Position numbers and translations under genes: made by a program
Shown: positions 1-64,000 of the stretch, piece by piece
Layout: every line of letters starts with the position of its first letter
How positions within the stretch are numbered: the first letter of the stretch is position 1
From: Bacteroidales bacterium
GTDB taxonomy: Bacteria; Bacteroidota; Bacteroidia; Bacteroidales; P3
Length of the DNA: 64,000 nt
Direction: 5' to 3'
Assembly: GCA_017934545.1 (NCBI GenBank)
Contig: JAGBJI010000005.1
Location: 1-64,000 of the forward strand
The notes under the pieces: model-generated
Told to the model about the DNA's origin: nothing
Database searches by the model: none
What the model saw: the letters and a program-made list of their open reading frames with translations, nothing else

Positions 1-27
1 CTACCAAATTTTTATACAACTTTTTTA

Positions 28-39
28 CCCCCCCCCCCC
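28..39. repeat. homopolymeric tract of 12 C
   Basis: Twelve consecutive C residues lie in an AT-rich spacer at the left edge of the window. Long G/C homopolymers are prone to slipped-strand length change. No gene is visible on either side within the window, so whether it controls anything to the left cannot be judged. Confidence 0.6.
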
Positions 40-330
40 GTCGCAAATCGCTGTATTTCAGAAAGAAAAATTTTGTTTTAGTTTTTCACAAACTCGTTTC
101 ACTTTGCCAAATCCGCCCTCAAAAACCGCCTTTCAGCACAAAAAAATCAATTTTTTCCCAAAAAGAACATTTTTTTATTTCTTTCTCTACCTTATTATAT
201 ATATGTATCATCCTTTTTTATATTTTTTGCGTTTTTTAATCGCAACTCAATCTCCTTTATCCGCACTTTTACTTCCTTTATTTTCGTTTTTTTATGCCGC
301 CCTATGCGGTAAAAAATTTGCCTTACGGCG

Positions 331-455
331 TTTGGTTTTCGCCCTTTGCGAAAAGAGTTTGAAAAAAACCTATTTTTTTGCCTTAAAAAAATAGGTTTTT
401 TGGGTCAAAAAATCACATTTTTTTGGGATTACTTTCGCAAAGGGCGGAAACCAAA
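331..455. repeat. intergenic element 1: inverted-repeat arms around three 22-23 bp A-tract/T-tract units
   Basis: Arms 331-353 and 433-455 are 23 bp long and complementary at all but one position. Between them are three units of A-run, core and T-run with A-runs starting at 362, 385 and 407 (pitch 23, 22) and cores CCTA, TAGG and TCACA. The last 28 bp (428-455) recur almost unchanged in the elements near 13119-13146 and 22844-22871. It lies downstream of ychF. The rest of the 1-636 spacer is AT-rich; 116-176 may hold a decayed copy, and I see no gene there. Confidence 0.75.
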
Positions 456-571
456 AGGCATTGGGCGGAATTTTTATCATAAAGGGCTGCAACAGAGCGG
501 TTTTTTATTCAAAGAAAAAAGAAAACCCGCCTGATAAAAAAAGAAAAACGAAGTAAAAAATTAAAAAAAGG

Positions 572-611
572 CAAAAAAAAAGATTCCCTTTTAAAGAAAA
601 AAGGGAATCTT
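572..611 (-). terminator. rho-independent terminator of tig-ychF
   Basis: Perfect 13 bp stem (580-592 with 599-611, loop of 6) lies just past the ychF stop on the minus strand. It is followed in that direction by a run of T (A-run 573-580 on the plus strand). Confidence 0.85.
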
Positions 612-636
612 AATACATGAAAAAACAAGTAAATAA

Positions 637-1740
637 TTACACATTAAATCTGAAATGCATAATATCTCCGTCCTGTACCGCATAGTCTTTGCCCTCTACG
701 GAAATTTTTCCTGCCTCGCGGCATGAAGCTTCGCTGCGGTAACGGATGTAATCGTCGTATTTGATGACTTCGGCACGGATAAAACCTTTCTCAAAGTCGG
801 AGTGTATCACGCCCGCACATTGAGGTGCTTTGCTGCCTTTATAAAAAGTCCAAGCGTGAGTTTCCTTCGGTCCGGTAGTGAAGAAAGTTTGCAGGTTAAG
901 GATGTGGTATGCCGCACGTATCAAGCGGTTGACGCCGCTCTCCTGCAAGCCCAACTCCTGCAAAAACATCTGTTTTTCTTCGTAGGTTTCCAATCCTGCA
1001 ATGTCTTCTTCGGTTTTGGCTGCAATGACAAGCACGTCGGCGTTTTCCTCCTGTGCCATTACCTTGACCTTTTCTGTATAAGCATTGCCCGAAACGCACG
1101 AGGCTTCGTCCGTATTGCACACATAGATAACGGGTTTGGAGGTCAAAAGGCACAGTTCTTTGGACAAGGCCTGCTTTTCTTTGTTGTCAAAGGTGACGGT
1201 GCGTGCATTTTTGCCCTGCAACAACACCGCACGGTAAGCATCCAACACTTCCAAAAGGTCTTTGGCCTTTTTGTCGCCGCCCGATTTAGCCGATTTCTCC
1301 GTCTTGGCGTAACGGTTTTCTATGGTTTCAAGGTCTTTGAGTTGAAGTTCCAAATCAATGACTTCCTTGTCACGCAAGGGGTCAACACTGCCGTCAACGT
1401 GGACAATATTGTCATTGTCAAAACAACGCAACACCTGTATAATGGCGTCGCATTCACGTATGTTGCCCAGAAACTTATTTCCCAGCCCCTCGCCTTTAGA
1501 TGCACCTTTGACCAAACCCGCAATGTCCACTATTTCCACCGTTGCGGGTATAATCTTTTCGGGTTTGTCAATTTCGGCCAACGCATTGATACGTTCGTCA
1601 GGCACATTGATAACCCCTACATTGGGTTCTATGGTGCAAAAAGGGAAGTTGGCTGCCTGTGCTTTGGAGTTTGACAGGCAGTTGAACAGAGTGGATTTGC
1701 CTACATTGGGCAATCCGACTATACCGCACTTGAGTGACAT
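637..1740 (-). CDS. ychF: redox-regulated ATPase YchF (OLA1 family)
   Basis: A 367-residue P-loop NTPase of the Obg-related YchF/OLA1 family, which prefers ATP, binds ribosomes and acts in stress responses. The N-terminus carries the P-loop GLPNVGKST. The G3 region is [14 protein letters not shown]. The G4 position is NTDE rather than NKxD, which is the family's hallmark for ATP preference. A TGS-type domain forms the C-terminus (about residues 280-365). Length is normal for the family (about 363). It begins 3 bp after the tig stop, so it is almost certainly co-transcribed with tig, and a strong terminator follows it. Confidence 0.97.
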
Positions 1741-1743
1741 GGG

Positions 1744-3198
1744 TTAAAACAATGACGGTTGTTGTTCTTCTTCTGTTTTCTTCTCTGCTTTGGCAGTTCT
1801 CTTTTTGGCAGGTTTCTTTTCAGTTGCTTCCGCAGGGGACATTTGTTTAAGGAATTCGTCCATGTTTAGTTTCTTTTGCGAAACCTTCATGTTTTGTTTC
1901 AAAACGTCCGTGATTTTGCGGTCAAACAAATAGTTGTAAACCTGTTTTGACTGCTCTCTTTCGTTAAGCATGTTGCGTGCAACGCTGTCCAAGTGTTGTT
2001 CTCTCTCTTTTTTCTGCTCTTCGCTCTCATCCGGCATTGCAGGGAAGTAGGACGGAAGCAATTCGGTCTTATAGTAATTGATTATATCTTCGTCGCCGAC
2101 TTTTATGCCGTATTTTTGTGCTATTTCGCCCTCAATCATCTGCCAACGGATGCCGTCCAAATATTTGTCAAAGTTGTCTTCAATCTTTTTGGCGTCGTCT
2201 TCGCTGTTCGCTGTTGCCTTAAGCCAACGTTTCAAAAACTCTTCAGGCAATTCCATCTTGATACTCTTAACCAATTCTTCGCTTGCCTTGTTCAAAAAAT
2301 ATGTGTCGGCTTCACGTGCATATGCTTTGCAAAGTTCGTCTTTGCATGCCTGTGTGAACGATGCTTCGTCTTTGATGTTTTTATCGGCATATACCCTTGA
2401 GAAAAACTCTTCGTTCATCTCGGCAGGGGTCATACGCTGTATGGTTTCTACGGTAAACTGTGCGTCGGAGTTGAATTCCTTGGCTTCGTCCGTGCTTTTG
2501 CGTAAGAAAGATGCCAAATGGTTAGCGTCTTTCAACGCTTTGGCAGGTTTGAACGTGATAACGCTGTCTTTTTTCTTGCCGATGAACTGTTTTTTTACAG
2601 TAGCCAACGCTATGCGTTCAACATACATCGTGGTCTTGGTGTCAATGCCGTTTTCCATAGGCGCACCGTCTTCGCCCAACTGCACCAAGCGGCCGTATAC
2701 CATGTCTTTTTCGCCTATGGTTTCGGGCGATTCCACTTTGCCGAAACGCATTCTTTGGTCTTCAATGAACTTGTCCAACATCTGTTGTGTAGGTTCTATG
2801 TCGTAAAGGTCTGCTTTGTGTTTGGAAAGGTTCAACTCAAACTCGGGTTGGCATGCTATGTCAAAATAGAACGTAAACTCCGTGTCTTTATCCCAATCGG
2901 CTTTCGGAGTTTTTTCATCGTTTGCCAACGGTGAACCCAAAACCTTTATCTTGTTTTCGTCTATAAACTTGTACAAACCGTCCGACATAGCCCGTTCAAT
3001 CTGCTGTGCTTTGAGTTGGGTTCCGTACATCTTTTTGACCATTGACACAGGAACCTGTCCGGGACGGAATCCCGGTACGCTCATCTTCTTTCTCTGTTCT
3101 TTGAGTTGTTTTTCTACTTGAGCCTGATAGTCGTTAGCCTCTATCTCCACCTTGACCAAAGAGGTCAAATTTCCGTTTTTTTCCTGACTTACTTTCAT
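1744..3198 (-). CDS. tig: trigger factor-like ribosome-associated chaperone
   Basis: A 484-residue trigger factor, the ribosome-bound chaperone that meets nascent chains. The N-terminal ribosome-binding domain (about 1-150) carries the signature region [10 protein letters not shown] near residue 42. A divergent FKBP-like middle part (about 155-245) and a long helical C-terminal domain follow. The extreme C-terminus is a Lys/Glu-rich tail (about 455-484), longer than in proteobacterial homologues. The minus-strand -7 box at 3253-3260 lies 55 bp upstream. It is the first gene of a tig-ychF operon. Confidence 0.93.
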
Positions 3199-3252
3199 TT
3201 TATTCTTTTACTTATATATTTTAATTCTCTCTTTTTTTACCTTTATTTATAT

Positions 3253-3260
3253 CAAATATA
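3253..3260 (-). promoter_or_regulatory. Bacteroidetes -7 box for tig
   Basis: The minus strand reads TATATTTG, matching TAnnTTTG, 55 bp before the tig start. No clear -33 element was assigned in this T-rich region. Confidence 0.5.
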
Positions 3261-3291
3261 TTCTTTGATTTTTTATCTTCTTTTTTTATTA

Positions 3292-3397
3292 TTTGAATGT
3301 ACCTTTTAATTCTTGTGATTTGCTTTTTTATTTATTTTGAATGTATTTTTAATTCCTTTTTTTCTTGTTTCTTTTTTATTTGAATGTATTTTTAATT
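3292..3397. repeat. three direct copies of a ~19 bp motif at 43-44 bp spacing
   Basis: The sequence TTTGAATGTA followed by TTTAATT or a close variant begins at 3292, 3336 and 3379, in the T-rich spacer upstream of tig. The spacing of 44 and 43 bp is about twice the 22 bp pitch of the other spacer repeats in this window. Low sequence complexity makes chance a real possibility. Confidence 0.5.
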
Positions 3398-3446
3398 GTT
3401 TAAAATCTTGTTTTTTCTGTAATAAAAGGCGGAATAAAGACGGGTT

Positions 3447-4457
3447 TTATTGAGTAAAACCTATGTCCATTGCGTATATCATGGCTTTTAAATCAGAGTC
3501 CACCTGTTTGTCTGCGAATTTTTTGCTGATGTGTGTACGCCGTGCGGCAAACAAGCCCACACCTCCGTCAATATTGCTGTACACAGGAGTAAAGGTAAGG
3601 GAGTTTTGGCTTTGGTTATTGACCGACATATAGTCGTACATTGACAAATCGCAGGCTAAAACACGCACTTCAAAAGGAGCGGAAGCATACCACTTAATGC
3701 CGCTCTGCCCTTCCAAAACTTTTAAGCCCGAAAGTATTTCGCCCAAGGTTATATCCGCCTGCATTCTCCACGACGATGACGAAGAATTAATCTTTTTTGT
3801 CAGCGGTATATCCACGTATTTAAGCACCGAGTTCTGCGAATAGTTGAACCGTATCACTACTTGATATTGTTTTCCGACTTGGTTCAAGGCTAAATGCTGC
3901 ACATCGGTGTTGGTCCATTCGGTGCGTATTTTGTTTTGTTCTTTATCCGTAGCTTGAATTGAAGAAGCAAACGTACCCATTTGCACGGAATAGTCGGACA
4001 AAAGCCTTGCCCCCGACATTGCAACGGTGCATGTCTTCATGTTTGTCACTTCCAAACGGCAGTACATGTTGTAATTAAGTTTGCCTTTGGTTATGCAATA
4101 GTAAAGAGGTATGTCATCGCCTTGATAAAATCCGTTTCCGCCCGCAGAATGCGTGGTATAAGCAAAGTTGAAGGTGTCTATAACGTTGTTAGTGTCCCAT
4201 GTATAGTAAGTAAACATCCTTACACGCAGTTCGTCCGCCTTGTAGTAAAGACTGTCTTTGACTTTGGCGTTCTCAACGGCGTTTCCCCTGCCGTAGAACC
4301 GTTTTTCAACCCTTACAAATGTGGTGTCATCGTCTTGGTCTATCAAAGAGTATACAACCATCTGCTCACTCCACGGTTCGTTCGGGTCAAAGTCAACGTC
4401 ACAAGCCGTAAAGGCAACCGCAGAAAACAGGATAAAAATTACAAACAATCTTCTCAT
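3447..4457 (-). CDS. putative outer-membrane or periplasmic lipoprotein (possibly DUF4249-like)
   Basis: A 336-residue protein with a lipoprotein signal: a hydrophobic stretch MRRLFVIFILFSAVAFTAC ending in a lipobox Cys at residue 19. The rest is beta-rich with short early strands (SEQMVVYSLIDQDDDTTFVRVEKRF), which recalls DUF4249 lipoproteins of Bacteroidetes. I cannot confirm that family by eye. A minus-strand -7 box at 4486-4493 lies 29 bp upstream. It precedes tig in the same direction, but the 248 bp gap and the separate tig promoter argue against one operon. Function unknown. Confidence 0.8.
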   Translation of the reverse strand: MRRLFVIFILFSAVAFTACDVDFDPNEPWSEQMVVYSLIDQDDDTTFVRVEKRFYGRGNAVENAKVKDSLYYKADELRVRMFTYYTWDTNNVIDTFNFAYTTHSAGGNGFYQGDDIPLYYCITKGKLNYNMYCRLEVTNMKTCTVAMSGARLLSDYSVQMGTFASSIQATDKEQNKIRTEWTNTDVQHLALNQVGKQYQVVIRFNYSQNSVLKYVDIPLTKKINSSSSSWRMQADITLGEILSGLKVLEGQSGIKWYASAPFEVRVLACDLSMYDYMSVNNQSQNSLTFTPVYSNIDGGVGLFAARRTHISKKFADKQVDSDLKAMIYAMDIGFTQ

Positions 4458-4485
4458 ATCCTTAACTTTGCATAAAATGAAGTTG

Positions 4486-4493
4486 CAAAAATA
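4486..4493 (-). promoter_or_regulatory. -7 box for the lipoprotein gene at 3447-4457
   Basis: The minus strand reads TATTTTTG, 29 bp before the start codon. Confidence 0.55.
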
Positions 4494-4590
4494 AGCATTT
4501 TTTAGTTAACTCCGTTATTATTAGCCGTTTTTTTTCATTATCACTCCGACGATAAAACACAAAAAACATATGTTTTCAAATTTTTTTGCC

Positions 4591-4598
4591 TATCTTTG
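4591..4598 (+). promoter_or_regulatory. -7 box for the pyrK-pyrD unit
   Basis: TATCTTTG matches TAnnTTTG, 27 bp before the pyrK start codon. Confidence 0.6.
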
Positions 4599-4624
4599 CA
4601 GACAGAAAAACATTATAAACAACA

Positions 4625-5383
4625 ATGAAATACATCAAAGAGTTATCGGTCACGGCCAATGAGCAGCTTAACGAAGGTTGTTTTCTCTTAAAGTTGAAAT
4701 CCGATACGGCTTTGCCCGAAATATTTGCGGGTCAGTTTGTCAACATACAGGCAAAAAACGTAGCCGACCGTATATTACGCCGTCCGATAAGCATACACGA
4801 CGTTGATTATTCAACCAACGAATTGTCGGTAGTAATACAAAAAGTAGGCAAAAGCACTGCCGAACTTTCAAAAGTCAAAGTCAACGGCACGCTTTCCGTA
4901 ATTTATCCGTTGGGAAACTCATTCCCGCTGAACGAAGCCAACCCTTTGCTTATAGGAGGAGGCGTAGGAGCGGCACCGCTTTACTATTTGGCACGGCAAT
5001 ACAATGCCAAAGGCATAAAACCCCACGTTTTGATAGGTGCAAGGACTGAAAAGCAATTGTTCTGTACAGAAAAATTCAAACAGGTTTCACATATGCACAT
5101 ATCAACACAAGACGGTTCGTGCGGCGAAAAAGGTTTGGTGACGGAAAACTCCGTAATCAAAGAAGAATTTTCTTCATTCATCACCTGCGGACCGCAGGTG
5201 ATGATGAAAGCTTTGGCACAAAAAGCCAAAGAAAAGAACATAAAATGTTACGTTTCGCTGGAAAACCGCATGGCTTGCGGCATAGGGGCATGTCTTTGCT
5301 GCGTATGCCAGACCAAAAGCGACGGAAACCAATGCGTTTGCAGCGAAGGAGCGGTGTTTGACGCAGACAATTTAATTTGGTAA
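4625..5383 (+). CDS. pyrK: dihydroorotate dehydrogenase B, electron-transfer subunit
   Basis: A 252-residue iron-sulfur flavoprotein that passes electrons from dihydroorotate dehydrogenase B to NAD+ in pyrimidine synthesis. The FAD-binding barrel holds RRPISIHDVD near residue 57. The nucleotide-binding half starts with LIGGGVGAAPL near residue 109. The [2Fe-2S] ligands are in the C-terminal CGIGACLCCVC segment plus a later Cys (QCVC). It lies 6 bp upstream of pyrD, its functional partner, so the two are translated together. Start ATG at 4625 fits the promoter distance. Confidence 0.96.
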   Translation: MKYIKELSVTANEQLNEGCFLLKLKSDTALPEIFAGQFVNIQAKNVADRILRRPISIHDVDYSTNELSVVIQKVGKSTAELSKVKVNGTLSVIYPLGNSFPLNEANPLLIGGGVGAAPLYYLARQYNAKGIKPHVLIGARTEKQLFCTEKFKQVSHMHISTQDGSCGEKGLVTENSVIKEEFSSFITCGPQVMMKALAQKAKEKNIKCYVSLENRMACGIGACLCCVCQTKSDGNQCVCSEGAVFDADNLIW

Positions 5384-5389
5384 ACGACA

Positions 5390-6307
5390 ATGGCAAATAC
5401 AGATACAAGATTAAGGTGTTCGGTGGGCAGTCTTAAGTTGAAAAACCCCGTTCTTACTGCCTCGGGAACGTTCGGTTACGGCACCGAATACGCAGATTTC
5501 ATGGACTTAAACTCGTTAGGAGGCATCATAGTCAAGGGTACTACCTTGCAAAGACGCGAAGGCAACCCCTACCCACGCCTTGCGGAAACCCCGATGGGCA
5601 TGATAAACGCAGTGGGTTTGCAAAACAAGGGCGTGGATTATTTTTGCGAACATATATATAATGGTATAAAAGACACGAACGAAAACATCATTGTAAACGT
5701 TTCGGGTTCAAGCATTGAGGAGTATTGTTCGGTGGCGGAGAAGATAAACAATTTGGAGAAAATTCCCGCAATAGAGTTGAACATATCGTGTCCCAACGTA
5801 AAAAAAGGCGGAATGGGTTTCGGCGTAGACAGTGAAATGGCTTTTGAAGTGGTGTCGCATGTAAGGCAAGTCTACAAAAAACATCTTATAGTCAAACTTA
5901 CGCCCAATGTTACGGATATTGTTGCCATTGCAAAGAGCGTTGAAAAGGCGGGAGCGGACTCTGTGTCGTTGATAAACACGGTATTGGCAATGGCAGTTGA
6001 CGCCGAAAAACAACAAGCCGTACTTTCAACCGTCACAGGCGGCTTAAGCGGCCCGGCAATCAAGCCCATAGCCTTGCGGTGTGTGTGGCAGGTGTCACAC
6101 AATGTAGGTATACCCGTCATAGGAATAGGAGGCATAAGCACGGCTGAAGATGTTGCGGAATTTATGCTTGCAGGTGCAAGTGCAGTTGAAGTAGGTACGG
6201 CTAATTTTATCAACCCCAAAGTTTGCAGTGAGATTATTGCAGGGCTTTCGGCGTACCTTGACCGTCACCATACGGACAGTATAACCGAACTGATAGGCAA
6301 AATATAA
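5390..6307 (+). CDS. pyrD: dihydroorotate dehydrogenase B, catalytic subunit
   Basis: A 305-residue FMN-dependent TIM-barrel enzyme oxidising dihydroorotate to orotate, the fourth step of UMP synthesis. The N-terminal substrate and FMN region has [13 protein letters not shown]. The conserved NISCPN segment is near residue 132, and the phosphate-binding loop [11 protein letters not shown] is near residue 238. Length and the adjacent pyrK identify the class 1B, NAD-linked form. The sugar nucleotidyltransferase begins 24 bp after it on the same strand and may be co-transcribed. Confidence 0.96.
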
Positions 6308-6331
6308 CAATAATTATATAAAACAAAAACC

Positions 6332-7336
6332 ATGAACATAATCATACCAATGGCGGGAATGGGTAAGAGGCTTCGCCCGCATACACTTACAACAGCCAAA
6401 CCTCTTATCAAAGTCTGCGGACAGGAAATAGTCAAAATACTTTGCAGGGAAATTGTCAAAACATGCGGAGTAAAGGTTGACAACATAGGCTTCGTTGTCG
6501 GCAATTTCGGACAAGAAGTTGAGCAGGAGTTGATAAACGTTGCCCAATCGTTAGGTGCAAACGGCAAAATATACCATCAACACGTTGCATTAGGCACTGC
6601 CGACGCTATTTGGCAGGCCCGCGAGATTTTAGAGGGCAACACCGTGGTGGCATTCGCCGATACACTGTTTGACGCAAGCTTTACAATGGATTTATCCAAA
6701 GACGGAATCATTTGGACTTCGCACGTAGAAAATCCTTCTGCGTTCGGAGTGGTGAAAAAAGACGGCAGCAGCGGCAAGATAACGGCGTTTGTGGAAAAGC
6801 CGAAGGAGTTTGTAAGCAACGAAGCTATAATAGGTATATATTATTTCAGACAAGGCGAGAAGTTGTACAACGAAATTCAGCGTTTGATTGACAACAACAT
6901 AATGCACGGCGGCGAATATCAATTGACGGATTGCCTTGACAATATGTTGAAAAGCGGATTTTCGTTTACTACGGAAACGGTTAAACAGTGGTTGGACTGC
7001 GGAAACAAAGACGCAGTGGTGAACACAAACCGTCAGTTGTTGGGTCTGCCTATGGGATTGGACACTGTACACAGTACGGTACACTGCATCAATTCCCGCA
7101 TTATAGAACCGTGCTACATAGGAGCGAATGTTGTGTTGGAAAATTCAATAATCGGTCCTTATGTTTCAGCCGAAGACAACACCGTAATCAAAAACTCCGT
7201 CATTGAAAACTCCGTTATCGCCCACGACTCTGTGATAGAAAACGCTGTATTGACCAATTCAATGATTGGAAACAACGCCGTACTGACACGCAAAAGCGAA
7301 GAACTGTCATTAGGTGCATTTTCCGTAACTGAATAA
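6332..7336 (+). CDS. sugar-phosphate nucleotidyltransferase with left-handed beta-helix tail
   Basis: A 334-residue nucleotidyltransferase. The N-terminal half (about 1-230) has the pyrophosphorylase signature GMGKRLRPHTLTTAKPL near residue 11 and a FADTLFD metal-site region near residue 109. The C-terminal quarter is a hexapeptide-repeat beta-helix (I-I-E-P-C-Y-I-G-A-N-V-V, then repeated ENSVI steps). It would make an NDP-sugar from a sugar-1-phosphate. The sugar and nucleotide (for example dTDP-glucose, UDP-glucose or GDP-heptose) cannot be fixed from the sequence. It may feed surface polysaccharide synthesis. A terminator follows. Confidence 0.85.
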   Translation: MNIIIPMAGMGKRLRPHTLTTAKPLIKVCGQEIVKILCREIVKTCGVKVDNIGFVVGNFGQEVEQELINVAQSLGANGKIYHQHVALGTADAIWQAREILEGNTVVAFADTLFDASFTMDLSKDGIIWTSHVENPSAFGVVKKDGSSGKITAFVEKPKEFVSNEAIIGIYYFRQGEKLYNEIQRLIDNNIMHGGEYQLTDCLDNMLKSGFSFTTETVKQWLDCGNKDAVVNTNRQLLGLPMGLDTVHSTVHCINSRIIEPCYIGANVVLENSIIGPYVSAEDNTVIKNSVIENSVIAHDSVIENAVLTNSMIGNNAVLTRKSEELSLGAFSVTE

Positions 7337-7360
7337 TCACATTTCTTTTAAACAAAACCA

Positions 7361-7389
7361 TAAGCCGACACTGCAAAAGTGCCGGCTTA
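7361..7389 (+). terminator. terminator after the nucleotidyltransferase gene
   Basis: An 11 bp stem with one mismatch (7362-7372 with 7378-7388, loop of 5) lies 25 bp after the stop codon. A second short GC hairpin at 7416-7426, flanked by an A-run and a T-run, follows and may back it up. Confidence 0.75.
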
Positions 7390-7410
7390 TTATATATAAA
7401 TATATGTATA

Positions 7411-7431
7411 AAAAAGCCGCAGCGGCGTTTT
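7411..7431. terminator. second small hairpin with A-run and T-run flanks
   Basis: GCCGC-A-GCGGC at 7416-7426 has A-rich sequence before it and T-rich sequence after, so it could end transcription in either direction. The loop is only one base, so the real stem probably has four pairs plus a larger loop. Confidence 0.45.
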
Positions 7432-7441
7432 TATATTGCAA

Positions 7442-7454
7442 GCAAACGGTTTGC
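7442..7454. repeat. 13 bp palindrome GCAAACGGTTTGC
   Basis: A perfect odd-centred palindrome upstream of the TPR lipoprotein gene. It resembles the four palindromes TGCAAAACSGTTTTGCA arrayed upstream of dnaE at 55407-55494. It could be a lone unit of that family or an operator. Confidence 0.4.
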
Positions 7455-7501
7455 AAAAGCAAATTTTACTTAAAATATCACCGTGTTTTGACAAAAATCT
7501 T

Positions 7502-7509
7502 TAACTTTG
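7502..7509 (+). promoter_or_regulatory. -7 box for the TPR lipoprotein gene
   Basis: TAACTTTG lies 32 bp before the start codon at 7542. Confidence 0.6.
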
Positions 7510-7541
7510 CATTTTTCAAACAACGAAACATTATATTTTAA

Positions 7542-9161
7542 ATGAAAAGAAGTCTGTTTACAATAACAGTAGTTGCATTGGTTTTGCTTTGTTCATGTTC
7601 TTCAGGCAGAAAGAGTGCAAAAACCGATACAAACAAAGAAGATTTTGTTATCAATTCCATGATGATTGATGCCGTAACGGCATTGGACAACGCCGACTTT
7701 CAGAAAGCGGAAAATCTTTATCAGCAAATATTAACCAAAGACCGCAACAATGCTGCGGCGTTGTACTATTTGTCAAGTCTTGCTTTCCAACAACAAGACC
7801 TTGCAAAGAGTATTGATTACGGCAAACAGGCAATAAAAAACAACGATACTAATATTTGGTACAAACTTCAGTTGGCTGAAATCTTTCTTTCCTCACAAAA
7901 CTACGACGAAGCCGCCGCCGTGATGGAGAAAGTGGTAAAACAACAACCCGAAGTCTTGGAATATTGGCAGCAATTGGAGAGTATATACCACGTAAAAAAC
8001 GATTTCAAAGGCGAGATAGCCACTTTGGACAAAATGGAGAAGCGTTTCGGGGTGAACGAGATGACTTCCATGATAAAATACAACCTTTACAAAGAAAAAG
8101 GCGATAACCTTAAAGCCGAACAACAGATAATCAACCTTACCAAAGCCTACCCTTCACAAAGCAAATATTGGTCTATACTTGCCGAAATGAAGATGAAAGA
8201 GAAAAAATATGACAAAGCGTTTGAATATTACAAGAAAGTGGAGGAATTGGACCCTGAAAACGATTTGTTGAATTTCACTTATGCCAACTACTATTTGGTA
8301 AAACAAAACGACGATTCGCTGTATTACTACCTGAAAAAAGCCGTATCGCAGGAAGAAATAGATTTTCAGACAAAGATAAACATACTGTTCACCGTATACC
8401 AAGACAAAGTCGACACCGATACCGTGGCGTTCAGACGGTTTTTCTCTTTATTGGAAACCATGCGAAGCACGTCCGACACATCTTCGTGTCAACTTTGGAG
8501 CATGTTGAATTTGGGTTATATGAGGCAGCAAAACTTTTTGCAGGGAGCCTATTCCGCACAAAAAGCCGTTGAGTTGGGTTGCAACAATTTTGATTTATAC
8601 ACCAATTGGCTTTATGCCTTGAGTACGTTTGCTCCGTCAGAAGTTATAATACAAACGGCGGACCAAGCAATAGAAACATACCCCGAACAACCTTTGCCTT
8701 ATTTGTTCAAAGGCGTAAACCAAGAATTGTTGCACGACTACGAAAACGCCGTTCAGACCCTGACAATCGGACTTAACCGAACGGGCAAGGACAAAGAAAT
8801 GAAAGAAGACTTTTATATGAATCTCGGCGATTGCTATCACGCCTTGGGAAACAAAGAAGAATGCTACAAAAACTATGAACAGGTGCTGCTGTTGAACCCT
8901 GACAACTATGCCGTGTTGAACAATTACGCTTATTATCTGTCGTTGGACAAAAAGGATTTGAACACTGCATTGGAATATTCCCGCAAGGCAGCGGAAAAAT
9001 ACCCCGACAATCTCAATTTTGTAGACACTTATGCGTGGGTGTTGTATCAATTGGGCAGATACAACGAAGCAAAAAACGTATTGGAAAATGTCATCTCTTT
9101 AAGGCAACAGTGGTCTGAAACATTGGAAAACCACTACAAAGAAATATTAAACAAGCTTTAA
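7542..9161 (+). CDS. TPR-repeat lipoprotein
   Basis: A 539-residue protein with a lipoprotein signal (MKRSLFTITVVALVLLCSC; Cys17 or Cys19 as acceptor) and then almost only tetratricopeptide repeats. Repeat cues include ALDNADFQKAENLYQQIL, AALYYLSSLAFQQQDLAKSI and NYAYYLSLDKKDLNTALEYS. TPR lipoproteins are scaffolds at the outer membrane or periplasm, and several in Bacteroidetes serve type IX secretion or envelope assembly, but nothing here fixes a partner. It has its own promoter and stands alone. Confidence 0.88.
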   Translation: MKRSLFTITVVALVLLCSCSSGRKSAKTDTNKEDFVINSMMIDAVTALDNADFQKAENLYQQILTKDRNNAAALYYLSSLAFQQQDLAKSIDYGKQAIKNNDTNIWYKLQLAEIFLSSQNYDEAAAVMEKVVKQQPEVLEYWQQLESIYHVKNDFKGEIATLDKMEKRFGVNEMTSMIKYNLYKEKGDNLKAEQQIINLTKAYPSQSKYWSILAEMKMKEKKYDKAFEYYKKVEELDPENDLLNFTYANYYLVKQNDDSLYYYLKKAVSQEEIDFQTKINILFTVYQDKVDTDTVAFRRFFSLLETMRSTSDTSSCQLWSMLNLGYMRQQNFLQGAYSAQKAVELGCNNFDLYTNWLYALSTFAPSEVIIQTADQAIETYPEQPLPYLFKGVNQELLHDYENAVQTLTIGLNRTGKDKEMKEDFYMNLGDCYHALGNKEECYKNYEQVLLLNPDNYAVLNNYAYYLSLDKKDLNTALEYSRKAAEKYPDNLNFVDTYAWVLYQLGRYNEAKNVLENVISLRQQWSETLENHYKEILNKL

Positions 9162-9272
9162 CCGCCGTTTTTCGCTTAAAAAAACACTGAAAACAATCAT
9201 CACAAAATTGTTATTTGCAGATTTTCAAACAAAAAAACTGCAAAACATTGTGGTTTTTACATATTTTATTTA

Positions 9273-9280
9273 TAACTTTG
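9273..9280 (+). promoter_or_regulatory. -7 box for the BspA-like gene
   Basis: TAACTTTG lies 40 bp before the start codon. A TTG at 9248-9250 is a possible -33 element, 22 bp upstream. Confidence 0.6.
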
Positions 9281-9320
9281 CAAAAAATTAACAACAAAAT
9301 CTGTAAAAAAGTATATAAAT

Positions 9321-12300
9321 ATGAATAAGAACCAAAGTATGTTTAAGAAATTTTTCCTTGCAACAGTATTGCTTCTAAATACTTTGTGGGGGGGGGTATT
9401 TGCACAGATATTAACGGACAGTGAAAACGGATTGAAATACTATGCAATCTCCGGACAAGCCAACAATTGCGAAGTACAAAAAGATTCCGACAAGGAAAGT
9501 TATGTTATTCCTGCTACAATAACGGTAGGGACAAAGACTTATACTGTAACACGTATAAGCAATTTCAAAGAAAATACCGTAATGACAAGTATCACCTTGC
9601 CTGAAAATTTGAAAGAAATATGGGACAATACTTTTCAAAAATGTAGTTCTTTGACAAGTATCGTCATTCCGTCTAAAGTAAAAGAGATTAGAGCCAATGC
9701 GTTTCAGAACTGTACGGCGTTAAGTTCCGTTACATTCAGTGAAAGGGAGGAATCTTCGCTGACACTTGGCAGCAATGCGTTTCAAAACACTGCGATAACT
9801 CAAATCACAATACCTGAAGGACCGACTTTTTTGCCCACAAGCTTATTTCAAGGTTGTAATAAACTGACAAAAGTAAATATACCGTCAACTGCGGCAAGTA
9901 TCGGAACGTATTGTTTTTATGATTGCTCGGCTCTTGAAAGCATAGTTGTACCGTCAAGCGTTACAACTATAAGCGACCGTGCTTTCACAAACTGTACGTC
10001 GTTAAGTTCCGTTACATTGAACGAGGGATTGACTAAAATAGGACCTAATGCAAACGGTGAGGTGTTCAGAAATTGTTCTTCCCTGACTTCAATAACAATT
10101 CCGTCAACAGTTGAAAAAATAGGACAAGGCTGTTTCAGAGAAACAAAAATAGAAACATTAGACCTGTCAGAAACAAAACTCACGGAAATAAGTTCACATT
10201 TGCTTAACGGACAAAAATCTGTTACAACCGTTAAATTACCTCTTACCGTAACCCAAATAGGACAACAGGCATTTTTGAATTGCACGGCATTGACAACAAT
10301 TACGGGATTGAACAATGTTTCGGACTTTCAATTGGAAGCTTTAAGAGGTTGTACGGCATTGTCATCGGAAATAACCATTGAGGCTCCTGTAAAAAATTTA
10401 TCCGAAAGAGTGTTTTTCAGTTGCACATCACTGACTAAACTTTTTTTTACAAGTGAAACAGTAGTGGAAGGCAGAACCATCAAAAACGATTTAGTGAAAA
10501 ACTGTTCGTCTTTGAAAGAAATACAATTGCCTGCAGGCATGACATCCATACCTGAATCTTATTTTGAAAATTGCAGTTCGTTAACAACGGTCACACTTCC
10601 TGCTACCGTAACAACCATAGGCAATTCTGCTTTTAAAGGTTGTAAGTCTTTGGCATCACTTACGCTTCCTGACGGATTGACAACGATAGGTGAAAAAACT
10701 TTTCACAGTGCCGGACTGACAACTTTAAATATTCCTGTAAGCGTTACCTCAATCGGTTACGAAGCATTTTACGATTGTGACGATTTAGTTACCGTTACCA
10801 GCGACGAAAGAACTGATATAAGCACCGTGACACTCGAAGAGGAGATTTTCAAAGCATGCGACAAACTGCAAACCGTTACTTTGCCCGAAGGCATTGAAAC
10901 CCTGTCTAATCAAATGTTCAACAACTGCAAATCATTGGTTACTGTAAACATGCCAAATACTCTGACTTCTATCGGCGATGAAGTCTTCCAAGGCAGTACA
11001 ATTGCTTCTGCCGTAATACCTGACGGAGTTACATACATAGGATACCATGCTTTCCATTCCTGTACGGGATTGAAAAAACTTATACTATCAAAATCGTTGG
11101 AAACATGCGGCAACGAGCCGTTCGGAGCATGCACCTATTTGGAAGAGATATATCTTCCCGAGGGCTTGAAGAATATACCTGAACGTACATTCTACAGATG
11201 CGAAAGCCTTAAAGAAGTTGATTTTCCAAGTACAATAGAATTTATTGGCGAGAATGCTTTTCAGAAATGCGGACTAACGCTGTTGGTGCTTCACAGTATG
11301 ACACCGCCTACGGTTGAAGACGGAGCATTCAGCGATTGCCAAATAAAACAAATAAAATATCCTTGCACCGCAGTTGAAGCATACAAGTCTTTTGTTGCCA
11401 AAATCAAGGATGAATATCCTTCAATGAAAGAACCCGAACAAACTTATCTGGTCGTCAACGACATCAGCGAAGACGTTTACATGAACAACCACGATTGTTT
11501 CAAAATAGTTGCAGCCGACGAGGTGATAATAAGGGACGGAGGGTCGCTTTCGTTCAACGCTGACAACGAAGAAATTGTCAACGCAATAAAATCGGCTACG
11601 ATAAAAGTGGAACAAAATCTGAAAACCGAGAGTTGGAACTTGGTCGGTAACATAAGCAACAACGAAAATTACACATTTTTGGACAACAACCAAGGCCTTA
11701 CAAGCGGAAAAGCACACGACATGGCAGCCGTTAAATGGAACTATACCAAAAACGACTGGGGCGGTGACGGAGATGACGACGACGATTACTATGCCAAAGC
11801 CGAGGAAACATTCGGCGAAAACTATACTTCGGCATTTGTATGGCCTTTTGCAGGCGGATTGTTGGGCGATTATTCCGAATCCGAAGCCGCAAACGCCGAC
11901 GATTTGAACGACACTTACACCAAACTGTTGCACACGGCTGCAAAAGAGGAATTCAACAGCAAGTTAGAAGTCACTGCAACCAACACGGGCGAATATACCT
12001 ATACGCTGGATGAAAACACCATCAAAGGTTATTGGTACAGTCTGTACAACCCGTACTTCGGAAAAATCAAAGTAAAAGATTTCACTGATGAAAACGCCGT
12101 ACAAGGCAACTGTGTATATGTTTACGACGGCGGTGCATGGCAAATGCTTACTGCAACGGACGGCGAAATCAAGCCGGGTCAGGGATTTTTGGTGGCTTCC
12201 GAAACCTCCGAAGACAAAGGTGCAGCGGGCGATGAACTAAACATAACATTCAAACCGTCAATGCTTAAAAAAGTAGTTGCCGCAGGTACGGAGACAGTTA

Positions 12301-12965
12301 CAAGCAAAGAAGCTGTCAACTCACAGTTGATAACCTTGACTGCCCAAGCCAACGGAGTGAAACGTCAGGCTTTTGCGGTAAAATCCGACAACGGCAAAAA
12401 CGGTTTTGACGCCAACGACGCATATATTCTTTTCTCTTCCGAGAACGGGGACATGGTTGAGCCGTATTTCACCGTTGACAACCGCCGTTTGCAAACCAAT
12501 GTATTCAAAACGCTGCCTTACGTATGCCCGATAGGTTTCCGTGCAGGCAAAACATCAAACGTTGAGTTTACAATCAAAAACATACCCGACGGTATTGACG
12601 TGGCTATCGTTGATTTGACAACGGGCGAACAAACGGTTATGGATAACAATGTTTTCTCTTTCGTTGCCCAGCAGGGAAACAATTCCGGCAGATACGTATT
12701 GAAATTCTATGCGGGCGAAGTGTCGCTGCCAAGCGTTGAAAACGCTGCAGACAATATATGTATCCGCAACGAAAACCATCAGTTGTTCATCACCGCAGAA
12801 AACTTGCAGAGCGTAGACATCACCGACATGAAAGGACAAACGGTGATGCAAAAAACAGTGAGCGGAAACCACGCATCATTTGCTTTGGACAACGCAAGCG
12901 GAGTGTATGTAGTCAGAGTAAAAACCTCCGAGGGACAAAAATCGCAAAAAATAGTAATCAAATAA
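9321..12965 (+). CDS. BspA-like leucine-rich-repeat surface protein with type IX secretion tail
   Basis: A 1214-residue secreted protein. A signal peptide ends near residue 28 (VFA/QI). About residues 50-690 hold many LRR_5 (BspA or Treponema TpLRR) repeats of the form F..C.SL..I.IP..V..IG..AF. An acidic stretch GDGDDDDD lies near residue 815. The last ~75 residues match a type A type IX sorting domain (LFITAENLQSVDITDMKGQ ... GVYVVRV ... KIVIK). BspA-like proteins bind host or matrix proteins. Codons 23-26 (W-G-G-V) contain nine consecutive G (9388-9396), a possible phase-variation tract. A terminator follows. Confidence 0.93.
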   Translation: MNKNQSMFKKFFLATVLLLNTLWGGVFAQILTDSENGLKYYAISGQANNCEVQKDSDKESYVIPATITVGTKTYTVTRISNFKENTVMTSITLPENLKEIWDNTFQKCSSLTSIVIPSKVKEIRANAFQNCTALSSVTFSEREESSLTLGSNAFQNTAITQITIPEGPTFLPTSLFQGCNKLTKVNIPSTAASIGTYCFYDCSALESIVVPSSVTTISDRAFTNCTSLSSVTLNEGLTKIGPNANGEVFRNCSSLTSITIPSTVEKIGQGCFRETKIETLDLSETKLTEISSHLLNGQKSVTTVKLPLTVTQIGQQAFLNCTALTTITGLNNVSDFQLEALRGCTALSSEITIEAPVKNLSERVFFSCTSLTKLFFTSETVVEGRTIKNDLVKNCSSLKEIQLPAGMTSIPESYFENCSSLTTVTLPATVTTIGNSAFKGCKSLASLTLPDGLTTIGEKTFHSAGLTTLNIPVSVTSIGYEAFYDCDDLVTVTSDERTDISTVTLEEEIFKACDKLQTVTLPEGIETLSNQMFNNCKSLVTVNMPNTLTSIGDEVFQGSTIASAVIPDGVTYIGYHAFHSCTGLKKLILSKSLETCGNEPFGACTYLEEIYLPEGLKNIPERTFYRCESLKEVDFPSTIEFIGENAFQKCGLTLLVLHSMTPPTVEDGAFSDCQIKQIKYPCTAVEAYKSFVAKIKDEYPSMKEPEQTYLVVNDISEDVYMNNHDCFKIVAADEVIIRDGGSLSFNADNEEIVNAIKSATIKVEQNLKTESWNLVGNISNNENYTFLDNNQGLTSGKAHDMAAVKWNYTKNDWGGDGDDDDDYYAKAEETFGENYTSAFVWPFAGGLLGDYSESEAANADDLNDTYTKLLHTAAKEEFNSKLEVTATNTGEYTYTLDENTIKGYWYSLYNPYFGKIKVKDFTDENAVQGNCVYVYDGGAWQMLTATDGEIKPGQGFLVASETSEDKGAAGDELNITFKPSMLKKVVAAGTETVTSKEAVNSQLITLTAQANGVKRQAFAVKSDNGKNGFDANDAYILFSSENGDMVEPYFTVDNRRLQTNVFKTLPYVCPIGFRAGKTSNVEFTIKNIPDGIDVAIVDLTTGEQTVMDNNVFSFVAQQGNNSGRYVLKFYAGEVSLPSVENAADNICIRNENHQLFITAENLQSVDITDMKGQTVMQKTVSGNHASFALDNASGVYVVRVKTSEGQKSQKIVIK
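9388..9396. repeat. G9 tract inside the signal-peptide codons of the BspA-like gene
   Basis: Nine G encode part of Trp-Gly-Gly-Val at residues 23-26. Gain or loss of one G would shift the frame and abolish the 1214-residue protein. Length-variable G tracts are a known phase-variation mechanism; variation here is inferred, not seen. Confidence 0.6.
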
Positions 12966-12974
12966 ATATTTAAA

Positions 12975-13019
12975 CGGCGGTAAGTATCAGCCCTTTGCTG
13001 TCTTACCGCCGCTTTTTTT
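12975..13019 (+). terminator. rho-independent terminator of the BspA-like gene
   Basis: A perfect 10 bp stem CGGCGGTAAG with its complement (12975-12984 and 13002-13011) is followed by a T-run. Confidence 0.88.
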
Positions 13020-13030
13020 GAAAACGCCGC

Positions 13031-13146
13031 CGCCCTTTCTGAAAAGGACGGCAAAAAAATCACATTTTTTCACTGAAAAAACCTATTTTTTTGAGGCAAA
13101 AAATGTGATTTTTTTCAAATTACTTTCGCAAGGGGCAAAAACCAAA
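13031..13146. repeat. intergenic element 2 (three A-tract/T-tract units)
   Basis: A-runs begin at 13053, 13076 and 13098 (pitch 23, 22) with cores TCACA, CCTA and TGTGA. The first and third units are reverse complements of each other. The right flank 13119-13146 is nearly identical to those at 428-455 and 22844-22871. The left arm is degenerate. It lies between the convergent ends of the BspA-like gene and cinA. Confidence 0.75.
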
Positions 13147-13171
13147 CGCCCAAGGGCTGCAATATTATGGC

Positions 13172-14431
13172 TTAAGGCTGCGGAGCGGAGAGTTTTTTCC
13201 ACATCTCAAACAAGGCTGCATTGCTTGTACGGTCAATAAAATTGGAGCGGACGGTTTTGTAACAGTTTTTAATCACCGTAGTCTTTCCGTCTTTTGCGGC
13301 AACGGCTATATAAACCGTGCCTATCTCCGTATCGGTTCCGTCCGAATCGGGACCCGCAAGGCCTGTAGTTGCTATGCAATAGTCAGTGTCAAAAATCTTC
13401 AGTGCGTTTTCCGCCATCTCTGCGGCAACCTGACGGCTTACGGCATGAAACTCTTTGAGTGTCTGCTCTTTTACTTTCAGCACATTGTGTTTTATTTCGT
13501 TACTGTATGCCACGCAAGAGCCTTTAAAATATGCCGAAGCACCGTCGTTCAAAGTTATAAGATGTGCTATATTGCCTCCCGTACACGACTCCGCCGTGCA
13601 AACTGTTTTGCCTGCCGCTTTTAGCCGTTGGCCTATCATTTGGGCAAGGTTTTTGTCATCTTTGCTTACAACAAACTGTTTTATTTCTTCGGCCAACTCA
13701 TCAAAAAGTTCGTCCGTCTTTTTGCTTACCTGTTCCCTGTCGCCGCCTTTGGCTGTCAGACGCAATTTTATCATGCCCGCATCGGGCAGATATGCCAAAG
13801 AAAATGCGGCAACGTTTTGGCGGGACAGTTTTTTTTCAAACTCTTCCAACCTGTCGGAAAGAAAACTTTCGCCTATGCCCGACACCAACAGCGTACGGTG
13901 TATAACGGTCTGCGGTTTGAAGTGGTTAAGTATTGTTTCCACCGCCTTGGGCATCATGGTTTCCATCTCAAAAGGTACGCCCGGCAGGGATATAACCAAT
14001 TTTCCGTCCTTATGGAAAATCATTCCCGGTGCAGTGCCTGTCGGATTGAAGATGATTCTACAACAATCGGGTACCATAGCCTGCGAACGGTTGGTCGCAG
14101 TGTACGGCAAATTGCGGGCAAGAAATATTTTCTCAACGTGCAGGCTTACTTCTTTGTTTTCCGTCAGGCGTCCGCCGAACATAGAGTTCAAACAGTTTTT
14201 GGTCACATCGTCCTTGGTCGGCCCTAATCCGCCTGTTATCAGCACCGCATCAGCACGGTGCAACGCCGCAGTGACCGCCTGTTCTATTGCCTTGTAATTG
14301 TCGCCCACCACAGTGATGTATCCTACATCTATCCCTGCATTGTTCAACGCCTTTGACATATACGAACAGTTGGTGTTGACCACCTGCCCTATCAAAAGCT
14401 CATCGCCTATATTTATTATCTCAACATTCAT
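13172..14431 (-). CDS. cinA: CinA family protein (nicotinamide mononucleotide deamidase / competence-damage protein)
   Basis: A 419-residue two-domain protein. The N-terminal MoCF-like domain (about 1-170) starts EIINIGDELLIGQVVNTN and has the VLITGGLGPTKDDVT loop. The C-terminal CinA domain (about 255-415) has TAESCTGGNIAHLIT, whose Ser/Cys region forms the NMN deamidase site, and ATTGLAGPDSDGT. It likely recycles NMN in NAD metabolism; the link to competence comes from Gram-positive homologues. Full length. A -7 box at 14540-14547 is the likely promoter. Confidence 0.95.
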   Translation of the reverse strand: MNVEIINIGDELLIGQVVNTNCSYMSKALNNAGIDVGYITVVGDNYKAIEQAVTAALHRADAVLITGGLGPTKDDVTKNCLNSMFGGRLTENKEVSLHVEKIFLARNLPYTATNRSQAMVPDCCRIIFNPTGTAPGMIFHKDGKLVISLPGVPFEMETMMPKAVETILNHFKPQTVIHRTLLVSGIGESFLSDRLEEFEKKLSRQNVAAFSLAYLPDAGMIKLRLTAKGGDREQVSKKTDELFDELAEEIKQFVVSKDDKNLAQMIGQRLKAAGKTVCTAESCTGGNIAHLITLNDGASAYFKGSCVAYSNEIKHNVLKVKEQTLKEFHAVSRQVAAEMAENALKIFDTDYCIATTGLAGPDSDGTDTEIGTVYIAVAAKDGKTTVIKNCYKTVRSNFIDRTSNAALFEMWKKLSAPQP

Positions 14432-14539
14432 ATGTCTTTATAAGTTTTTAAATATTGTTTTCAATAATTAATTAACATTTTTATCGGACATTTATTTCTT
14501 TTTTAACGGAAAAATATATTTTAATTGTCTATTTACATG

Positions 14540-14547
14540 CAAAAATA
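14540..14547 (-). promoter_or_regulatory. candidate -7 box for cinA
   Basis: The minus strand reads TATTTTTG, 109 bp before the cinA start. The leader would be long, so another start site is possible. Confidence 0.4.
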
Positions 14548-14600
14548 TACAAAATACCTGTTTTCTTTGCTGCATTCAGTCCGCCAATATATATTTTACT

Positions 14601-14608
14601 TACTTTTG
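14601..14608 (+). promoter_or_regulatory. -7 box for the frameshifted lipoprotein gene
   Basis: TACTTTTG lies 48 bp before the likely start ATG at 14656. Confidence 0.55.
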
Positions 14609-14655
14609 CACGATTTAATAACAAAATTATGTATTCATCAAAAAATTTAAAGATT

Positions 14656-15381
14656 ATGAAAAGAATCAATCTTAATGCAGGTTTGATAATTTTATCATTG
14701 GTTTGCTGTACATTGTTTGTGGCTTGCAAAGATGACGATGATAAAAAGGATAAAAAACTCCGCAAAGAACCGAATTAGTTTCTTATCAATCCTTGTTTGA
14801 TATGTGCGGAAAAAACCTGCCCAAGCGGAAGCAGAGTTGTTAGCCGACGGTTATACACATTACGGTTACACCAATTCCGCTCCTATTGTGTTTGAAAATT
14901 ATATAAAAGTAAAGATAATGACACTTCGGCTTATTCTTTGGGAACGTACGACAATTATGTCATAGCGTCTTCATTTTATGCTACGGTCAAAGACCGTGAC
15001 ACCGTAATTGCTGCACTTAAAGCAAAATGCAACGAAGGTTTCAATCTTGTAGGGGAAGAAAACGTTGAAAACTTTGAAGCATATATTGTGTCCGTAAGCG
15101 GAAACACTGACAATTATTCCGATTACCCTGCATTCTTTTCTGCATTGTCCGCCATCAATCCGTACGATTTAAGCGAATGCCACGCATCTATAGATTTCGA
15201 TAACGATGACAAATTGGTCGCAATCAACTATGAAAAACGTTCGTTTAACTCTTTGTTCGGCAAGGAATCAAAAGCAACTTTTTCCGACGGCAAGATATAC
15301 ATAACCGCTTTTGATATCAGCATGCTAAACAAGAAATCCGCACCCGCATCAATCAGAAATGCAGTCAAAAAAATGTTGTAA
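14656..15381 (+). pseudogene. frameshifted lipoprotein gene
   Basis: The ATG at 14656 begins a clear lipoprotein signal (MKRINLNAGLIILSLVCC then TLFVACKDDDDKK) but stops at 14776. Protein-like sequence then continues in a second frame (ELVSYQSLFDMCGK), a third (AQAEAELLADGYTHYGYTN to about 14905), and returns to the first frame (KDNDTSAYSLGTYDNYVIA) to the stop at 15379-15381. The three shifts run in the same direction and fit three single-base deletions at or near A-runs, so the frame is regained. The repaired product would be about 242 residues of unknown family. Either a decaying gene or a stretch with three homopolymer sequencing errors. An alternative upstream ATG is at 14629. Confidence 0.7.
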
Positions 15382-15468
15382 TCTTTTCATGTTTTTACAA
15401 TCCGACGGCGTTAAGTTTGTTTTTAATTTGTTTTTTCATTGATTTTGTAACCGCTTTTTATAAAAATA

Positions 15469-15504
15469 AAAAAGAGTGCGCATGAAAAAATGCACACTCT
15501 TTTT
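15469..15504. terminator. bidirectional terminator
   Basis: A 15 bp stem with one mismatch (15469-15483 and 15490-15504) has A-run and T-run ends, so it can serve both the minus-strand EF-G-like gene ending at 15524 and the plus-strand lipoprotein remnant. Confidence 0.85.
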
Positions 15505-15523
15505 GTTTGTATATTGTTCAGTG

Positions 15524-17662
15524 TTATTCTTCGTCCTTGCTTGCCTCTTCGTAAGCTTTAAGCAATGCGTTTTGAACGTCGGTAGGTACGGCTTGGTATT
15601 CGCTGTATTTCATTGAGAACATACCGCGTCCCGAAGTCAACGATGACAAAGAGGTGGAATAACGGTTCATCTCTGCCAAAGGTGCTTTTGCTTTGATAAC
15701 TTGATGGTTTCCTTTTGAGTCCATACCCATGACAATTGCCCTTCTGCCTTGCAAATCCGTCATAACGCCGCCCATCATATCTGCAGGTACGTTTACTTCC
15801 AAGTCGTATACAGGTTCCAAAATCTTAGGTCCTGCATTTTTAAAGGCTTCTTTGAATGCGTTTCTGCCCGCAAGTTTGAATGCCATTTCGTTCGAATCCA
15901 CCGGGTGCATCTTTCCGTCAAACACGTTGACAACTATATCTCTTGCATACGAACCTGTCAACGGTCCTTCTTCCATCTTCTCCATTATACCCTTCAATAT
16001 AGCCGGCATAAACCTTGCGTCTATCGCTCCGCCGACAATACAGTTGTTGAATATAAGCTTTCCGCCCCACTGCAACTCTATTGTTTCGGTTCCTCTTATA
16101 GGATACTTGGTTTGGTTAGGCATTCCCTCGTAGTAAGGCTGTATATAAAGATGAACTTCTCCGAACTGACCTGCTCCGCCCGACTGTTTTTTGTGACGGT
16201 ACATAGCTTCGGCTTCCTTGGTTATGGTTTCTCTGTAAGGAATCTTCGGTGAATAGAATTCAGCCTTTACTTTATATACATTGTCCAAGTACCATTTCAA
16301 CGTGTTTACATGAAATTCGCCCATTGCAGCGACAATTGTCTGCTTGGCTTCGCGTGCTATATAGTTCTGCATTGCAGGGTCGTGCGAAGTATAATCGTTC
16401 AACGCTGCTCCCAACTTCTCGTCTTCGGAAGATTCTACTGCACGTATTGCAGTGGTATATATAGGCTCTGGATATTCTACAGGTTTTACCTCAACGCCTG
16501 CATTCTTTGCTGCAGTCAATGTAGCACCCAACTTAACGTCTTTAAGTTTTATCGTTGAGATTATATCTCCTGCACAGGCTTTGTCAACAGTTGTACGGTT
16601 CTTTCCTGCGTTTATGTTTATCTGTGATATTCTTTCTTTTGAAGAGTTAGTGCTGTTGACAATATCAGCACCCGTTGCTATCTCGCCTTCAAGTATTTTT
16701 ATGTATGTAACCTCACCTACGTGCTGTTCGTTGGCTGCTTTGAACACATAGCCTACGAAATCGCCGCCGTTGTTGTAAGAAACTTTGTTGCCGTCTTTGT
16801 ATTCCAGTCTTGATTGTGATTCGTCTGCCGAAGGCACATTGTTGGATACGAACTCCATCATTCTGTCTACGCCTTTGTTTTCTTTGGCTGCTATACACAA
16901 AACAGGATATATGCTTCTTGTTGCTATACCTTCTTTCAATCCTTTACGCATGTCTTCCACCGACAAATCGCCTTGGTCAAAAAATTTCTCCATCAACTCG
17001 TCATCACCCGTAGCTGCGTTCTCAACCAATTGCGAACGCAATTCTTCGGCTCTGTCTTTTTCCTGTTCAGGTATATCGCTTATCTGTGCTTTTCCGTTGC
17101 CTGCGGAATAGGTGTACATCTTCTGTGTAAGCAAATCTATGAAAGAGTCAAATCCCGTGCCTGCGTTGACAGGGTATTGTACAAGAGTAACTTTTTCGCC
17201 GAAGTTTTCTTTCAACGATGCTATTGTTTGGTTGAAATCAGCTTTCTCCGCATCCAATTGGTTTACGGCAAAAATAACCGGAGTGTGCATTTTTTCGGCA
17301 TACATCATTGCCAATTCCGTACCTACTTCCACACCGTTTTGTGCGTTAACGGCAACTACCGCCGTTTCAACTGCACTGTAAGCCGATACTATCTCGCCCT
17401 GAAAATCGGTAAAGCCCGGAACGTCTATTACGTTTATCTTTTTGTCATTTACCTCTGCATAAAGCACCGTGCCGACTGCCGATGATTTTCTTTCTATCTC
17501 TATATCCCTGTAGTCAGACAAAGTGTTGCCTGCTTCAACAGTTCCCATTCTGTTTATAATTCCTGCATTCAAGGCTATACTTTCAGCCAATGTAGTTTTA
17601 CCGCTTTTGTTTCCTCCCACCAAAGCGATGTTTTTGATTTGTGATGTGTTGTAAACTTTCAT
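15524..17662 (-). CDS. elongation factor G-like GTPase (EF-G2 type)
   Basis: A 712-residue translational GTPase of EF-G architecture. G1 is GGNKSGKTT near residue 16 and G3 is DVPGFTDF near residue 79. G4 is NQLD instead of the canonical NKxD. Domains II to V follow, with a domain IV region IPYRETITKEAEAMYRHKKQ near residue 465 and a C-terminal TSLSSLTSGRGMFSMKYSEY. It belongs to the paralogous EF-G-like group rather than the main translocase FusA. Its role is not settled; ribosome recycling or a regulatory role is possible. The promoter -7 box is at 17707-17714. Confidence 0.88.
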   Translation of the reverse strand: MKVYNTSQIKNIALVGGNKSGKTTLAESIALNAGIINRMGTVEAGNTLSDYRDIEIERKSSAVGTVLYAEVNDKKINVIDVPGFTDFQGEIVSAYSAVETAVVAVNAQNGVEVGTELAMMYAEKMHTPVIFAVNQLDAEKADFNQTIASLKENFGEKVTLVQYPVNAGTGFDSFIDLLTQKMYTYSAGNGKAQISDIPEQEKDRAEELRSQLVENAATGDDELMEKFFDQGDLSVEDMRKGLKEGIATRSIYPVLCIAAKENKGVDRMMEFVSNNVPSADESQSRLEYKDGNKVSYNNGGDFVGYVFKAANEQHVGEVTYIKILEGEIATGADIVNSTNSSKERISQININAGKNRTTVDKACAGDIISTIKLKDVKLGATLTAAKNAGVEVKPVEYPEPIYTTAIRAVESSEDEKLGAALNDYTSHDPAMQNYIAREAKQTIVAAMGEFHVNTLKWYLDNVYKVKAEFYSPKIPYRETITKEAEAMYRHKKQSGGAGQFGEVHLYIQPYYEGMPNQTKYPIRGTETIELQWGGKLIFNNCIVGGAIDARFMPAILKGIMEKMEEGPLTGSYARDIVVNVFDGKMHPVDSNEMAFKLAGRNAFKEAFKNAGPKILEPVYDLEVNVPADMMGGVMTDLQGRRAIVMGMDSKGNHQVIKAKAPLAEMNRYSTSLSSLTSGRGMFSMKYSEYQAVPTDVQNALLKAYEEASKDEE

Positions 17663-17706
17663 CTTTTAATATATTTTTGATTATTTATCTTTGACTAATG
17701 AGTTTG

Positions 17707-17714
17707 CAAATTTA
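17707..17714 (-). promoter_or_regulatory. -7 box for the EF-G-like gene
   Basis: The minus strand reads TAAATTTG, 45 bp before the start codon. Confidence 0.55.
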
Positions 17715-17818
17715 CGCAATTATTACATATGATAAAAATTTTATCGCAAAAATATTTTAAAAATCACTTTATTCCGCATTTTTTAAAAATGCCTTTTGCG
17801 GAAAAACCGCCGCCGTTT

Positions 17819-17949
17819 CACATTTTGTTTTTGCCGATTCAGAAAAGAGTTTCAAAAAAAGCAGGTTTTTTGCATCAAAAAAAGTGGTTTTTTCGGTCAA
17901 AAAACCACTTTTTTCCGCAACTAAAGCGTCGTTCGGCAAAAACAAAGTG
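17819..17949. repeat. intergenic element 3 (three units, GCAGG/GTGG/CCAC cores)
   Basis: Inner arm match TTTGTTTTTGCCGA at 17824-17837 pairs exactly with 17933-17946. A-runs begin at 17854, 17877 and 17899 (pitch 23, 22), with cores GCAGG, GTGG and CCAC. The left arm and the cores, in order, are shared with the element at 60730-60855. It sits between divergent genes, upstream of both the EF-G-like gene and the glycosyltransferase. Confidence 0.78.
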
Positions 17950-18023
17950 CGAATCGGCGTAAATAAAGCGAAGAAAAGCACGGCATAATTATAAAAACAT
18001 GCCTTTTAAACGGAATAAATTCG

Positions 18024-18031
18024 TATTTTTG
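18024..18031 (+). promoter_or_regulatory. -7 box for the glycosyltransferase gene
   Basis: TATTTTTG lies 73 bp before the start at 18105. Confidence 0.5.
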
Positions 18032-18104
18032 CACTCAATAATTGTTTTTTTATTATTGAACGCTATTGTGCAATCAGGCACAACCGTAACAACAATATGG
18101 CATT

Positions 18105-19220
18105 ATGAACATTGTACATATAACAACGGTGCATCAAAGATTTGATTCACGTATTTTTTACAAGCAATGTCTTTCCCTGAAAGAACATTCTTACCGTGTG
18201 ACGCTTATAGTTGCCGACGGCAAGGGCAATCAAACTGTAAACGGCGTGGATATAATAGATATAGGAGCGTACACCAACAGGGCAAAGCGGCTGATTGTTG
18301 CCTCCCGCAAGGCAGTGCAAACGGCGTTAAAACTCAATGCCGATTTGTATCATTTCCACGACCCCGATTTACTTGTGCAGGCACGCAAACTTTGCAAGCA
18401 TGCAAAGGTCGTGTTTGATTCACACGAAGATTTTCCCAAGCTTATGTTGCAACGGGATTATATTCCCAACGTTTTACGAAAAGTTTTGTTCCGCACGGCT
18501 ACGCATATTGAACGCACGACTTACAAAAAATTGGCCGGTGTTGTGACGGCTACGGACAACATAGCACAAAAGTTTCTGTCTTACGGGGCGAACGATGTCA
18601 TTGCCGTTAAGAACTATCCCGTCATAAACACGGACAACTGTGTAAAAAAGGAAAAAGACAATGGTTTACCGTTCACCGCATGCTATGTAGGGGGCTTGAC
18701 ACAGGTGCGGGGCGTTGAACAAATGATAAAATCTTGTCACAAGGCGGGCGTACATTTGATATTGGCGGGACCTTTTGACGATGAAAACTTTTACCGACAG
18801 ATGCAATCCCTGCCCGAATGGGAATGTGTTGAATATTTGGGCGTAGTTCCGCACGATGAATTGGTGCAAAGGGTTTATGCCAAAGCGGATATAGGGTTGA
18901 ATATGTTGCTTGCCGCACCCAACCATACTGATGCCGTTCCTATCAAACAGTTGGAATACATGTCCCAAGCCCTGCCCGTGATTGCCACCAAGCATATTAA
19001 ATTTTGTACGGAGGTAACCGAAAAGGAACATTGCGGCATATTGGTAACGCCCGAAGACATTCAGCAGTGTGCAGAAGCCATAACATATATGAAAAACCAC
19101 GAAGAAGAAAGAATTGAAATGGGTGTCAACGGCCGCCGTGCAGTACAACAAACATACAATTGGAATACGGAAAAAGACAAGTTGATAAAGTTTTATGAAC
19201 GTTTGCTGAACAATCAATAG
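18105..19220 (+). CDS. glycosyltransferase family 4-type protein
   Basis: A 371-residue GT-B glycosyltransferase. The N-terminal half starts MNIVHITTVHQRFDSRIFYKQ and has the DLYHFHDPDLL segment near residue 79. The C-terminal nucleotide-sugar half has EYLGVVPHDELVQRVYAKADIGLN and the EX7E-like region IKQLEYMSQALPVIAT. It probably adds a sugar to a lipid-linked or surface polysaccharide; donor and acceptor are unknown. It is a single gene with its own promoter. Confidence 0.9.
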   Translation: MNIVHITTVHQRFDSRIFYKQCLSLKEHSYRVTLIVADGKGNQTVNGVDIIDIGAYTNRAKRLIVASRKAVQTALKLNADLYHFHDPDLLVQARKLCKHAKVVFDSHEDFPKLMLQRDYIPNVLRKVLFRTATHIERTTYKKLAGVVTATDNIAQKFLSYGANDVIAVKNYPVINTDNCVKKEKDNGLPFTACYVGGLTQVRGVEQMIKSCHKAGVHLILAGPFDDENFYRQMQSLPEWECVEYLGVVPHDELVQRVYAKADIGLNMLLAAPNHTDAVPIKQLEYMSQALPVIATKHIKFCTEVTEKEHCGILVTPEDIQQCAEAITYMKNHEEERIEMGVNGRRAVQQTYNWNTEKDKLIKFYERLLNNQ

Positions 19221-19292
19221 CACTTCTGCATTTTAACTTTGCATTTTAACGTAAAAACATTATGATTTTAATGCAATGTGAGTGAAAATTTG

Positions 19293-19300
19293 TAATTTTG
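19293..19300 (+). promoter_or_regulatory. -7 box for the small membrane protein-dnaG unit
   Basis: TAATTTTG lies 29 bp before the ATG at 19330. An ATG at 19282 would lie upstream of this promoter, which favours 19330. Confidence 0.6.
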
Positions 19301-19329
19301 CATTGCTTGAAATAAACAAAAAACACTGT

Positions 19330-19533
19330 ATGGGCGAATTTGTTTTGATATTAGCCGCAACTGCAATAGTTGTTTTGCTGTGCGGAATACTTATAGGAGT
19401 GAAGATAATCTTTCAGAAGAACGGAAAATTTTCACACACTTGTGCTTTTGATTGGGAAAAAGAGAAATGCAAGGATTGCAACGGCAATTGCAAGGACTGT
19501 ACTGTCAACATCGGCAAGATTAATGTAGAATAA
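19330..19533 (+). CDS. small Cys-rich single-span membrane protein
   Basis: A 67-residue protein: one hydrophobic span (about residues 3-25, FVLILAATAIVVLLCGILIG) followed by KIIFQKNGKFSHTC and a cluster CKDCNGNCKDC of four Cys plus one earlier Cys. The GVKIIFQKNGKF stretch resembles small membrane proteins common in Bacteroidales that I know only as hypotheticals. The Cys set could bind metal or an Fe-S centre, which is inference. The stop is 4 bp before dnaG, so the two are co-transcribed. Start 19330 is chosen over 19282 because of the promoter position. Confidence 0.75.
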   Translation: MGEFVLILAATAIVVLLCGILIGVKIIFQKNGKFSHTCAFDWEKEKCKDCNGNCKDCTVNIGKINVE

Positions 19534-19537
19534 AAAC

Positions 19538-21517
19538 ATGATTTCCCAAGAAGATATTGACCGTATTTTAGAATCTGCAAAGATTGAAGAGGTTGTCGGC
19601 GACTTCGTGGAGTTGAAACGCCGCGGTGCGAACTATGTTTCGTGCTGTCCGTTCCACAACGAAGACACTCCTTCTTTCTATGTAAGCCCGGCAAGAGGCA
19701 TATTCAAATGTTTCGGTTGCGGTGAGGGCGGCAACAGTGTGGTGTTTTTGATGAAATATCAGCACTATACTTACCCCGAAGCGTTGCGGTGGCTTGCCAA
19801 AAAGTACAATATAGAAATCAAAGAGAAAGAACTTTCGCCCCAAGAGATAACCGTCCGTGACGAAAAGGACGCTCTGTTCAACATAAACGAATTTGCATGC
19901 AAATATTATTACAACAACCTGTTTGAAAGCGAAGAAGGACAAAGCATAGGATTATCTTATTTCAACGAAAGACAGATAACACGCAAAACCATTGACACTT
20001 GGCAGTTGGGATATGCCAAACAAAAGGGCGACGATTTCGCTTTACATGCTTTGAAAGCAGGTTATGATGCAGAATTGTTGGTAAAAAGCGGCCTTTGTTT
20101 GAGAAGCGAAAAAGACGGTTCGCTTTACGACCGTTTCAGAGCAAGGGTTACGTTCCCCGTTTACAACACAGGCGGCAGGGTGTTGGGATTTTCCGCCCGT
20201 ATATTGACCAAAGACAAAACCAAAGCCAAATATGTAAACTCACCGGAAAGCCCTATATATATTAAAGGTAAGACTTTGTTCGGACTGAATTTCGCACGCA
20301 ATGAAATGGCAAAGCAAAACCTTTGCTATTTAGTGGAAGGTAACATCGACGCAATAATGATGAACCAAAACGAAGTGAAGAATACCGTCGCTTCGTCGGG
20401 AACTGCGTTGACCGAAGACCAAATCAAAATGATTAAACGCTACACTGACAACGTTGCGATATTGTACGACGGCGATGCGGCGGGTATTCACGCCGCCATA
20501 AGGGCAACCGACATGTTTTTAAAAGAGGGTATGCACGTTTCAATTGTGCTTTTTCCCGACGGAGATGACCCCGACAGCTTTGCACGTAAGCATACACAGG
20601 ACGAATTCCACGAGTTTCTGAAAACCAATGCACGCAATTTCATCATATACCGTGCAAATCTTGCCAACGCAGAGGCGGAAAAAGACCCTATACGCAAATC
20701 CGAACTGATTAAAGACATAATCCATTCCATTTCTTTGATACCTGACTTGATTGAAAGGACGGCTTACATTCAGCAATGTTCGGCTATACTGAACATGAAA
20801 GAAGATATTCTGACCGACCAACTCAACAAAGAGATGGTACACAACGCTTATCTGAAAAACAAAGAAGAAAAAAAAGCCGTACAATCAGAATCCGTTCCCG
20901 TAAAAGAACAAAAAGAAGACATAGCTCCGCAACCCAAAGCAGCAGAAGCCTCAACGCAGGAAGACAATATAGAGAAAAACCTTATCCGAATACTTGTCAA
21001 CTACGCCCAACTCACAACCGACCAACCCGTATTGATAAACAACGAGGTCAAAACGCAGCCTTTCAACGCCGGAGGGTTTATCCTCAACGACGTAGTGTCA
21101 AACGACATCAATATAAACAATCCCGTTTACAAGGAAATATTTGATTTGTACTTCAAATACTACAAACAGAACAATCAAATGCCCGAAGCCGACAGCATAA
21201 TAGGACATTGTTCCGAACAAGCGGTAAACGTGCTGACCGAATTGTTGATGTCGCCCTCCAAGATAACCGTTTCGCAGGGTTGGGAGAAATACGGAATGAT
21301 TGTACCCGACATCAACTCTTCTCAAATAATAGACAAAGACATCAAATACACCCTTTTGTCAGCCAAGTTGTATAAACTGTCGGTGATGATGAACGAAATA
21401 AAACAAAAAATGCTCAACGAACCGCAGAACGATGCGTTGACACAGACGTTTATCAAGCTTACGGTGATACGCAACAACATTGCCAAGGAGTTGAACCGCA
21501 CGGCATTCATGCCGTAA
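19538..21517 (+). CDS. dnaG: DNA primase
   Basis: A 659-residue primase that makes RNA primers at the replication fork. The N-terminal CHC2 zinc finger has CCPFHNEDTPSF with FKCFGCGEGG (about residues 39-67). The RNA polymerase core covers about 120-330. The TOPRIM motifs are LVEGNIDAIM near residue 266, where most primases have EGYMD, and YDGDAAG near residue 310. The C-terminal ~200 residues are a divergent DnaB-interaction region after a charged linker. Full length. Its end faces the MFS gene with an 11 bp gap. Confidence 0.96.
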   Translation: MISQEDIDRILESAKIEEVVGDFVELKRRGANYVSCCPFHNEDTPSFYVSPARGIFKCFGCGEGGNSVVFLMKYQHYTYPEALRWLAKKYNIEIKEKELSPQEITVRDEKDALFNINEFACKYYYNNLFESEEGQSIGLSYFNERQITRKTIDTWQLGYAKQKGDDFALHALKAGYDAELLVKSGLCLRSEKDGSLYDRFRARVTFPVYNTGGRVLGFSARILTKDKTKAKYVNSPESPIYIKGKTLFGLNFARNEMAKQNLCYLVEGNIDAIMMNQNEVKNTVASSGTALTEDQIKMIKRYTDNVAILYDGDAAGIHAAIRATDMFLKEGMHVSIVLFPDGDDPDSFARKHTQDEFHEFLKTNARNFIIYRANLANAEAEKDPIRKSELIKDIIHSISLIPDLIERTAYIQQCSAILNMKEDILTDQLNKEMVHNAYLKNKEEKKAVQSESVPVKEQKEDIAPQPKAAEASTQEDNIEKNLIRILVNYAQLTTDQPVLINNEVKTQPFNAGGFILNDVVSNDININNPVYKEIFDLYFKYYKQNNQMPEADSIIGHCSEQAVNVLTELLMSPSKITVSQGWEKYGMIVPDINSSQIIDKDIKYTLLSAKLYKLSVMMNEIKQKMLNEPQNDALTQTFIKLTVIRNNIAKELNRTAFMP

Positions 21518-21528
21518 TCTTACCTTAT

Positions 21529-22713
21529 TTAAGCAATTCTGCGTCTTAAGAAAAATTTACGCGTAAAGGCAAAGAACACTGCCGCACCCAATACATGCAC
21601 AAAGACCACCGTCCAAAACGCAGCGTGATAGGAAACATGTTCGGCTATAACTCCTCCCGCCACTATGCCTATTCCCACGCCTACGTCCCAACATGTGAGC
21701 AATGTAGAGTTTGCCGTGCCTCTTTCGCTGTGGAAAGCGGTGTTTATAATCATGTTTTGGAACGCCGGATACATATGTCCGTTGCCTAAACCTATGAGCA
21801 ACGCCGACAGATACATACCGTACTGCCCTGAAGACAGAACGAACACCGCATAACCTGCGGTTGAAACCAATATACCTATACCTGCATTGTGCGTAAGTTT
21901 ACCTTGCTTCAACGATTTGTTGCCCTGCAACCGCGAAAGTATAAGTCCGGCCGACAAAAGCATGAAAAACACTCCCGTATTGCCCGTCAGATTCAATTCC
22001 TGTTTGCTGTAAATGGCTAAATAGTTACTTATCACTCCGTAACACAGACTGAAAAAAATCATGTTCACCCCTAACAACCAACCTTTTGTCAAAAAGAAAC
22101 GGTCAAACGATATTTTCTTTTTGTTTTTCACCACTTGTTTTTCCTGTATTGTAACCGTGGAGGAAACAATCACAGAAACCGAAGCGAACAACAAAGCTAT
22201 AATGAAAAGGATGTTGAAATTGTTCCAATACTTATACACAAAAACTCCCGCAGTGGGTGCTATGGCGGTGGCGATGTTGTTGCTCAAACCGTAGTACCCT
22301 ATTCCCTCGTTGCGTCGTGAGGAGGGCAGAACGTCAATTGCCACTGTGGAGTTGGCAACCGTTGAAGCACCGAACGGAGCTCCGTGCAAGGTGCGGATAA
22401 CTGCGAAAACCAGCAAAGAGCCTGCAAGCAAATAGCCGCTGAAAAACACGAAATACAGAATGAAAAACAACATTAAAGTCTTTTTTCTGTTGAACGAATC
22501 CACTATATAGCCGCTGAAAGGGCGGAACAACAACGCCGCAACGGTATAGCCCGACAAAACAATGCCGATAACATCCTTTGTAGCGTGAAAATGTTCGCTT
22601 AAATACAAGGGCAAAAGAGGTGTCATTATATAGAAGGCGAAAAACATTGCAAAATTGGCTGTCATCACCTTGATATAGTTTGAATTCCAAAGTTTTTCTT
22701 CTTTGTTTGCCAT
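21529..22713 (-). CDS. MFS transporter
   Basis: A 394-residue major facilitator with about 12 hydrophobic spans. It begins NYIKVMTANFAMFFAFYIMTPLLPLYLS. The loop 2-3 region, PFSGYIVDSFNRKKTLM, resembles the family's G-x3-D-R/K-x-G/R-R/K motif in altered form. Similar carriers are predicted drug or sugar effluxers. Substrate not assignable. It could be read from lipA, 190 bp upstream on the same strand, but a repeat element lies between them. Confidence 0.88.
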   Translation of the reverse strand: MANKEEKLWNSNYIKVMTANFAMFFAFYIMTPLLPLYLSEHFHATKDVIGIVLSGYTVAALLFRPFSGYIVDSFNRKKTLMLFFILYFVFFSGYLLAGSLLVFAVIRTLHGAPFGASTVANSTVAIDVLPSSRRNEGIGYYGLSNNIATAIAPTAGVFVYKYWNNFNILFIIALLFASVSVIVSSTVTIQEKQVVKNKKKISFDRFFLTKGWLLGVNMIFFSLCYGVISNYLAIYSKQELNLTGNTGVFFMLLSAGLILSRLQGNKSLKQGKLTHNAGIGILVSTAGYAVFVLSSGQYGMYLSALLIGLGNGHMYPAFQNMIINTAFHSERGTANSTLLTCWDVGVGIGIVAGGVIAEHVSYHAAFWTVVFVHVLGAAVFFAFTRKFFLRRRIA

Positions 22714-22750
22714 TGCCTTTTGTGTTTTTACGTAAGCCTTTTGTGTTTTT

Positions 22751-22884
22751 GCCGCCGCCCCTTCGCACTTTAGTTTGAAAAAAAACTGATTTTTTGCCCC
22801 AAAAAACCTATTTTTTTGATACGAAAAATGTGATTTTTTTCAGATTACTTTCGCAAAGGGCAAAAACCAAATGACTTTGGGCGG
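22751..22884. repeat. intergenic element 4 (three units)
   Basis: A-runs begin at about 22778, 22801 and 22824 (pitch 22-23), with cores CTGA, CCTA and TGTGA. The right flank 22844-22871 is shared with elements 1 and 2. The left side GCCGCCGCCC also begins element 2. The outer arms pair only imperfectly. It fills the spacer between lipA and the MFS gene. Confidence 0.75.
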
Positions 22885-22903
22885 CAATAAAACGAAAAAG
22901 GGC

Positions 22904-23770
22904 TTATTTTTTATCCAATCCTGCCTGTATAAATGCTTTTTCCGCCATATAGGAAGAGCGTACCAACGGACCTGATTCTACATTTTTGAACCCCATCTGC
23001 ATACCCGTTTCCCTGTATTGTGCAAACTGCTCGGGAGTTACATACTCAACAACATCCAAATGTTTTTTCGTAGGCTGGAGATATTGTCCGATTGTAAACA
23101 ACTGCACTCCTATGGAGTGTGCATCACGCATCACCTGCTCAACTTCCTGCGGCGTTTCGCCCAATCCTACCATTATTCCCGTCTTTGTTATAAAACCTTT
23201 CTCGGAAGCATATTCCAAAGTCTTAAGGCTTACATCGTATTTGGCACGTGAACGGGTTAAATCGCTCAAACGCTGGACCGTTTCCATATTGTGCGAAAAA
23301 ACGTCTGGCTTTGCAGCAAGCACCGTGTCAATCAAATCTTCCCGTCCGTCAAAGTCAGGAGTCAGTATCTCAATAGTAGTATCAGGGTTTTCCTTTCTTA
23401 TACATTCAACGGTCTTACGCCAATGCTCCGCACCTTTATCTGACAAATCGTCCCTGTCAACGGAAGTTATCACGCAGTGACGCAGCTTCATCAGTTTGAC
23501 ACTGCGTGCTACGTTTGCAGGTTCATTTTCATCCAAAGGCAAAGGGCGTCCCGTTGCAGTGGCACAAAACTTACAGGAACGGGTACATATGTTGCCCGCT
23601 ATCATAAACGTTGCCGTTCCCATACCCCAGCATTTGGCGGCGTTGGGACAATGCCCCGACGAACAGATAGTATGCAGTTTGTTCATCTCCACTACTTTCT
23701 TTACCGTGGAATATTGTTCCCCCGTGTGCAGAGATATTTTCAACCAATCAGGTTTACGTAATGTTGCCAT
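22904..23770 (-). CDS. lipA: lipoyl synthase
   Basis: A radical SAM enzyme inserting two sulfurs into octanoyl groups on lipoyl-dependent enzymes. The auxiliary [4Fe-4S] site is CSSGHCPNAAKC, the SAM cluster site is CTRSCKFC (CxxxCxxC), and the C-terminal Arg-Ser-Ser-Tyr (VRSSYMAEK) supplies the serine ligand. I take the ATG at 23770 (MATLRKPDWLK), giving 288 residues. An ATG at 23800 exists in frame but lies inside the minus-strand -7 box at 23798-23805, so it cannot be in the mRNA from that promoter. Confidence 0.95.
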   Translation of the reverse strand: MATLRKPDWLKISLHTGEQYSTVKKVVEMNKLHTICSSGHCPNAAKCWGMGTATFMIAGNICTRSCKFCATATGRPLPLDENEPANVARSVKLMKLRHCVITSVDRDDLSDKGAEHWRKTVECIRKENPDTTIEILTPDFDGREDLIDTVLAAKPDVFSHNMETVQRLSDLTRSRAKYDVSLKTLEYASEKGFITKTGIMVGLGETPQEVEQVMRDAHSIGVQLFTIGQYLQPTKKHLDVVEYVTPEQFAQYRETGMQMGFKNVESGPLVRSSYMAEKAFIQAGLDKK

Positions 23771-23797
23771 AAAAGTATAATTTTCAATAATTTTTTG

Positions 23798-23805
23798 CAA
23801 AATTA
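23798..23805 (-). promoter_or_regulatory. -7 box for lipA
   Basis: The minus strand reads TAATTTTG, 28 bp before the chosen ATG. It is back to back with the plus-strand -7 box at 23819-23826. Confidence 0.6.
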
Positions 23806-23818
23806 CAAAATTTATCCA

Positions 23819-23826
23819 TACCTTTG
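23819..23826 (+). promoter_or_regulatory. -7 box for the secreted hydrolase gene
   Basis: TACCTTTG lies 27 bp before the start at 23853. The lipA -7 box is only 13 bp away on the other strand, so the two promoters' -33 regions must overlap. Confidence 0.6.
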
Positions 23827-23852
23827 CAAACGTATAACACGCAAAACATACA

Positions 23853-25163
23853 ATGACAAAGTATTTTCCATCAAAACGCTTCGCCGTTTTACTGCCGTTT
23901 TTTACGTTTTTGCTTCTGCAAACGGCACAATGCCAAACTCCTAAAGCCGATACATCTTATTACAAAGGCGATTTAAACGTAAGCAACGCCCAATCGCTGA
24001 CTTTAACTCTGATGATAATCACTGATAGTGACACCTCAACCGTATCAATGGGTTCTCCGTTTCAGACAGATGCGATGACGAAAGCTTCAAAATCAAAAAT
24101 AACGGCGGACAGTGTTAAATTCAACATAAAAAACGCAACAATAAAAGTCCGCTTAAAGCGTAACGACGAAACAAACTGCCTTTCGGGTACATTTCAACAA
24201 GGTTTGCTTTTCAAAGAAATAACTTTTACAAAGACAGACAAACTCTTTACTTTGAACCGTCCGCAAACGCCCGTTCCGCCTTTTGCTTACAAACAAAAGG
24301 AATTGTCGTTTACCAACCCTGAATGTGCATACATCTTTCACGGAACGCTGACCTACCCCGAAAAACAAGGAAAATATCCTGCCGTTGTGCTGGTTTCGGG
24401 TTCGGGTTGTCAGAACCGTGACGAAGAATTGGCAAAACACAAGCCTTTTATGGTGATTGCCGATTGGCTGACTAATAACGGTATAGTTGTTTTCAGATAC
24501 GATGACCGCGGATTCGGCTCCAAAGACACTATGATGTACAAAGGCACTACGTTTGACTTCGCTTCGGACGCCCGACGTGCCGTTGAACTGGTAAAACAAC
24601 AAGACATGGTGGACACTTCGTGCGTGTTTGTTCTCGGACACAGCGAAGGCGGAATGATATGTCAGATACTTGCAAAGAATTACAGCGATATTAGAGGATA
24701 TATTTTGATGGCAAGCCCCGCCGTAGACGGAAGACAAATCATTGCATCGCAGACTGAAGCTATATTGAAACTCAACAACGCAGACAGCGTTGAGATTCTA
24801 TCGGAAATGAACCGCATAAAATCGCAGACATTCGATACAAACACTCTGAACGGATTGTGGCTTGACGCTTTTTACAAGTTCAACCCAAAAGATTATCTGC
24901 CGTTTATGCAGTCGCATGTCTTGGTTTTGCAGGGCGGCAAAGACATTCAGGTGATACAAGAGGTCAACCTGCCGGAAATGAAACGGCTTTTGAAAAACAA
25001 CAAAAAGACGGTTGAATACAGGGTTTATCCGTCTTTGAACCATTTGTTTCAGACTTGCATAACGGGCGACGTGTCCGAATACGCACAAACGGAGCAAACC
25101 ATATCGCCCGATGTGCTTAAAGACATAACCAAATTTATTCTCAAGACCTCAAAACGGCCTTAA
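23853..25163 (+). CDS. secreted alpha/beta hydrolase
   Basis: A 436-residue protein with a signal peptide (cleavage about residue 27, AQC/QT). An N-terminal beta domain (about 35-145) is followed by an alpha/beta hydrolase fold. The nucleophile elbow GHSEGG is near residue 269, an acid is in LQGGKDIQVI near residue 366, and the His is in SLNHLFQ near residue 395. Probably a periplasmic or surface esterase or acyl-peptidase-like enzyme. Substrate unknown. Confidence 0.9.
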   Translation: MTKYFPSKRFAVLLPFFTFLLLQTAQCQTPKADTSYYKGDLNVSNAQSLTLTLMIITDSDTSTVSMGSPFQTDAMTKASKSKITADSVKFNIKNATIKVRLKRNDETNCLSGTFQQGLLFKEITFTKTDKLFTLNRPQTPVPPFAYKQKELSFTNPECAYIFHGTLTYPEKQGKYPAVVLVSGSGCQNRDEELAKHKPFMVIADWLTNNGIVVFRYDDRGFGSKDTMMYKGTTFDFASDARRAVELVKQQDMVDTSCVFVLGHSEGGMICQILAKNYSDIRGYILMASPAVDGRQIIASQTEAILKLNNADSVEILSEMNRIKSQTFDTNTLNGLWLDAFYKFNPKDYLPFMQSHVLVLQGGKDIQVIQEVNLPEMKRLLKNNKKTVEYRVYPSLNHLFQTCITGDVSEYAQTEQTISPDVLKDITKFILKTSKRP

Positions 25164-25352
25164 ATCTTTATTATATACAGAATTTCCCACATAAAATTCC
25201 GAATCTTAAAACGCAGAACATAACATTGCCATATTAAAAACAGTGTTGAGGCAATGCAATGCCGAAGTTTTTAGTATTGCAGGTGTTGTTTGCACCGAAA
25301 AAATAACGCATAATTTTTGCCAAAACAAAACATATTACCGCCGTTTTGCGTA

Positions 25353-25473
25353 TTGCTTTTGCCAAACGCTGCTTTGCTCACAAAAATACCCCCTCTTTTT
25401 ATCAAAAATACCCGGTATTTTCACTGAAAAAACCCCCTCTTTTTTCGGGTAAAGCGGCGTTTGGCAAAAGCAA
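25353..25473. repeat. intergenic element 5 (CCCCCTC type)
   Basis: Arms 25353-25375 and 25451-25473 are 23 bp with one mismatch. Inside are three A-tract/T-tract units with CCCCCTC, CCCGG and CCCCCTC cores at a 22-23 bp pitch. The interior is nearly identical, in the same orientation, to the element at 28251-28365. The two copies bracket the secreted-protein pair at 25543-28031. Confidence 0.82.
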
Positions 25474-25505
25474 GCGACCGATTGGCTGAGCCAATCGGTC
25501 GCTTG
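25471..25505. terminator. strong 16 bp hairpin between convergent genes
   Basis: A perfect 16 bp stem with a TGA loop, abutting repeat element 5. It sits between the convergent ends at 25163 and 25543. A-rich and T-rich flanks allow termination in both directions. Confidence 0.75.
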
Positions 25506-25542
25506 GGTAATAAAAAAATATATTTTTACTGTTGTCTTTTGA

Positions 25543-27570
25543 CTATTGGGCAGTTGTAACTTTTTGTGATATTGTCACGGATTTTGAAGTTCCGCCCGTA
25601 TAACTTGCTCCCGTGTAATATCCGTTCCACTCCGTACCCGAAGATATGCTGCCGCCTTGTTTTACGGAGTATGTTCCGTTGACCAAAGACGCAGAAGAGT
25701 ACAACAGTGTCAATCCGTTGCCGCCTTGACCTCCCGGTCCGCCGCCTCCGGGGCCTCCTTGGCCGGGACCTTTAGTGGTTACATCGGATTTCCATCCGCC
25801 TCCGCCCTGTTGACCCGAGATGGTAGGAACTTGGAATGTTAACAGTTCGTTGCCTTCACTGTCTTCAATACGCAAAGCCGTAGAATTGGTCAGGCTTTTA
25901 TAGATAAGTGAGTTTTGGGTGCATACACTGCTTGTAGGAGTTGACGTGCTGCCGCCTACACCTATCAATGTACCGCCCGTGATTTTGAATTGGTTGTTGT
26001 CACAGTCAAATCCTTCTTCGGGCGATGTGATTCCGACGGCTATTGTTAAGCCTCCGTTAAATTCCATCGTACCGTTGCAGTCAATACCGTCGTTTCCGGT
26101 TGAACGGGCAAAGGTTTTACCGCCGTTAACTTGGATATGGTTCTTTGCATTTATAGCATCATCGTAAGTATTTATCTCTATTACTCCGCCGTTTATAAAC
26201 AACGTGTCCTTACTTTCCAATCCTTCGCCGCCGTCATTCTCTGTAGTTATATTGATGTAGCCTCCGTTTACATACAAGTTGCCTTTGGCTTTAACGGCTT
26301 TAGGATTTGAATAGTCAGCATCCTGTTGCCAACCGCTGCCTGCCGATACCAATATTTTTTCTCCCGTAGTCGAAGCGTTGAAATTCAATTCCGCCAACGC
26401 CGTTTGCGTTGAGTCCACGCCGAAAGTAATATCTCCGTCCGCAGTCACGCATTTGCCTGCCGAACCTGTGGCTTTTAAATTAAACGTTCCGCCCGTAAGA
26501 TAGATGTTTCCGTCGGCTTTGATGCACGAAGCTTTGTAAGAATCTTTCTCTCCAGTGCTGTCGGTGTATGTTCCGCCGTTTGCATTGTTGGTAATGTTGA
26601 ACTTACCGTCATAAATAAATATATCGCCGTCGGCTTTTATACCCCTTGCCGCCGAAGCTTGCGAAGGCACTTCCATATTTACTGTTCCGCCGAGAATAAT
26701 AATGCTTTGGTCTGATGAAATACCCGCACAATATGACGGGTCATATCCGCTTGCAACTTCTTCCAATACGATATTGCCGTTAGGATTGCAGGTTATAGTT
26801 CCGCCGTTTATGATTATAGTTGAGTCGGCCTTGATTCCTTTGCCTGCATCTCCGTTTACATTGACAGTGATGTTACCTCCGTTGATGTTGATGTCGGCAT
26901 CGCAGGAAATACCGTTCTTTTTGTTGGAATTAACCACCAATGTACCGTTACCGCTTATGTTTGTAGTCCAAGAAGTGCTGATAACAGGTTTTTTGGCATT
27001 GTTTTCAGTGTCGCTGATTTCGTTGTACGTTCCGTCGGAAATAATAATGTTGCAAGTAACTTCTTTAGACGATTTAACGGGTACTGCAGTCTGGGAAGTC
27101 AAACTAACCCCGCTCAGAATAAGATTAAAATCTTTGTCATTCTTTATCGTCAATGAACCGTCGGTTGCAGAACCGTAGACGTAGTAATTCAAATCCGCTA
27201 CTTTCATTTTAGAAGTTATCGTAACGTTTGCACCGTCTACCTCAACGGTCAGGCTTTCGCTTTCAATGGAAGTAGAAACCAATGCAGTATCTCCGTTGAA
27301 ATGGATGTAGATTCCGTTTTCGTCTTCGGTATTAATAGAAGTAAACGTTATGTAACTGATTGCGGAAACATCAATTGCAGTACTTGTTTCATCTTTGTAC
27401 AACAACATGTTGTTCATTGCCTCGGAGAAAATAATCTTATCTATTTCGGAAGTTGCCTTTTCAGTTACGGTGCCGTCCGAATTGTGAATCCACATGGTGT
27501 TTTGTGCTTCAACCTTACTGCAAAGCGTAAAACACGCCGCTAAACCCAATAACAAAAATATCTTTTTCAT
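25543..27570 (-). CDS. secreted carbohydrate-binding (Cthe_2159-type beta-helix) protein
   Basis: A 675-residue secreted protein with a signal peptide (MKKIFLLLGLAACFTLCSKVEAQ). The bulk (about 85-560) is a right-handed beta-helix built of repeats such as ISCDADININGGNITVN, GIKADGDIFIYDGKFNI and LESKDTLFINGGVIEI. This matches the Cthe_2159 carbohydrate-binding family, whose founder binds plant-type polysaccharides. A Gly-rich stretch (about 595-625) precedes a short C-terminal beta domain. Its ATG overlaps the stop of the upstream sorting-domain gene (ATGA), so translation is coupled. Confidence 0.85.
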   Translation of the reverse strand: MKKIFLLLGLAACFTLCSKVEAQNTMWIHNSDGTVTEKATSEIDKIIFSEAMNNMLLYKDETSTAIDVSAISYITFTSINTEDENGIYIHFNGDTALVSTSIESESLTVEVDGANVTITSKMKVADLNYYVYGSATDGSLTIKNDKDFNLILSGVSLTSQTAVPVKSSKEVTCNIIISDGTYNEISDTENNAKKPVISTSWTTNISGNGTLVVNSNKKNGISCDADININGGNITVNVNGDAGKGIKADSTIIINGGTITCNPNGNIVLEEVASGYDPSYCAGISSDQSIIILGGTVNMEVPSQASAARGIKADGDIFIYDGKFNITNNANGGTYTDSTGEKDSYKASCIKADGNIYLTGGTFNLKATGSAGKCVTADGDITFGVDSTQTALAELNFNASTTGEKILVSAGSGWQQDADYSNPKAVKAKGNLYVNGGYINITTENDGGEGLESKDTLFINGGVIEINTYDDAINAKNHIQVNGGKTFARSTGNDGIDCNGTMEFNGGLTIAVGITSPEEGFDCDNNQFKITGGTLIGVGGSTSTPTSSVCTQNSLIYKSLTNSTALRIEDSEGNELLTFQVPTISGQQGGGGWKSDVTTKGPGQGGPGGGGPGGQGGNGLTLLYSSASLVNGTYSVKQGGSISSGTEWNGYYTGASYTGGTSKSVTISQKVTTAQ

Positions 27571-28031
27571 AATTTGGAGAATTTAAAGGTTTTACCATTG
27601 ATTTTAACCGCATAAATACCTTTTTCAAACGAAGCAACGTTGATTTCTTCCCCGTTGTTGATGCCGTTGTAAATCATTTTACCGTCCATGGAATATATTT
27701 CCACTCTTTGTTTCTCCGCTCCCGCAATACGCAACGACGAAGCAGCAGGGTTAGGATACAACAAAACGGCGTCGGTATTTGCTTCATTCAAAGAAGCATT
27801 GTTTTTGAAATAAATTTTTGCGATTTCGGAGAATTTCAACTCTATTAAATAATTCGCAATAGAATTAGGATGAATGCAAATTCCCTCATCGTAGAAGGTA
27901 ATACTTATTAGGTCGTCATAACTGTACGTTGTTTCCGTACCGTCTGTCTTTTGAACGACCATTTGATACTCTTGGGCATTGGCTGATATGAATACAAGGT
28001 AGAGCAATGCCGCTAAAATCAATTTTTTCAT
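27567..28031 (-). CDS. small secreted protein with type IX secretion sorting domain
   Basis: Starting at 28031 (MKKLILAALLYLVFISANA, a clean signal peptide) gives 154 residues. A short N-terminal module (EYQMVVQKTDGTETTYSYDDLISITF) has the same lead-in as the neighbouring beta-helix protein (MWIHNSDGTVTEKATSEIDKIIF). A type A sorting domain follows (LYPNPAASSLRI ... VEIYSMDGKMIYNG ... GIYAVKI). A longer frame to 28118 exists but extends past the -7 box at 28088-28095. It overlaps the next gene by 4 bp. Confidence 0.82.
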   Translation of the reverse strand: MKKLILAALLYLVFISANAQEYQMVVQKTDGTETTYSYDDLISITFYDEGICIHPNSIANYLIELKFSEIAKIYFKNNASLNEANTDAVLLYPNPAASSLRIAGAEKQRVEIYSMDGKMIYNGINNGEEINVASFEKGIYAVKINGKTFKFSKL

Positions 28032-28087
28032 CTTATTTCGGATTTTGGTTAATAAATAATTGTATGTCAATTGTGTATTTAATTTTG

Positions 28088-28095
28088 CAAAAATA
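28088..28095 (-). promoter_or_regulatory. -7 box for the secreted-protein pair
   Basis: The minus strand reads TATTTTTG, 57 bp before the ATG at 28031. Confidence 0.55.
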
Positions 28096-28250
28096 TAAAT
28101 AAAAAATTTATAAAACAAATAAAATGAGAGAAAAACGCCAACAATGAACGAAAAACAACATATTTTTTCCGCCCGTCAATCATTTTAATACATCAAAACA
28201 CGCTTTTTCCGTTGCCTTTTTTTACTTTTTCAATGCCCAAATAGTTTTCA

Positions 28251-28365
28251 TTTTTGCCAAACGCCGCTTTACTTACAAAAATACCCCCTCTTTTTGATAA
28301 AAATACCCGGTATTTTCACTGAAAAAACCCCCTCTTTTTGAATATAAAGCGGCGTTTGGCAAAAA
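28251..28365. repeat. intergenic element 6 (CCCCCTC type)
   Basis: Perfect 21 bp arms at 28251-28271 and 28345-28365. A-runs begin at 28277, 28299 and 28322 (pitch 22, 23), and the middle unit is the palindrome AAAATACCCGGTATTTT. It is a near copy of element 5 and lies between divergent genes. The rest of the 28119-28499 spacer is AT-rich apart from the addA promoter. Confidence 0.85.
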
Positions 28366-28466
28366 CAAAACAATATTCAGCAGCAAAAAAACTAAAAAAG
28401 GCAGTTATCAAACCATGTACAAAAAACCATTTTACGCAAATTACACGCAGTTTTATATAATTATTG

Positions 28467-28474
28467 TATTTTTG
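28467..28474 (+). promoter_or_regulatory. -7 box for addA
   Basis: TATTTTTG lies 26 bp before the addA start. Confidence 0.6.
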
Positions 28475-28499
28475 CATATGACTTTAAATTCAAAAAACT

Positions 28500-31400
28500 A
28501 TGACTGAACACAATTTAAAGATATACGACGCTTCGGCAGGCAGCGGAAAAACGTTCAACCTTGCGGCAAACTATATAGTAACTTCGCTTATTGACGGCTT
28601 TTCCACAGTGTTGGCGGTAACGTTTACCAATGCTGCGGCAAAAGAAATGAAAGACCGTATAATAGATGTGCTGAACGGTTTGGCAGGCAACGCAAAAGAT
28701 TCCCTTACCGAAGGATATCGCCAAAGTATAAAGGAACTGTACTTTGAAAAAACCAAAACCTTGCTTTCCGACCAAGTGCTTTGCTCCTTGTCATCGGAGC
28801 TTTTGAAAAAGATACTTCATCAATATTCTTTTTTCAATGTATGCACTATTGATTCTTTTTTCCAATCGGTGCTGAAAAACCTTACACGCGAATTGGGCGT
28901 AACGGACAATTACCTTCTCGGATTGGACTCGGACAAATATGACAGCAGAGCCGTACACAATCTGTTGACCTTGCCGCAGGGCGAAAACGCCGTGCAAAAA
29001 GACCGCATAGTGCAATGGGCGGAAGATTTCTTTGCCCATCAGTCGCAGGACGGCAAATCGTGGAACATAGAAAAAGAACTTACCAAATTTTCTTCCGATG
29101 CTTTTGCTTCGGATTTTATCCTTTCCATGCTGCAAGGCGAAAGCAAACAAATATTTACCCCCGACAACTTGGAAAACCTGAAAAACACTTTGGAAGAAAA
29201 CTTGCTTAAGTTCCGCAAAACTCTTTCGGATAAATGCAAAGCATTCTTTGACAAATGCAAACAGGAGAATCTTACCGTTGAAGACTTTAAAGGCAAAAGC
29301 CGCGGCAGTTTCTACGCCGTTGTGATGAAGAAATTCCCCGACAATATATCGGAAAACATCTTGGACGGCAAGACTTACCCCGATGCAGTGGCTCCGCAGG
29401 CCGAAGACATAGTGAACTTTCTGCACGAAAACTACACCGGATATTTAAAAAACAAGATATTTTTCAACAGTATCTATCCTTTGGGACTGTTGAGTGCGAT
29501 TGCATCGGAGCGGAGTTTGCTTTTAAAACAGGACAATATGTTTTTGCTTAAAGACACTTCGTTTTTCTTGGACAAAATATCGCAGTCGGATGTTTTGTTT
29601 GTATTTGAAAAACTGTCGCAATATATAAAGAACATATTTATTGATGAATTCCAGGACACAAACCGTTCTTCGTTTTCAACGTTAAGCAAAATCATCAAGG
29701 AAACTCTTGATTTGAACGGCTCGGCAAGTATATTCGGCGACATAAAACAAAGTATCTACCGTTTCAACGGCGGAGATTTCACCATAATGCGGAACCTTAC
29801 CGACACATATTCTGATTGCGTTATAAACTTAAGCCGCAATTTCCGTTCATCTTCAAATATTGTCAGGTTCAACAATGATTTCTTTGCCGGCATTTATCCT
29901 TCGATGAAAATAAATTATGTCCCCCAGCAAACAGAACGCACGGATGTTACGGGGGAAGTAAGGTTGAGGTTCGCAAAGGAGAAAAACGACCATTATTCTT
30001 GGCTTAAAAACGAAATAGATTATTACACTTATGTAAAAGGTTATAAATTGAGCGACATAGCCGTACTCTTCCGTTCAAACAGTCATCTCTTGGAAACGGC
30101 GGATATGCTCAGCAAGGAAACCCGAAGAGATTACAATCCAGTAAGTGATATTGCTTTTAAATTTTCTTCTTCTTTTGCGGTAAACAAAATAATACATTGT
30201 CTGAAATTTTTGGCCGACGGCAAAAAGCAAATCTCAAAAGAGATTGTCTTTTTCGCCTCCGACAACGAAGAAACGTTAATCCGTGAACTCAAAACGGCAC
30301 TAAAACAAAGCAAATCCTTAACGGAATTGGTTATTGCCGTAAGCGATATTTTGCAAATCAACGACGACACGGTTTTTCTGCCCGCTTTTTACGATGCGAT
30401 ACGCTTTTTCTCGTCGCAAAACATATCCTCGCTCAACGCATTTCTTGACTATTGGGACGAAACCTTAAGTTCCAAAAGCGTAGACATGCAGGGTGCGGTT
30501 TCGGGTGTAAGACTTACTTCAATACACAAGAGCAAAGGGTTGGCATATCCCGTTGTCATAGTACCATATTGCGACAATGCGTTTTTCAAAAGCGGGCATA
30601 TATGGGTAAAAACCAAAGATGGCGACGGCGATTTGCCGTTTTTCACCGCCAATTGTGCCGATTTGGAAAACATACCCGAATATTGCGGCGAGTATTTGCA
30701 GGAAAAACAAGCCCAATTCACCGATACGGTCAATTTGTTGTACGTTGCCTTTACCCGTCCCCGCAATTGCCTGTCGGTAATATGCACCCAACCTACGGCT
30801 TCTTCGCTCAAAGGCGAAGTAAAATCAGTAAACCGTCTGTTGTATGATTATGCTGCTCTCACAAGGAGCGAATGTTTCAAAAAAGAAGAGGAAAATCTTT
30901 TTGTCTATATGCCGCAGGAAACCGATACATATACAAGCGGCGGTGATAAAACCGATACTGTTAAGGGTCAAAGCGAAACCGATGCCGAAGAAATAACGGT
31001 TCAAAGCATTCCTTTTGCAAAAGACGGCAACGCATTCGCACTGTCGGTTGACAAAACGGCGGAAAACTATTTTGAAAACAATGCTCCGTCGCCGTCCAAA
31101 CAGGTTTTGGGTTCACGCTATCATGCTTACATTTCCCGAATCCGCACTCTTAAAGACAAAGATGCGGTAATCAGCCAAGCCGCAATCAACAACGATGACA
31201 GTCAAACACTGGAACACATCGTCAATGCCCTGCTTTCGCAACCTTTGACTGCCTCTTGGTTCGGTCAAGACAACAAAATTTTCAACGAAAGAAGCATTTT
31301 AATCAAAGACAATGAAGGTAATATAACCGAAAAACGCCCTGACAGAATAGTGGTTACGCCTTCGCAGGTGACGGTTGTGGACTATAAATTCGGACAACCT

Positions 31401-31547
31401 CATTCGGAATACATATCACAGGTTTCGCAATACATGGAGTGCGTCAAGGAGATGAACTTTGCAAAAAACAAAACATTGAAAGGTTACCTGTGCTACATAG
31501 ATATTGAAAACATAAGCATAAAAACGCAGGAAATAGAATTGAAGTGA
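28500..31547 (+). CDS. addA: AddA/RecB-type helicase-nuclease
   Basis: A 1015-residue UvrD-family helicase with a C-terminal RecB-like nuclease, the main subunit of the AddAB double-strand-break repair enzyme. Walker A is ASAGSGKTFNLAA near residue 10. The helicase motifs FIDEFQDTNRSSF near residue 382 and GDIKQSIYRFNGGDF near residue 414 are clear, as is LLYVAFTRPRNCL near residue 752. The nuclease motif PDRIVVTPSQVTVVDYKFG, with Asp and Lys of the PD-(D/E)XK site, is near residue 960. addB follows after a 250 bp spacer with its own promoter. Confidence 0.94.
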   Translation: MTEHNLKIYDASAGSGKTFNLAANYIVTSLIDGFSTVLAVTFTNAAAKEMKDRIIDVLNGLAGNAKDSLTEGYRQSIKELYFEKTKTLLSDQVLCSLSSELLKKILHQYSFFNVCTIDSFFQSVLKNLTRELGVTDNYLLGLDSDKYDSRAVHNLLTLPQGENAVQKDRIVQWAEDFFAHQSQDGKSWNIEKELTKFSSDAFASDFILSMLQGESKQIFTPDNLENLKNTLEENLLKFRKTLSDKCKAFFDKCKQENLTVEDFKGKSRGSFYAVVMKKFPDNISENILDGKTYPDAVAPQAEDIVNFLHENYTGYLKNKIFFNSIYPLGLLSAIASERSLLLKQDNMFLLKDTSFFLDKISQSDVLFVFEKLSQYIKNIFIDEFQDTNRSSFSTLSKIIKETLDLNGSASIFGDIKQSIYRFNGGDFTIMRNLTDTYSDCVINLSRNFRSSSNIVRFNNDFFAGIYPSMKINYVPQQTERTDVTGEVRLRFAKEKNDHYSWLKNEIDYYTYVKGYKLSDIAVLFRSNSHLLETADMLSKETRRDYNPVSDIAFKFSSSFAVNKIIHCLKFLADGKKQISKEIVFFASDNEETLIRELKTALKQSKSLTELVIAVSDILQINDDTVFLPAFYDAIRFFSSQNISSLNAFLDYWDETLSSKSVDMQGAVSGVRLTSIHKSKGLAYPVVIVPYCDNAFFKSGHIWVKTKDGDGDLPFFTANCADLENIPEYCGEYLQEKQAQFTDTVNLLYVAFTRPRNCLSVICTQPTASSLKGEVKSVNRLLYDYAALTRSECFKKEEENLFVYMPQETDTYTSGGDKTDTVKGQSETDAEEITVQSIPFAKDGNAFALSVDKTAENYFENNAPSPSKQVLGSRYHAYISRIRTLKDKDAVISQAAINNDDSQTLEHIVNALLSQPLTASWFGQDNKIFNERSILIKDNEGNITEKRPDRIVVTPSQVTVVDYKFGQPHSEYISQVSQYMECVKEMNFAKNKTLKGYLCYIDIENISIKTQEIELK

Positions 31548-31560
31548 CGCTTCAAAGAAA

Positions 31561-31642
31561 AAAAACATATGTTTTTGAATAAAAAAACATATGAATTTTG
31601 ATTAAAAAACATATGTTTTTTGCAAAAAATACATATGTTTTT
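31561..31642. repeat. array of four CATATG palindromes at exactly 22 bp
   Basis: CATATG, flanked by A-runs on the left and mostly T-runs on the right, starts at 31566, 31588, 31610 and 31632, so every step is 22 bp. It begins a few bases after the addA stop, and the addB promoter follows about 100 bp later. Confidence 0.8.
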
Positions 31643-31739
31643 TTTCTGCCGAATGCCGCTTCAATATTGCAGAGGGGCGGTTTAAGAGAAAAAATTCAAG
31701 TTTTCATGTTTTAAAGTCAGTTTTTTATGACGGTTTTTG

Positions 31740-31747
31740 TAACTTTG
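31740..31747 (+). promoter_or_regulatory. -7 box for the addB operon
   Basis: TAACTTTG lies 51 bp before the addB start. Confidence 0.6.
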
Positions 31748-31797
31748 TACTTTCTTTGATTGGAAAACATTTTTTTCAATCCCTATTTTGACAGGAC

Positions 31798-34515
31798 ATG
31801 AAAGACAAGGGCTTTTTACAAACTGCGGCACAAAAAATATACGAAGCCTCTTCAGGCTCACAAGGCGATAGTTTGATATTGCTGCCTAATAAACGTGCGG
31901 TGAAAACATTCAGGGATTATTTCACGCAGTGCTGCAAAAACAATTCCACACTCATGCTTCCCGTCATAACGGACATAGATTCACTTGTCTGCGAAGCGTT
32001 CCCTGATATAAAAAAAGCGGAAAACACCGAATTGACGGCGTTGCTTTACAATGTGTTCTGTACGGTTTACGACTGTTTTGCAACGCAAACCGCCGACGGA
32101 TTTTGGTCTTTGGGCAGTGTGTTGTTAAAAGATTTCGACCAAATAGACAAAGATTTGATTGATGCCAAGAGTTTGTTCCGCAATTTGGAGGAATACAAAA
32201 ACTTGGAGCAGGACCCCGAAGGCTATCTGTCGCCCGAACAAATAGAACTGATAAACAAACTGTTCAACACCGCGTTTGACGAAAACCAAGACAACAATAT
32301 CCGCCGCAATTTCTCGTCGCTGTGGAACAAAATGTACAATGTGTACGAACAATACAACTCTTTGTTGGATTCTTTGCACTTGGCGTATTCGGGCAAACTG
32401 TACAGAATGTTCGGCAATGCGTTAGAAAATAAAAGCATCAGCTTCAACGGTTTTAAAATAAACATCATCGGGTTCAGCGTATTGAACAATTGCGAAAAGA
32501 AAATATTCCGTTTGCTGAAAGAACAATACAATTGTTCGTTTTTTTGGGACTATGACCTGTTTTACAAAGACGATAAACTCAACGAAGCGGGCATTTTCAT
32601 CAGGGAAAACCTCAATATGTTTACCCAAGACGCATCAATGGCGGATTTTAATGTACAAAAAATAGAAACTACTCCGCATTTGATAAACATCGTTGCTTCG
32701 CCTTACGAAACCACTTCTCTGTACTATGTCAACCAATGGTTGAAAGATTTTGACCAAACCAAATCCGAGGGCGAAAAAGCCGCAATCATTCTTTGTGACG
32801 AGGCATTCGCTCCCGTTGCAATCAGAGGTATTGCGGCGGAATTCAAGGACAAAATAAACATAACCATGGGTTATCCGTTCAGACAGACCAACCTTTACAA
32901 CGAACTGCTGGACAAACTTGAGAAACTGTGGAAAGAAGAGGGTTTGGACGGTGAAAAAACCTTCGGTTTAATAAAACAATTGTATGAAAACCTGAAAAAC
33001 ACGCAAGCGGATGACAATGCGTTGTGGCAGGCGGGTATATTGAAAAAAGCGGATTTGATTTTACAGGGTTTGATTAACGGGTTGAAGTATTTGGAACAGG
33101 GAATGCTTGATATAAAATCCGTAATGAACATAGCCAAAAGAGAATTGGGCGGATTGTCGGCAGATATAATCAGCGACGCTTCGGCAGATATTCAGTTGAT
33201 GGGTATGTTGGAAACCCGTGCATTGGACTTTGACCGTATTTTGTTGTTAAGTTGCAACGACGACAAGTTGCCCGACATTTCCGCAGACACGTCTTTTATC
33301 CCGCAAAGCTTCCGCAAAGCCTACAAGATGACGGATATAACCAGAAAATCGGGCGTCTTTGCTTATTATTTTTACCGTCTGTTGCATTGTGCTGCACGTG
33401 CGGATTATGTATATGTGACTGCGGGAGGCGAAAGCAAACTTAAAGAAAAAAGCAGATACATAAGACAGTTGGAAGCACGCATCAAAATCTCACAACCCGA
33501 CGGTCAAACCATACGTTACAAGTCTTTAACGGGCGTTTCCAAGATTTCTTCACCGTTAAGGCAATACCGGATAGACCATGATGAGTTTAAATTTGTCAAC
33601 AACGGCGGAAAATCGTTAAGCCCGTCGGCAATAAACAATTTGATTCACTGTGAACAGAAATTTTATCTGAACAATATTCGGATGATACGCGAAGAAATTG
33701 ACGACGAAAACTATCTTGCCATCGCTTTCGGCAACATCTTCCACGGCAGTATGAGTATTTTTTACAAGCATCTGGCCGAACATAAGGACTGCAACGCCAA
33801 AGAAGCAAAAGATTTGGCGGATTTGTCCGTACAGGAATATCTTTCGCTGCCTGCAAACGCAAAAGACCTTGCCGTTTGCGGCGATACGGTGTATCTGAAC
33901 ATGATAAAAAAATACATGAACGATGTACACAATTTAGACAAACAAGAACACAGCCGCCATATATGCTCCGAAAAATATTACCAAACAACGCTTGAAATCA
34001 ACGATACCTTAACTGTAAACCTTTCGGGCAGATTGGACCGCATGGATTTGATAAACACGGAAAATGAAAACGGCGTTTTGAGGATAACGGATTACAAAAC
34101 AGGCAAACCGAAAGCCGTGTCGTTTACGCATTTGGAAGATTTATTTGCCGATTTTGACATGTCCGTAATGCGTAAAGACGGTTTGGAAAACATATTTGAG
34201 GTTTTATTCTATTGTTATTTAGTTTACAAAAATGAAAACTGCACGACAATAAAACCCGAACTGATGTATTTGTCGCAAATGCAACAACGGGATATTTTTA
34301 TTGCGGATTCAAACTCAAAAAGCAAAGAAACGGTTTATTACGATGAAAACCTGCACCGTCAATTTGAACTTTTACTCAAGCAATTGTTCACAAATCTTTT
34401 GTCAAAACAAAACGGAGAATATTACGGTATGTTTTTAAACCAAAAGAAATGCCGTTGGTGCGATTACCGTCTGCTTTGTTCTATGGGCAAAACTGAAAAA
34501 ACAACTGACCAATAA
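31798..34515 (+). CDS. addB: AddB-type PD-(D/E)XK nuclease subunit
   Basis: A 905-residue partner of AddA. The N-terminus has SLILLPNKRAVKTF where a P-loop would be, without GKT/S, so this subunit probably does not hydrolyse ATP. The C-terminal nuclease has LRITDYKTGKP near residue 757. One Cys (LIHCEQKFYLNN, near 618) and three at the end (CRWCDYRLLC, near 883-892) fit the four ligands of the AddB iron-sulfur staple. The stop overlaps the next start by one base (TAATG). First gene of a long operon. Confidence 0.9.
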   Translation: MKDKGFLQTAAQKIYEASSGSQGDSLILLPNKRAVKTFRDYFTQCCKNNSTLMLPVITDIDSLVCEAFPDIKKAENTELTALLYNVFCTVYDCFATQTADGFWSLGSVLLKDFDQIDKDLIDAKSLFRNLEEYKNLEQDPEGYLSPEQIELINKLFNTAFDENQDNNIRRNFSSLWNKMYNVYEQYNSLLDSLHLAYSGKLYRMFGNALENKSISFNGFKINIIGFSVLNNCEKKIFRLLKEQYNCSFFWDYDLFYKDDKLNEAGIFIRENLNMFTQDASMADFNVQKIETTPHLINIVASPYETTSLYYVNQWLKDFDQTKSEGEKAAIILCDEAFAPVAIRGIAAEFKDKINITMGYPFRQTNLYNELLDKLEKLWKEEGLDGEKTFGLIKQLYENLKNTQADDNALWQAGILKKADLILQGLINGLKYLEQGMLDIKSVMNIAKRELGGLSADIISDASADIQLMGMLETRALDFDRILLLSCNDDKLPDISADTSFIPQSFRKAYKMTDITRKSGVFAYYFYRLLHCAARADYVYVTAGGESKLKEKSRYIRQLEARIKISQPDGQTIRYKSLTGVSKISSPLRQYRIDHDEFKFVNNGGKSLSPSAINNLIHCEQKFYLNNIRMIREEIDDENYLAIAFGNIFHGSMSIFYKHLAEHKDCNAKEAKDLADLSVQEYLSLPANAKDLAVCGDTVYLNMIKKYMNDVHNLDKQEHSRHICSEKYYQTTLEINDTLTVNLSGRLDRMDLINTENENGVLRITDYKTGKPKAVSFTHLEDLFADFDMSVMRKDGLENIFEVLFYCYLVYKNENCTTIKPELMYLSQMQQRDIFIADSNSKSKETVYYDENLHRQFELLLKQLFTNLLSKQNGEYYGMFLNQKKCRWCDYRLLCSMGKTEKTTDQ

Positions 34516-35750
34516 TGATACAATATTCGGAAAAAACATTAACAAACGGATTGAATATAGTAGTTAACCGGGATTTAACTACGGAACTTGTAACCGTAAA
34601 CCTGCTTTACAACGTCGGAAGCAAAAACGAAAACGAGAATCACACGGGTTTTGCCCATTTGTTTGAACATCTGATGTTCTCGGGCAGTAAAAATTACCCC
34701 GATTTTGACAATCTGATTAACTCAATCGGCGGAGAAAGCAACGCTTTTACGAATTGTGACATAACAAACTTTTATTGTACCGTACCCGGACTGTATTTGG
34801 AAACAATATTACGTATAGAAGCCGACAGAATGTGCAACCTTATCATTGACGAGAGCCATCTTACGGTTCAGAAAAAAGTTGTCACCGAAGAGTTTAAGCA
34901 AAGATATTTAAACCAACCGTACGGTGATTTGTACAAACTGATAAGGGAATTGTCCTATACAACACATCCTTACAAGTGGCAGACCATCGGAAAAGATATT
35001 TCCCACATTGAAAGTGCGGATTTGGACATTGTAAGAAATTTTTATCAAGAGTTTTACAATCCTTCCAACGCCGTATTGGCTGTTTCGGGCAATATAAAAG
35101 ATACGGAAGAAGTCTTTGCTTTGGCGGAAAATATTTTTAATTTTGAAAACAGAGGACAAAAAACCGTCAATTATAAATCCGAACCTTTGCAAACGGAAAA
35201 CAGGTTTTCGGAAGTATACCGCGATGTGCCTGCAAATGTAATCGCGATAACTTTCCCTATGTGCAAACGGGCAGACAGTGACTTTTACGTCTTTGATTTG
35301 CTGTCCGACATCCTTTCAAACGGCAAAAGTTCGCGGCTTTATGACGCTTTGGTAAGAAACAAACGTATATTTACGGGTATCGATGCGGTGGTTTCGGGCG
35401 ATGATGACAACGGTTTGTTTATGATTACGGGCAAATGTTCGGACGGTATTGACATAAAAACGGCGGAGGATTCTATATGGGAAGAATTACACGGCCTGAT
35501 TGACAATCCTCCTTCTGAACAAGAATTCCAAAAAGTCAAAAATAAAAACAGAGCAACGGCGACTTTTAACAATATAAAGATTGCAGACAAGGCATTTAAC
35601 CTTGCTTACTATAAACATTTAAATATATTGGACAGAATAAATTCAGAATACAATTATTATAATAATGTATCCGTTGCCGGTTTACAGTCGCTTGCTGACA
35701 AAATTTTCTTTACTGACAAACACAATACATTATATTATAGGACCAAATAA
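34515..35750 (+). CDS. M16 family zinc metallopeptidase
   Basis: A 411-residue pitrilysin-type peptidase. The inverted zinc motif HLFEH is near residue 49 (HTGFAHLFEHLMFSGSKN), with the third ligand Glu in VVTEEFKQRY near residue 119. The two-domain M16 half-molecule size suggests it works as a dimer or with a second M16 subunit. It lacks an obvious signal peptide, so it may be cytoplasmic. Translationally coupled to addB by a one-base overlap. Substrate unknown. Confidence 0.92.
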   Translation: MIQYSEKTLTNGLNIVVNRDLTTELVTVNLLYNVGSKNENENHTGFAHLFEHLMFSGSKNYPDFDNLINSIGGESNAFTNCDITNFYCTVPGLYLETILRIEADRMCNLIIDESHLTVQKKVVTEEFKQRYLNQPYGDLYKLIRELSYTTHPYKWQTIGKDISHIESADLDIVRNFYQEFYNPSNAVLAVSGNIKDTEEVFALAENIFNFENRGQKTVNYKSEPLQTENRFSEVYRDVPANVIAITFPMCKRADSDFYVFDLLSDILSNGKSSRLYDALVRNKRIFTGIDAVVSGDDDNGLFMITGKCSDGIDIKTAEDSIWEELHGLIDNPPSEQEFQKVKNKNRATATFNNIKIADKAFNLAYYKHLNILDRINSEYNYYNNVSVAGLQSLADKIFFTDKHNTLYYRTK

Positions 35751-35766
35751 ACAAAACAATTAAAAT

Positions 35767-37164
35767 ATGAACCCTTCAAATTTATCACAACCCGCAAGAA
35801 AATCTTCCCTTATTCCGATGTTAAGCGTTTCGGTGTTGTTTTTCATGTGGGGATTTATCACTTCGCTGAACGATATTCTGATTCCGTACTTCAAAACGGT
35901 ATATTCGTTAAGTCATTTTCAGGCAAACATAGTTCAATTTGCGTTTTTCACGGCGTATTTTGTGGGAGCATTCGTTTTCTTTCTGTTTTCACAAAAAGGA
36001 AAAGACCCTATAACAAAGATAGGTTATAAAAACACTCTTGTCATCGGACTGATTATTTCCTCCGTTGCATGTTTTTTATTTGCTTTTACGGCAAAATCGC
36101 ACCTGCCTTTCGCCGCTTTTTTAGTCAGCCTTTTCCTTTTGGGAATCGGTCTTACGTTTTTGCAGATTGCAGCCAATCCTTTTGTTTCAATAATAGGTGA
36201 CAGTGCCACGGCATCTTCGCGTCTTAACCTTACCCAAGCGTTCAATTCTTTGGGTACAACGCTCGGTCCTGCCTTGGGAGGGTACTTTATATTCAACTAT
36301 TTTGCCAAAGAATCCTCCGGAGCCGACGCCGTATTCGTACCTTATCTGTTTTTAGCCTGTCTTTTGCTGGCTTTGACGTTCTTTATTTATTCTTCCGAAA
36401 TAACATATAAAGAAGATACTGCAACCGCACGGCAACAAAGCGGAAATATATTCAGATATCCTTACGTTATATTGGGAGCTTTGGGAATTTTCTTCTATGT
36501 CGGAGCCGAAGTAAGCGTGGGCAGCAACCTTGTATCCTACATGAAAGAAACCATAGGTTTGCAAGAAGGGGTTGCTTCTGCATTTTTGAGTTACTATTGG
36601 GGCGGTGCGATGATAGGAAGGTTCCTCGGATCGGTTTCTTTGTCGGATATAAAACAGTCAAACAAGATTATTTATATGCTGTTATTAGCAATTGCCGCTT
36701 TCATGGTTATTTTCCTTGTAAACTATTCACTTCACGGTTTGGTATTCCATCAAATTTGGTTCTTTACGGTGTTCATTGCACTGAACTTTTTATTCTTCTA
36801 CTTGGGTAAAGGCAGACCTGCGTTGAGTTTGGCCGTATTTGCAATGGTCAATATCGGGCTTATATTGAGTTCGTTCATCGCTTCTTCGCCTGCGGTATCG
36901 GTTTGGTGCCTGCTGTCAATAGGCTTATTCAACTCAATTATGTGGGGAAATGTATTCACTCTTGCTATTGACGGATTGGGAAAACAAACTGCGGGAGCAT
37001 CTTCGGTTTTGATTATGATGATTGTAGGAGGTGCAGTATTGCCTCCTGTTCAGGGAGCGTTGGCTGATGTAATCGGAATAAAATATTCTTACTTCGTTCC
37101 TATGATTTCATATTTCTATCTTTGTTTTTACGGTTTGAAAGGATATAAAATCGGAAAACACTGA
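35767..37164 (+). CDS. sugar MFS transporter (FucP/GluP-like)
   Basis: A 465-residue major facilitator of the fucose/glucose-galactose proton symporter group. Typical starts are MLSVSVLFFMWGFITSLNDILIPYFK and GIGLTFLQIAANPFVSIIG near residue 127, followed by RLNLTQAFNSLGTTLGPALGGYF. About 12 spans. Bacteroidetes often carry such carriers near sugar-use genes, but here it lies between a peptidase and polysaccharide genes. The exact sugar is not fixed. Confidence 0.9.
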   Translation: MNPSNLSQPARKSSLIPMLSVSVLFFMWGFITSLNDILIPYFKTVYSLSHFQANIVQFAFFTAYFVGAFVFFLFSQKGKDPITKIGYKNTLVIGLIISSVACFLFAFTAKSHLPFAAFLVSLFLLGIGLTFLQIAANPFVSIIGDSATASSRLNLTQAFNSLGTTLGPALGGYFIFNYFAKESSGADAVFVPYLFLACLLLALTFFIYSSEITYKEDTATARQQSGNIFRYPYVILGALGIFFYVGAEVSVGSNLVSYMKETIGLQEGVASAFLSYYWGGAMIGRFLGSVSLSDIKQSNKIIYMLLLAIAAFMVIFLVNYSLHGLVFHQIWFFTVFIALNFLFFYLGKGRPALSLAVFAMVNIGLILSSFIASSPAVSVWCLLSIGLFNSIMWGNVFTLAIDGLGKQTAGASSVLIMMIVGGAVLPPVQGALADVIGIKYSYFVPMISYFYLCFYGLKGYKIGKH

Positions 37165-37193
37165 CATTGATTGTAAAAAAACATTTTTATAAA

Positions 37194-38414
37194 ATGAAAA
37201 TACCTTTTTCACCTCCGTATATAGATAATGATGTTATCGCAGAAGTTACGGATGCATTGCAAAGCGGTTGGATTACAACGGGACCTAAAGCCAAAGCACT
37301 TGAGCAATCAATAAAAGATTTTACGCATTGCAAAGCCTGCAATGCCGTTAACTCATGGACAAGCGGTGCTGTTTTGGCGTTGAAATGGCTGGAGTTGAAA
37401 CCTGATGATGAAGTCATTGTACCGTCATATACATATTGTGCAACGGCTATGGCAGTTATTGAAGCGGGAGGCAAACCAGTGATGGTGGATATAGACAACG
37501 ATTTTGCCATAGACCCGCAGCAAGTACTTAAAGCAATAACTCCGAAAACCAAAGCCGTACTTCCCGTAGACATAGGCGGAAATCCGTGCGACTATCCGCT
37601 GCTTAAAGAGATTATATCCTCACCTGAAGCACTCAAACTGTTCTCCCCTTGGTCTGAAAATCAAAAAAAATTAGGCAGAATACTGTTAATTTCCGACAGT
37701 GCGCATTCCCTCGGAGCAAAAATCAACTCCCAACACGTTGCAACGTTGGCTGACATAACGGTGTTGAGTTTTCACGCCGTTAAAAACATAACCTCCGCCG
37801 AAGGAGGTATGATTTGTCTGAATCTTCCCGAACCTTTTGACAACGAAGCTTTGCAACAATGGTTCAAAATAATGTCTTTGAACGGACAGACTAAAGATGC
37901 GTTTGCCAAAACACAACTTGCTTCATGGCAATATGACGTCATTGACACGGGAATGAAAATCAATCTGCCCGATGTAAACGCCGCAATAGCATTGGCACAA
38001 ATGCGTAAATACGGTTATCTGTTGAAAGAACGCAAACGTATTTTTGAAAGATATAACTCTTGTTTGCAACAATATGAATGGGCAGTATTGCCGTTTGAAA
38101 ACAGAAAAGAAAACGTCACAATGTCGTACCACCTGTATCCGTTGCGGATAAAAGACATTACTCCTACGCAAAGAAACCGTATAATTGACATTATGGCCTT
38201 ACAAAACATTGCAACAAACGTTCATTATATACCTTTGCCCGAGTTAACTGTATTTAAAAACATGGGCTTTTCCGTTTCAAACTATCCCGTTGCCAAAGCA
38301 ACGTTTGAACATGAGATAACACTGCCTTTGTATCCTCAACTGACGGACGCACAGGTTGATTTTGTGCTGGACAATCTTATCAAGGCACATGACAAAGCAG
38401 TAAAAAATCAATGA
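37194..38414 (+). CDS. DegT/DnrJ/EryC1/StrS-type PLP aminotransferase
   Basis: A PLP enzyme of the sugar aminotransferase family, 406 residues from the ATG at 37194 (MKIPFSPPYIDNDVI); a TTG nine codons earlier is a weaker start. The substrate glycine loop is in NSWTSGAVLALKWL. The PLP Lys is in SFHAVKNITSAEGGMI near residue 203. These enzymes aminate keto sugars of surface glycans. The next gene's ATG overlaps its stop (ATGA), and that gene encodes a sugar-1-phosphate transferase, which supports a glycan role. Confidence 0.92.
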   Translation: MKIPFSPPYIDNDVIAEVTDALQSGWITTGPKAKALEQSIKDFTHCKACNAVNSWTSGAVLALKWLELKPDDEVIVPSYTYCATAMAVIEAGGKPVMVDIDNDFAIDPQQVLKAITPKTKAVLPVDIGGNPCDYPLLKEIISSPEALKLFSPWSENQKKLGRILLISDSAHSLGAKINSQHVATLADITVLSFHAVKNITSAEGGMICLNLPEPFDNEALQQWFKIMSLNGQTKDAFAKTQLASWQYDVIDTGMKINLPDVNAAIALAQMRKYGYLLKERKRIFERYNSCLQQYEWAVLPFENRKENVTMSYHLYPLRIKDITPTQRNRIIDIMALQNIATNVHYIPLPELTVFKNMGFSVSNYPVAKATFEHEITLPLYPQLTDAQVDFVLDNLIKAHDKAVKNQ

Positions 38415-38992
38415 AAAGGTTGTTTGACATAGTTTTTTCCCTTCTCGGACTGATTGCAACGTGCTGGTTGTTCGCTTTGATTGCCCTTGCAATAAAGATA
38501 AGCAGCAAAGGCGGAGTGTTTTACAAGCAATACCGTGTGGGCAAAGACAACAAAGATTTTCTTTTGTATAAGTTCCGTTCCATGCGTATCGGTGCTGACA
38601 AAGGTCCGTTGATAACCGTAGGAGGCAAAGACCCGAGAGTGACACGCATAGGTTACTATATACGTAAATACAAACTGGACGAACTGCCGCAACTTATCAA
38701 CGTATTGAAAGGAGATATGTCTTTTGTCGGACCGCGTCCCGAAGTAAGATATTACGTTGACATGTATAATGACACGCAACGGCGTGTGCTTGACGTCCGT
38801 CCGGGTATTACCGACCCTGCATCCATTGCTTACAGGAACGAAAACGAATTGTTGGCACGGCAATCCGACCCCCAACAATATTATATTGACGTAATAATGC
38901 CCGACAAACTGCGTATCAACGCCCAATATCTGCAAAACCGTACATTATTATCTGATATAAAAGTTATTTTCCGCACTTTTGCCGCAATTTAA
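38411..38992 (+). CDS. undecaprenyl-phosphate sugar-1-phosphate transferase
   Basis: A 193-residue bacterial sugar transferase (PglC-like short form). One N-terminal re-entrant hydrophobic segment (KRLFDIVFSLLGLIATCWLF) precedes the catalytic region: YRVGKDNKDFLLYKFRSM, the DE pair in YKLDELPQLINVLKGDMS and the FVGPRPEVRYYV motif. It starts a lipid-linked glycan at the cytoplasmic face. Coupled by a 4 bp overlap to the aminotransferase, whose product may be its substrate. Confidence 0.94.
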   Translation: MKRLFDIVFSLLGLIATCWLFALIALAIKISSKGGVFYKQYRVGKDNKDFLLYKFRSMRIGADKGPLITVGGKDPRVTRIGYYIRKYKLDELPQLINVLKGDMSFVGPRPEVRYYVDMYNDTQRRVLDVRPGITDPASIAYRNENELLARQSDPQQYYIDVIMPDKLRINAQYLQNRTLLSDIKVIFRTFAAI

Positions 38993-39004
38993 AACATATA
39001 TCAC

Positions 39005-39748
39005 ATGGAAATAAAGACCGTTACCGTCATCGGACAGGGCAATGTAGCAAGCCATTACTGCAAAATAATGAATGAAAAAGGCATAAAAACCAAAACGGTT
39101 TGCTCCCGCACACCGTTCAATGCCGAAGACTTGGCTGCGGATTTGATTGTCATTGCCGTAAAAGATGATGCCATTGAGCAAATATGCCGACAAACAGAAC
39201 CTTTTGCACAGCTTATCAACTCCAACCGTTCAATTGTGGTGCATACTTCAGGCTTTAAAGACACACAGTGTTTGAAAAATATTTTTTCTTGCTACGGTTC
39301 GTTTTATCCTTTGCAGACTTTGAAAAAAGGTATCACTATTGACTTTAACACCGTCCCGCTCTGCACTTGGGCAAACACTAATGAAGGCTGTCAGGCGTTG
39401 GAACAATTGGCTTTGAAACTGTCCCCGATACATTACGTTCTGACCGACAGCCAACGCAAAGCCCTTCACCTGTCGGCAGTGTTCGTAAACAATTTCCCCA
39501 ATCATTTGTTTGCGATAGCCAACCGTATTTTGGAAAAAAACAACATACCGTTCAGCACATTGTTTCCGCTCATGGAACGCACCGTTGCCGCAGCCAAAGA
39601 AAACAATCCTTTGTGCGTGCAGACGGGTCCCGCTTTCCGCAACGAAATATCAATAATGGAAGAACACAAAGCATGTCTTAACAACGAAGAAAGAAAAATT
39701 TACGAAATATTATCCGAAAGTATAATCAAAGAACATTCAAACCGATGA
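39005..39748 (+). CDS. Rossmann-like and DUF2520 domain protein
   Basis: A 247-residue protein with an N-terminal NADP-type Rossmann fold (VTVIGQGNVASHYCKIM near residue 5) and a helical C-terminal DUF2520 domain (KALHLSAVFVNNFPNHLFAIAN near residue 151). The family resembles pyrroline-carboxylate reductase-like or F420-like oxidoreductases without a proven reaction. Its stop overlaps the sirtuin start by 4 bp. Confidence 0.88.
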   Translation: MEIKTVTVIGQGNVASHYCKIMNEKGIKTKTVCSRTPFNAEDLAADLIVIAVKDDAIEQICRQTEPFAQLINSNRSIVVHTSGFKDTQCLKNIFSCYGSFYPLQTLKKGITIDFNTVPLCTWANTNEGCQALEQLALKLSPIHYVLTDSQRKALHLSAVFVNNFPNHLFAIANRILEKNNIPFSTLFPLMERTVAAAKENNPLCVQTGPAFRNEISIMEEHKACLNNEERKIYEILSESIIKEHSNR

Positions 39749-40428
39749 AACCTAATTTAGTAGTATTGACCGGAGCGGGCATTTCGGCCGAAAGCGGCAT
39801 AAAAACATTCAGGGACAGTGACGGATTGTGGGAAAACTACCGCATAGAAGACGTGGCTTCGTACGATTCGTTTGAAAAGGACAGCGAACTTGTGACCAAG
39901 TTTTACAACGCACGGCGGCGGCAACTGACAACATGCCAGCCCAACGAAGCCCACAAACAATTGGTTCGGTTGGAGAAAAAATTCAACGTTACCGTAATAA
40001 CCCAAAATGTAGATGATTTGCACGAAAGGGCTGGAAGCACCGAGGTGATACATCTTCACGGCGAATTGACCAAGGCATGCAGCGTAAGCGATAAGCAAGA
40101 AATATACGATATAGGCTACCATGACATAACCCCGATGGACGTTGACAAAAACGGAAACATGTTGCGGCCTTTCATTGTGTGGTTCGGCGAAAGCGTACCT
40201 ATGATTGAACCTGCTGCAAAGGCGGTTGAAAAGGCTTCGGTGTTGATTATTGTAGGTACGTCGTTGGTTGTGTATCCTGCGGCGGGGCTTATGAACTATG
40301 CACCCGCAGGTTGCAAAAAATATCTTATAGACCCGCAACGGCCGCAGGCCGACTTGTCAGGTTTTACATTCATTGAAGAAAAAGCAAGCACGGGCGTAAA
40401 AAAAGCCGTTGACGAACTGTTGGCGTAA
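39745..40428 (+). CDS. NAD-dependent deacylase (sirtuin) without zinc-site cysteines
   Basis: A 227-residue CobB-like sirtuin that removes acyl groups from lysines using NAD+. GAGISAESGI is near residue 10, TQNVDDLHERAG near residue 90, and the catalytic His is in HLHGEL near residue 109. The YNAR motif (Tyr and Arg three apart) matches class III desuccinylase-type enzymes. The zinc module's two CxxC pairs are missing: the segment between HGEL and FIVWFGE has a single Cys. Coupled to the DUF2520 gene. Last gene of the operon. Confidence 0.92.
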   Translation: MKPNLVVLTGAGISAESGIKTFRDSDGLWENYRIEDVASYDSFEKDSELVTKFYNARRRQLTTCQPNEAHKQLVRLEKKFNVTVITQNVDDLHERAGSTEVIHLHGELTKACSVSDKQEIYDIGYHDITPMDVDKNGNMLRPFIVWFGESVPMIEPAAKAVEKASVLIIVGTSLVVYPAAGLMNYAPAGCKKYLIDPQRPQADLSGFTFIEEKASTGVKKAVDELLA

Positions 40429-40472
40429 ATTCAGATAAAAATTTGTTAAAATAAGAACCTGTTTTTGCAGTT

Positions 40473-40565
40473 TCTGAAACCGTTTTGTTTCGGACGGTTC
40501 AAAACTCGGTTTCAGACCGTCCGAAAGTATGTTTTGGACGGTTCAAAATTTACTTTCGGACGGTT
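40473..40565. repeat. array of four GGACGGTT motifs at ~22 bp
   Basis: GGACGGTT occurs in plus orientation at 40492, 40536 and 40558, and its near complement GACCGTCC at 40515, so centres step by 23, 21 and 22 bp. The 10 bp inverted pair TCTGAAACCG (40473) and CGGTTTCAGA (40507) lies at the left end. The array lies between the sirtuin stop and the HU-gene promoter. Confidence 0.72.
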
Positions 40566-40603
40566 TAAAACAAAATCAATTCAGATTTTACGGAAATATT
40601 TCT

Positions 40604-40611
40604 TAACTTTG
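40604..40611 (+). promoter_or_regulatory. -7 box for the HU-like gene and miaB
   Basis: TAACTTTG lies 63 bp before the start at 40674, just after the GGACGGTT array. Confidence 0.6.
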
Positions 40612-40673
40612 CAAAAATATTATCAGCATTTAAAAAATTTTAATTTGCATAAAACATTAAAAAAAGGACGGTT

Positions 40674-41087
40674 ATGGGATTTCCTTTCATAAAATACAAA
40701 CGCAAAATAAACAACAACGGTCACAAACAGGAAAAATACATGGCCAAGGCTTACAACACGGGCATGGTAGAGTTTGATGATTTAAGCATAAGAATGGAAC
40801 AACACTGCACCTTGTCACGCAGCGACGTTCAGGCGGTGGTCATGGAGTTGGAATATCAGATAGAAACGCTTTTGAAGCAGGGTCATTCGGTCAGAGTGGG
40901 CAACTTAGGCATATTTTACCCCACCCTGCAATCTTCGCTTGCCGAAGATGCGTCGCAGATTCACCCCGGCTCAATAAAGAAAATAGTTTGCAATTTCCTT
41001 GCTTCCAAAAAGTTTAAATCAAATCTTAACGACACACAGTTCGATTTGATAGACAGGGACGTAAGATTGTCAAAAGGCATTGAATAA
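40674..41087 (+). CDS. HU-family DNA-binding protein
   Basis: A 137-residue HU/IHF-related protein of the longer Bacteroidetes type. The N-terminal helices cover about 20-65 (LSRSDVQAVVMELEYQIETLLKQGHSV), followed by the VRVGNLGIFYPTL turn into the beta arm. DNA bending is the likely role. The start MGFPFIKYKRK at 40674 is typical of this family; a later in-frame ATG exists at 40741. miaB follows after 6 bp. The 22 bp array sits directly upstream. Confidence 0.85.
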   Translation: MGFPFIKYKRKINNNGHKQEKYMAKAYNTGMVEFDDLSIRMEQHCTLSRSDVQAVVMELEYQIETLLKQGHSVRVGNLGIFYPTLQSSLAEDASQIHPGSIKKIVCNFLASKKFKSNLNDTQFDLIDRDVRLSKGIE

Positions 41088-41093
41088 CACCAT

Positions 41094-42401
41094 ATGAAAA
41101 ACGTTTACATAGAAACCTACGGCTGCCAGATGAACCAAGCCGACAGCGGAATTGTGGCAAAAGTGCTGACCGACAACGGTTATACGTTGGTAAACAACCA
41201 AGACGATGCCGACGTTATACTTATCAATACCTGTGCGGTGAGGGACAATGCCGAAAAACGCATACACAACCGTGTCCGCGACTTGCAAAGTCTGAAAAAG
41301 AAACACCCGTTGCTGAAAATAGGAATAATAGGTTGCATGGCAGAGAGGCTTAAAGACTCGCTAATCAACGAAGACAAGGCCGACGTTGTATGCGGCCCCG
41401 ACGCATACAGGGATATTGCTGCGTTGATTGGGCAAACAACGGGTATAAACGTTGCTTTGTCTGACGAAGAAACCTACGAAGACATAGTTCCGTTGGAGAT
41501 TGATTCTGACGGAATATCGGCGTTTATCTCCGTAATGAGAGGCTGCGAGAACTTCTGCTCGTATTGCGTGGTTCCGTACACAAGAGGCAAAGAGAGAAGC
41601 CGTTCGGCGTCAAGTATAATCAAACAAGCCGAAAGTCTGTTCAACAAAGGTTACAGGGACATAACGCTTTTGGGGCAAAATGTCAACTCATACCGTTTTG
41701 AAGACAACGGTAAGGTAATAGATTTTGCGGACTTGTTGGCAATGACGGCTGCTATAAATCCGCTTTTGCGGGTAAGGTTCGCCACGTCACACCCCAAAGA
41801 TTTAAGCGAAAAACTCATAGACACCATAGCTTCGCACAAAAACATATGCAAATATATTCACCTGCCCATACAATCGGGTTCGGACAATATGTTAAAGAAA
41901 ATGAACCGCAAATATACGGTAAGCCAATACCTTGAAAAGACCGACCTTATCCGCAGAAAGATACCCGACTGTGCTTTAAGTACGGACGTCATTGCGGGAT
42001 TTTGCGGCGAAACCGAAGAAGACCACAGGCAAACGCTTGAAATATTCAAACGCATTGGCTACGATTCGGCTTATATGTTCAAATATTCAGAACGGCCGGG
42101 TACATTGGCGTCTAAAAAGTATGCGGACGATGTCAAGGAAGAAGAAAAGGTAAGAAGGTTGCAACAGATAATAGATTTGCAACGCGAACTTTCGCTTTCA
42201 AGCAACAAAAAAGATATAGGCAAAACTTTTGAAGTTTTGGTTGAGGGTGAAAGCAAGCGGGATAAGACCAAACTTTACGGCAGGACATCGCAGAACAAAG
42301 TAGTGATATTTGACAAACAGGACAACAAAAAAGGAGATTATATACTTGTGGAAATTGAAAACTGCACGTCAGCAACTCTTTTCGGCAAAAAAAAACAGTA
42401 A
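41094..42401 (+). CDS. miaB: tRNA-2-methylthio-N6-dimethylallyladenosine synthase
   Basis: A 435-residue radical SAM methylthiotransferase acting on A37 of tRNAs. The N-terminal UPF0004 domain has Cys in YGCQMN, NTCAVRDN and IGCMAERL. The SAM cluster is C151, C155 and C158 (CENFCSYC). A C-terminal TRAM domain (about 370-432) binds tRNA. Full length, co-transcribed with the HU-like gene. Confidence 0.96.
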   Translation: MKNVYIETYGCQMNQADSGIVAKVLTDNGYTLVNNQDDADVILINTCAVRDNAEKRIHNRVRDLQSLKKKHPLLKIGIIGCMAERLKDSLINEDKADVVCGPDAYRDIAALIGQTTGINVALSDEETYEDIVPLEIDSDGISAFISVMRGCENFCSYCVVPYTRGKERSRSASSIIKQAESLFNKGYRDITLLGQNVNSYRFEDNGKVIDFADLLAMTAAINPLLRVRFATSHPKDLSEKLIDTIASHKNICKYIHLPIQSGSDNMLKKMNRKYTVSQYLEKTDLIRRKIPDCALSTDVIAGFCGETEEDHRQTLEIFKRIGYDSAYMFKYSERPGTLASKKYADDVKEEEKVRRLQQIIDLQRELSLSSNKKDIGKTFEVLVEGESKRDKTKLYGRTSQNKVVIFDKQDNKKGDYILVEIENCTSATLFGKKKQ

Positions 42402-42428
42402 TTGCTTTGTAAAAACAAAAAATAATAA

Positions 42429-42436
42429 TACCTTTG
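42429..42436 (+). promoter_or_regulatory. -7 box for the exopolysaccharide export pair
   Basis: TACCTTTG lies 24 bp before the ATG at 42460, and thus downstream of any start inside miaB. Confidence 0.6.
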
Positions 42437-42459
42437 CAAATTCAAATATACATATACAT

Positions 42460-43287
42460 ATGAGAAACATTATAAAATTCAGCGGAATAGCGGTTGCGGT
42501 GTTTATTTTGGCATCCTGTACATCGCAGAAAAACCTTATATATTTCCAAAACGACGAATTGGATTCCAACATTCCCGACGAACAGGTTTACAATTACCCG
42601 CAAGGGCATAACAATGCCTCACCCGAATACAGGCTTCAGCCCCATGACATGTTGTATATCCAAATCTATTCTTCCATGGATGAGGAAACAAACAAACTTT
42701 TCTCGGGCAGCAGCTCAAGCAACTCAAATTATACCACCACTTCCGAAACGGGTATTTTCTTAAATTCATATGAGGTTAATGACGAGGGAAATATAACCCT
42801 TCCTGTTATAGGGGACATTAATGTAACAGGTATGACGATTGACGAAGTTAAAGAAAAAATCCGCATCAAAGCGGAAGAATATTCCAAGGGAATAGTGGTT
42901 TCCTGCCGTATGGTCACTTTTAAGATAAAGGTTGCGGGGGAAATAGCCCGTCCGGGCATATATACTTTCTACCAACCGAGCGTTGACATCTTTGATGCGT
43001 TGTTGGCAGCTGGTGATTTGACTTACGACGGCAACCGTTCAAAGATACGCGTTGTCAGAAAGACCGCTACGGAAGATGTGGTGTATACTTTGGATATAAG
43101 AAAAGCTTCAGTAATGAGGGACCCTCACTATTATTTGCGGCCGGGTGACATTGTATATGTAGAACCTAATAAAAACACCAAGAATCTTACTTACTTAAAC
43201 CGTCCTCTTTCTACAATCGGATCCATCGCATCGGTCATTACGGCATTCGTAACAGTGATTTTGGCAATACACAATGCAACAAAATAA
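42460..43287 (+). CDS. Wza-like polysaccharide export lipoprotein
   Basis: A 275-residue outer-membrane polysaccharide export protein. A lipoprotein signal ends at Cys19 (VFILASC). A Poly_export domain (YRLQPHDMLYIQIY ... VNDEGNITLPVIGDINVTG) and an SLBB domain (VAGEIARPGIYTFYQPSVDIFDALLAAG) follow. The end is a hydrophobic span (TIGSIASVITAFVTVILAI). The frame stays open back to 42310 inside miaB, but promoter and signal peptide point to 42460. It works with the Wzc-like kinase 19 bp downstream. Confidence 0.93.
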   Translation: MRNIIKFSGIAVAVFILASCTSQKNLIYFQNDELDSNIPDEQVYNYPQGHNNASPEYRLQPHDMLYIQIYSSMDEETNKLFSGSSSSNSNYTTTSETGIFLNSYEVNDEGNITLPVIGDINVTGMTIDEVKEKIRIKAEEYSKGIVVSCRMVTFKIKVAGEIARPGIYTFYQPSVDIFDALLAAGDLTYDGNRSKIRVVRKTATEDVVYTLDIRKASVMRDPHYYLRPGDIVYVEPNKNTKNLTYLNRPLSTIGSIASVITAFVTVILAIHNATK

Positions 43288-43306
43288 ATAAAAACACAGC
43301 AAAAAC

Positions 43307-45892
43307 ATGAACCAAACCAATAATACAAACCAATATAACGTACCTGCTCCGCAGGAACAGAGCGAAAATCAAATTAATTTTGCGGAATTATGGTTTAAAA
43401 TCCTTGACAAATGGTATTTCTTTGTCATTGCGGTGGTTTTAGCACTGATTATAGCGTTTTTAGTCAACAGATATGCAACGCCTAAATACGAAGCCACAAC
43501 TTCTTTGTTGATAAAATCCAACAACGATATGTTGAACAGTTTGGATATGGGTCCCGTGTTAAACAGAAACTACAACGCTTCGGATTTCCAAAACGCCATA
43601 GGAACCATCCAATCGTTCACTATGACCAAGCGGACTCTGAAGGCAATGGAACTTTACTGCAATTACTACGAAAGGATTAACTTCAGAAACGTGGACATAT
43701 ATAAAGAAAATCCGTTCGAAGTTATCCTTGACCCCGCAAAAGACAAACAGCCTACCGGTTTTATGATAAAAGTAAAATTGGAATCGGCCGATGCCTGCCG
43801 TATATCTTACGCTGCAAAAATGGCAGTGCCTGTTTACGACTATGCTGAAGACGTTTTGTCGCAGGAACAGGTCAACATACCAGCAAGAGATAACGTAAAA
43901 CTTGCATACAACCAATGGTATACTCTTGACGGAATGAGATTCAAAATAAAACTTAAGGACTCTTGGAATCAGAATCTGTCAAAAATAGACTACGCTTTCA
44001 CCATTAATGACTTTGATTACTTGGCCGGAGCGTTTAATTCCACAAAAATAGACCTTATAAATAAGGAAGCGTCAATTGTAACCATAAAATTCCGCCATCC
44101 TAATCAGAAAAAAGCAGTGGATTTTGTGAACATGCTTTGCAAGATTTACATTGACCAAACGTTTGAAGAGAAGAATTATCTTAATGTTGCTACAATCAAC
44201 TTCGTCAATTCACAGATAAACTCCATCGGAGATTCGCTTTCCAAAGCCGAAGCGAGAAAAGAAGCTTTCCAACAGTCAAGCAACACACTTAATCTGACTA
44301 ACGACGGACAATATTTGTACAACCGTGTGAACGATTTGCAAACAAAACGTGCCGAAGAGTACACCCGCCAACAATATTTTGCACATCTGTCAAACTATTT
44401 GGACAAATCGGAATTGGACGAAGCGATAGCATCGCCTGCGGCAATGGGTGTATCGGACCCCGTTCTCAACGGATTGATAGAACAATTGACAGGAGCAATC
44501 ATAACTTATAAAACGGCAATAGAAAACCGAACGGAAAAGAACCCGAGAACCAAAGAACTTCAAATAAAAATTCAGACTTTAAGAAAGCAAATAGGAGAAA
44601 GTTTGAAAAATTTGAAGAACGTATCGGATTTAAATATGAGGGAATTGCAACGCCAACAGAACGAACTTCAGGTACAGATAGACAAATTGCCTTCAACCGA
44701 AAGAAATATGATTAACATTGAACGTCAATTCAAGTTCAATGACGAAATATACACGTTCTTATATCAAAAAAGGGCGGATGCAGAGATTGCAAAAAACGCA
44801 GCATTGCCTGACCACAAAGTCATAGACAAAGCTTTGACGAGTATAAAAGTTTCCCCTAAAAGCGGAATGAACTACTTGATTGCATTTGTACTCGGATTGG
44901 TTATACCCGGACTTTACATCTTTGTACGCTATATAACAAAGGATACTATAGACAGCAAAGACGACGTGGCGAAACTGTCAGACAATCCTGTACTTGGCTA
45001 CATCCCTGAATTCCCTAAAGAATATCATAAATTCATTGTATTTGACAAACCGCGCAGTCAGATAACCGAGGCATACCGTTCTATACGTACCAACATTAAA
45101 TATGTATTCAACGAGGACGATAAAGAAAACGGCAACGTTATTTTGGTTACTTCCGCAATGCCGGGTGAAGGAAAGAGTTTGACTTCATTCAATATCGCAT
45201 CCGTTTTCTCAATAACTGGCAACAAAACCTTATATGTTGAATATGACTTGCGTAAACCGCGTTTGTACAAACAACTTAACTTGAATTCAGCGGTAGGTAT
45301 ATCCACTTATTATATAGGACAGACTTCTTTGGAGGACTCTATTCAACATACGGAATTTGACAATTTGGACGCTCTTTGCGTAGGTCCAGTTCCGCCTAAC
45401 CCATCGGAAATCATAGACTCCAAGAAAAACAAAGACTTAATCCAGGAATTTAGAAAGAGATATGACTATATAATTTTGGATACCCCTCCTGTAAACTTGA
45501 TAGCGGACGCACAAACGCTTGCAAAAGAAGCAGACATATCTTTGTTTGTAGTACGTTTGGGAGTAACTTCTTCAAGTATTTTGAGCGTATGTCTTACCGA
45601 AATGGAACAACGAAGCGGCGTGAAACCTAAATTAGTACTTAACGGCATAAAGACCATTATGCAGAAATACGGTTACGGCAAAGGATACGGCTACGGTTAC
45701 GGTTATGGATACGGAGGATACGGTTACGGCAAGAGCTACGGCTACGGAGGATACGGCAAAGGCTCTTCGTACGGTTACGGATACGGTTACGGTGATTATT
45801 TGAAAGAATATACATTCGGATATTTTGAAGATGAAAACACGGAAGTAAAACGCAAGAAAAAATCTTCCGGCAAATCATCGGATAAAAACTGA
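43307..45892 (+). CDS. Wzc-like polysaccharide co-polymerase / tyrosine autokinase
   Basis: An 861-residue inner-membrane protein. A Wzz-type periplasmic part lies between two spans (near residues 36-52 and about 525-545). The cytoplasmic BY-kinase has Walker A MPGEGKS ending at Ser624, Walker A' YVEYDLRKPRLYKQ and Walker B YIILDTPPVNLIAD. The tail is unusual: about residues 788-833 are Gly-Tyr repeats (YGYGKGYGYGYG and so on) before a Lys-rich end. Tyr clusters in this position are the usual autophosphorylation sites that control chain length. Encoded with the Wza-like gene. Confidence 0.94.
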   Translation: MNQTNNTNQYNVPAPQEQSENQINFAELWFKILDKWYFFVIAVVLALIIAFLVNRYATPKYEATTSLLIKSNNDMLNSLDMGPVLNRNYNASDFQNAIGTIQSFTMTKRTLKAMELYCNYYERINFRNVDIYKENPFEVILDPAKDKQPTGFMIKVKLESADACRISYAAKMAVPVYDYAEDVLSQEQVNIPARDNVKLAYNQWYTLDGMRFKIKLKDSWNQNLSKIDYAFTINDFDYLAGAFNSTKIDLINKEASIVTIKFRHPNQKKAVDFVNMLCKIYIDQTFEEKNYLNVATINFVNSQINSIGDSLSKAEARKEAFQQSSNTLNLTNDGQYLYNRVNDLQTKRAEEYTRQQYFAHLSNYLDKSELDEAIASPAAMGVSDPVLNGLIEQLTGAIITYKTAIENRTEKNPRTKELQIKIQTLRKQIGESLKNLKNVSDLNMRELQRQQNELQVQIDKLPSTERNMINIERQFKFNDEIYTFLYQKRADAEIAKNAALPDHKVIDKALTSIKVSPKSGMNYLIAFVLGLVIPGLYIFVRYITKDTIDSKDDVAKLSDNPVLGYIPEFPKEYHKFIVFDKPRSQITEAYRSIRTNIKYVFNEDDKENGNVILVTSAMPGEGKSLTSFNIASVFSITGNKTLYVEYDLRKPRLYKQLNLNSAVGISTYYIGQTSLEDSIQHTEFDNLDALCVGPVPPNPSEIIDSKKNKDLIQEFRKRYDYIILDTPPVNLIADAQTLAKEADISLFVVRLGVTSSSILSVCLTEMEQRSGVKPKLVLNGIKTIMQKYGYGKGYGYGYGYGYGGYGYGKSYGYGGYGKGSSYGYGYGYGDYLKEYTFGYFEDENTEVKRKKKSSGKSSDKN

Positions 45893-45912
45893 AAATATTC
45901 CCGTTCGGAGTA

Positions 45913-46911
45913 ATGGCAAAAAAATCAAATAAGCATTGCAACATTCCGATATTCATACCTCAACAAGCATGTCCGCATCAATGTATTTACTGTAACCAGA
46001 GGTATATTAGCGGTCAGCATACAATTCCGGGCAAACAGGAAGTAAAACAAACAATAGATAAATATCTTTCAACCGCTGAAGAAGACACAGACATACAAGT
46101 TGCCTTCTTCGGCGGAACTTTTACAGCTCTGGGCATAGAAGAACAACTCTCATACTTAAAAACAGTAAAGCCTTACATAGACAGTAAACGTATCCGCTCC
46201 GTACGTCTGTCCACACGCCCCGATTACATCAATACGGAAATACTTGATATGTTGAAACAATACAATGTAACCGATATTGAACTCGGAGCGCAAAGCCTTG
46301 ACGACGGAGTATTGCAATACTCGCAGCGGGGACACACCGTCAGGGACGTAACAGAGGCTTCAAACCTTATAACTGCCTACGGATTTAATTTAGGTCTGCA
46401 GATGATGATTGGCCTGCCGCAAGACACACTGCAAAAAAGTATTCATACGGCACAAACAATAGTATCCCTTAAAGCCGTTTGCACAAGAATTTATCCTACT
46501 TTGGTCATTGAACGCACTCCTTTGGCCGCTCTTTACAGACAAGGTCAATATCAACCCCTGTCAATTGAACAAGCGGTGCATTGGACAAAGGAAATATACA
46601 AGATTTTTGTCAAAGAAAACGTAAATGTGCTGCGTGTCGGATTGCACCCGTCGGAAGATTTGCTCAACGGCAAAGGCTATATTGCAGGACCGTTCCACCC
46701 TTCGTTTTTTGAACTTGTGCTTACGGAGTTGTGGAAAGAAAAGTTTACGGCATTGCCTGCTGATACACAACTAATAAAAGTAAACCCCGCCGACATAAAC
46801 TATGCCGTAGGCTATTGTTCGTCAAATCTTAAATATTTGAAAACTGTAAATAAGAATATTAAAATCTTGCAGGACGCAACCGTTGACAGAAACAATTTTG
46901 TCTGTCTTTAA
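45913..46911 (+). CDS. Elp3-like radical SAM protein
   Basis: A 332-residue radical SAM protein with the SAM cluster at CPHQCIYC near residue 21 and the phrase FFGGTFTALGIEEQ near residue 63. The GLPQDTL and GLHPSEDLL segments match the Elp3/oxygen-independent coproporphyrinogen-oxidase-like group found in many anaerobes. No acetyltransferase domain is present, unlike true Elp3. Reaction unknown. It starts 20 bp after the Wzc-like gene and ends 2 bp from the convergent acyltransferase gene. Confidence 0.88.
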   Translation: MAKKSNKHCNIPIFIPQQACPHQCIYCNQRYISGQHTIPGKQEVKQTIDKYLSTAEEDTDIQVAFFGGTFTALGIEEQLSYLKTVKPYIDSKRIRSVRLSTRPDYINTEILDMLKQYNVTDIELGAQSLDDGVLQYSQRGHTVRDVTEASNLITAYGFNLGLQMMIGLPQDTLQKSIHTAQTIVSLKAVCTRIYPTLVIERTPLAALYRQGQYQPLSIEQAVHWTKEIYKIFVKENVNVLRVGLHPSEDLLNGKGYIAGPFHPSFFELVLTELWKEKFTALPADTQLIKVNPADINYAVGYCSSNLKYLKTVNKNIKILQDATVDRNNFVCL

Positions 46912-46913
46912 AA

Positions 46914-47486
46914 TTATTGCTTTAAATACTCTTTGCTCAAATTAAATTTCTCGGGGTGTTTGGCTCTGACGTTCTTGTAAAAATTTTCTATTATTAAAAA
47001 ATCCTTTTTGAAATCGCCGCTCGGCACTAACTTATCCTGTTTGTTGACTCCGCATGTTTTCTTTTCGTAATCAATCCATGCCATAAAAACAGGACGGTTG
47101 CTTTGCTGGGCAATATAATAAAATCCCCTTTTCCAATTGTCAGTACGTTTTCTCGTGCCTTCGGGAGTTATGATAACGGAAAAGTTCTTATCGGTTTGCA
47201 AACGTCGGACAATATCCGTAAAAAATCCCCTGCCGTCATGCCCTCTGTCAACAGGCACGGCTCCCAACATCTTCAGTATTGCTCCGAGCGGAAAGAAAAA
47301 CAATTCTTTCTTTATAAGAAAACGGCTGTTTATGCCTAAAGCCCACAGACCTGCCCTTCCCCAGACAAAATCCCACATACTTGTGTGGGGAGCTTCAATA
47401 ATAACGGCGTTTTTCATCTCTTCGGAAAAATCCGAATGAAGATGAAAACCGCCTGCTTTAAGTATCAATCTGCCTAATGTACGCAT
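46914..47486 (-). CDS. PlsC-like 1-acylglycerol-3-phosphate acyltransferase
   Basis: A 190-residue acyltransferase of the LPLAT group. The catalytic H(x4)D is HTSMWD near residue 35, and the substrate motif TPEGTRKR is near residue 107. It is shorter than E. coli PlsC (245), as usual for this subgroup, which may act on glycerophospholipids or other lipids. Its ATG overlaps the ackA stop by one base (TAATG), so it is translated with ackA. Confidence 0.9.
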   Translation of the reverse strand: MRTLGRLILKAGGFHLHSDFSEEMKNAVIIEAPHTSMWDFVWGRAGLWALGINSRFLIKKELFFFPLGAILKMLGAVPVDRGHDGRGFFTDIVRRLQTDKNFSVIITPEGTRKRTDNWKRGFYYIAQQSNRPVFMAWIDYEKKTCGVNKQDKLVPSGDFKKDFLIIENFYKNVRAKHPEKFNLSKEYLKQ

Positions 47487-48691
47487 TACTTAACCAAAAG
47501 ATATGTATCCTTTGCTATTACATACTCTTCGTCAGTTGTAACGGACAATATCTTAACCTTACTGTCTGGTGTTGAGATTATTCCGTCTTTGCCTGCCGTC
47601 TGTTCGTTGACCTGTTTGTCCAATACGGCACCCAAGAATTCCAATCCGCTTGATATTGCCTGTCTTTGCCACCAAGCATTTTCGCCTATTCCTCCGGTGA
47701 ACAATATGATGTCCACACCGCCCATTGCTGCGGCATATGCACCTATGTATTTTTTCACTCTGTATGCAAAAACGTCAAACGCATCGCTCAACCGTTGGTT
47801 GCCTTCACGTTTGCCCGCCATTATGTCACGCATGTCCGTAACGCCGTCTGTCAAACCGTTCAATCCGCAATCCTTGGTGATAAATCTGTTCAACTCTTTG
47901 TATCCCCAGCCTTCTTTTTCGCCTAAATACAACAAAGCACCTGCGTCTATATCTCCGCAACGCGAACCCATCACCAAACCTTCAACGGTTGTAAATCCCA
48001 TGGAAGTGTCAACGCTCTTACCGTTCAAAACCGCTGCAACCGAAGCTCCGCTTCCTAAATGGCAGGATATTATCTTGGAATTGTTTATGTCTATTCCAGC
48101 CATTTTTGCCGCTTTAGGTGCTACATAACGGTGCGAGGTTCCGTGAAAACCGTATCTTCTTATGCGGTACTGCTCGTAATATTTGTAAGGAATACCGTAA
48201 AGGTAAGCATGAGGCTGCAAGGTGTGGTGGAATGCCGTGTCAAACACTGCAACTTGAGGTGCATCAGGCAGCAATGCTTCCATTGCCTCTATACCTGCAA
48301 GGTTGGCAGGGGTATGCAACGGAGCCAAAGGCTCAAGCGATTTTATGTGCTGTTTCACCTGTGCGTCTATCAACACGCTTTTTGTGAATATCTCCCCGCC
48401 GTGTGCCACTCTGTGACCGCAAGCCTGAATCTCGTTAAGGGAAGAAATAACGCCGATTTCTGAATCCGTCAAAGCGTTAAGCACCATGTTGATACCTGCT
48501 TTGTGATTAGGTATCGGCACTTGTTTGTAATATTTTTCTTTACCCTGCGGTTTATGGGTGAATTCACCCATTTCAAGTCCCACTCTTTCGCAAAGTCCTT
48601 TGGCCAAAAGTACGGAATCGTTGTCATTAACAATATCTATCAACTGATATTTTATCGATGAACTTCCGCAATTTAAAACTAAAATTTTCAT
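47486..48691 (-). CDS. ackA: acetate kinase
   Basis: A 401-residue ASKHA-fold kinase interconverting acetyl phosphate and acetate with ADP/ATP. Motifs: NCGSSSIKYQL at the N-terminus, GHRVAHGG near residue 91, FDTAFHHTL near residue 148, HLGSGASVAAV near residue 208 and FTGGIGENAWWQR near residue 325. Full length. Phosphotransacetylase, its usual neighbour, is not adjacent. The promoter -7 box is at 48751-48758. Confidence 0.97.
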   Translation of the reverse strand: MKILVLNCGSSSIKYQLIDIVNDNDSVLLAKGLCERVGLEMGEFTHKPQGKEKYYKQVPIPNHKAGINMVLNALTDSEIGVISSLNEIQACGHRVAHGGEIFTKSVLIDAQVKQHIKSLEPLAPLHTPANLAGIEAMEALLPDAPQVAVFDTAFHHTLQPHAYLYGIPYKYYEQYRIRRYGFHGTSHRYVAPKAAKMAGIDINNSKIISCHLGSGASVAAVLNGKSVDTSMGFTTVEGLVMGSRCGDIDAGALLYLGEKEGWGYKELNRFITKDCGLNGLTDGVTDMRDIMAGKREGNQRLSDAFDVFAYRVKKYIGAYAAAMGGVDIILFTGGIGENAWWQRQAISSGLEFLGAVLDKQVNEQTAGKDGIISTPDSKVKILSVTTDEEYVIAKDTYLLVK

Positions 48692-48750
48692 ATCATTACT
48701 CTGTTTTTAACAACTATTCTTTATAAAGTGACAAAATCACTTACAGAATT

Positions 48751-48758
48751 CAAAATTA
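48751..48758 (-). promoter_or_regulatory. -7 box for ackA
   Basis: The minus strand reads TAATTTTG, 60 bp before the ackA start. Confidence 0.55.
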
Positions 48759-48852
48759 CAAAAAAAAAACGAGCCTACAAAGAAAAAACCGAAAAATTTC
48801 ACTCCCTCCGCCCTGCTCCTTGCGTATTAGATTTTGCCCTTACACTCCTTAC

Positions 48853-48960
48853 CGCTGCCCCTTCTGAAAGTAAACACAAAAAAATCTGATTTTTTCATTC
48901 AAAAAACCTATTTTTTTGAGTGAAAAAACCTATTTTTTTTGACATTCTTTTCTAAAAAGG
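48853..48960. repeat. intergenic element 7 (three units, decayed arms)
   Basis: A-runs begin at 48878, 48901 and 48923 (pitch 23, 22), with cores TCTGA, CCTA and CCTA. The left flank CTGCCCCTTCTGAAAG resembles elements 2 and 4. The outer arms are poorly complementary. It lies between ackA and the membrane protein gene; the rest of the spacer is AT-rich. Confidence 0.7.
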
Positions 48961-48963
48961 CAA

Positions 48964-48992
48964 CAGCACTGCCGCTTTAGGCGGCAGTGCTG
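48964..48992 (-). terminator. terminator of the DPP11-pheT operon
   Basis: A perfect 12 bp stem (48964-48975 and 48981-48992, loop TTTAG) lies 20 bp past the minus-strand stop at 49012, followed in that direction by a T-rich stretch. Confidence 0.75.
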
Positions 48993-49011
48993 CTATGAAA
49001 GGCGTCAGCCT

Positions 49012-50241
49012 TTATTTAAAATTACGCTGGTTGTACTTGCTTAAATCGTATACTTTGAACCCGTACTGTTCGTTGTGGGACAAATCTATCGGAGTTATCT
49101 CGTCATCGTCCTGCGTTTGTGCGTTACCGTTGAACGACGATGAATATTTATCCAAATTAATCCTGTTCTTGGTTTCCCAATTTTCGTCACCGCTTATAAC
49201 GTTGCGTGAGTTCATCATATCTATCTCACGTTTCTCTCTTTCCCAACGGCGTTTGGCTGCTTTTGCACGCTTGTTGTACACATATACGCTGATAAACAAT
49301 GTCAGTGCAACGGCAACAATGATGAACGCCATCACCGCATTTTCCACAAAATATGAGCGGTAAGGCGAACTTTCAAGCAAAAAGCCACGCATCATTATGA
49401 TATTGCCAACGAAAGCACATGCCAAAACTATAACGGGAGGCAGGTTTATATGTCCGTTTTCGTCATACATTTCCGTTTCGGTCAACAATCCGCGGTACCG
49501 TCTGACAAAAGGCAGGCACAAAGCCGTAACGGTCAAAAAGGCCATGAGCAATATACATCCCACTTCGTTGGAAGGAACGTAAGGCAAATTCCATATAATC
49601 AAAAAAACGCACGCTATGCCGACGGGATAAACCACGTTTGACAACAGATTGTCTATCCTGTTTGCCGAAAAAGGATTGAACAACAGTTTTATCTTTGAAC
49701 TCATAAAGTTAAACAACGCATAGGAAATGACAAATGCAACGGCTATGCAGGCGTATTTGCCTATTCCCGTCATGGAAAGACCCGCAAAATCGGTCACAAT
49801 GTTCCAATTCCACAAATCAAACAACAATCCGAAGATAAGGTTGCCGCAAATCCTTACAACCGTACACAATATCAGCCAAAACAAATAACGCCGCATGTTC
49901 AAACGGTCTGAATTCCACTTGATAAGGAAGAGCATTGCAACCAATATCAACACAACGGAAAAGATTACGGGGGTGAAAAAGACCGCATTAACGTTGTCCG
50001 CACTTGCCCACAAATCCTTGTCGCTTACGGCGGTGTTGATATAGTTGAAATCAATTTGTGAATTCACTATAAACATTTTCACGTCCAAAGTAAAGCCGGG
50101 AATGATTGTAAAAAACTGAAACACCCAAAAAGCCGTAATCCATGCCAAAACCAACAATACGGAACTGTTGACCATGGCAGGTATATCTGTTTTTGCATGC
50201 TTTGCCCTGTGCAGTGTTGTTTTCAAAAATCCGTTCATCAT
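49012..50241 (-). CDS. polytopic membrane protein of unknown function
   Basis: A 409-residue protein with about eight hydrophobic spans, for example SSVLLVLAWITAFWVFQFF near residue 28, FFTPVIFSVVLILVAMLFL near residue 87 and FIIVAVALTLFISVYVY near residue 300. A cytoplasmic tail of about 90 residues is Arg/Lys- then Asn/Asp-rich. I recognise no family. Last gene of the operon, 12 bp after the repeat protein gene and followed by a terminator. Confidence 0.82.
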   Translation of the reverse strand: MMNGFLKTTLHRAKHAKTDIPAMVNSSVLLVLAWITAFWVFQFFTIIPGFTLDVKMFIVNSQIDFNYINTAVSDKDLWASADNVNAVFFTPVIFSVVLILVAMLFLIKWNSDRLNMRRYLFWLILCTVVRICGNLIFGLLFDLWNWNIVTDFAGLSMTGIGKYACIAVAFVISYALFNFMSSKIKLLFNPFSANRIDNLLSNVVYPVGIACVFLIIWNLPYVPSNEVGCILLMAFLTVTALCLPFVRRYRGLLTETEMYDENGHINLPPVIVLACAFVGNIIMMRGFLLESSPYRSYFVENAVMAFIIVAVALTLFISVYVYNKRAKAAKRRWEREKREIDMMNSRNVISGDENWETKNRINLDKYSSSFNGNAQTQDDDEITPIDLSHNEQYGFKVYDLSKYNQRNFK

Positions 50242-50253
50242 CTTACATTTATT

Positions 50254-50676
50254 TTATCTTCTTCTCCAATTGTAAATCATAAAATCCGCATCCTTTGCCT
50301 GCAAGTCCTGAATCTTTTTCACCTCGCGGGCAATCATAATAAAGATGTCCAAACCCTTTTCTTTCAACCATTGCAACCCCTCCGTATCGTTTTTACATGC
50401 CGCTGTAAAATGGATAAGAAACTCATCGTTAGTGTCGTTTATCCACTTCTGTGCTTTGCTGTGACCGTCAACGGCGATAGTTATAATGGCTATGGGTTCA
50501 AATCCGTTGTCAAACAACCAATGCAACGCATCTTTGTCCCCGCGGACTACGTTGCTCCACGCCGCAAGCTCGGGAAAACCGTTGTCAATAAGGAATTTGA
50601 AAAACTTTTTATCCCCTTTCAACGCCTGCAACAGTGCAAGCAATATCTTTATGTCGTAACCGAGCAATGATTGCAT
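50254..50676 (-). CDS. small helical-repeat protein (four 25-residue repeats)
   Basis: A 140-residue protein. Residues from about 21 to 120 are four exact 25-residue units, each starting GDK, GDK, GHS or NDT. Each has the pattern (A/F)..W(L/I)...(N/G)(G/D) then a hydrophobic helix. Two-helix units of this kind resemble ankyrin- or HEAT-like solenoids but are shorter than ankyrin repeats (33). No signal peptide, so probably cytoplasmic and a protein-binding adaptor. It starts 7 bp after pheT. Confidence 0.75.
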   Translation of the reverse strand: MQSLLGYDIKILLALLQALKGDKKFFKFLIDNGFPELAAWSNVVRGDKDALHWLFDNGFEPIAIITIAVDGHSKAQKWINDTNDEFLIHFTAACKNDTEGLQWLKEKGLDIFIMIAREVKKIQDLQAKDADFMIYNWRRR

Positions 50677-50683
50677 GTGGGTT

Positions 50684-53143
50684 TTATCTTAATTTAGCGT
50701 CAACCTTTTTTGTCAAAGTCTTCATTATCTTGTTCACCGTGGCCTCTATCTGTTTGTCGGTAAGCGTTTTTTGCTCGTCCTGCAAGGTTACGGAAACGGC
50801 ATATTGCTTTTTGCCGGCTTCTTTCAACCCTTGGTAATCGTCAAACAGATTTACGCTGCGGATAAGTTTGCGGTCGCAATCCTTAATTATCTTTTCAATG
50901 GTTTCAAACGTAACGTCTTTGTCCACAACAAGAGCCAAATCCCTTCTTACTGCAGGGAATTTGGAGATGGTTTGGTATTTTATGTCTTTGGACGGTATTT
51001 GTTTGACAACGTTTTCCCAATATATGTCCGCAAAAAAGACGTCAGGTTTGATGTCAAATGCGGCTTTTGTCTTGGCAGACACCTGTCCCAATACGGCAAG
51101 GGTCTTCTTGCTTTCTTTGTTTACAAGTTTCAAGCCCGAAGAAAAATAAGACGCCTCAACAGGTTCCTGCAACAATTGGTCGGTATCCGTACGCAAACGT
51201 TTCAAAACATTGAACACTATATTTTTTAAGAAGAAAAACGTGACGTCTTCCGCTTTCTTTTGCCACGAATCACCGCTCATCTTTCCGCTTACGGCTATTG
51301 ACAGATGTTTTTGCTGCAAAAAACGTTTGTCAACCGATGCTTCTTTGTCGGCTTTAGGGTTTTGCTGATAGCAATTTCCGAATTCAAAGATTTTTATATT
51401 TGAAAGTTTTCTGTTAAGGTTAAATGCCACAACTTCCAAACTGCCGTAAAGAAGCGTTTGACGCATAACATCCAAGTCCGCAGACAACGGATTGAAAAGT
51501 TTAACGCAGTTTCCGTATTCAAAATCTTTGTTATCCTTATAATACGACGACGGTGTCAAAGAGTTGGTCATGGTTTCGTTGAAACCGTTGTCCGCCAAAT
51601 AAGAAGTGATTATGTTTTGGATTTTTTCTTTGTCGGGTTTAGGAGTATAAGACAACGAAGACTTAACGTTTTGTGCGAATTCAATGTTGTTGTATCCGTA
51701 TATACGTAATATTTCTTCCGCTAAATCGCACGGACGCGTCACATCCACCTTGCAGGTCGGTATCAATGCCTGCAAACCTTGCTCGTTGAACACAGGCAAT
51801 TCTATATCCAAACTCTCCAAAATAGTTTTTATCACCTGACGGTCTATTTTCTTTCCCGTCAATTTGTCCAAATAATCAAATTCAAGGTCAATACATTTCT
51901 TTTCAACCTTGCTTGGATACACGTCAATTATGTTGCTTGTGATTGTTGCCTGACACAATTGTTTTATAAGCAATGCCGCACGCTTCAAAGCGTAAAGGGT
52001 TATGTTGGCATCCGCCCCTCTTTCGTATCTGAACGACGCATCGGTGGAAATTTGATGGTATTTGGCTGCCTTACGTATTACAACCGGATTAAAATATGCA
52101 CTTTCTATGAAAATATTTTCAGTTTTTTCGGTTATCCCGGAATCTTTTCCGCCGAATATTCCGCCAAGACACATCGGTTCTTCGCCGTTGCAAACCATTG
52201 CTTCCTTACCGTTCAGTTTTCTTTTCACTCCGTCCAAGGTTACAAACTCCGTTCCCTGGGCAAGAGTTCTGACATTAACGGTTTTGGTTGTTATCTTGTC
52301 CAAATCAAATGCGTGCAGAGGCTGTCCGCATTCCATAAGAACGAAATTGGTTATATCCACAATGTTGTTTACAGGGCGTATGCCTATTGCCGAAAGATGT
52401 TCTTTCAACCATTTAGGCGATTCCGCTACCTTTACGTTGCGGATACACAATCCGCTGTATCGGCCGCAAAGCGATTGGTCTATGTTTACCTGAATGTTAT
52501 CCGTCGTTTCGTCAACTGCAAATTGTGAAACGTCTGGAATGTTTACCGTATATTTTTTACCCTCTTTGGCATTCAATGCCGCCGCCAAGTCCCTGCAAAC
52601 CCCTAAATGCGAAGCCGCATCGCTTCTGTTTGCCGTAAGACCTATTTCAAGTACGTAATCGTCCTTGATGTTGAAGTATTCTTTTGCCGCAGTTCCGGGT
52701 TCGGGTTCATCATTCAGTACCATTATTCCGTCGTGATTGTCACTTAACTGCAGCTCTTTCTCCGAACAAATCATTCCTTCCGACACTTCGCCGCGAAGTT
52801 TTGACTTTTTAATCTCAAAACATTCTTCCCCGTCGTAAACTTTAGCACCTATGGTTGCAACAACTACATATTGTCCCGCCGCAACATTAGGAGCTCCGCA
52901 AACTATGTGCAGAGGTTCCTGCGTGCCTACGTCAACCGTTGTTATGTGTAAGTGGTCGCTGTTAGGGTGAGCCTCACATGTCAAAACTTTTCCTATAACA
53001 TATTTATCCAAACCGCCCTTTACGGACTCGGTTTTCTCTGTATCTTCAACTTCCAATCCTGCAAAAGTAAGCACTTCGGCCGTTTGCTCCGCCGTCAAAT
53101 CAACGGATATGTATTCTTTAAGCCAACTATATGATATTTTCAT
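50684..53143 (-). CDS. pheT: phenylalanyl-tRNA synthetase beta subunit
   Basis: An 819-residue beta subunit of the (alpha-beta)2 enzyme charging tRNA-Phe. The N-terminal tRNA-binding OB fold has CEAHPNSDHLHITTVDVG near residue 56. The B3/B4 core holds the editing site. The B5 region, the catalytic-like core domain and the C-terminal anticodon-binding FDX-ACB fold (KFPAVRRDLALVVD near residue 727) follow. Full length. pheS is not nearby, as is usual when the two are split. It starts 1 bp after the S46 peptidase stop. Confidence 0.97.
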   Translation of the reverse strand: MKISYSWLKEYISVDLTAEQTAEVLTFAGLEVEDTEKTESVKGGLDKYVIGKVLTCEAHPNSDHLHITTVDVGTQEPLHIVCGAPNVAAGQYVVVATIGAKVYDGEECFEIKKSKLRGEVSEGMICSEKELQLSDNHDGIMVLNDEPEPGTAAKEYFNIKDDYVLEIGLTANRSDAASHLGVCRDLAAALNAKEGKKYTVNIPDVSQFAVDETTDNIQVNIDQSLCGRYSGLCIRNVKVAESPKWLKEHLSAIGIRPVNNIVDITNFVLMECGQPLHAFDLDKITTKTVNVRTLAQGTEFVTLDGVKRKLNGKEAMVCNGEEPMCLGGIFGGKDSGITEKTENIFIESAYFNPVVIRKAAKYHQISTDASFRYERGADANITLYALKRAALLIKQLCQATITSNIIDVYPSKVEKKCIDLEFDYLDKLTGKKIDRQVIKTILESLDIELPVFNEQGLQALIPTCKVDVTRPCDLAEEILRIYGYNNIEFAQNVKSSLSYTPKPDKEKIQNIITSYLADNGFNETMTNSLTPSSYYKDNKDFEYGNCVKLFNPLSADLDVMRQTLLYGSLEVVAFNLNRKLSNIKIFEFGNCYQQNPKADKEASVDKRFLQQKHLSIAVSGKMSGDSWQKKAEDVTFFFLKNIVFNVLKRLRTDTDQLLQEPVEASYFSSGLKLVNKESKKTLAVLGQVSAKTKAAFDIKPDVFFADIYWENVVKQIPSKDIKYQTISKFPAVRRDLALVVDKDVTFETIEKIIKDCDRKLIRSVNLFDDYQGLKEAGKKQYAVSVTLQDEQKTLTDKQIEATVNKIMKTLTKKVDAKLR

Positions 53144-53144
53144 C

Positions 53145-55292
53145 TTATTTGATTATTTCAAGTTCGTCAATAATGTTTTTTGCATCCAAATATTTGTCAA
53201 TTATAAGCAGACAATACCTGATGTCAAGCGATATATTGCGGCACAAATCCTTGTCGTACAAAACGTCACTCATCGTTCCTTCCCAATTTCTGTCAAAATT
53301 AAGACCGATAAGGTTGCCTTCGGCGTCCATAACAGGCGACCCGCTGTTGCCGCCGGTTGTATGGTTGGTAGCAATGAACGCCACCCTGTCGCCGTAAGGC
53401 GATGTGTCACCGTTGTAGTAAATATCTTTGAGTTTTTGTTCCACTACATAGTCGTAAACGTTAGGGTCTTCTTTTTCCATTATGCCTGCTATGGTAGTGT
53501 AATGGCGGTACTCAACGCCGTCTTTGGGTTTGAACGGTGCTATATTGCCGTATGTAACCCTCAAAGTAAGGTTTGCATCGGGAAAAATGCCGTCGTTCAT
53601 TGACACGTCTTTGTTTCCCTTGGCGTTGTAATCGCTCAAAATTTTTGCAACATGGATTCTGTACAACGAATCCGTCTTTGCATTGTTTTCTTTCAGTTTC
53701 CCTGCCGTTTGGTTTATATAATGTCCCCATACAGGTGAAAGCAATTCTATTGCAGGGTCGTCTATAAGTTTTTTGTAGTCCTTGCGTTTATAGTTTTTCA
53801 GCATTTTTTCAATCTTTGCAGGATTTGTCAGAATACTCTTTGCGTATATCTGGGCAAAATAATCGCTTACGGATTTAGCCGAAGACACTTTGTTGTTCAG
53901 AAAAGTGTAGTTGTCTTTTGCGAAATCGTTGTAAAATATCACCATCGTACGCAAAAAGACCGTGCTGTCAACCGCTCTGTGCTGACGGAAGTCGTTGTTG
54001 TAATACTTTTGAAGATAATTCAACAGATTATCAGCTTCGGTTTTCAAAACAATGTCCGAAACCGAATCATCACGCGATATGTCTATCAAGGACAAAAGCC
54101 GTCTTGCCTGCTTCATAAAATCACTTGCCAACACCGCTTCGCTTATGTACAGTTGTTCCATCTTGTACCGGCGGCCGTCATCGTACAAACGCTTGAATTC
54201 TTTCATCAACGCATTGCCCTCTTCCTGCTGTTGTTTCTTTTCAATGGCGTTTAAAAATTTCAACCCTTTCACTTCGCCCTGCCATTTCTTCCATCCGTTG
54301 GCAATTGAGGCTACGTCCGAAGCATATCTCAACCTTTGGGCAGGCGATTGCTCCTGTGCAGCTTTGTATACGTCCAATATCTCGGTACGCAATTTTATTC
54401 TTGCGGGGTCTTCAAGGTTTTGTATGTCCTCAACTGCATAAGAAGTCAAAAACTGACGCGTAGTTCCGGGGTATCCCATAACAAAAGTAAAATCTCCTTC
54501 CTGTTTGTCTTTTAGTGAAATCTTCAAAAACTTCTTCGGCTCGTAAGGTTTGTTGTCTTTGCTGTACTCCGCAGGCTCGTTGTTCTGGTCTGCATAAACA
54601 CGGAACACTGAAAAATCGCCTGTATGACGCGGCCACATCCAATTGTCCGTATCCCCTCCGAACTTACCTATATTTGACGGCGGGGCAGCCACTAAACGTA
54701 CGTCTTTGTATACTTTGTTGACATACATCATATATTGGTTGCCGTAGTACAAAGGTTTGATTTGTGCCGTAAGATTGGTCCCCTGCGTGGCTTTTTCAAT
54801 TATGGCTTTGATGTTTTCATCGGTTACGGCTTTGCGTTGCTGTTCGCTCATAGAAGAACTTACGCCTTTCAAAACCTCATCGGTTACGTCTTTCATGTAT
54901 TGCAAAAGCGTGACAGTCAAACCCGGACAAGGCAGTTCTTCGTCCGTGCTTTTCGCCGCAAACCCGTTGGTCAAATAGTCGTGGTCAACCGTTGAATGTC
55001 TTACTATCTGATAATAACCGCAATGATGGTTGGTAAAAACAAGTCCGTTTTTACTTACGAATTCGCCCGTACAACCCGTGCCGAAAAGCATTACGGCATC
55101 TTTTATACTTGCATTGTTAACGTCGTATATTTCTTTTGCAGAAAGTTTACATCCTTTGCTCTGCATGTCTTTTTGGTTGTTTTGCAAAAGCATAGGAATC
55201 CACATTCCGCCCTGTGCAAATGAGTTGTGAACGGTTGAAATACACATGACAACCGCACCTATCAAAACTAAAAACCGTTTATTCATCTTCAT
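53145..55292 (-). CDS. S46 dipeptidyl-peptidase, DPP11 type (Asp/Glu-specific)
   Basis: A 715-residue periplasmic dipeptidyl-peptidase with a signal peptide (VHNSFA/QG near residue 26). The chymotrypsin-like triad is visible: His in TNHHCGY near residue 92, Asp in the NWMWPRHTGDFSVFRVYAD region near residue 230, and Ser in TGGNSGSPVMD near residue 656. The S1 position reads LNFDRNWEG with Arg, as in DPP11, where the general DPP7 has Gly. It would release N-terminal dipeptides with acidic P1 from peptides used as nutrients. First gene of the operon with pheT. Confidence 0.92.
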   Translation of the reverse strand: MKMNKRFLVLIGAVVMCISTVHNSFAQGGMWIPMLLQNNQKDMQSKGCKLSAKEIYDVNNASIKDAVMLFGTGCTGEFVSKNGLVFTNHHCGYYQIVRHSTVDHDYLTNGFAAKSTDEELPCPGLTVTLLQYMKDVTDEVLKGVSSSMSEQQRKAVTDENIKAIIEKATQGTNLTAQIKPLYYGNQYMMYVNKVYKDVRLVAAPPSNIGKFGGDTDNWMWPRHTGDFSVFRVYADQNNEPAEYSKDNKPYEPKKFLKISLKDKQEGDFTFVMGYPGTTRQFLTSYAVEDIQNLEDPARIKLRTEILDVYKAAQEQSPAQRLRYASDVASIANGWKKWQGEVKGLKFLNAIEKKQQQEEGNALMKEFKRLYDDGRRYKMEQLYISEAVLASDFMKQARRLLSLIDISRDDSVSDIVLKTEADNLLNYLQKYYNNDFRQHRAVDSTVFLRTMVIFYNDFAKDNYTFLNNKVSSAKSVSDYFAQIYAKSILTNPAKIEKMLKNYKRKDYKKLIDDPAIELLSPVWGHYINQTAGKLKENNAKTDSLYRIHVAKILSDYNAKGNKDVSMNDGIFPDANLTLRVTYGNIAPFKPKDGVEYRHYTTIAGIMEKEDPNVYDYVVEQKLKDIYYNGDTSPYGDRVAFIATNHTTGGNSGSPVMDAEGNLIGLNFDRNWEGTMSDVLYDKDLCRNISLDIRYCLLIIDKYLDAKNIIDELEIIK

Positions 55293-55312
55293 GTTGTTTT
55301 TAAATTAATGTG

Positions 55313-55320
55313 CAAAGATA
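55313..55320 (-). promoter_or_regulatory. -7 box for the DPP11-pheT operon
   Basis: The minus strand reads TATCTTTG, 21 bp before the start codon. Confidence 0.6.
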
Positions 55321-55406
55321 TGAAAATTTATCAAAATACAAATCATTATCAGAATATAATGTTGCATAACATCAATTTACCGCAACCTAATCAAAAAAGA
55401 CTTCTC

Positions 55407-55494
55407 TGCAAAACCGTTTTGCAACACTTACAAAACCGTCTTGCAGACCTTGCAAAACGGTTTTGCAACGCTTGCAAGACGGTTTTGCAGAAAA
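55407..55494. repeat. array of four 22 bp units with palindrome TGCAAAACSGTTTTGCA
   Basis: Four contiguous 22 bp units start at 55407, 55429, 55451 and 55473. Each holds a 17 bp odd-centred palindrome with up to two substitutions, followed by a short 5 bp spacer (ACACT, GACCT, ACGCT or similar). The array lies between the divergent promoters of the DPP11 operon and dnaE, 22 bp before the dnaE -7 box. Confidence 0.88.
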
Positions 55495-55515
55495 CAGGTT
55501 CTGAAAAAAAAATTG

Positions 55516-55523
55516 TATATTTG
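55516..55523 (+). promoter_or_regulatory. -7 box for dnaE
   Basis: TATATTTG lies 21 bp before the dnaE start. The -33 region would lie at the end of the 22 bp array (unit 4). Confidence 0.6.
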
Positions 55524-55543
55524 CAAAAAAATATATTCATTCT

Positions 55544-58500
55544 ATGACGGATTTTACACATTTGCACGTACATACGCAGTATTCCATACTTGACGGAGCC
55601 TGCTCGGTGAAAAAATTGGTCAAAAAGACCAAAGACTTGGGCATGGACGCCGTTGCCATAACCGACCACGGCAGTATGTACGGCGTTTTGGACTTCAGAA
55701 ACACATGCGTTAAAGAAGGAATAAAACCTATTTTGGGTTGCGAAATGTATGTCGTGCCTAACGACAGGTTCAACAAAACCGACGAGGGACGCGGACACCA
55801 CCTTATACTCTTGGCAAAGAACATGACAGGTTACCAAAACCTGATAAAACTTGACTCAATGGGTTTTGACCCCAAAGCGTTCCACTACAATTCGCGTATA
55901 GACAAGAATCTGTTGTTTGAATACCACGAAGGCTTGATTTGTTCTTCGGCCTGCGTTGCGGGAATTATACCGAGGCTTTTGTATGCAGGCAAAACCCAAG
56001 AGGCCGAACGCACGGCAATGGAATACAAAGAGGTTTTCGGCGACGATTATTATATAGAACTTCAGAATTTCTGCGGCAAGAACGAAATGCAGGACGATGT
56101 TAATCCCAAGCTTATAGCCCTTGCCAGAAAATTGGACATAAAACTTATAGCCACAAACGACGTTCACTTCATCAACAAGGACGATTTCTACGCCCACCGT
56201 ATACTTATATGCCTGTCAACAGGCACAAAAATCAACGACCAAACCAAATTGATGTATTCGGGCGAAGAATACATGAAATCGGCCGACGAGATGGCTGAAC
56301 TGTTTAAGGATGTACCCGAAGCCATAACCAATACACGCGAAATAGCCGACAAGGTGGAAGTCTACGATTTGGAACGCGGACCTATATTGCCCGTGTTTGA
56401 CATACCCGAATCGTTCGGCAAATTGGATGAATATTACGAAAAATACAGTCCGCAGACAGTTAACGACTATTTGTTGGAACAGTTGGTAAAACGCAACAAA
56501 ATAGACGCCTCGGCAAGCGAAGAAGAAAAACTCAAACTTGTGGAAAAAACCTTGCAGGACAAAGGCGGATATGACAAAATGGTGCATACCGAATTTGATT
56601 TTGCATATTTGAAACACTTGACTTACGAAGGGGCTGCCAAGAAATATCCTTCTCCGCTTGCGGAAAACATAAAAGCCCGCATTGACATGGAGTTGGAAAC
56701 TATTGAATGGATGGGATTTCCGGGCTATTTTTTGATTGTGCAGGATTTTATCAACTATTCAAGGGACAACTTAGGCGTAATAATAGGTCCGGGAAGAGGT
56801 TCGGCGGCTGGAAGCGTCGTTGCGTATTGTTTGGGTATAACACAGATAGAGCCTATGACGTACGATTTGCTGTTCGAACGTTTCTTAAACCCCGACAGAA
56901 TATCGCTGCCCGACATTGACGTGGACTTCGATGACGAAGGAAGAGAGAAAACGCTTCATTACGTTCAGGACAAATACGGAGCATCGCACGTGGCACAAAT
57001 CACCACTTTCGGTACTATGGCCGCCAAGATGAGTATCAAGGACGTAGCACGTGTGTTAGACCTGCCTTTAGCCGATGCCAACCGTTTGGCAAGCTATGTT
57101 CCCTCGCGTCCGGGCATAAGTTTGGAAAAAGCATTGCAGGAATCGCCCGACTTGCAACAGGCTATGGAAAAGGGAACCGACTTGGAAAAGAAAGTTCTTA
57201 AGTATGCAATGGATTTGGAAGGCTCGGTACGCAGCACGGGCGTGCATGCCTGCGGAGTGATTATAGGCCCTGATGACATAAGCAACTATGTTCCGCTTGC
57301 CAAACCCAAAGATTCCGACATGATGGCGGTGCAGTTTGAAGGCAAACTGATAGAAAGCGTCGGAATGATTAAAATGGACTTTTTGGGATTGAGCAACCTT
57401 TCCATTATAAAGGACGCCTGCCAAAACGTTTTCAAATCCACGGGCAACAAAATAGACATTGACCGCATTCCTTTGGACGACAAACTGACATTGGAACTGT
57501 TTGCAAGGGGAGATACTACGGCAACGTTCCAATTTGAAAGCGAAGGTATGAAGACCCATTTGCAGAATCTTAAACCCGATAAGTTCGAAGATTTGATTGC
57601 AATGAACGCTTTGTACCGTCCGGGTCCGATGGCATACATACCGGAATTCATTAAAAGAAAACACGGTGAGGCAACGATAGAGTACGAATTCCCTCAAATG
57701 GAGAAGTATCTTGCGGACACTTACGGTATAACCGTATATCAAGAGCAGGTCATGCAGCTTTCAAGGGCTTTGGCGGGTTTTACGCCCGGCGAAGCCGACA
57801 CTTTGCGTAAAGCAATGGGTAAAAAAAAGAAAGATGTTATGGCAAAAATGAAAGACAAGTTTGACAAAGGTTGTGCGAAAAACGGATTGGACAGCGAAAA
57901 GACAGAAAAGATTTGGCACGATTGGGAAAAATTTGCCGAATATGCGTTCAATAAATCCCACGCAACCTGTTATGCTTACATAGCTTTTCAGACCGGATAC
58001 TTAAAATCGCACTTCCGTGCGGAATATATGTCGGCAGTGTTGACACACAATGCTAACAATCCTAAAAACATTACTGATTATATCGCCGATTGTCTTAAAC
58101 ACGGCATAGCCGTATTGGGACCTAACGTAAACGAATCCGACATCAATTTTATGGTAAACAAGAAAGGTGAGATTCTTTTCGGACTTAACGCCATAAAAAA
58201 CGTAGGGGAAAAGGTGGCGGAATCCATAATCCAAGAACGCAAAGAACACGGAGAATACACTTCTGCGGAAGATTTTATAATGCGGAATATAGGTGTGACC
58301 AACCGAAAGGCCGTTGAATCTTTGGTAAAAAGCGGAGCGTTTGACTGTTTTGCCGATGTAGACCGGGCGCAATATCTGTTAAGTACGGACAACGGTACGG
58401 AAATTTTCATCGAAAAGATAATGAAGTATTGCATCAAGCGGAAAGAACGCGAAAGTTCCGCCCAAGTATCGCTGTTTGCTTCGGAAACCGTTGCGGAAGA

Positions 58501-59227
58501 TTTGTCAATAACTTACCCCGAATGCGAACCTATGAGCCTTTTGGAGAAATTGCGTTACGAAAAAGAACTTATCGGCTTTTATATCTCGGGACATCCGTTG
58601 GATAATTACGCCGACGAAATCAAATCTTTTGCCAATTCGTCGGTAACGGAACTTGACAATGTGGACGAATTGTACGACAACAAGAAAACATCTCTTTCAG
58701 TTGCGGGAATAATAACAGAAGCGGGTTCGGCAATGAGCAAAAAAGGCACGCAATACGGTTATTTCACTTTGGAAGACAAGCAAGGCACGCACCGCTTTTC
58801 ACTTTTCGGCAAAGACTTTCTTACTTACGGACATTTCTTAAAGCCGAATATCTACGTATTTATCAAAGGCAGAGTGGACAGACGGTCGTTCGGCGAAGGT
58901 GCAAGGGAAAGTGTACGCACGGAATTCAAAATAGAAAAGATGGAACTGTTGGAAAACATGTTTTCTTCCTATGGTACAGGCATCAAAATAGTAATAGAAA
59001 ATCCCAAACTGACCGATGATTTGGTTGCAAACATAACCAAAGCCGCCAAAACCAACAAAGGCTCTGCCGATGTTACGTTTGTCGTCTTTGACACCAAGAG
59101 TGACATCCGCGTAACGCTTGAAAGCAAAAAATACAAGGTGGATATAGCATCCGTAATTCCTAATTTGAAAGACATGGTAAAGGCGGGTGATGTTTACGAT
59201 TACGTGGTTCAAACCCGCAATATATAA
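55544..59227 (+). CDS. dnaE: DNA polymerase III alpha subunit
   Basis: A 1227-residue replicative polymerase. The N-terminal PHP domain begins FTHLHVHTQYSILDGACSV. The palm motifs are GPGRGSAAGSVVAYCLGIT near residue 415 and LPDIDVDFDDEGREK near residue 457 with catalytic Asp residues. Fingers, HhH and an OB fold (SLSVAGIITEAGSAMSKKG near residue 1049) follow. Close to the family length (about 1160-1250). It is headed by the 22 bp palindrome array. queG follows after 9 bp. Confidence 0.97.
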   Translation: MTDFTHLHVHTQYSILDGACSVKKLVKKTKDLGMDAVAITDHGSMYGVLDFRNTCVKEGIKPILGCEMYVVPNDRFNKTDEGRGHHLILLAKNMTGYQNLIKLDSMGFDPKAFHYNSRIDKNLLFEYHEGLICSSACVAGIIPRLLYAGKTQEAERTAMEYKEVFGDDYYIELQNFCGKNEMQDDVNPKLIALARKLDIKLIATNDVHFINKDDFYAHRILICLSTGTKINDQTKLMYSGEEYMKSADEMAELFKDVPEAITNTREIADKVEVYDLERGPILPVFDIPESFGKLDEYYEKYSPQTVNDYLLEQLVKRNKIDASASEEEKLKLVEKTLQDKGGYDKMVHTEFDFAYLKHLTYEGAAKKYPSPLAENIKARIDMELETIEWMGFPGYFLIVQDFINYSRDNLGVIIGPGRGSAAGSVVAYCLGITQIEPMTYDLLFERFLNPDRISLPDIDVDFDDEGREKTLHYVQDKYGASHVAQITTFGTMAAKMSIKDVARVLDLPLADANRLASYVPSRPGISLEKALQESPDLQQAMEKGTDLEKKVLKYAMDLEGSVRSTGVHACGVIIGPDDISNYVPLAKPKDSDMMAVQFEGKLIESVGMIKMDFLGLSNLSIIKDACQNVFKSTGNKIDIDRIPLDDKLTLELFARGDTTATFQFESEGMKTHLQNLKPDKFEDLIAMNALYRPGPMAYIPEFIKRKHGEATIEYEFPQMEKYLADTYGITVYQEQVMQLSRALAGFTPGEADTLRKAMGKKKKDVMAKMKDKFDKGCAKNGLDSEKTEKIWHDWEKFAEYAFNKSHATCYAYIAFQTGYLKSHFRAEYMSAVLTHNANNPKNITDYIADCLKHGIAVLGPNVNESDINFMVNKKGEILFGLNAIKNVGEKVAESIIQERKEHGEYTSAEDFIMRNIGVTNRKAVESLVKSGAFDCFADVDRAQYLLSTDNGTEIFIEKIMKYCIKRKERESSAQVSLFASETVAEDLSITYPECEPMSLLEKLRYEKELIGFYISGHPLDNYADEIKSFANSSVTELDNVDELYDNKKTSLSVAGIITEAGSAMSKKGTQYGYFTLEDKQGTHRFSLFGKDFLTYGHFLKPNIYVFIKGRVDRRSFGEGARESVRTEFKIEKMELLENMFSSYGTGIKIVIENPKLTDDLVANITKAAKTNKGSADVTFVVFDTKSDIRVTLESKKYKVDIASVIPNLKDMVKAGDVYDYVVQTRNI

Positions 59228-59236
59228 ACTCTTTGT

Positions 59237-60163
59237 ATGTACATACCCATTCAAACGGTAAAGGATTTGGCATTGAAAGAAGGGTTTTGCAGTTGCGGTG
59301 CAACAAAAGCCGAAAAGATGGATATTTCCTCTTTTAAAGACTGGCTTGCAAAGGGTTATAATGCTTCTATGTCTTACCTTGAAAACTATTTGGACAAAAG
59401 GGAAAACCCTGCATTGTTGCTTGAAGGTACCCGCAGCATATTCAGTTTCATTATGTCCTACAATGATGACAGCGAAACAAGTACGCACAAATTCAAAATC
59501 GCTTCCTACGCCTGCCGCAAGGACTATCACTACACCATAAAGCAAAAACTCAACAATATAATTATAAAATTAAAAGACCAATACCCTGATTTGCAGACTA
59601 AAATATTTGTTGATTCCGCTCCTGTGCAAGAACGCAATTGGGCAATAAGATGCGGGCTTGGTTGGAAGGGAAAAAACTCACTTTTAGTCACGAAAGAATT
59701 TGGTAACAAGGTGTTTATAGGCGAAATTTTGGCAAACTGCACGTCTGATTATGCAGAAGAAACGGCTAATGCGTGCGGCAATTGCAACAAATGCTTAACC
59801 TCATGCCCTAACAACGCCATTCTGCCCGACGGAAACATAAATGCAAACCTTTGTATCTCATACCAAACCATTGAAAACAAGGAAGAAATCCCTGAAAATA
59901 TAAATTTAAGAAATTATATCTACGGTTGCGATATTTGTCTTAACGCTTGCATTTGGAACAACAGGGCAAAGAAAACAGAAGTTCAGGACCAAGAAGTTAA
60001 AAATCTTGTTTGCAGTATGTTGGACAAGATAGAAAAAGGAGAAGACTTTAAAAGCGAGTTTCAGAAATTGAGAAAACTTTCGCCGATGGACAGAATAAAA
60101 TATCAGAAACTGCTTTCAAATGTTGAACTTGCCAAAAAACAATCCTTAAATACAGATTTATAA
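59237..60163 (+). CDS. queG: epoxyqueuosine reductase
   Basis: A 308-residue cobalamin and Fe-S enzyme for the last step of queuosine synthesis in tRNA. The substrate/cobalamin region has DSAPVQERNWAIRCGLGWKGKN near residue 118. Two [4Fe-4S] motifs are visible: CGNCNKCLTSCPNNAI near residue 178 and CDICLNACIWNN near residue 232. It is the short form without the C-terminal HEAT domain. Probably co-transcribed with dnaE. A terminator follows. Confidence 0.95.
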   Translation: MYIPIQTVKDLALKEGFCSCGATKAEKMDISSFKDWLAKGYNASMSYLENYLDKRENPALLLEGTRSIFSFIMSYNDDSETSTHKFKIASYACRKDYHYTIKQKLNNIIIKLKDQYPDLQTKIFVDSAPVQERNWAIRCGLGWKGKNSLLVTKEFGNKVFIGEILANCTSDYAEETANACGNCNKCLTSCPNNAILPDGNINANLCISYQTIENKEEIPENINLRNYIYGCDICLNACIWNNRAKKTEVQDQEVKNLVCSMLDKIEKGEDFKSEFQKLRKLSPMDRIKYQKLLSNVELAKKQSLNTDL

Positions 60164-60170
60164 ACAATTA

Positions 60171-60207
60171 AAGGGGGACATCATTTTTACACAATGTCCC
60201 CTTTTTT
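60171..60207 (+). terminator. terminator of dnaE-queG
   Basis: A 10 bp stem (AAGGGGACAT type with one bulged G, and ATGTCCCCTT) followed by a T-run, 8 bp after the queG stop. Confidence 0.82.
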
Positions 60208-60211
60208 CCCG

Positions 60212-60285
60212 TGATCTAAGAAGGATTCGAACCTTCGACCTACTGCTTAGAAGGCAGTTGCTCTATCCAGCTGAGCTATTAGACC
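60212..60285 (-). tRNA. tRNA-Arg (anticodon TCT)
   Basis: A 74 nt cloverleaf on the minus strand. Acceptor GGTCTAA pairs with TTAGATC with one G-U; the anticodon loop is CTTCTAA between ACTGC and GCAGT, and the T arm carries GGTTCGAATCC. CCA is not encoded. Last of three tRNAs read from one promoter. Confidence 0.95.
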
Positions 60286-60302
60286 ATTCGTCCTTCTCAA
60301 AG

Positions 60303-60377
60303 TCGGGGTAGTAAGATTCGAACTTACGACCTCCACATCCCAAATGTGGCGCGATAACCGGACTACGCTATACCCCG
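60303..60377 (-). tRNA. tRNA-Pro (anticodon TGG)
   Basis: A 75 nt cloverleaf on the minus strand. Acceptor CGGGGTA pairs with TACCCCG; the anticodon loop is TTTGGGA between CCACA and TGTGG, and the T arm carries AGTTCGAATCT. CCA is not encoded. Confidence 0.95.
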
Positions 60378-60421
60378 TATATACACAATGAACATTCTTT
60401 TTCTCAAATCCTCTTTTTTTG

Positions 60422-60509
60422 CGGAGAATGGGGGATTCGAACCCCCGGTACCCTAATCGAGTACGACAGTTTAGCAAACTGTTGGTTTCAGCCACTCACC
60501 CAACTCTCC
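60422..60509 (-). tRNA. tRNA-Ser (anticodon GCT)
   Basis: An 88 nt class II tRNA with a long variable arm on the minus strand. Acceptor GGAGAGT pairs with ATTCTCC, the discriminator is G as expected for Ser, and the anticodon loop is TTGCTAA between ACAGT and ACTGT. CCA is not encoded. Confidence 0.95.
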
Positions 60510-60529
60510 GTATGGCTGATTTGGGATTG

Positions 60530-60537
60530 CAAAATTA
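60530..60537 (-). promoter_or_regulatory. -7 box for the tRNA cluster
   Basis: The minus strand reads TAATTTTG, 20 bp before the 5' end of tRNA-Ser. It would transcribe Ser, Pro and Arg tRNAs as one unit. Confidence 0.6.
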
Positions 60538-60729
60538 CAACAATTTTTATTACTGACAAAAAAAATTTGAAAAAAATTGAAATTTTATATGTTTTTTTGT
60601 GCCGCAATGCGTTTAAAGAATTGTGTTTTAAAAGAATTTCACTAAAAAAACAATACAGTGCATCCTAAAAAATTTTCCGCTGAAACTGAAAAATTTATGC
60701 CTAAACGAATAAGATTTTTGCCGAAGTAA

Positions 60730-60855
60730 AAAAGGCTTTTGCCGATTCAGAAAAGAGGAATGAAAAAAGCAGGTTTTTTACATCAAAAAAAGTGGTTTTT
60801 TACTCAAAAAACCACTTTTTTTCTGAATTGTTTTCTGAATCGGCAAAAACCTTTT
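60730..60855. repeat. intergenic element 8 (three units, GCAGG/GTGG/CCAC cores)
   Basis: Arms 60730-60754 and 60831-60855 are 25 bp with one mismatch. A-runs begin at 60763, 60785 and 60806 (pitch 22, 21). The core order GCAGG, GTGG, CCAC and the left arm match element 3 at 17819-17949. It lies between the tRNA cluster and the phospholipase D-like gene; an open frame running through it is not coding. The rest of 60510-61001 is AT-rich. Confidence 0.82.
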
Positions 60856-60970
60856 CTGAAAACAAAAAATTGTATTCGCAAAAGGCATTTATAAGTGCTG
60901 AACACAGGTGCGTTAAGTGCTTAAAACAAAAAGAAACGGCAAAATATTTGCCCAAGAAAAAATATTTTCA

Positions 60971-60978
60971 TAATTTTG
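60971..60978 (+). promoter_or_regulatory. -7 box for the phospholipase D-like gene
   Basis: TAATTTTG lies 23 bp before the ATG at 61002, well downstream of the first in-frame ATG at 60792. Confidence 0.6.
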
Positions 60979-61001
60979 CTGATTATATCCGCAAAAGGCG
61001 G

Positions 61002-62087
61002 ATGTGCATGATGATGCAAAACAATGACAAATACATATTGTATGACGACAATCTGAAGATGTATGACGCCATGCTGGACGACATCGGCAGGGCTAAAAGG
61101 GTCATATTTTTGGAAACTTTCAGATTCGGACGCGGAGCTATGGGCGACAAGTTCCTTTTGGCTTTGTACAAAAAGGCCAAAGAAGGCGTCAGCGTAAAAT
61201 TGCTCTTGGATGCGTGGGGAACAGGCAGGGATTTGTCTTATTTTCAACCGATTATAGAGGCAGGCGTGGAAATCCGTTTGTACCGCAAAGTCAGGCTAAC
61301 CAAGGGTATGTTGGCAAAGAACCATTGCCGCAATCACAGAAAATTGCTCATCATTGACTCCGAAATTGCATACATGGGTTCGTCCAACATAACGGCGTAC
61401 AGCGTTTCGTGGAGGGAGTTGAACTTAAGGACAACCGACCACAAACTGTTGACGGTTTTCAGACGCAGTTTCAGGGATTCTTTCCGTACATACAACAAAT
61501 ACGACATTCCGATGGTGGCAAGCAACAAAAGTTACCACATTGACGATTGGACGTTTATACAGGAGTATCCCGACAGCGTGCGTCAAAGAATAAAAAGAAA
61601 GTACGAAAACCTTATAAGACAGGCAAAAAAGAGTATAATAATTGAAACGCCTTATTTTCTTCCGGGACACAACTTAAGAAAAGAATTGGCGGACGCCGCC
61701 AAACGCGGAGTGGACGTCAGGGTTCACGTTCCGTACAATTCGGATGTAAGGGTTGTGGACATAATACGAAGACATTATGCGGGTATTTTGCACAGGGCAG
61801 GTATTAAATTTAAGTTCTATGTGCCTGCAAACCTGCATGCTAAAAGTGTGATGATAGACGGCGAAATTTTTTCCTTATCGTCGGCCAACTTTGATTACAG
61901 AAGTTTCCGCTATCAATACGAAATCGCCCTTGTGGGCAAGAATCCTTCAATTATACAGCAGTTAAAACAACACTACGCATACACCGAACAATACAGCCGT
62001 GATTTTGATTACGACACATGGAAGCAACGTTCGGGTATAGAGAAACTTGTGGAATGGATTTTACTGCCTTTAAGATATTTTATGTAA
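61002..62087 (+). CDS. phospholipase D / cardiolipin synthase-like protein
   Basis: A protein of about 361 residues with two HKD motifs: NHRKLLIID near residue 112 and HAKSVMID near residue 281, each with the following Gly-Ser/Ser-Ser-Asn segment (MGSSNIT, LSSANFD). Members make cardiolipin or hydrolyse phosphodiesters. No N-terminal membrane spans are seen, as in ClsB-type proteins. The frame is open from 60792 but that part is repeat-element sequence. The promoter and an AAAAGGCGG ribosome site favour 61002; ATGs at 61008-61016 are alternatives. The sigma-54 activator starts 15 bp later. Confidence 0.88.
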   Translation: MCMMMQNNDKYILYDDNLKMYDAMLDDIGRAKRVIFLETFRFGRGAMGDKFLLALYKKAKEGVSVKLLLDAWGTGRDLSYFQPIIEAGVEIRLYRKVRLTKGMLAKNHCRNHRKLLIIDSEIAYMGSSNITAYSVSWRELNLRTTDHKLLTVFRRSFRDSFRTYNKYDIPMVASNKSYHIDDWTFIQEYPDSVRQRIKRKYENLIRQAKKSIIIETPYFLPGHNLRKELADAAKRGVDVRVHVPYNSDVRVVDIIRRHYAGILHRAGIKFKFYVPANLHAKSVMIDGEIFSLSSANFDYRSFRYQYEIALVGKNPSIIQQLKQHYAYTEQYSRDFDYDTWKQRSGIEKLVEWILLPLRYFM

Positions 62088-62102
62088 ACTTTACGGGCAA
62101 TT

Positions 62103-63335
62103 ATGGCAGATATACAGGCAATAAAACAAAGGTTCGGAATAATAGGCAATGACGTGCAACTGATGCGTGCAATAGAAGTGGCGGTGGAAGTTGCAATAAC
62201 GGATATGAGCGTGCTTGTCACGGGAGAAAGCGGCGTTGGTAAAGAAGTTTTTTCAAAGATAATCCACAACTATTCCCCCCGTAAACACGGCAAATACATA
62301 GCCGTCAACTGCGGGGCTATACCCGAAGGCACCATAGAAAGCGAACTGTTCGGCCATGTCAAAGGTGCGTTCACCAATGCCGACAGGGACCGCAAAGGAT
62401 ACTTCGCCGAAGCGGACAAGGGTACAATATTTTTGGACGAAGTGGGTGAACTGCCTATGAACATGCAGGTTAAACTGTTGCGTGTGCTGGAAAGCGGTGA
62501 GTTTCTGCCCGTAGGAAGCAGCAAAACCCTGCATTGCGACGTAAGAGTAGTGGCTGCAACCAACGTAAACCTCATCAACGCAATAGAAAAAGGCACTTTC
62601 CGCGAAGACCTTTACTATCGGTTGAACCAAATATCCATATCCATACCTCCTCTGCGTAAAAGAAAAGACGACATATACATGTTGTTCAAACGTTTTGCCG
62701 TAGACCAAGCGGAAAAATACAACATGCCCCATATATCGCTCACTCCGCAGGCACGGGAATATCTTAAAAACTATCCTTGGCAGGGAAACGTACGCCAACT
62801 TAAAAACGTAGCCGAGCAGATTTCAATAATTGAAAAAGACCGTACTATAGATACGGAAACTTTGATGCGTTATATTCCGCCCGTATCCTCATTGCCGATG
62901 GTTGTAAACAATGGTTTTGAGAACGTACAGACGCAGGACGAGGCATTGTTTGCCATAATGCAGAACAAAAAAGACATTGCGGATTTAAGAAACGATGTAG
63001 AGCAACTGAAAAACGTAGTTGCAACCCTTATCAACAACCGAATCCCGCACGCAACTCCTTTGCTTATTGACAACAACGGTGAGATTAACAACAGCACTTA
63101 CACGCCTGCACATGCGGATATTATCAATGCCGACAGTTATGCGGGCGAAAGCAAAGAACAAGTCATTGAAATGGACGAAAGCAAGGCCGTGATGACTTTG
63201 GCGGAAATGGAAAAACAGGCAATAATATCTTCACTGAAACGCCATAGAGGGCATAGAGCCCAAGCGGCAAAGGAATTGGGTATATCGGAAAGAACGTTGT
63301 ACAGAAAAATCAACGATTACAACCTTGACAATTAG
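62103..63335 (+). CDS. sigma-54-dependent transcriptional activator without receiver domain
   Basis: A 410-residue AAA+ bacterial enhancer-binding protein. Walker A is GESGVGK (41-47). Walker B lies in TIFLDEVGELP near residue 115. The sigma-54 contact loop reads GAFTNA (88-93), not GAFTGA. The R-finger region and WQGNVRQLKN near residue 223 follow. The C-terminal Fis-type helix-turn-helix is HRAQAAKELGISERTLYRKI. No receiver or PAS domain precedes the AAA+ core, so control is by another protein or by level. A helical linker (about 290-370) is unusual. aroA starts immediately after the stop. Confidence 0.93.
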   Translation: MADIQAIKQRFGIIGNDVQLMRAIEVAVEVAITDMSVLVTGESGVGKEVFSKIIHNYSPRKHGKYIAVNCGAIPEGTIESELFGHVKGAFTNADRDRKGYFAEADKGTIFLDEVGELPMNMQVKLLRVLESGEFLPVGSSKTLHCDVRVVAATNVNLINAIEKGTFREDLYYRLNQISISIPPLRKRKDDIYMLFKRFAVDQAEKYNMPHISLTPQAREYLKNYPWQGNVRQLKNVAEQISIIEKDRTIDTETLMRYIPPVSSLPMVVNNGFENVQTQDEALFAIMQNKKDIADLRNDVEQLKNVVATLINNRIPHATPLLIDNNGEINNSTYTPAHADIINADSYAGESKEQVIEMDESKAVMTLAEMEKQAIISSLKRHRGHRAQAAKELGISERTLYRKINDYNLDN

Positions 63336-64000
63336 ATGGTTAACGGCTGCATAACACTGACTTTAGGAAACAAAGCCACAAACGGCACAGTCATAGATTT
63401 GCCTTATTCCAAAAGTATCAGCAACCGTTTGCTTATAATCAATTTTCTTTCGGGAAAAGACATTGCTTCAAGAGAAAATTTTTCTGATGCCGACGATACG
63501 GAATTGTTGTACAATATTTTACAACATGTAAAATACAAAACCGAAAATTCGTTTCATTGCAAAAATGCGGGTACAAGTACAAGGTTTTTGATTGCTTTGC
63601 TATCTTTATGTGAGGGTACGTGGTATCTGAATGCCGACAGACGTATGCAACAAAGGCCTTTGTTGCCGTTGATTGAGATTTTGACCCGATTGGGTGCGGA
63701 TATAAACGTTGCAGGCAACGGAAAAATATTTCCACTACGCATTTGCGGAAAAAAATTGCAATGCACTCAAACAATCAAAACAGATTGTACGCTGACAAGT
63801 CAGATAGTCAGTGCGTTGTTGCTTATATCGCCGTACTTAGAAAACGGAATGAAAATACTATTGCCCGAAAATCAAAGTTCCGTTTCATATATAAACATGA
63901 CAATATCCGCAGTCAATGCTTTCAACGGCAATATCACAAAAGTAAACAATCTGCTTATCAGCAAACCATCGCAATATAAATTCCGTGACATTGCAACGGA
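63336..64000 (+). CDS. aroA: 3-phosphoshikimate 1-carboxyvinyltransferase (EPSP synthase), partial
   Basis: An open frame of 221 codons from the ATG at 63336, directly after the regulator's stop (TAG then ATG, no gap), running off the right edge of the window. Motifs: LPYSKSISNR near residue 22, NAGTSTRFL near residue 77, DRRMQQRPLLPL near residue 101 and TSQIVSALL near residue 153. It makes 5-enolpyruvylshikimate-3-phosphate in the shikimate pathway. The last ~190 residues are missing only because the window ends. Confidence 0.93.
   Translation, partial: MVNGCITLTLGNKATNGTVIDLPYSKSISNRLLIINFLSGKDIASRENFSDADDTELLYNILQHVKYKTENSFHCKNAGTSTRFLIALLSLCEGTWYLNADRRMQQRPLLPLIEILTRLGADINVAGNGKIFPLRICGKKLQCTQTIKTDCTLTSQIVSALLLISPYLENGMKILLPENQSSVSYINMTISAVNAFNGNITKVNNLLISKPSQYKFRDIAT

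Follow-up and report, generated by a model that had tools for sequence, protein, structure and literature searches.

What occupies the intergenic spacers of a 64,000-nucleotide stretch (the window) from the genome of an uncultured gut Bacteroidales bacterium (G000), in which short arrays of alternating A and T runs recur, and what could read them? A preliminary description had listed at least eight such elements, each with three units of an A run, a short core and a T run. Every one of the eight was found again, but two further arrays, one of four CATATG units and one of GACCGTC-type units, had been overlooked.

331..455, unstranded: class I element; array 362-424; cores CCTA/TAGG/TCACA; arm match 24/28
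13031..13146, unstranded: class I element; array 13053-13115; cores TCACA/CCTA/TGTGA; convergent genes either side; arm match weak
17819..17949, unstranded: class II element; array 17854-17914; cores GCAGG/GTGG/CCAC; divergent genes either side; arm match 15/16
22751..22884, unstranded: class I element; array 22778-22840; cores CTGA/CCTA/TGTGA; tandem genes (MFS transporter and lipA) either side
25353..25473, unstranded: class IV element; array 25382-25445; cores TACCCCCTC/TACCCGGTA/CCCCCTC; arm match 24/28
28251..28365, unstranded: class IV element; array 28277-28339; cores TACCCCCTC/TACCCGGTA/CCCCCTC, as in 25353..25473; arm match 25/28
31558..31645, unstranded: class III array of four CATATG units; newly added
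40492..40565, unstranded: family V array of GAC-C/G-GTC type units at 22-bp pitch; newly added
48853..48960, unstranded: class I element; array 48878-48940; cores TCTGA/CCTA/CCTA; tandem genes either side; arm match weak
60730..60855, unstranded: class II element; array 60763-60822; cores GCAGG/GTGG/CCAC; arm match 25/28

The eight elements share a common build as described, but fall into three subfamilies (I, II and IV). The division into five clear and three poor pairs of inverted arms agrees with ungapped matches of 24/28, 15/16, 24/28, 25/28 and 25/28 against 9/12, 13/24 and 11/16, and A-run starts spaced 23 and then 22 bp apart are correct for many arrays. A range from near-perfect to decayed copies is true of the arms, but not of the interior, which was without decay among 46 class I copies collected by their flanks. 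In these copies the interior follows one exact and invariant frame, A6 N5 T6 N5 A6 N5 T6 N5 A6 N5 T6, in which the A6 and T6 blocks lie 11 bp apart, placing A-tracts at the helical repeat as in curved A-tract DNA; the 36 A/T columns are conserved at 0.91-1.00 and the remaining 27 columns, the N5 blocks, at 0.37-0.83. Using a flank matrix trained on copies originally found through their A/T runs, 89 flank-only pairs of G000 enclosed the exact frame in 62 cases, a one-base-shifted or class II/IV array in 20, a family V array in one and no array in six, and such pairs held an array in 34/34 cases (eight exact) in G001 and in 15/16 (one exact) in G009. The centre-to-centre pitch was 21.0-22.5 bp in 236 of the 263 unit pairs of 110 arrays, 106 of which have three or four units.

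Outside the interior, GCC blocks flank the class I centre in three species, lying about 50, 71 and 92 bp away to either side: at 51/72/93 bp in 104/79/82 of 146 half-elements in G000, and at 50/71/92 bp in 53/45/37 of 68 in G001 and 20/13/16 of 30 in G009. The GCC/GGC blocks, which also mark the flank consensus, lie 21 bp apart within both arms, and the arm palindromes of G000 keep a 21.5-bp register. A class I copy is about 190 bp long and symmetric about its middle, with helical phase and symmetry kept and the 5-bp cores and linkers nearly free. Flank conservation declines stepwise outward, without sharp ends. An end motif, TTC[AT]GAA, is present in 30-54% of the flanks of families I-V in G000, against 2% per 48 bp of array-free spacer, and is nearly absent in G001, where AACG[CG]C/G[CG]CGTT is found in 25-50% of flanks against 8%.

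The examined 1.16 Mb, about half of G000, contain 154 arrays, or approximately one per 7.5 kb, nearly every one in a spacer of its own; class I accounts for 76 copies and class III for 51. Along contigs, the arrays are spaced no more evenly than if they had been put into spacers at random, which speaks against evenly spaced topological-domain markers. Other spacers are filled by array families that are unrelated in sequence but keep the same 21-22 bp pitch, and these recur across Bacteroidales. As the strict array detector (31/36 matches) was too stringent for variable cores, repeated 7-mers were counted instead: at least two at 21-23 bp were found in 147/420 spacers of G000 (controls 5-12), and in 85/336 (controls 3-7) and 25/104 (controls 0-8) of further spacer sets. 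The families tend to avoid each other in G000, since A/T and CATATG arrays share two spacers against 11.0 expected (P 0.0003) and CATATG and other families none against 5.6 (P 0.0003), the count for the other families being biased because 60 bp around A/T and CATATG arrays were masked; in G001 the avoidance is not significant (2 vs 3.6, P 0.24).

The cores are species-specific, and one spacer of G000 carries a class I array with differing cores in three species. For 25 pairs of orthologous spacers, a set that includes one G000 spacer twice and one weak call in G000, an array was present in both species in seven, in one in five and in neither in 13 (P 0.0065); another detector gave 7, 6 and 12 (P 0.016). 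Stretches similar to the class IV element at 25353..25473 are present in G009, G001 and G004. The G009 ortholog of the spacer at 31558..31645 is without a CATATG array, and by eye contains two TTTTC-N-GAAAA units 21 bp apart. The A/T class is dispensable, since 11 of 13 genus relatives have only 0-8 matches to its pattern, and seven have none. Outside the genus, the pattern was not clearly above control, with no match in most of 27 genomes and 2 vs 0, 6 vs 4 and 35 vs 100 matches in G016, G022 and G034.

Spacing that is kept almost to the base, while the sequence differs from copy to copy and from species to species, suggests that the cell reads the geometry of these arrays and not their letters. 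Our preferred interpretation, to which we give a probability of about 0.42, is that the arrays may be DNA scaffolds that work in either orientation, are homogenized within each species and are recognized by shape and helical phase, perhaps by a DNA-wrapping protein. The array would be read through the narrow minor grooves and the bend of its phased A-tracts, the putative reader being a DNA-wrapping or DNA-bending protein, or one that binds as dimers, such as gyrase or an HU-like protein, and the neighboring genes might be insulated in torsion or structure. Copies would spread within the genome and be homogenized by recombination or template switching among arrays, so that each species would come to have its own cores and end motifs.

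By a wedge model, the predicted bend is 88-122 degrees per 84 bp, against 32-36 for shuffled sequences and 40 for array-free spacers, and is maximal at a tract pitch of 10-11. The predicted curvature holds for A/T and CATATG arrays, but fails as a common property for the other 21-23 bp families (G001, G009 and named loci), in which 1/45, 0/16, 2/31 and 3/31 arrays were below the background 5th percentile. With no curvature predicted for these families, bending is excluded as the feature common to all. Helically phased A-tracts with predicted curvature are also known from A-tract clusters and helical-phase periodicity, which (PMC3940949, PMC7537859) are statistical genome-wide signals, whereas the arrays form a discrete family with an invariant frame.

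Intergenic BIME-2 elements are described in one report as transcription-independent strong gyrase sites, and the gyrase motif given there is degenerate, longer than 100 bp and helically phased in G/C and A/T on both sides of its centre (PMC6379681). The arrays resemble this motif, but their phased A-tracts are central and their block distances do not fit a simple 10.5-bp alternation. Arithmetic on block distances gave no simple antiphase of A/T with GCC blocks, and the arrays therefore match the gyrase motif only loosely. A structural study of gyrase found the A/T-rich site to be the unwrapped one (PMC12393610). The seven HU-family matches in G000, two of them strong, say little.

The main rival is a selfish, non-autonomous MITE-like repeat that settles in permissive spacers, its phased array being the binding site of a mobilizing enzyme and without host function. 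The preliminary description had proposed a mobile or self-copying repeat, and the dispersal of the copies over separate spacers speaks for this, as do the end motifs common to the flanks of families I-V, which shared terminal repeats would give, the lack of the A/T type in most genus relatives, and two orthologous spacers of 296 and 145 bp, one filled and the other apparently empty. One clean-looking empty orthologous spacer was found for family V; other seemingly empty ones hold another array. Against mobility, no boundary pair showed an excess of direct repeats outside the arms, so that target duplication at consistent boundaries was not found, conservation fades stepwise in place of sharp ends, and the interior frame stays intact while arms, cores and linkers diverge. 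In addition, a Y1 transposase (RAYT, Y1_Tnp) was found in none of the 14 genus genomes (G000-G013, some incomplete) and DDE_Tnp_1 was not found in G000, the one genome searched for it; the latter absence slightly lowered our estimate for this rival, which we regard as unlikely.

As nearest parallel, the preliminary description had named BrickBuilt of Porphyromonas gingivalis, for which PMC4596501 gives 23-nt direct repeats without spacer in 1 to 22.8 copies, long leader and tail segments, IS5-like 12-nt ends and 19 copies in one strain. The parallel stands, both being dispersed Bacteroidales elements with units of about two helical turns and outer inverted ends, and the always intergenic position of BrickBuilt is matched by 97 of 108 arrays lying inside spacers between ORF-based gene calls. 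Membership does not, as ends, direct repeats and copy number differ: the arrays consist of three or four quasi-palindromic units in a fixed frame of about 22-bp pitch, with variable cores and linkers and with cores differing by species, and the BrickBuilt terminal inverted repeat GAGACCTTTGCA had no exact match and eight one-mismatch places in the whole of G000, half of which already holds the 154 arrays. REP/BIME elements and REPINs with RAYT, as outlined in PMC3733652, PMC2817692 and PMC3116915, are likewise imperfect palindromes in many intergenic copies, regularly spaced, in both orientations and mosaic, but no accompanying Y1 transposase was found in the 14 genus genomes and the arrays are built of A/T-tract palindromes in an 11/22 bp frame. 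The TAACTGA arrays of Beggiatoaceae, cyanobacteria and five Bacteroidetes, according to PMC4679880, are also abundant short intergenic repeats of unexplained role; they are direct repeats of 7 nt, which in one genome mostly lie immediately before start codons, whereas the present arrays are palindromic with a two-turn pitch. Among open-licence PMC articles, as represented by titles and abstract openings, no description was recognized as these arrays.

Unlike the phase-read scaffold, an operator array would be read by its bases, each quasi-palindrome binding a dimeric repressor or regulator, with three or four adjoining sites, as in phage operators, and one regulator per family. The quasi-palindromic units at two-turn pitch fit this scheme, and class III avoids convergent spacers as promoter-linked sites would (1/46 vs 33/207, P 0.009; 4/84 vs 44/336 in a second count). 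However, A/T arrays (classes I, II and IV) are independent of gene orientation, occurring in 42/220 tandem, 18/84 convergent and 30/116 divergent spacers, class I cores are too variable for base readout, and the class I and class III copy numbers are themselves difficult to reconcile with operators, altogether making this explanation improbable.

Action in transcripts, as a hairpin or terminator, is very improbable, even though the inverted arms and the alternating runs of A and U are capable of pairing. The preliminary description had pointed to cores as complementary pairs, and both orientations of each core do occur, but pairing within copies is not above chance: cores of units 1 and 3 were complementary in 8/50 copies (5.3 expected, P 0.14), adjacent cores less often than by chance (4 vs 10.1, P 0.011) and linkers in 0/50, leaving an RNA function unsupported. 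Apart from tRNAs, the window had no Rfam match at the gathering threshold. The earlier remark that the elements are not simply terminators is upheld, because the A/T classes have no orientation preference, convergent spacers not being favoured as intrinsic terminators would require, and none of the 29 terminator-like sites of 12600-32400 lies inside the five elements of that region.

AT-rich drift or chance, for which the AT-rich genome (GC about 40%) might speak, is refuted, since 421 spacers held 138 arrays against a mean of 0.15 and a maximum of one in 20 dinucleotide shuffles, distances of 21-23 bp far exceed neighboring distances in frequency and a 50-kb control from E. coli gave 0/16 spacers. 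In the window, seven arrays of at least three units were found in 22 spacers, defined by our own longest-ORF gene calls without annotation, and none in 100 dinucleotide shuffles. Reversed-pattern controls gave 53 vs 4 and 548 vs 179 matches, counts that take in contig C7, the first 60 kb of which are identical to the window and which was otherwise left out as a repeat of the window's contig; the three-unit pattern gave 218 vs 0 in G001 and 80 vs 1 in G009, overlapping matches being counted separately. The repeat family first noticed in the window is confirmed, and is larger than reported.

As an extension of the scaffold interpretation, which we consider rather doubtful, phase-coded scaffolds might mark the borders of transcription units in Bacteroidales, with letters free, two-turn pitch and dyad symmetry kept, and families interchangeable at one per spacer. 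If true, a chromosome-wide insulation or wrapping code would exist that is invisible to ordinary motif searches. Geometry, not letters, would then be under selection in a large share of spacers, as 186 of the 420 examined in G000 hold an A/T array or a 21-23 bp repeat. With their many copies, the arrays would be a natural test of the part that DNA shape and helical phase play in bacterial chromosome organization, and a single general rule might then also cover BrickBuilt and other puzzling repeats.

Three contigs of the viral_contigs set matched the three-unit pattern and were judged on reading to be unrelated; two have a high G+C content, overlapping ORFs and short direct repeats, and one carries ACACCATTTTTGGTGT repeats. 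In the window, the element at 60730..60855 has a minus-strand tRNA cluster (60211-60509) on one side and a plus-strand gene on the other; a mechanical ORF (60792-62087) overlaps this element, and its true start is therefore probably further in.

The eight intergenic elements of A-tract/core/T-tract units given for the window in the preliminary description all exist and are all beyond chance; they sort into classes I, II, and IV. A census covering 1,161,989 bp of the home genome, G000 (55% of the genome without contig C7), identified a total of 154 arrays with at least three units, namely 76 of class I, 51 of class III, 16 of class II, and 11 of class IV. Two arrays of the window had been overlooked.

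Core sequences of the A/T classes, and the two overlooked arrays
Class I: cores TAGG, TCACA, TCAGA, TGTGG, and complements
Class II: cores GCAGG, GTGG
Class IV: cores CCCCCTC, CCCGGTA
31558-31645: class III CATATG array
40492-40565: family V array, units of GAC-[CG]-GTC type with a pitch of 22 bp, TTTCTGAAA to its left

The window corresponds to C4:7441-71440 of G000 (2.38 Mb), which is placed in an uncultured Bacteroidales genus by its elongation factor G2 (EF-G2), of which the match exceeds the cut-off of a Bacteroidota model, and by the closest named loci, which include many MAGs called "Bacteroidales bacterium" from rumen or gut, at an EF-G2 identity of 75-88%. The assembly carries the contig of the window twice (C4 and C7, identical over the 60 kb checked); C7 is included in the earliest A/T pattern-match counts and left out of all later ones. 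Perfect G+C-rich hairpins directly adjoin two elements: that at 25474-25503 was unflagged by the terminator scan, which requires a T-run, and that at 48961-48990 lies outside the scanned stretch.

The interior of class I was framed with a matrix made from the flanks alone, mildly circular in that the training copies had been found by their A/T runs. In G000, 46 flank pairs were exactly 63 bp apart, and between them 36 columns form six A6 or T6 blocks (conservation 0.91-1.00), separated by N5 blocks that, with two edge columns, show conservation of 0.37-0.83, indicating that the interior is A6 N5 T6 N5 repeated, with an 11-bp step. When gaps of 61-65 bp were allowed on more sequence, with non-exact pairs sorted by reading, 62 of 89 flank pairs held the exact frame, 20 held an array shifted by one base or of class II/IV, one held a family V array, and six (scores 14.1-17.0) were without array. 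In two same-genus relatives, arrays were held by 34/34 pairs (eight in exact frame; G001) and by 15/16 (one in exact frame; G009).

The arms are phased as well. In G000, the distance from the outer A/T units to the centre of a short palindrome, TTT-GCG-AAA or TTT-CTG-AAA, is 21.5 bp. Among 146 half-elements of this genome, GCC (in the direction of the element centre) begins at a distance of 51 bp from that centre in 104, of 72 bp in 79, and of 93 bp in 82; the starts are at 50, 71, and 92 bp in both G001 (53, 45, and 37 of 68) and G009 (20, 13, and 16 of 30). Conservation drops stepwise with distance outward. Beyond the A/T array, the best-fit period is 21.0 for both G000 and G009, and 19.0 for G001. 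With phased and symmetric arms around the A/T frame, the element thus forms a symmetric scaffold about 190 bp long, its arms being mosaics of a few modules.

The cores had been described as often forming complementary pairs. Each common core does occur in both orientations (for instance TCAGA 14 and TCTGA 11; CTC 13 and GAG 11), but pairing within arrays is not above chance: cores 1 and 3 did not exceed it, and neighbouring cores were complementary less than chance (for class I of G000, 4 against an expected 10.1; for G001, 3 against 7.4). The core vocabulary is species-specific (CTG, CCC, and CTA in G001; CTC, CTG, and GAG in G009).

Among 25 orthologous spacers (21 G000-G001 and four G000-G009, with the G000 spacer C5:157674-157838 entering twice), an array was present in both genomes in seven (one of the G000 arrays being weak, with two short repeats), in G000 only in three, in the relative only in two, and in neither in 13 (P 0.0065; P 0.035 with both spacers at least 110 bp). 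Another array detector gave seven, four, two, and 12, respectively (P 0.016). In two of the three G000-only spacers, the relative carries another phased array, as judged by eye. Spacer C5:157674-157838 holds a class I array with cores TAG/TAG/TCAGA, and its orthologues hold CTA/CTG/CCC in G001 and CTC/CTG/CTC in G009; other spacers switch class, from class I in G000 to a ATCNCGCAGAT or ACGCC/GGCG array in G001. For the family V array at C1:229761-230057, the orthologous spacer is apparently empty and clean-looking.

With native length and gene orientation of spacers held, A/T and CATATG arrays of G000 shared a spacer in two cases vs. 11.0 expected (P 0.0003); CATATG and other families did so in none vs. 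5.6 (P 0.0003) and A/T and other families in three vs. 8.2 (P 0.015), both of the latter tests being biased by a 60-bp mask. Such avoidance was absent in G001 (2 vs. 3.6 expected, P 0.24). Class III is rare in convergent spacers (1/46 vs. 33/207, P 0.009), whereas A/T arrays show no clear bias towards any orientation.

The property common to all families is the two-turn pitch of palindromic units. The distances between 7-mers repeated within spacers have peaks at 21-22 bp and at 42-44 bp in each of G000, G001, and G009, and spacers with at least two repeated 7-mers at 21-23 bp numbered 147/420, 85/336, and 25/104, respectively (5-12, 3-7, and 0-8 for six control distance triples). They take in unrelated families: GACCGTC, TTTTC[AT]GAAAA, and GCAAAAC[CG]GTTTTGC types in G000, and ATCTGCGAT and AAACGCCGTTT types in G001. 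Of the 80 named loci, 78 were used (all but L112 and L128); in these, such spacers amounted to 10/52, 10/46, and 39/314 at three levels of relatedness (0-3, 0-3, and 4-16 at the control distances once 42-44 bp is set aside, that distance being itself raised in the first two sets, with 8 and 6, and not in the third, with 9). Nine stretches from other genera of the family gave 10/51 (controls 0-3), and 50 kb of E. coli K-12, a small control, gave 0/16. In 55 more distant loci the commonest repeat distance is 11 bp. The A/T pattern has only 0-8 matches in 11 other same-genus genomes, indicating that classes come and go.

At 3293-3413 of the window, a spacer holds three TTGAATGTA repeats with a spacing of some 44 bp, or roughly four turns of the helix. 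In other Bacteroidales, long runs of 21-bp units with several families in succession (L124 155-575 and L125 6078-6475), about nine similar 21-bp units in a run (L207 18062-18253), and, in more distant members, 11-bp tandem units in spacers (L182 18236-18346 and L183 20-62) were observed.

A mobile or self-copying repeat had been suggested, with the BrickBuilt MITE as nearest known parallel. Copies in unrelated spacers and common modules indicate that copying happens, but neither the target duplication nor the sharp ends of a MITE were found at the arrays, no DDE_Tnp_1 transposase was found in G000, and the Y1 transposase of REP/BIME was found in 0/14 genomes of the genus. The element is therefore filed as an interspersed bacterial repeat of another variety than BrickBuilt, REP/BIME, or MITE. 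In G000, TTC[AT]GAA lies beside 30-54% of family I-V ends; for VI, VII, and arrays left unsorted the share is 10-23%, and elsewhere it is 2% per 48 bp. In G001 it is nearly absent, and AACG[CG]C/G[CG]CGTT is found at 25-50% of ends vs. 8%. End motifs common to families within one species suggest within-species homogenisation.

As to a reader of the arrays, a putative DNA-wrapping protein would be a fair candidate. Gyrase is reported to favour a motif of 130 bp in which the G/C content is phased, and BIME-2 to be strong gyrase sites between genes (PMC6379681); a 10-11 bp G/C periodicity is reported for gyrases of three species (PMC12324340); in the structure study of PMC12393610, the A/T-rich site was not wrapped, which counts against gyrase. 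A wedge model predicts strong curvature for classes I-III, peaking at a tract pitch of 10-11, but not for the other 21-23 bp families, and thus the A/T class may work through curvature. Elsewhere in the window, 9321-12965 encodes a large leucine-rich-repeat protein that carries a sorting domain for type IX secretion; its HupY-like match stays under the cut-off of the model concerned.
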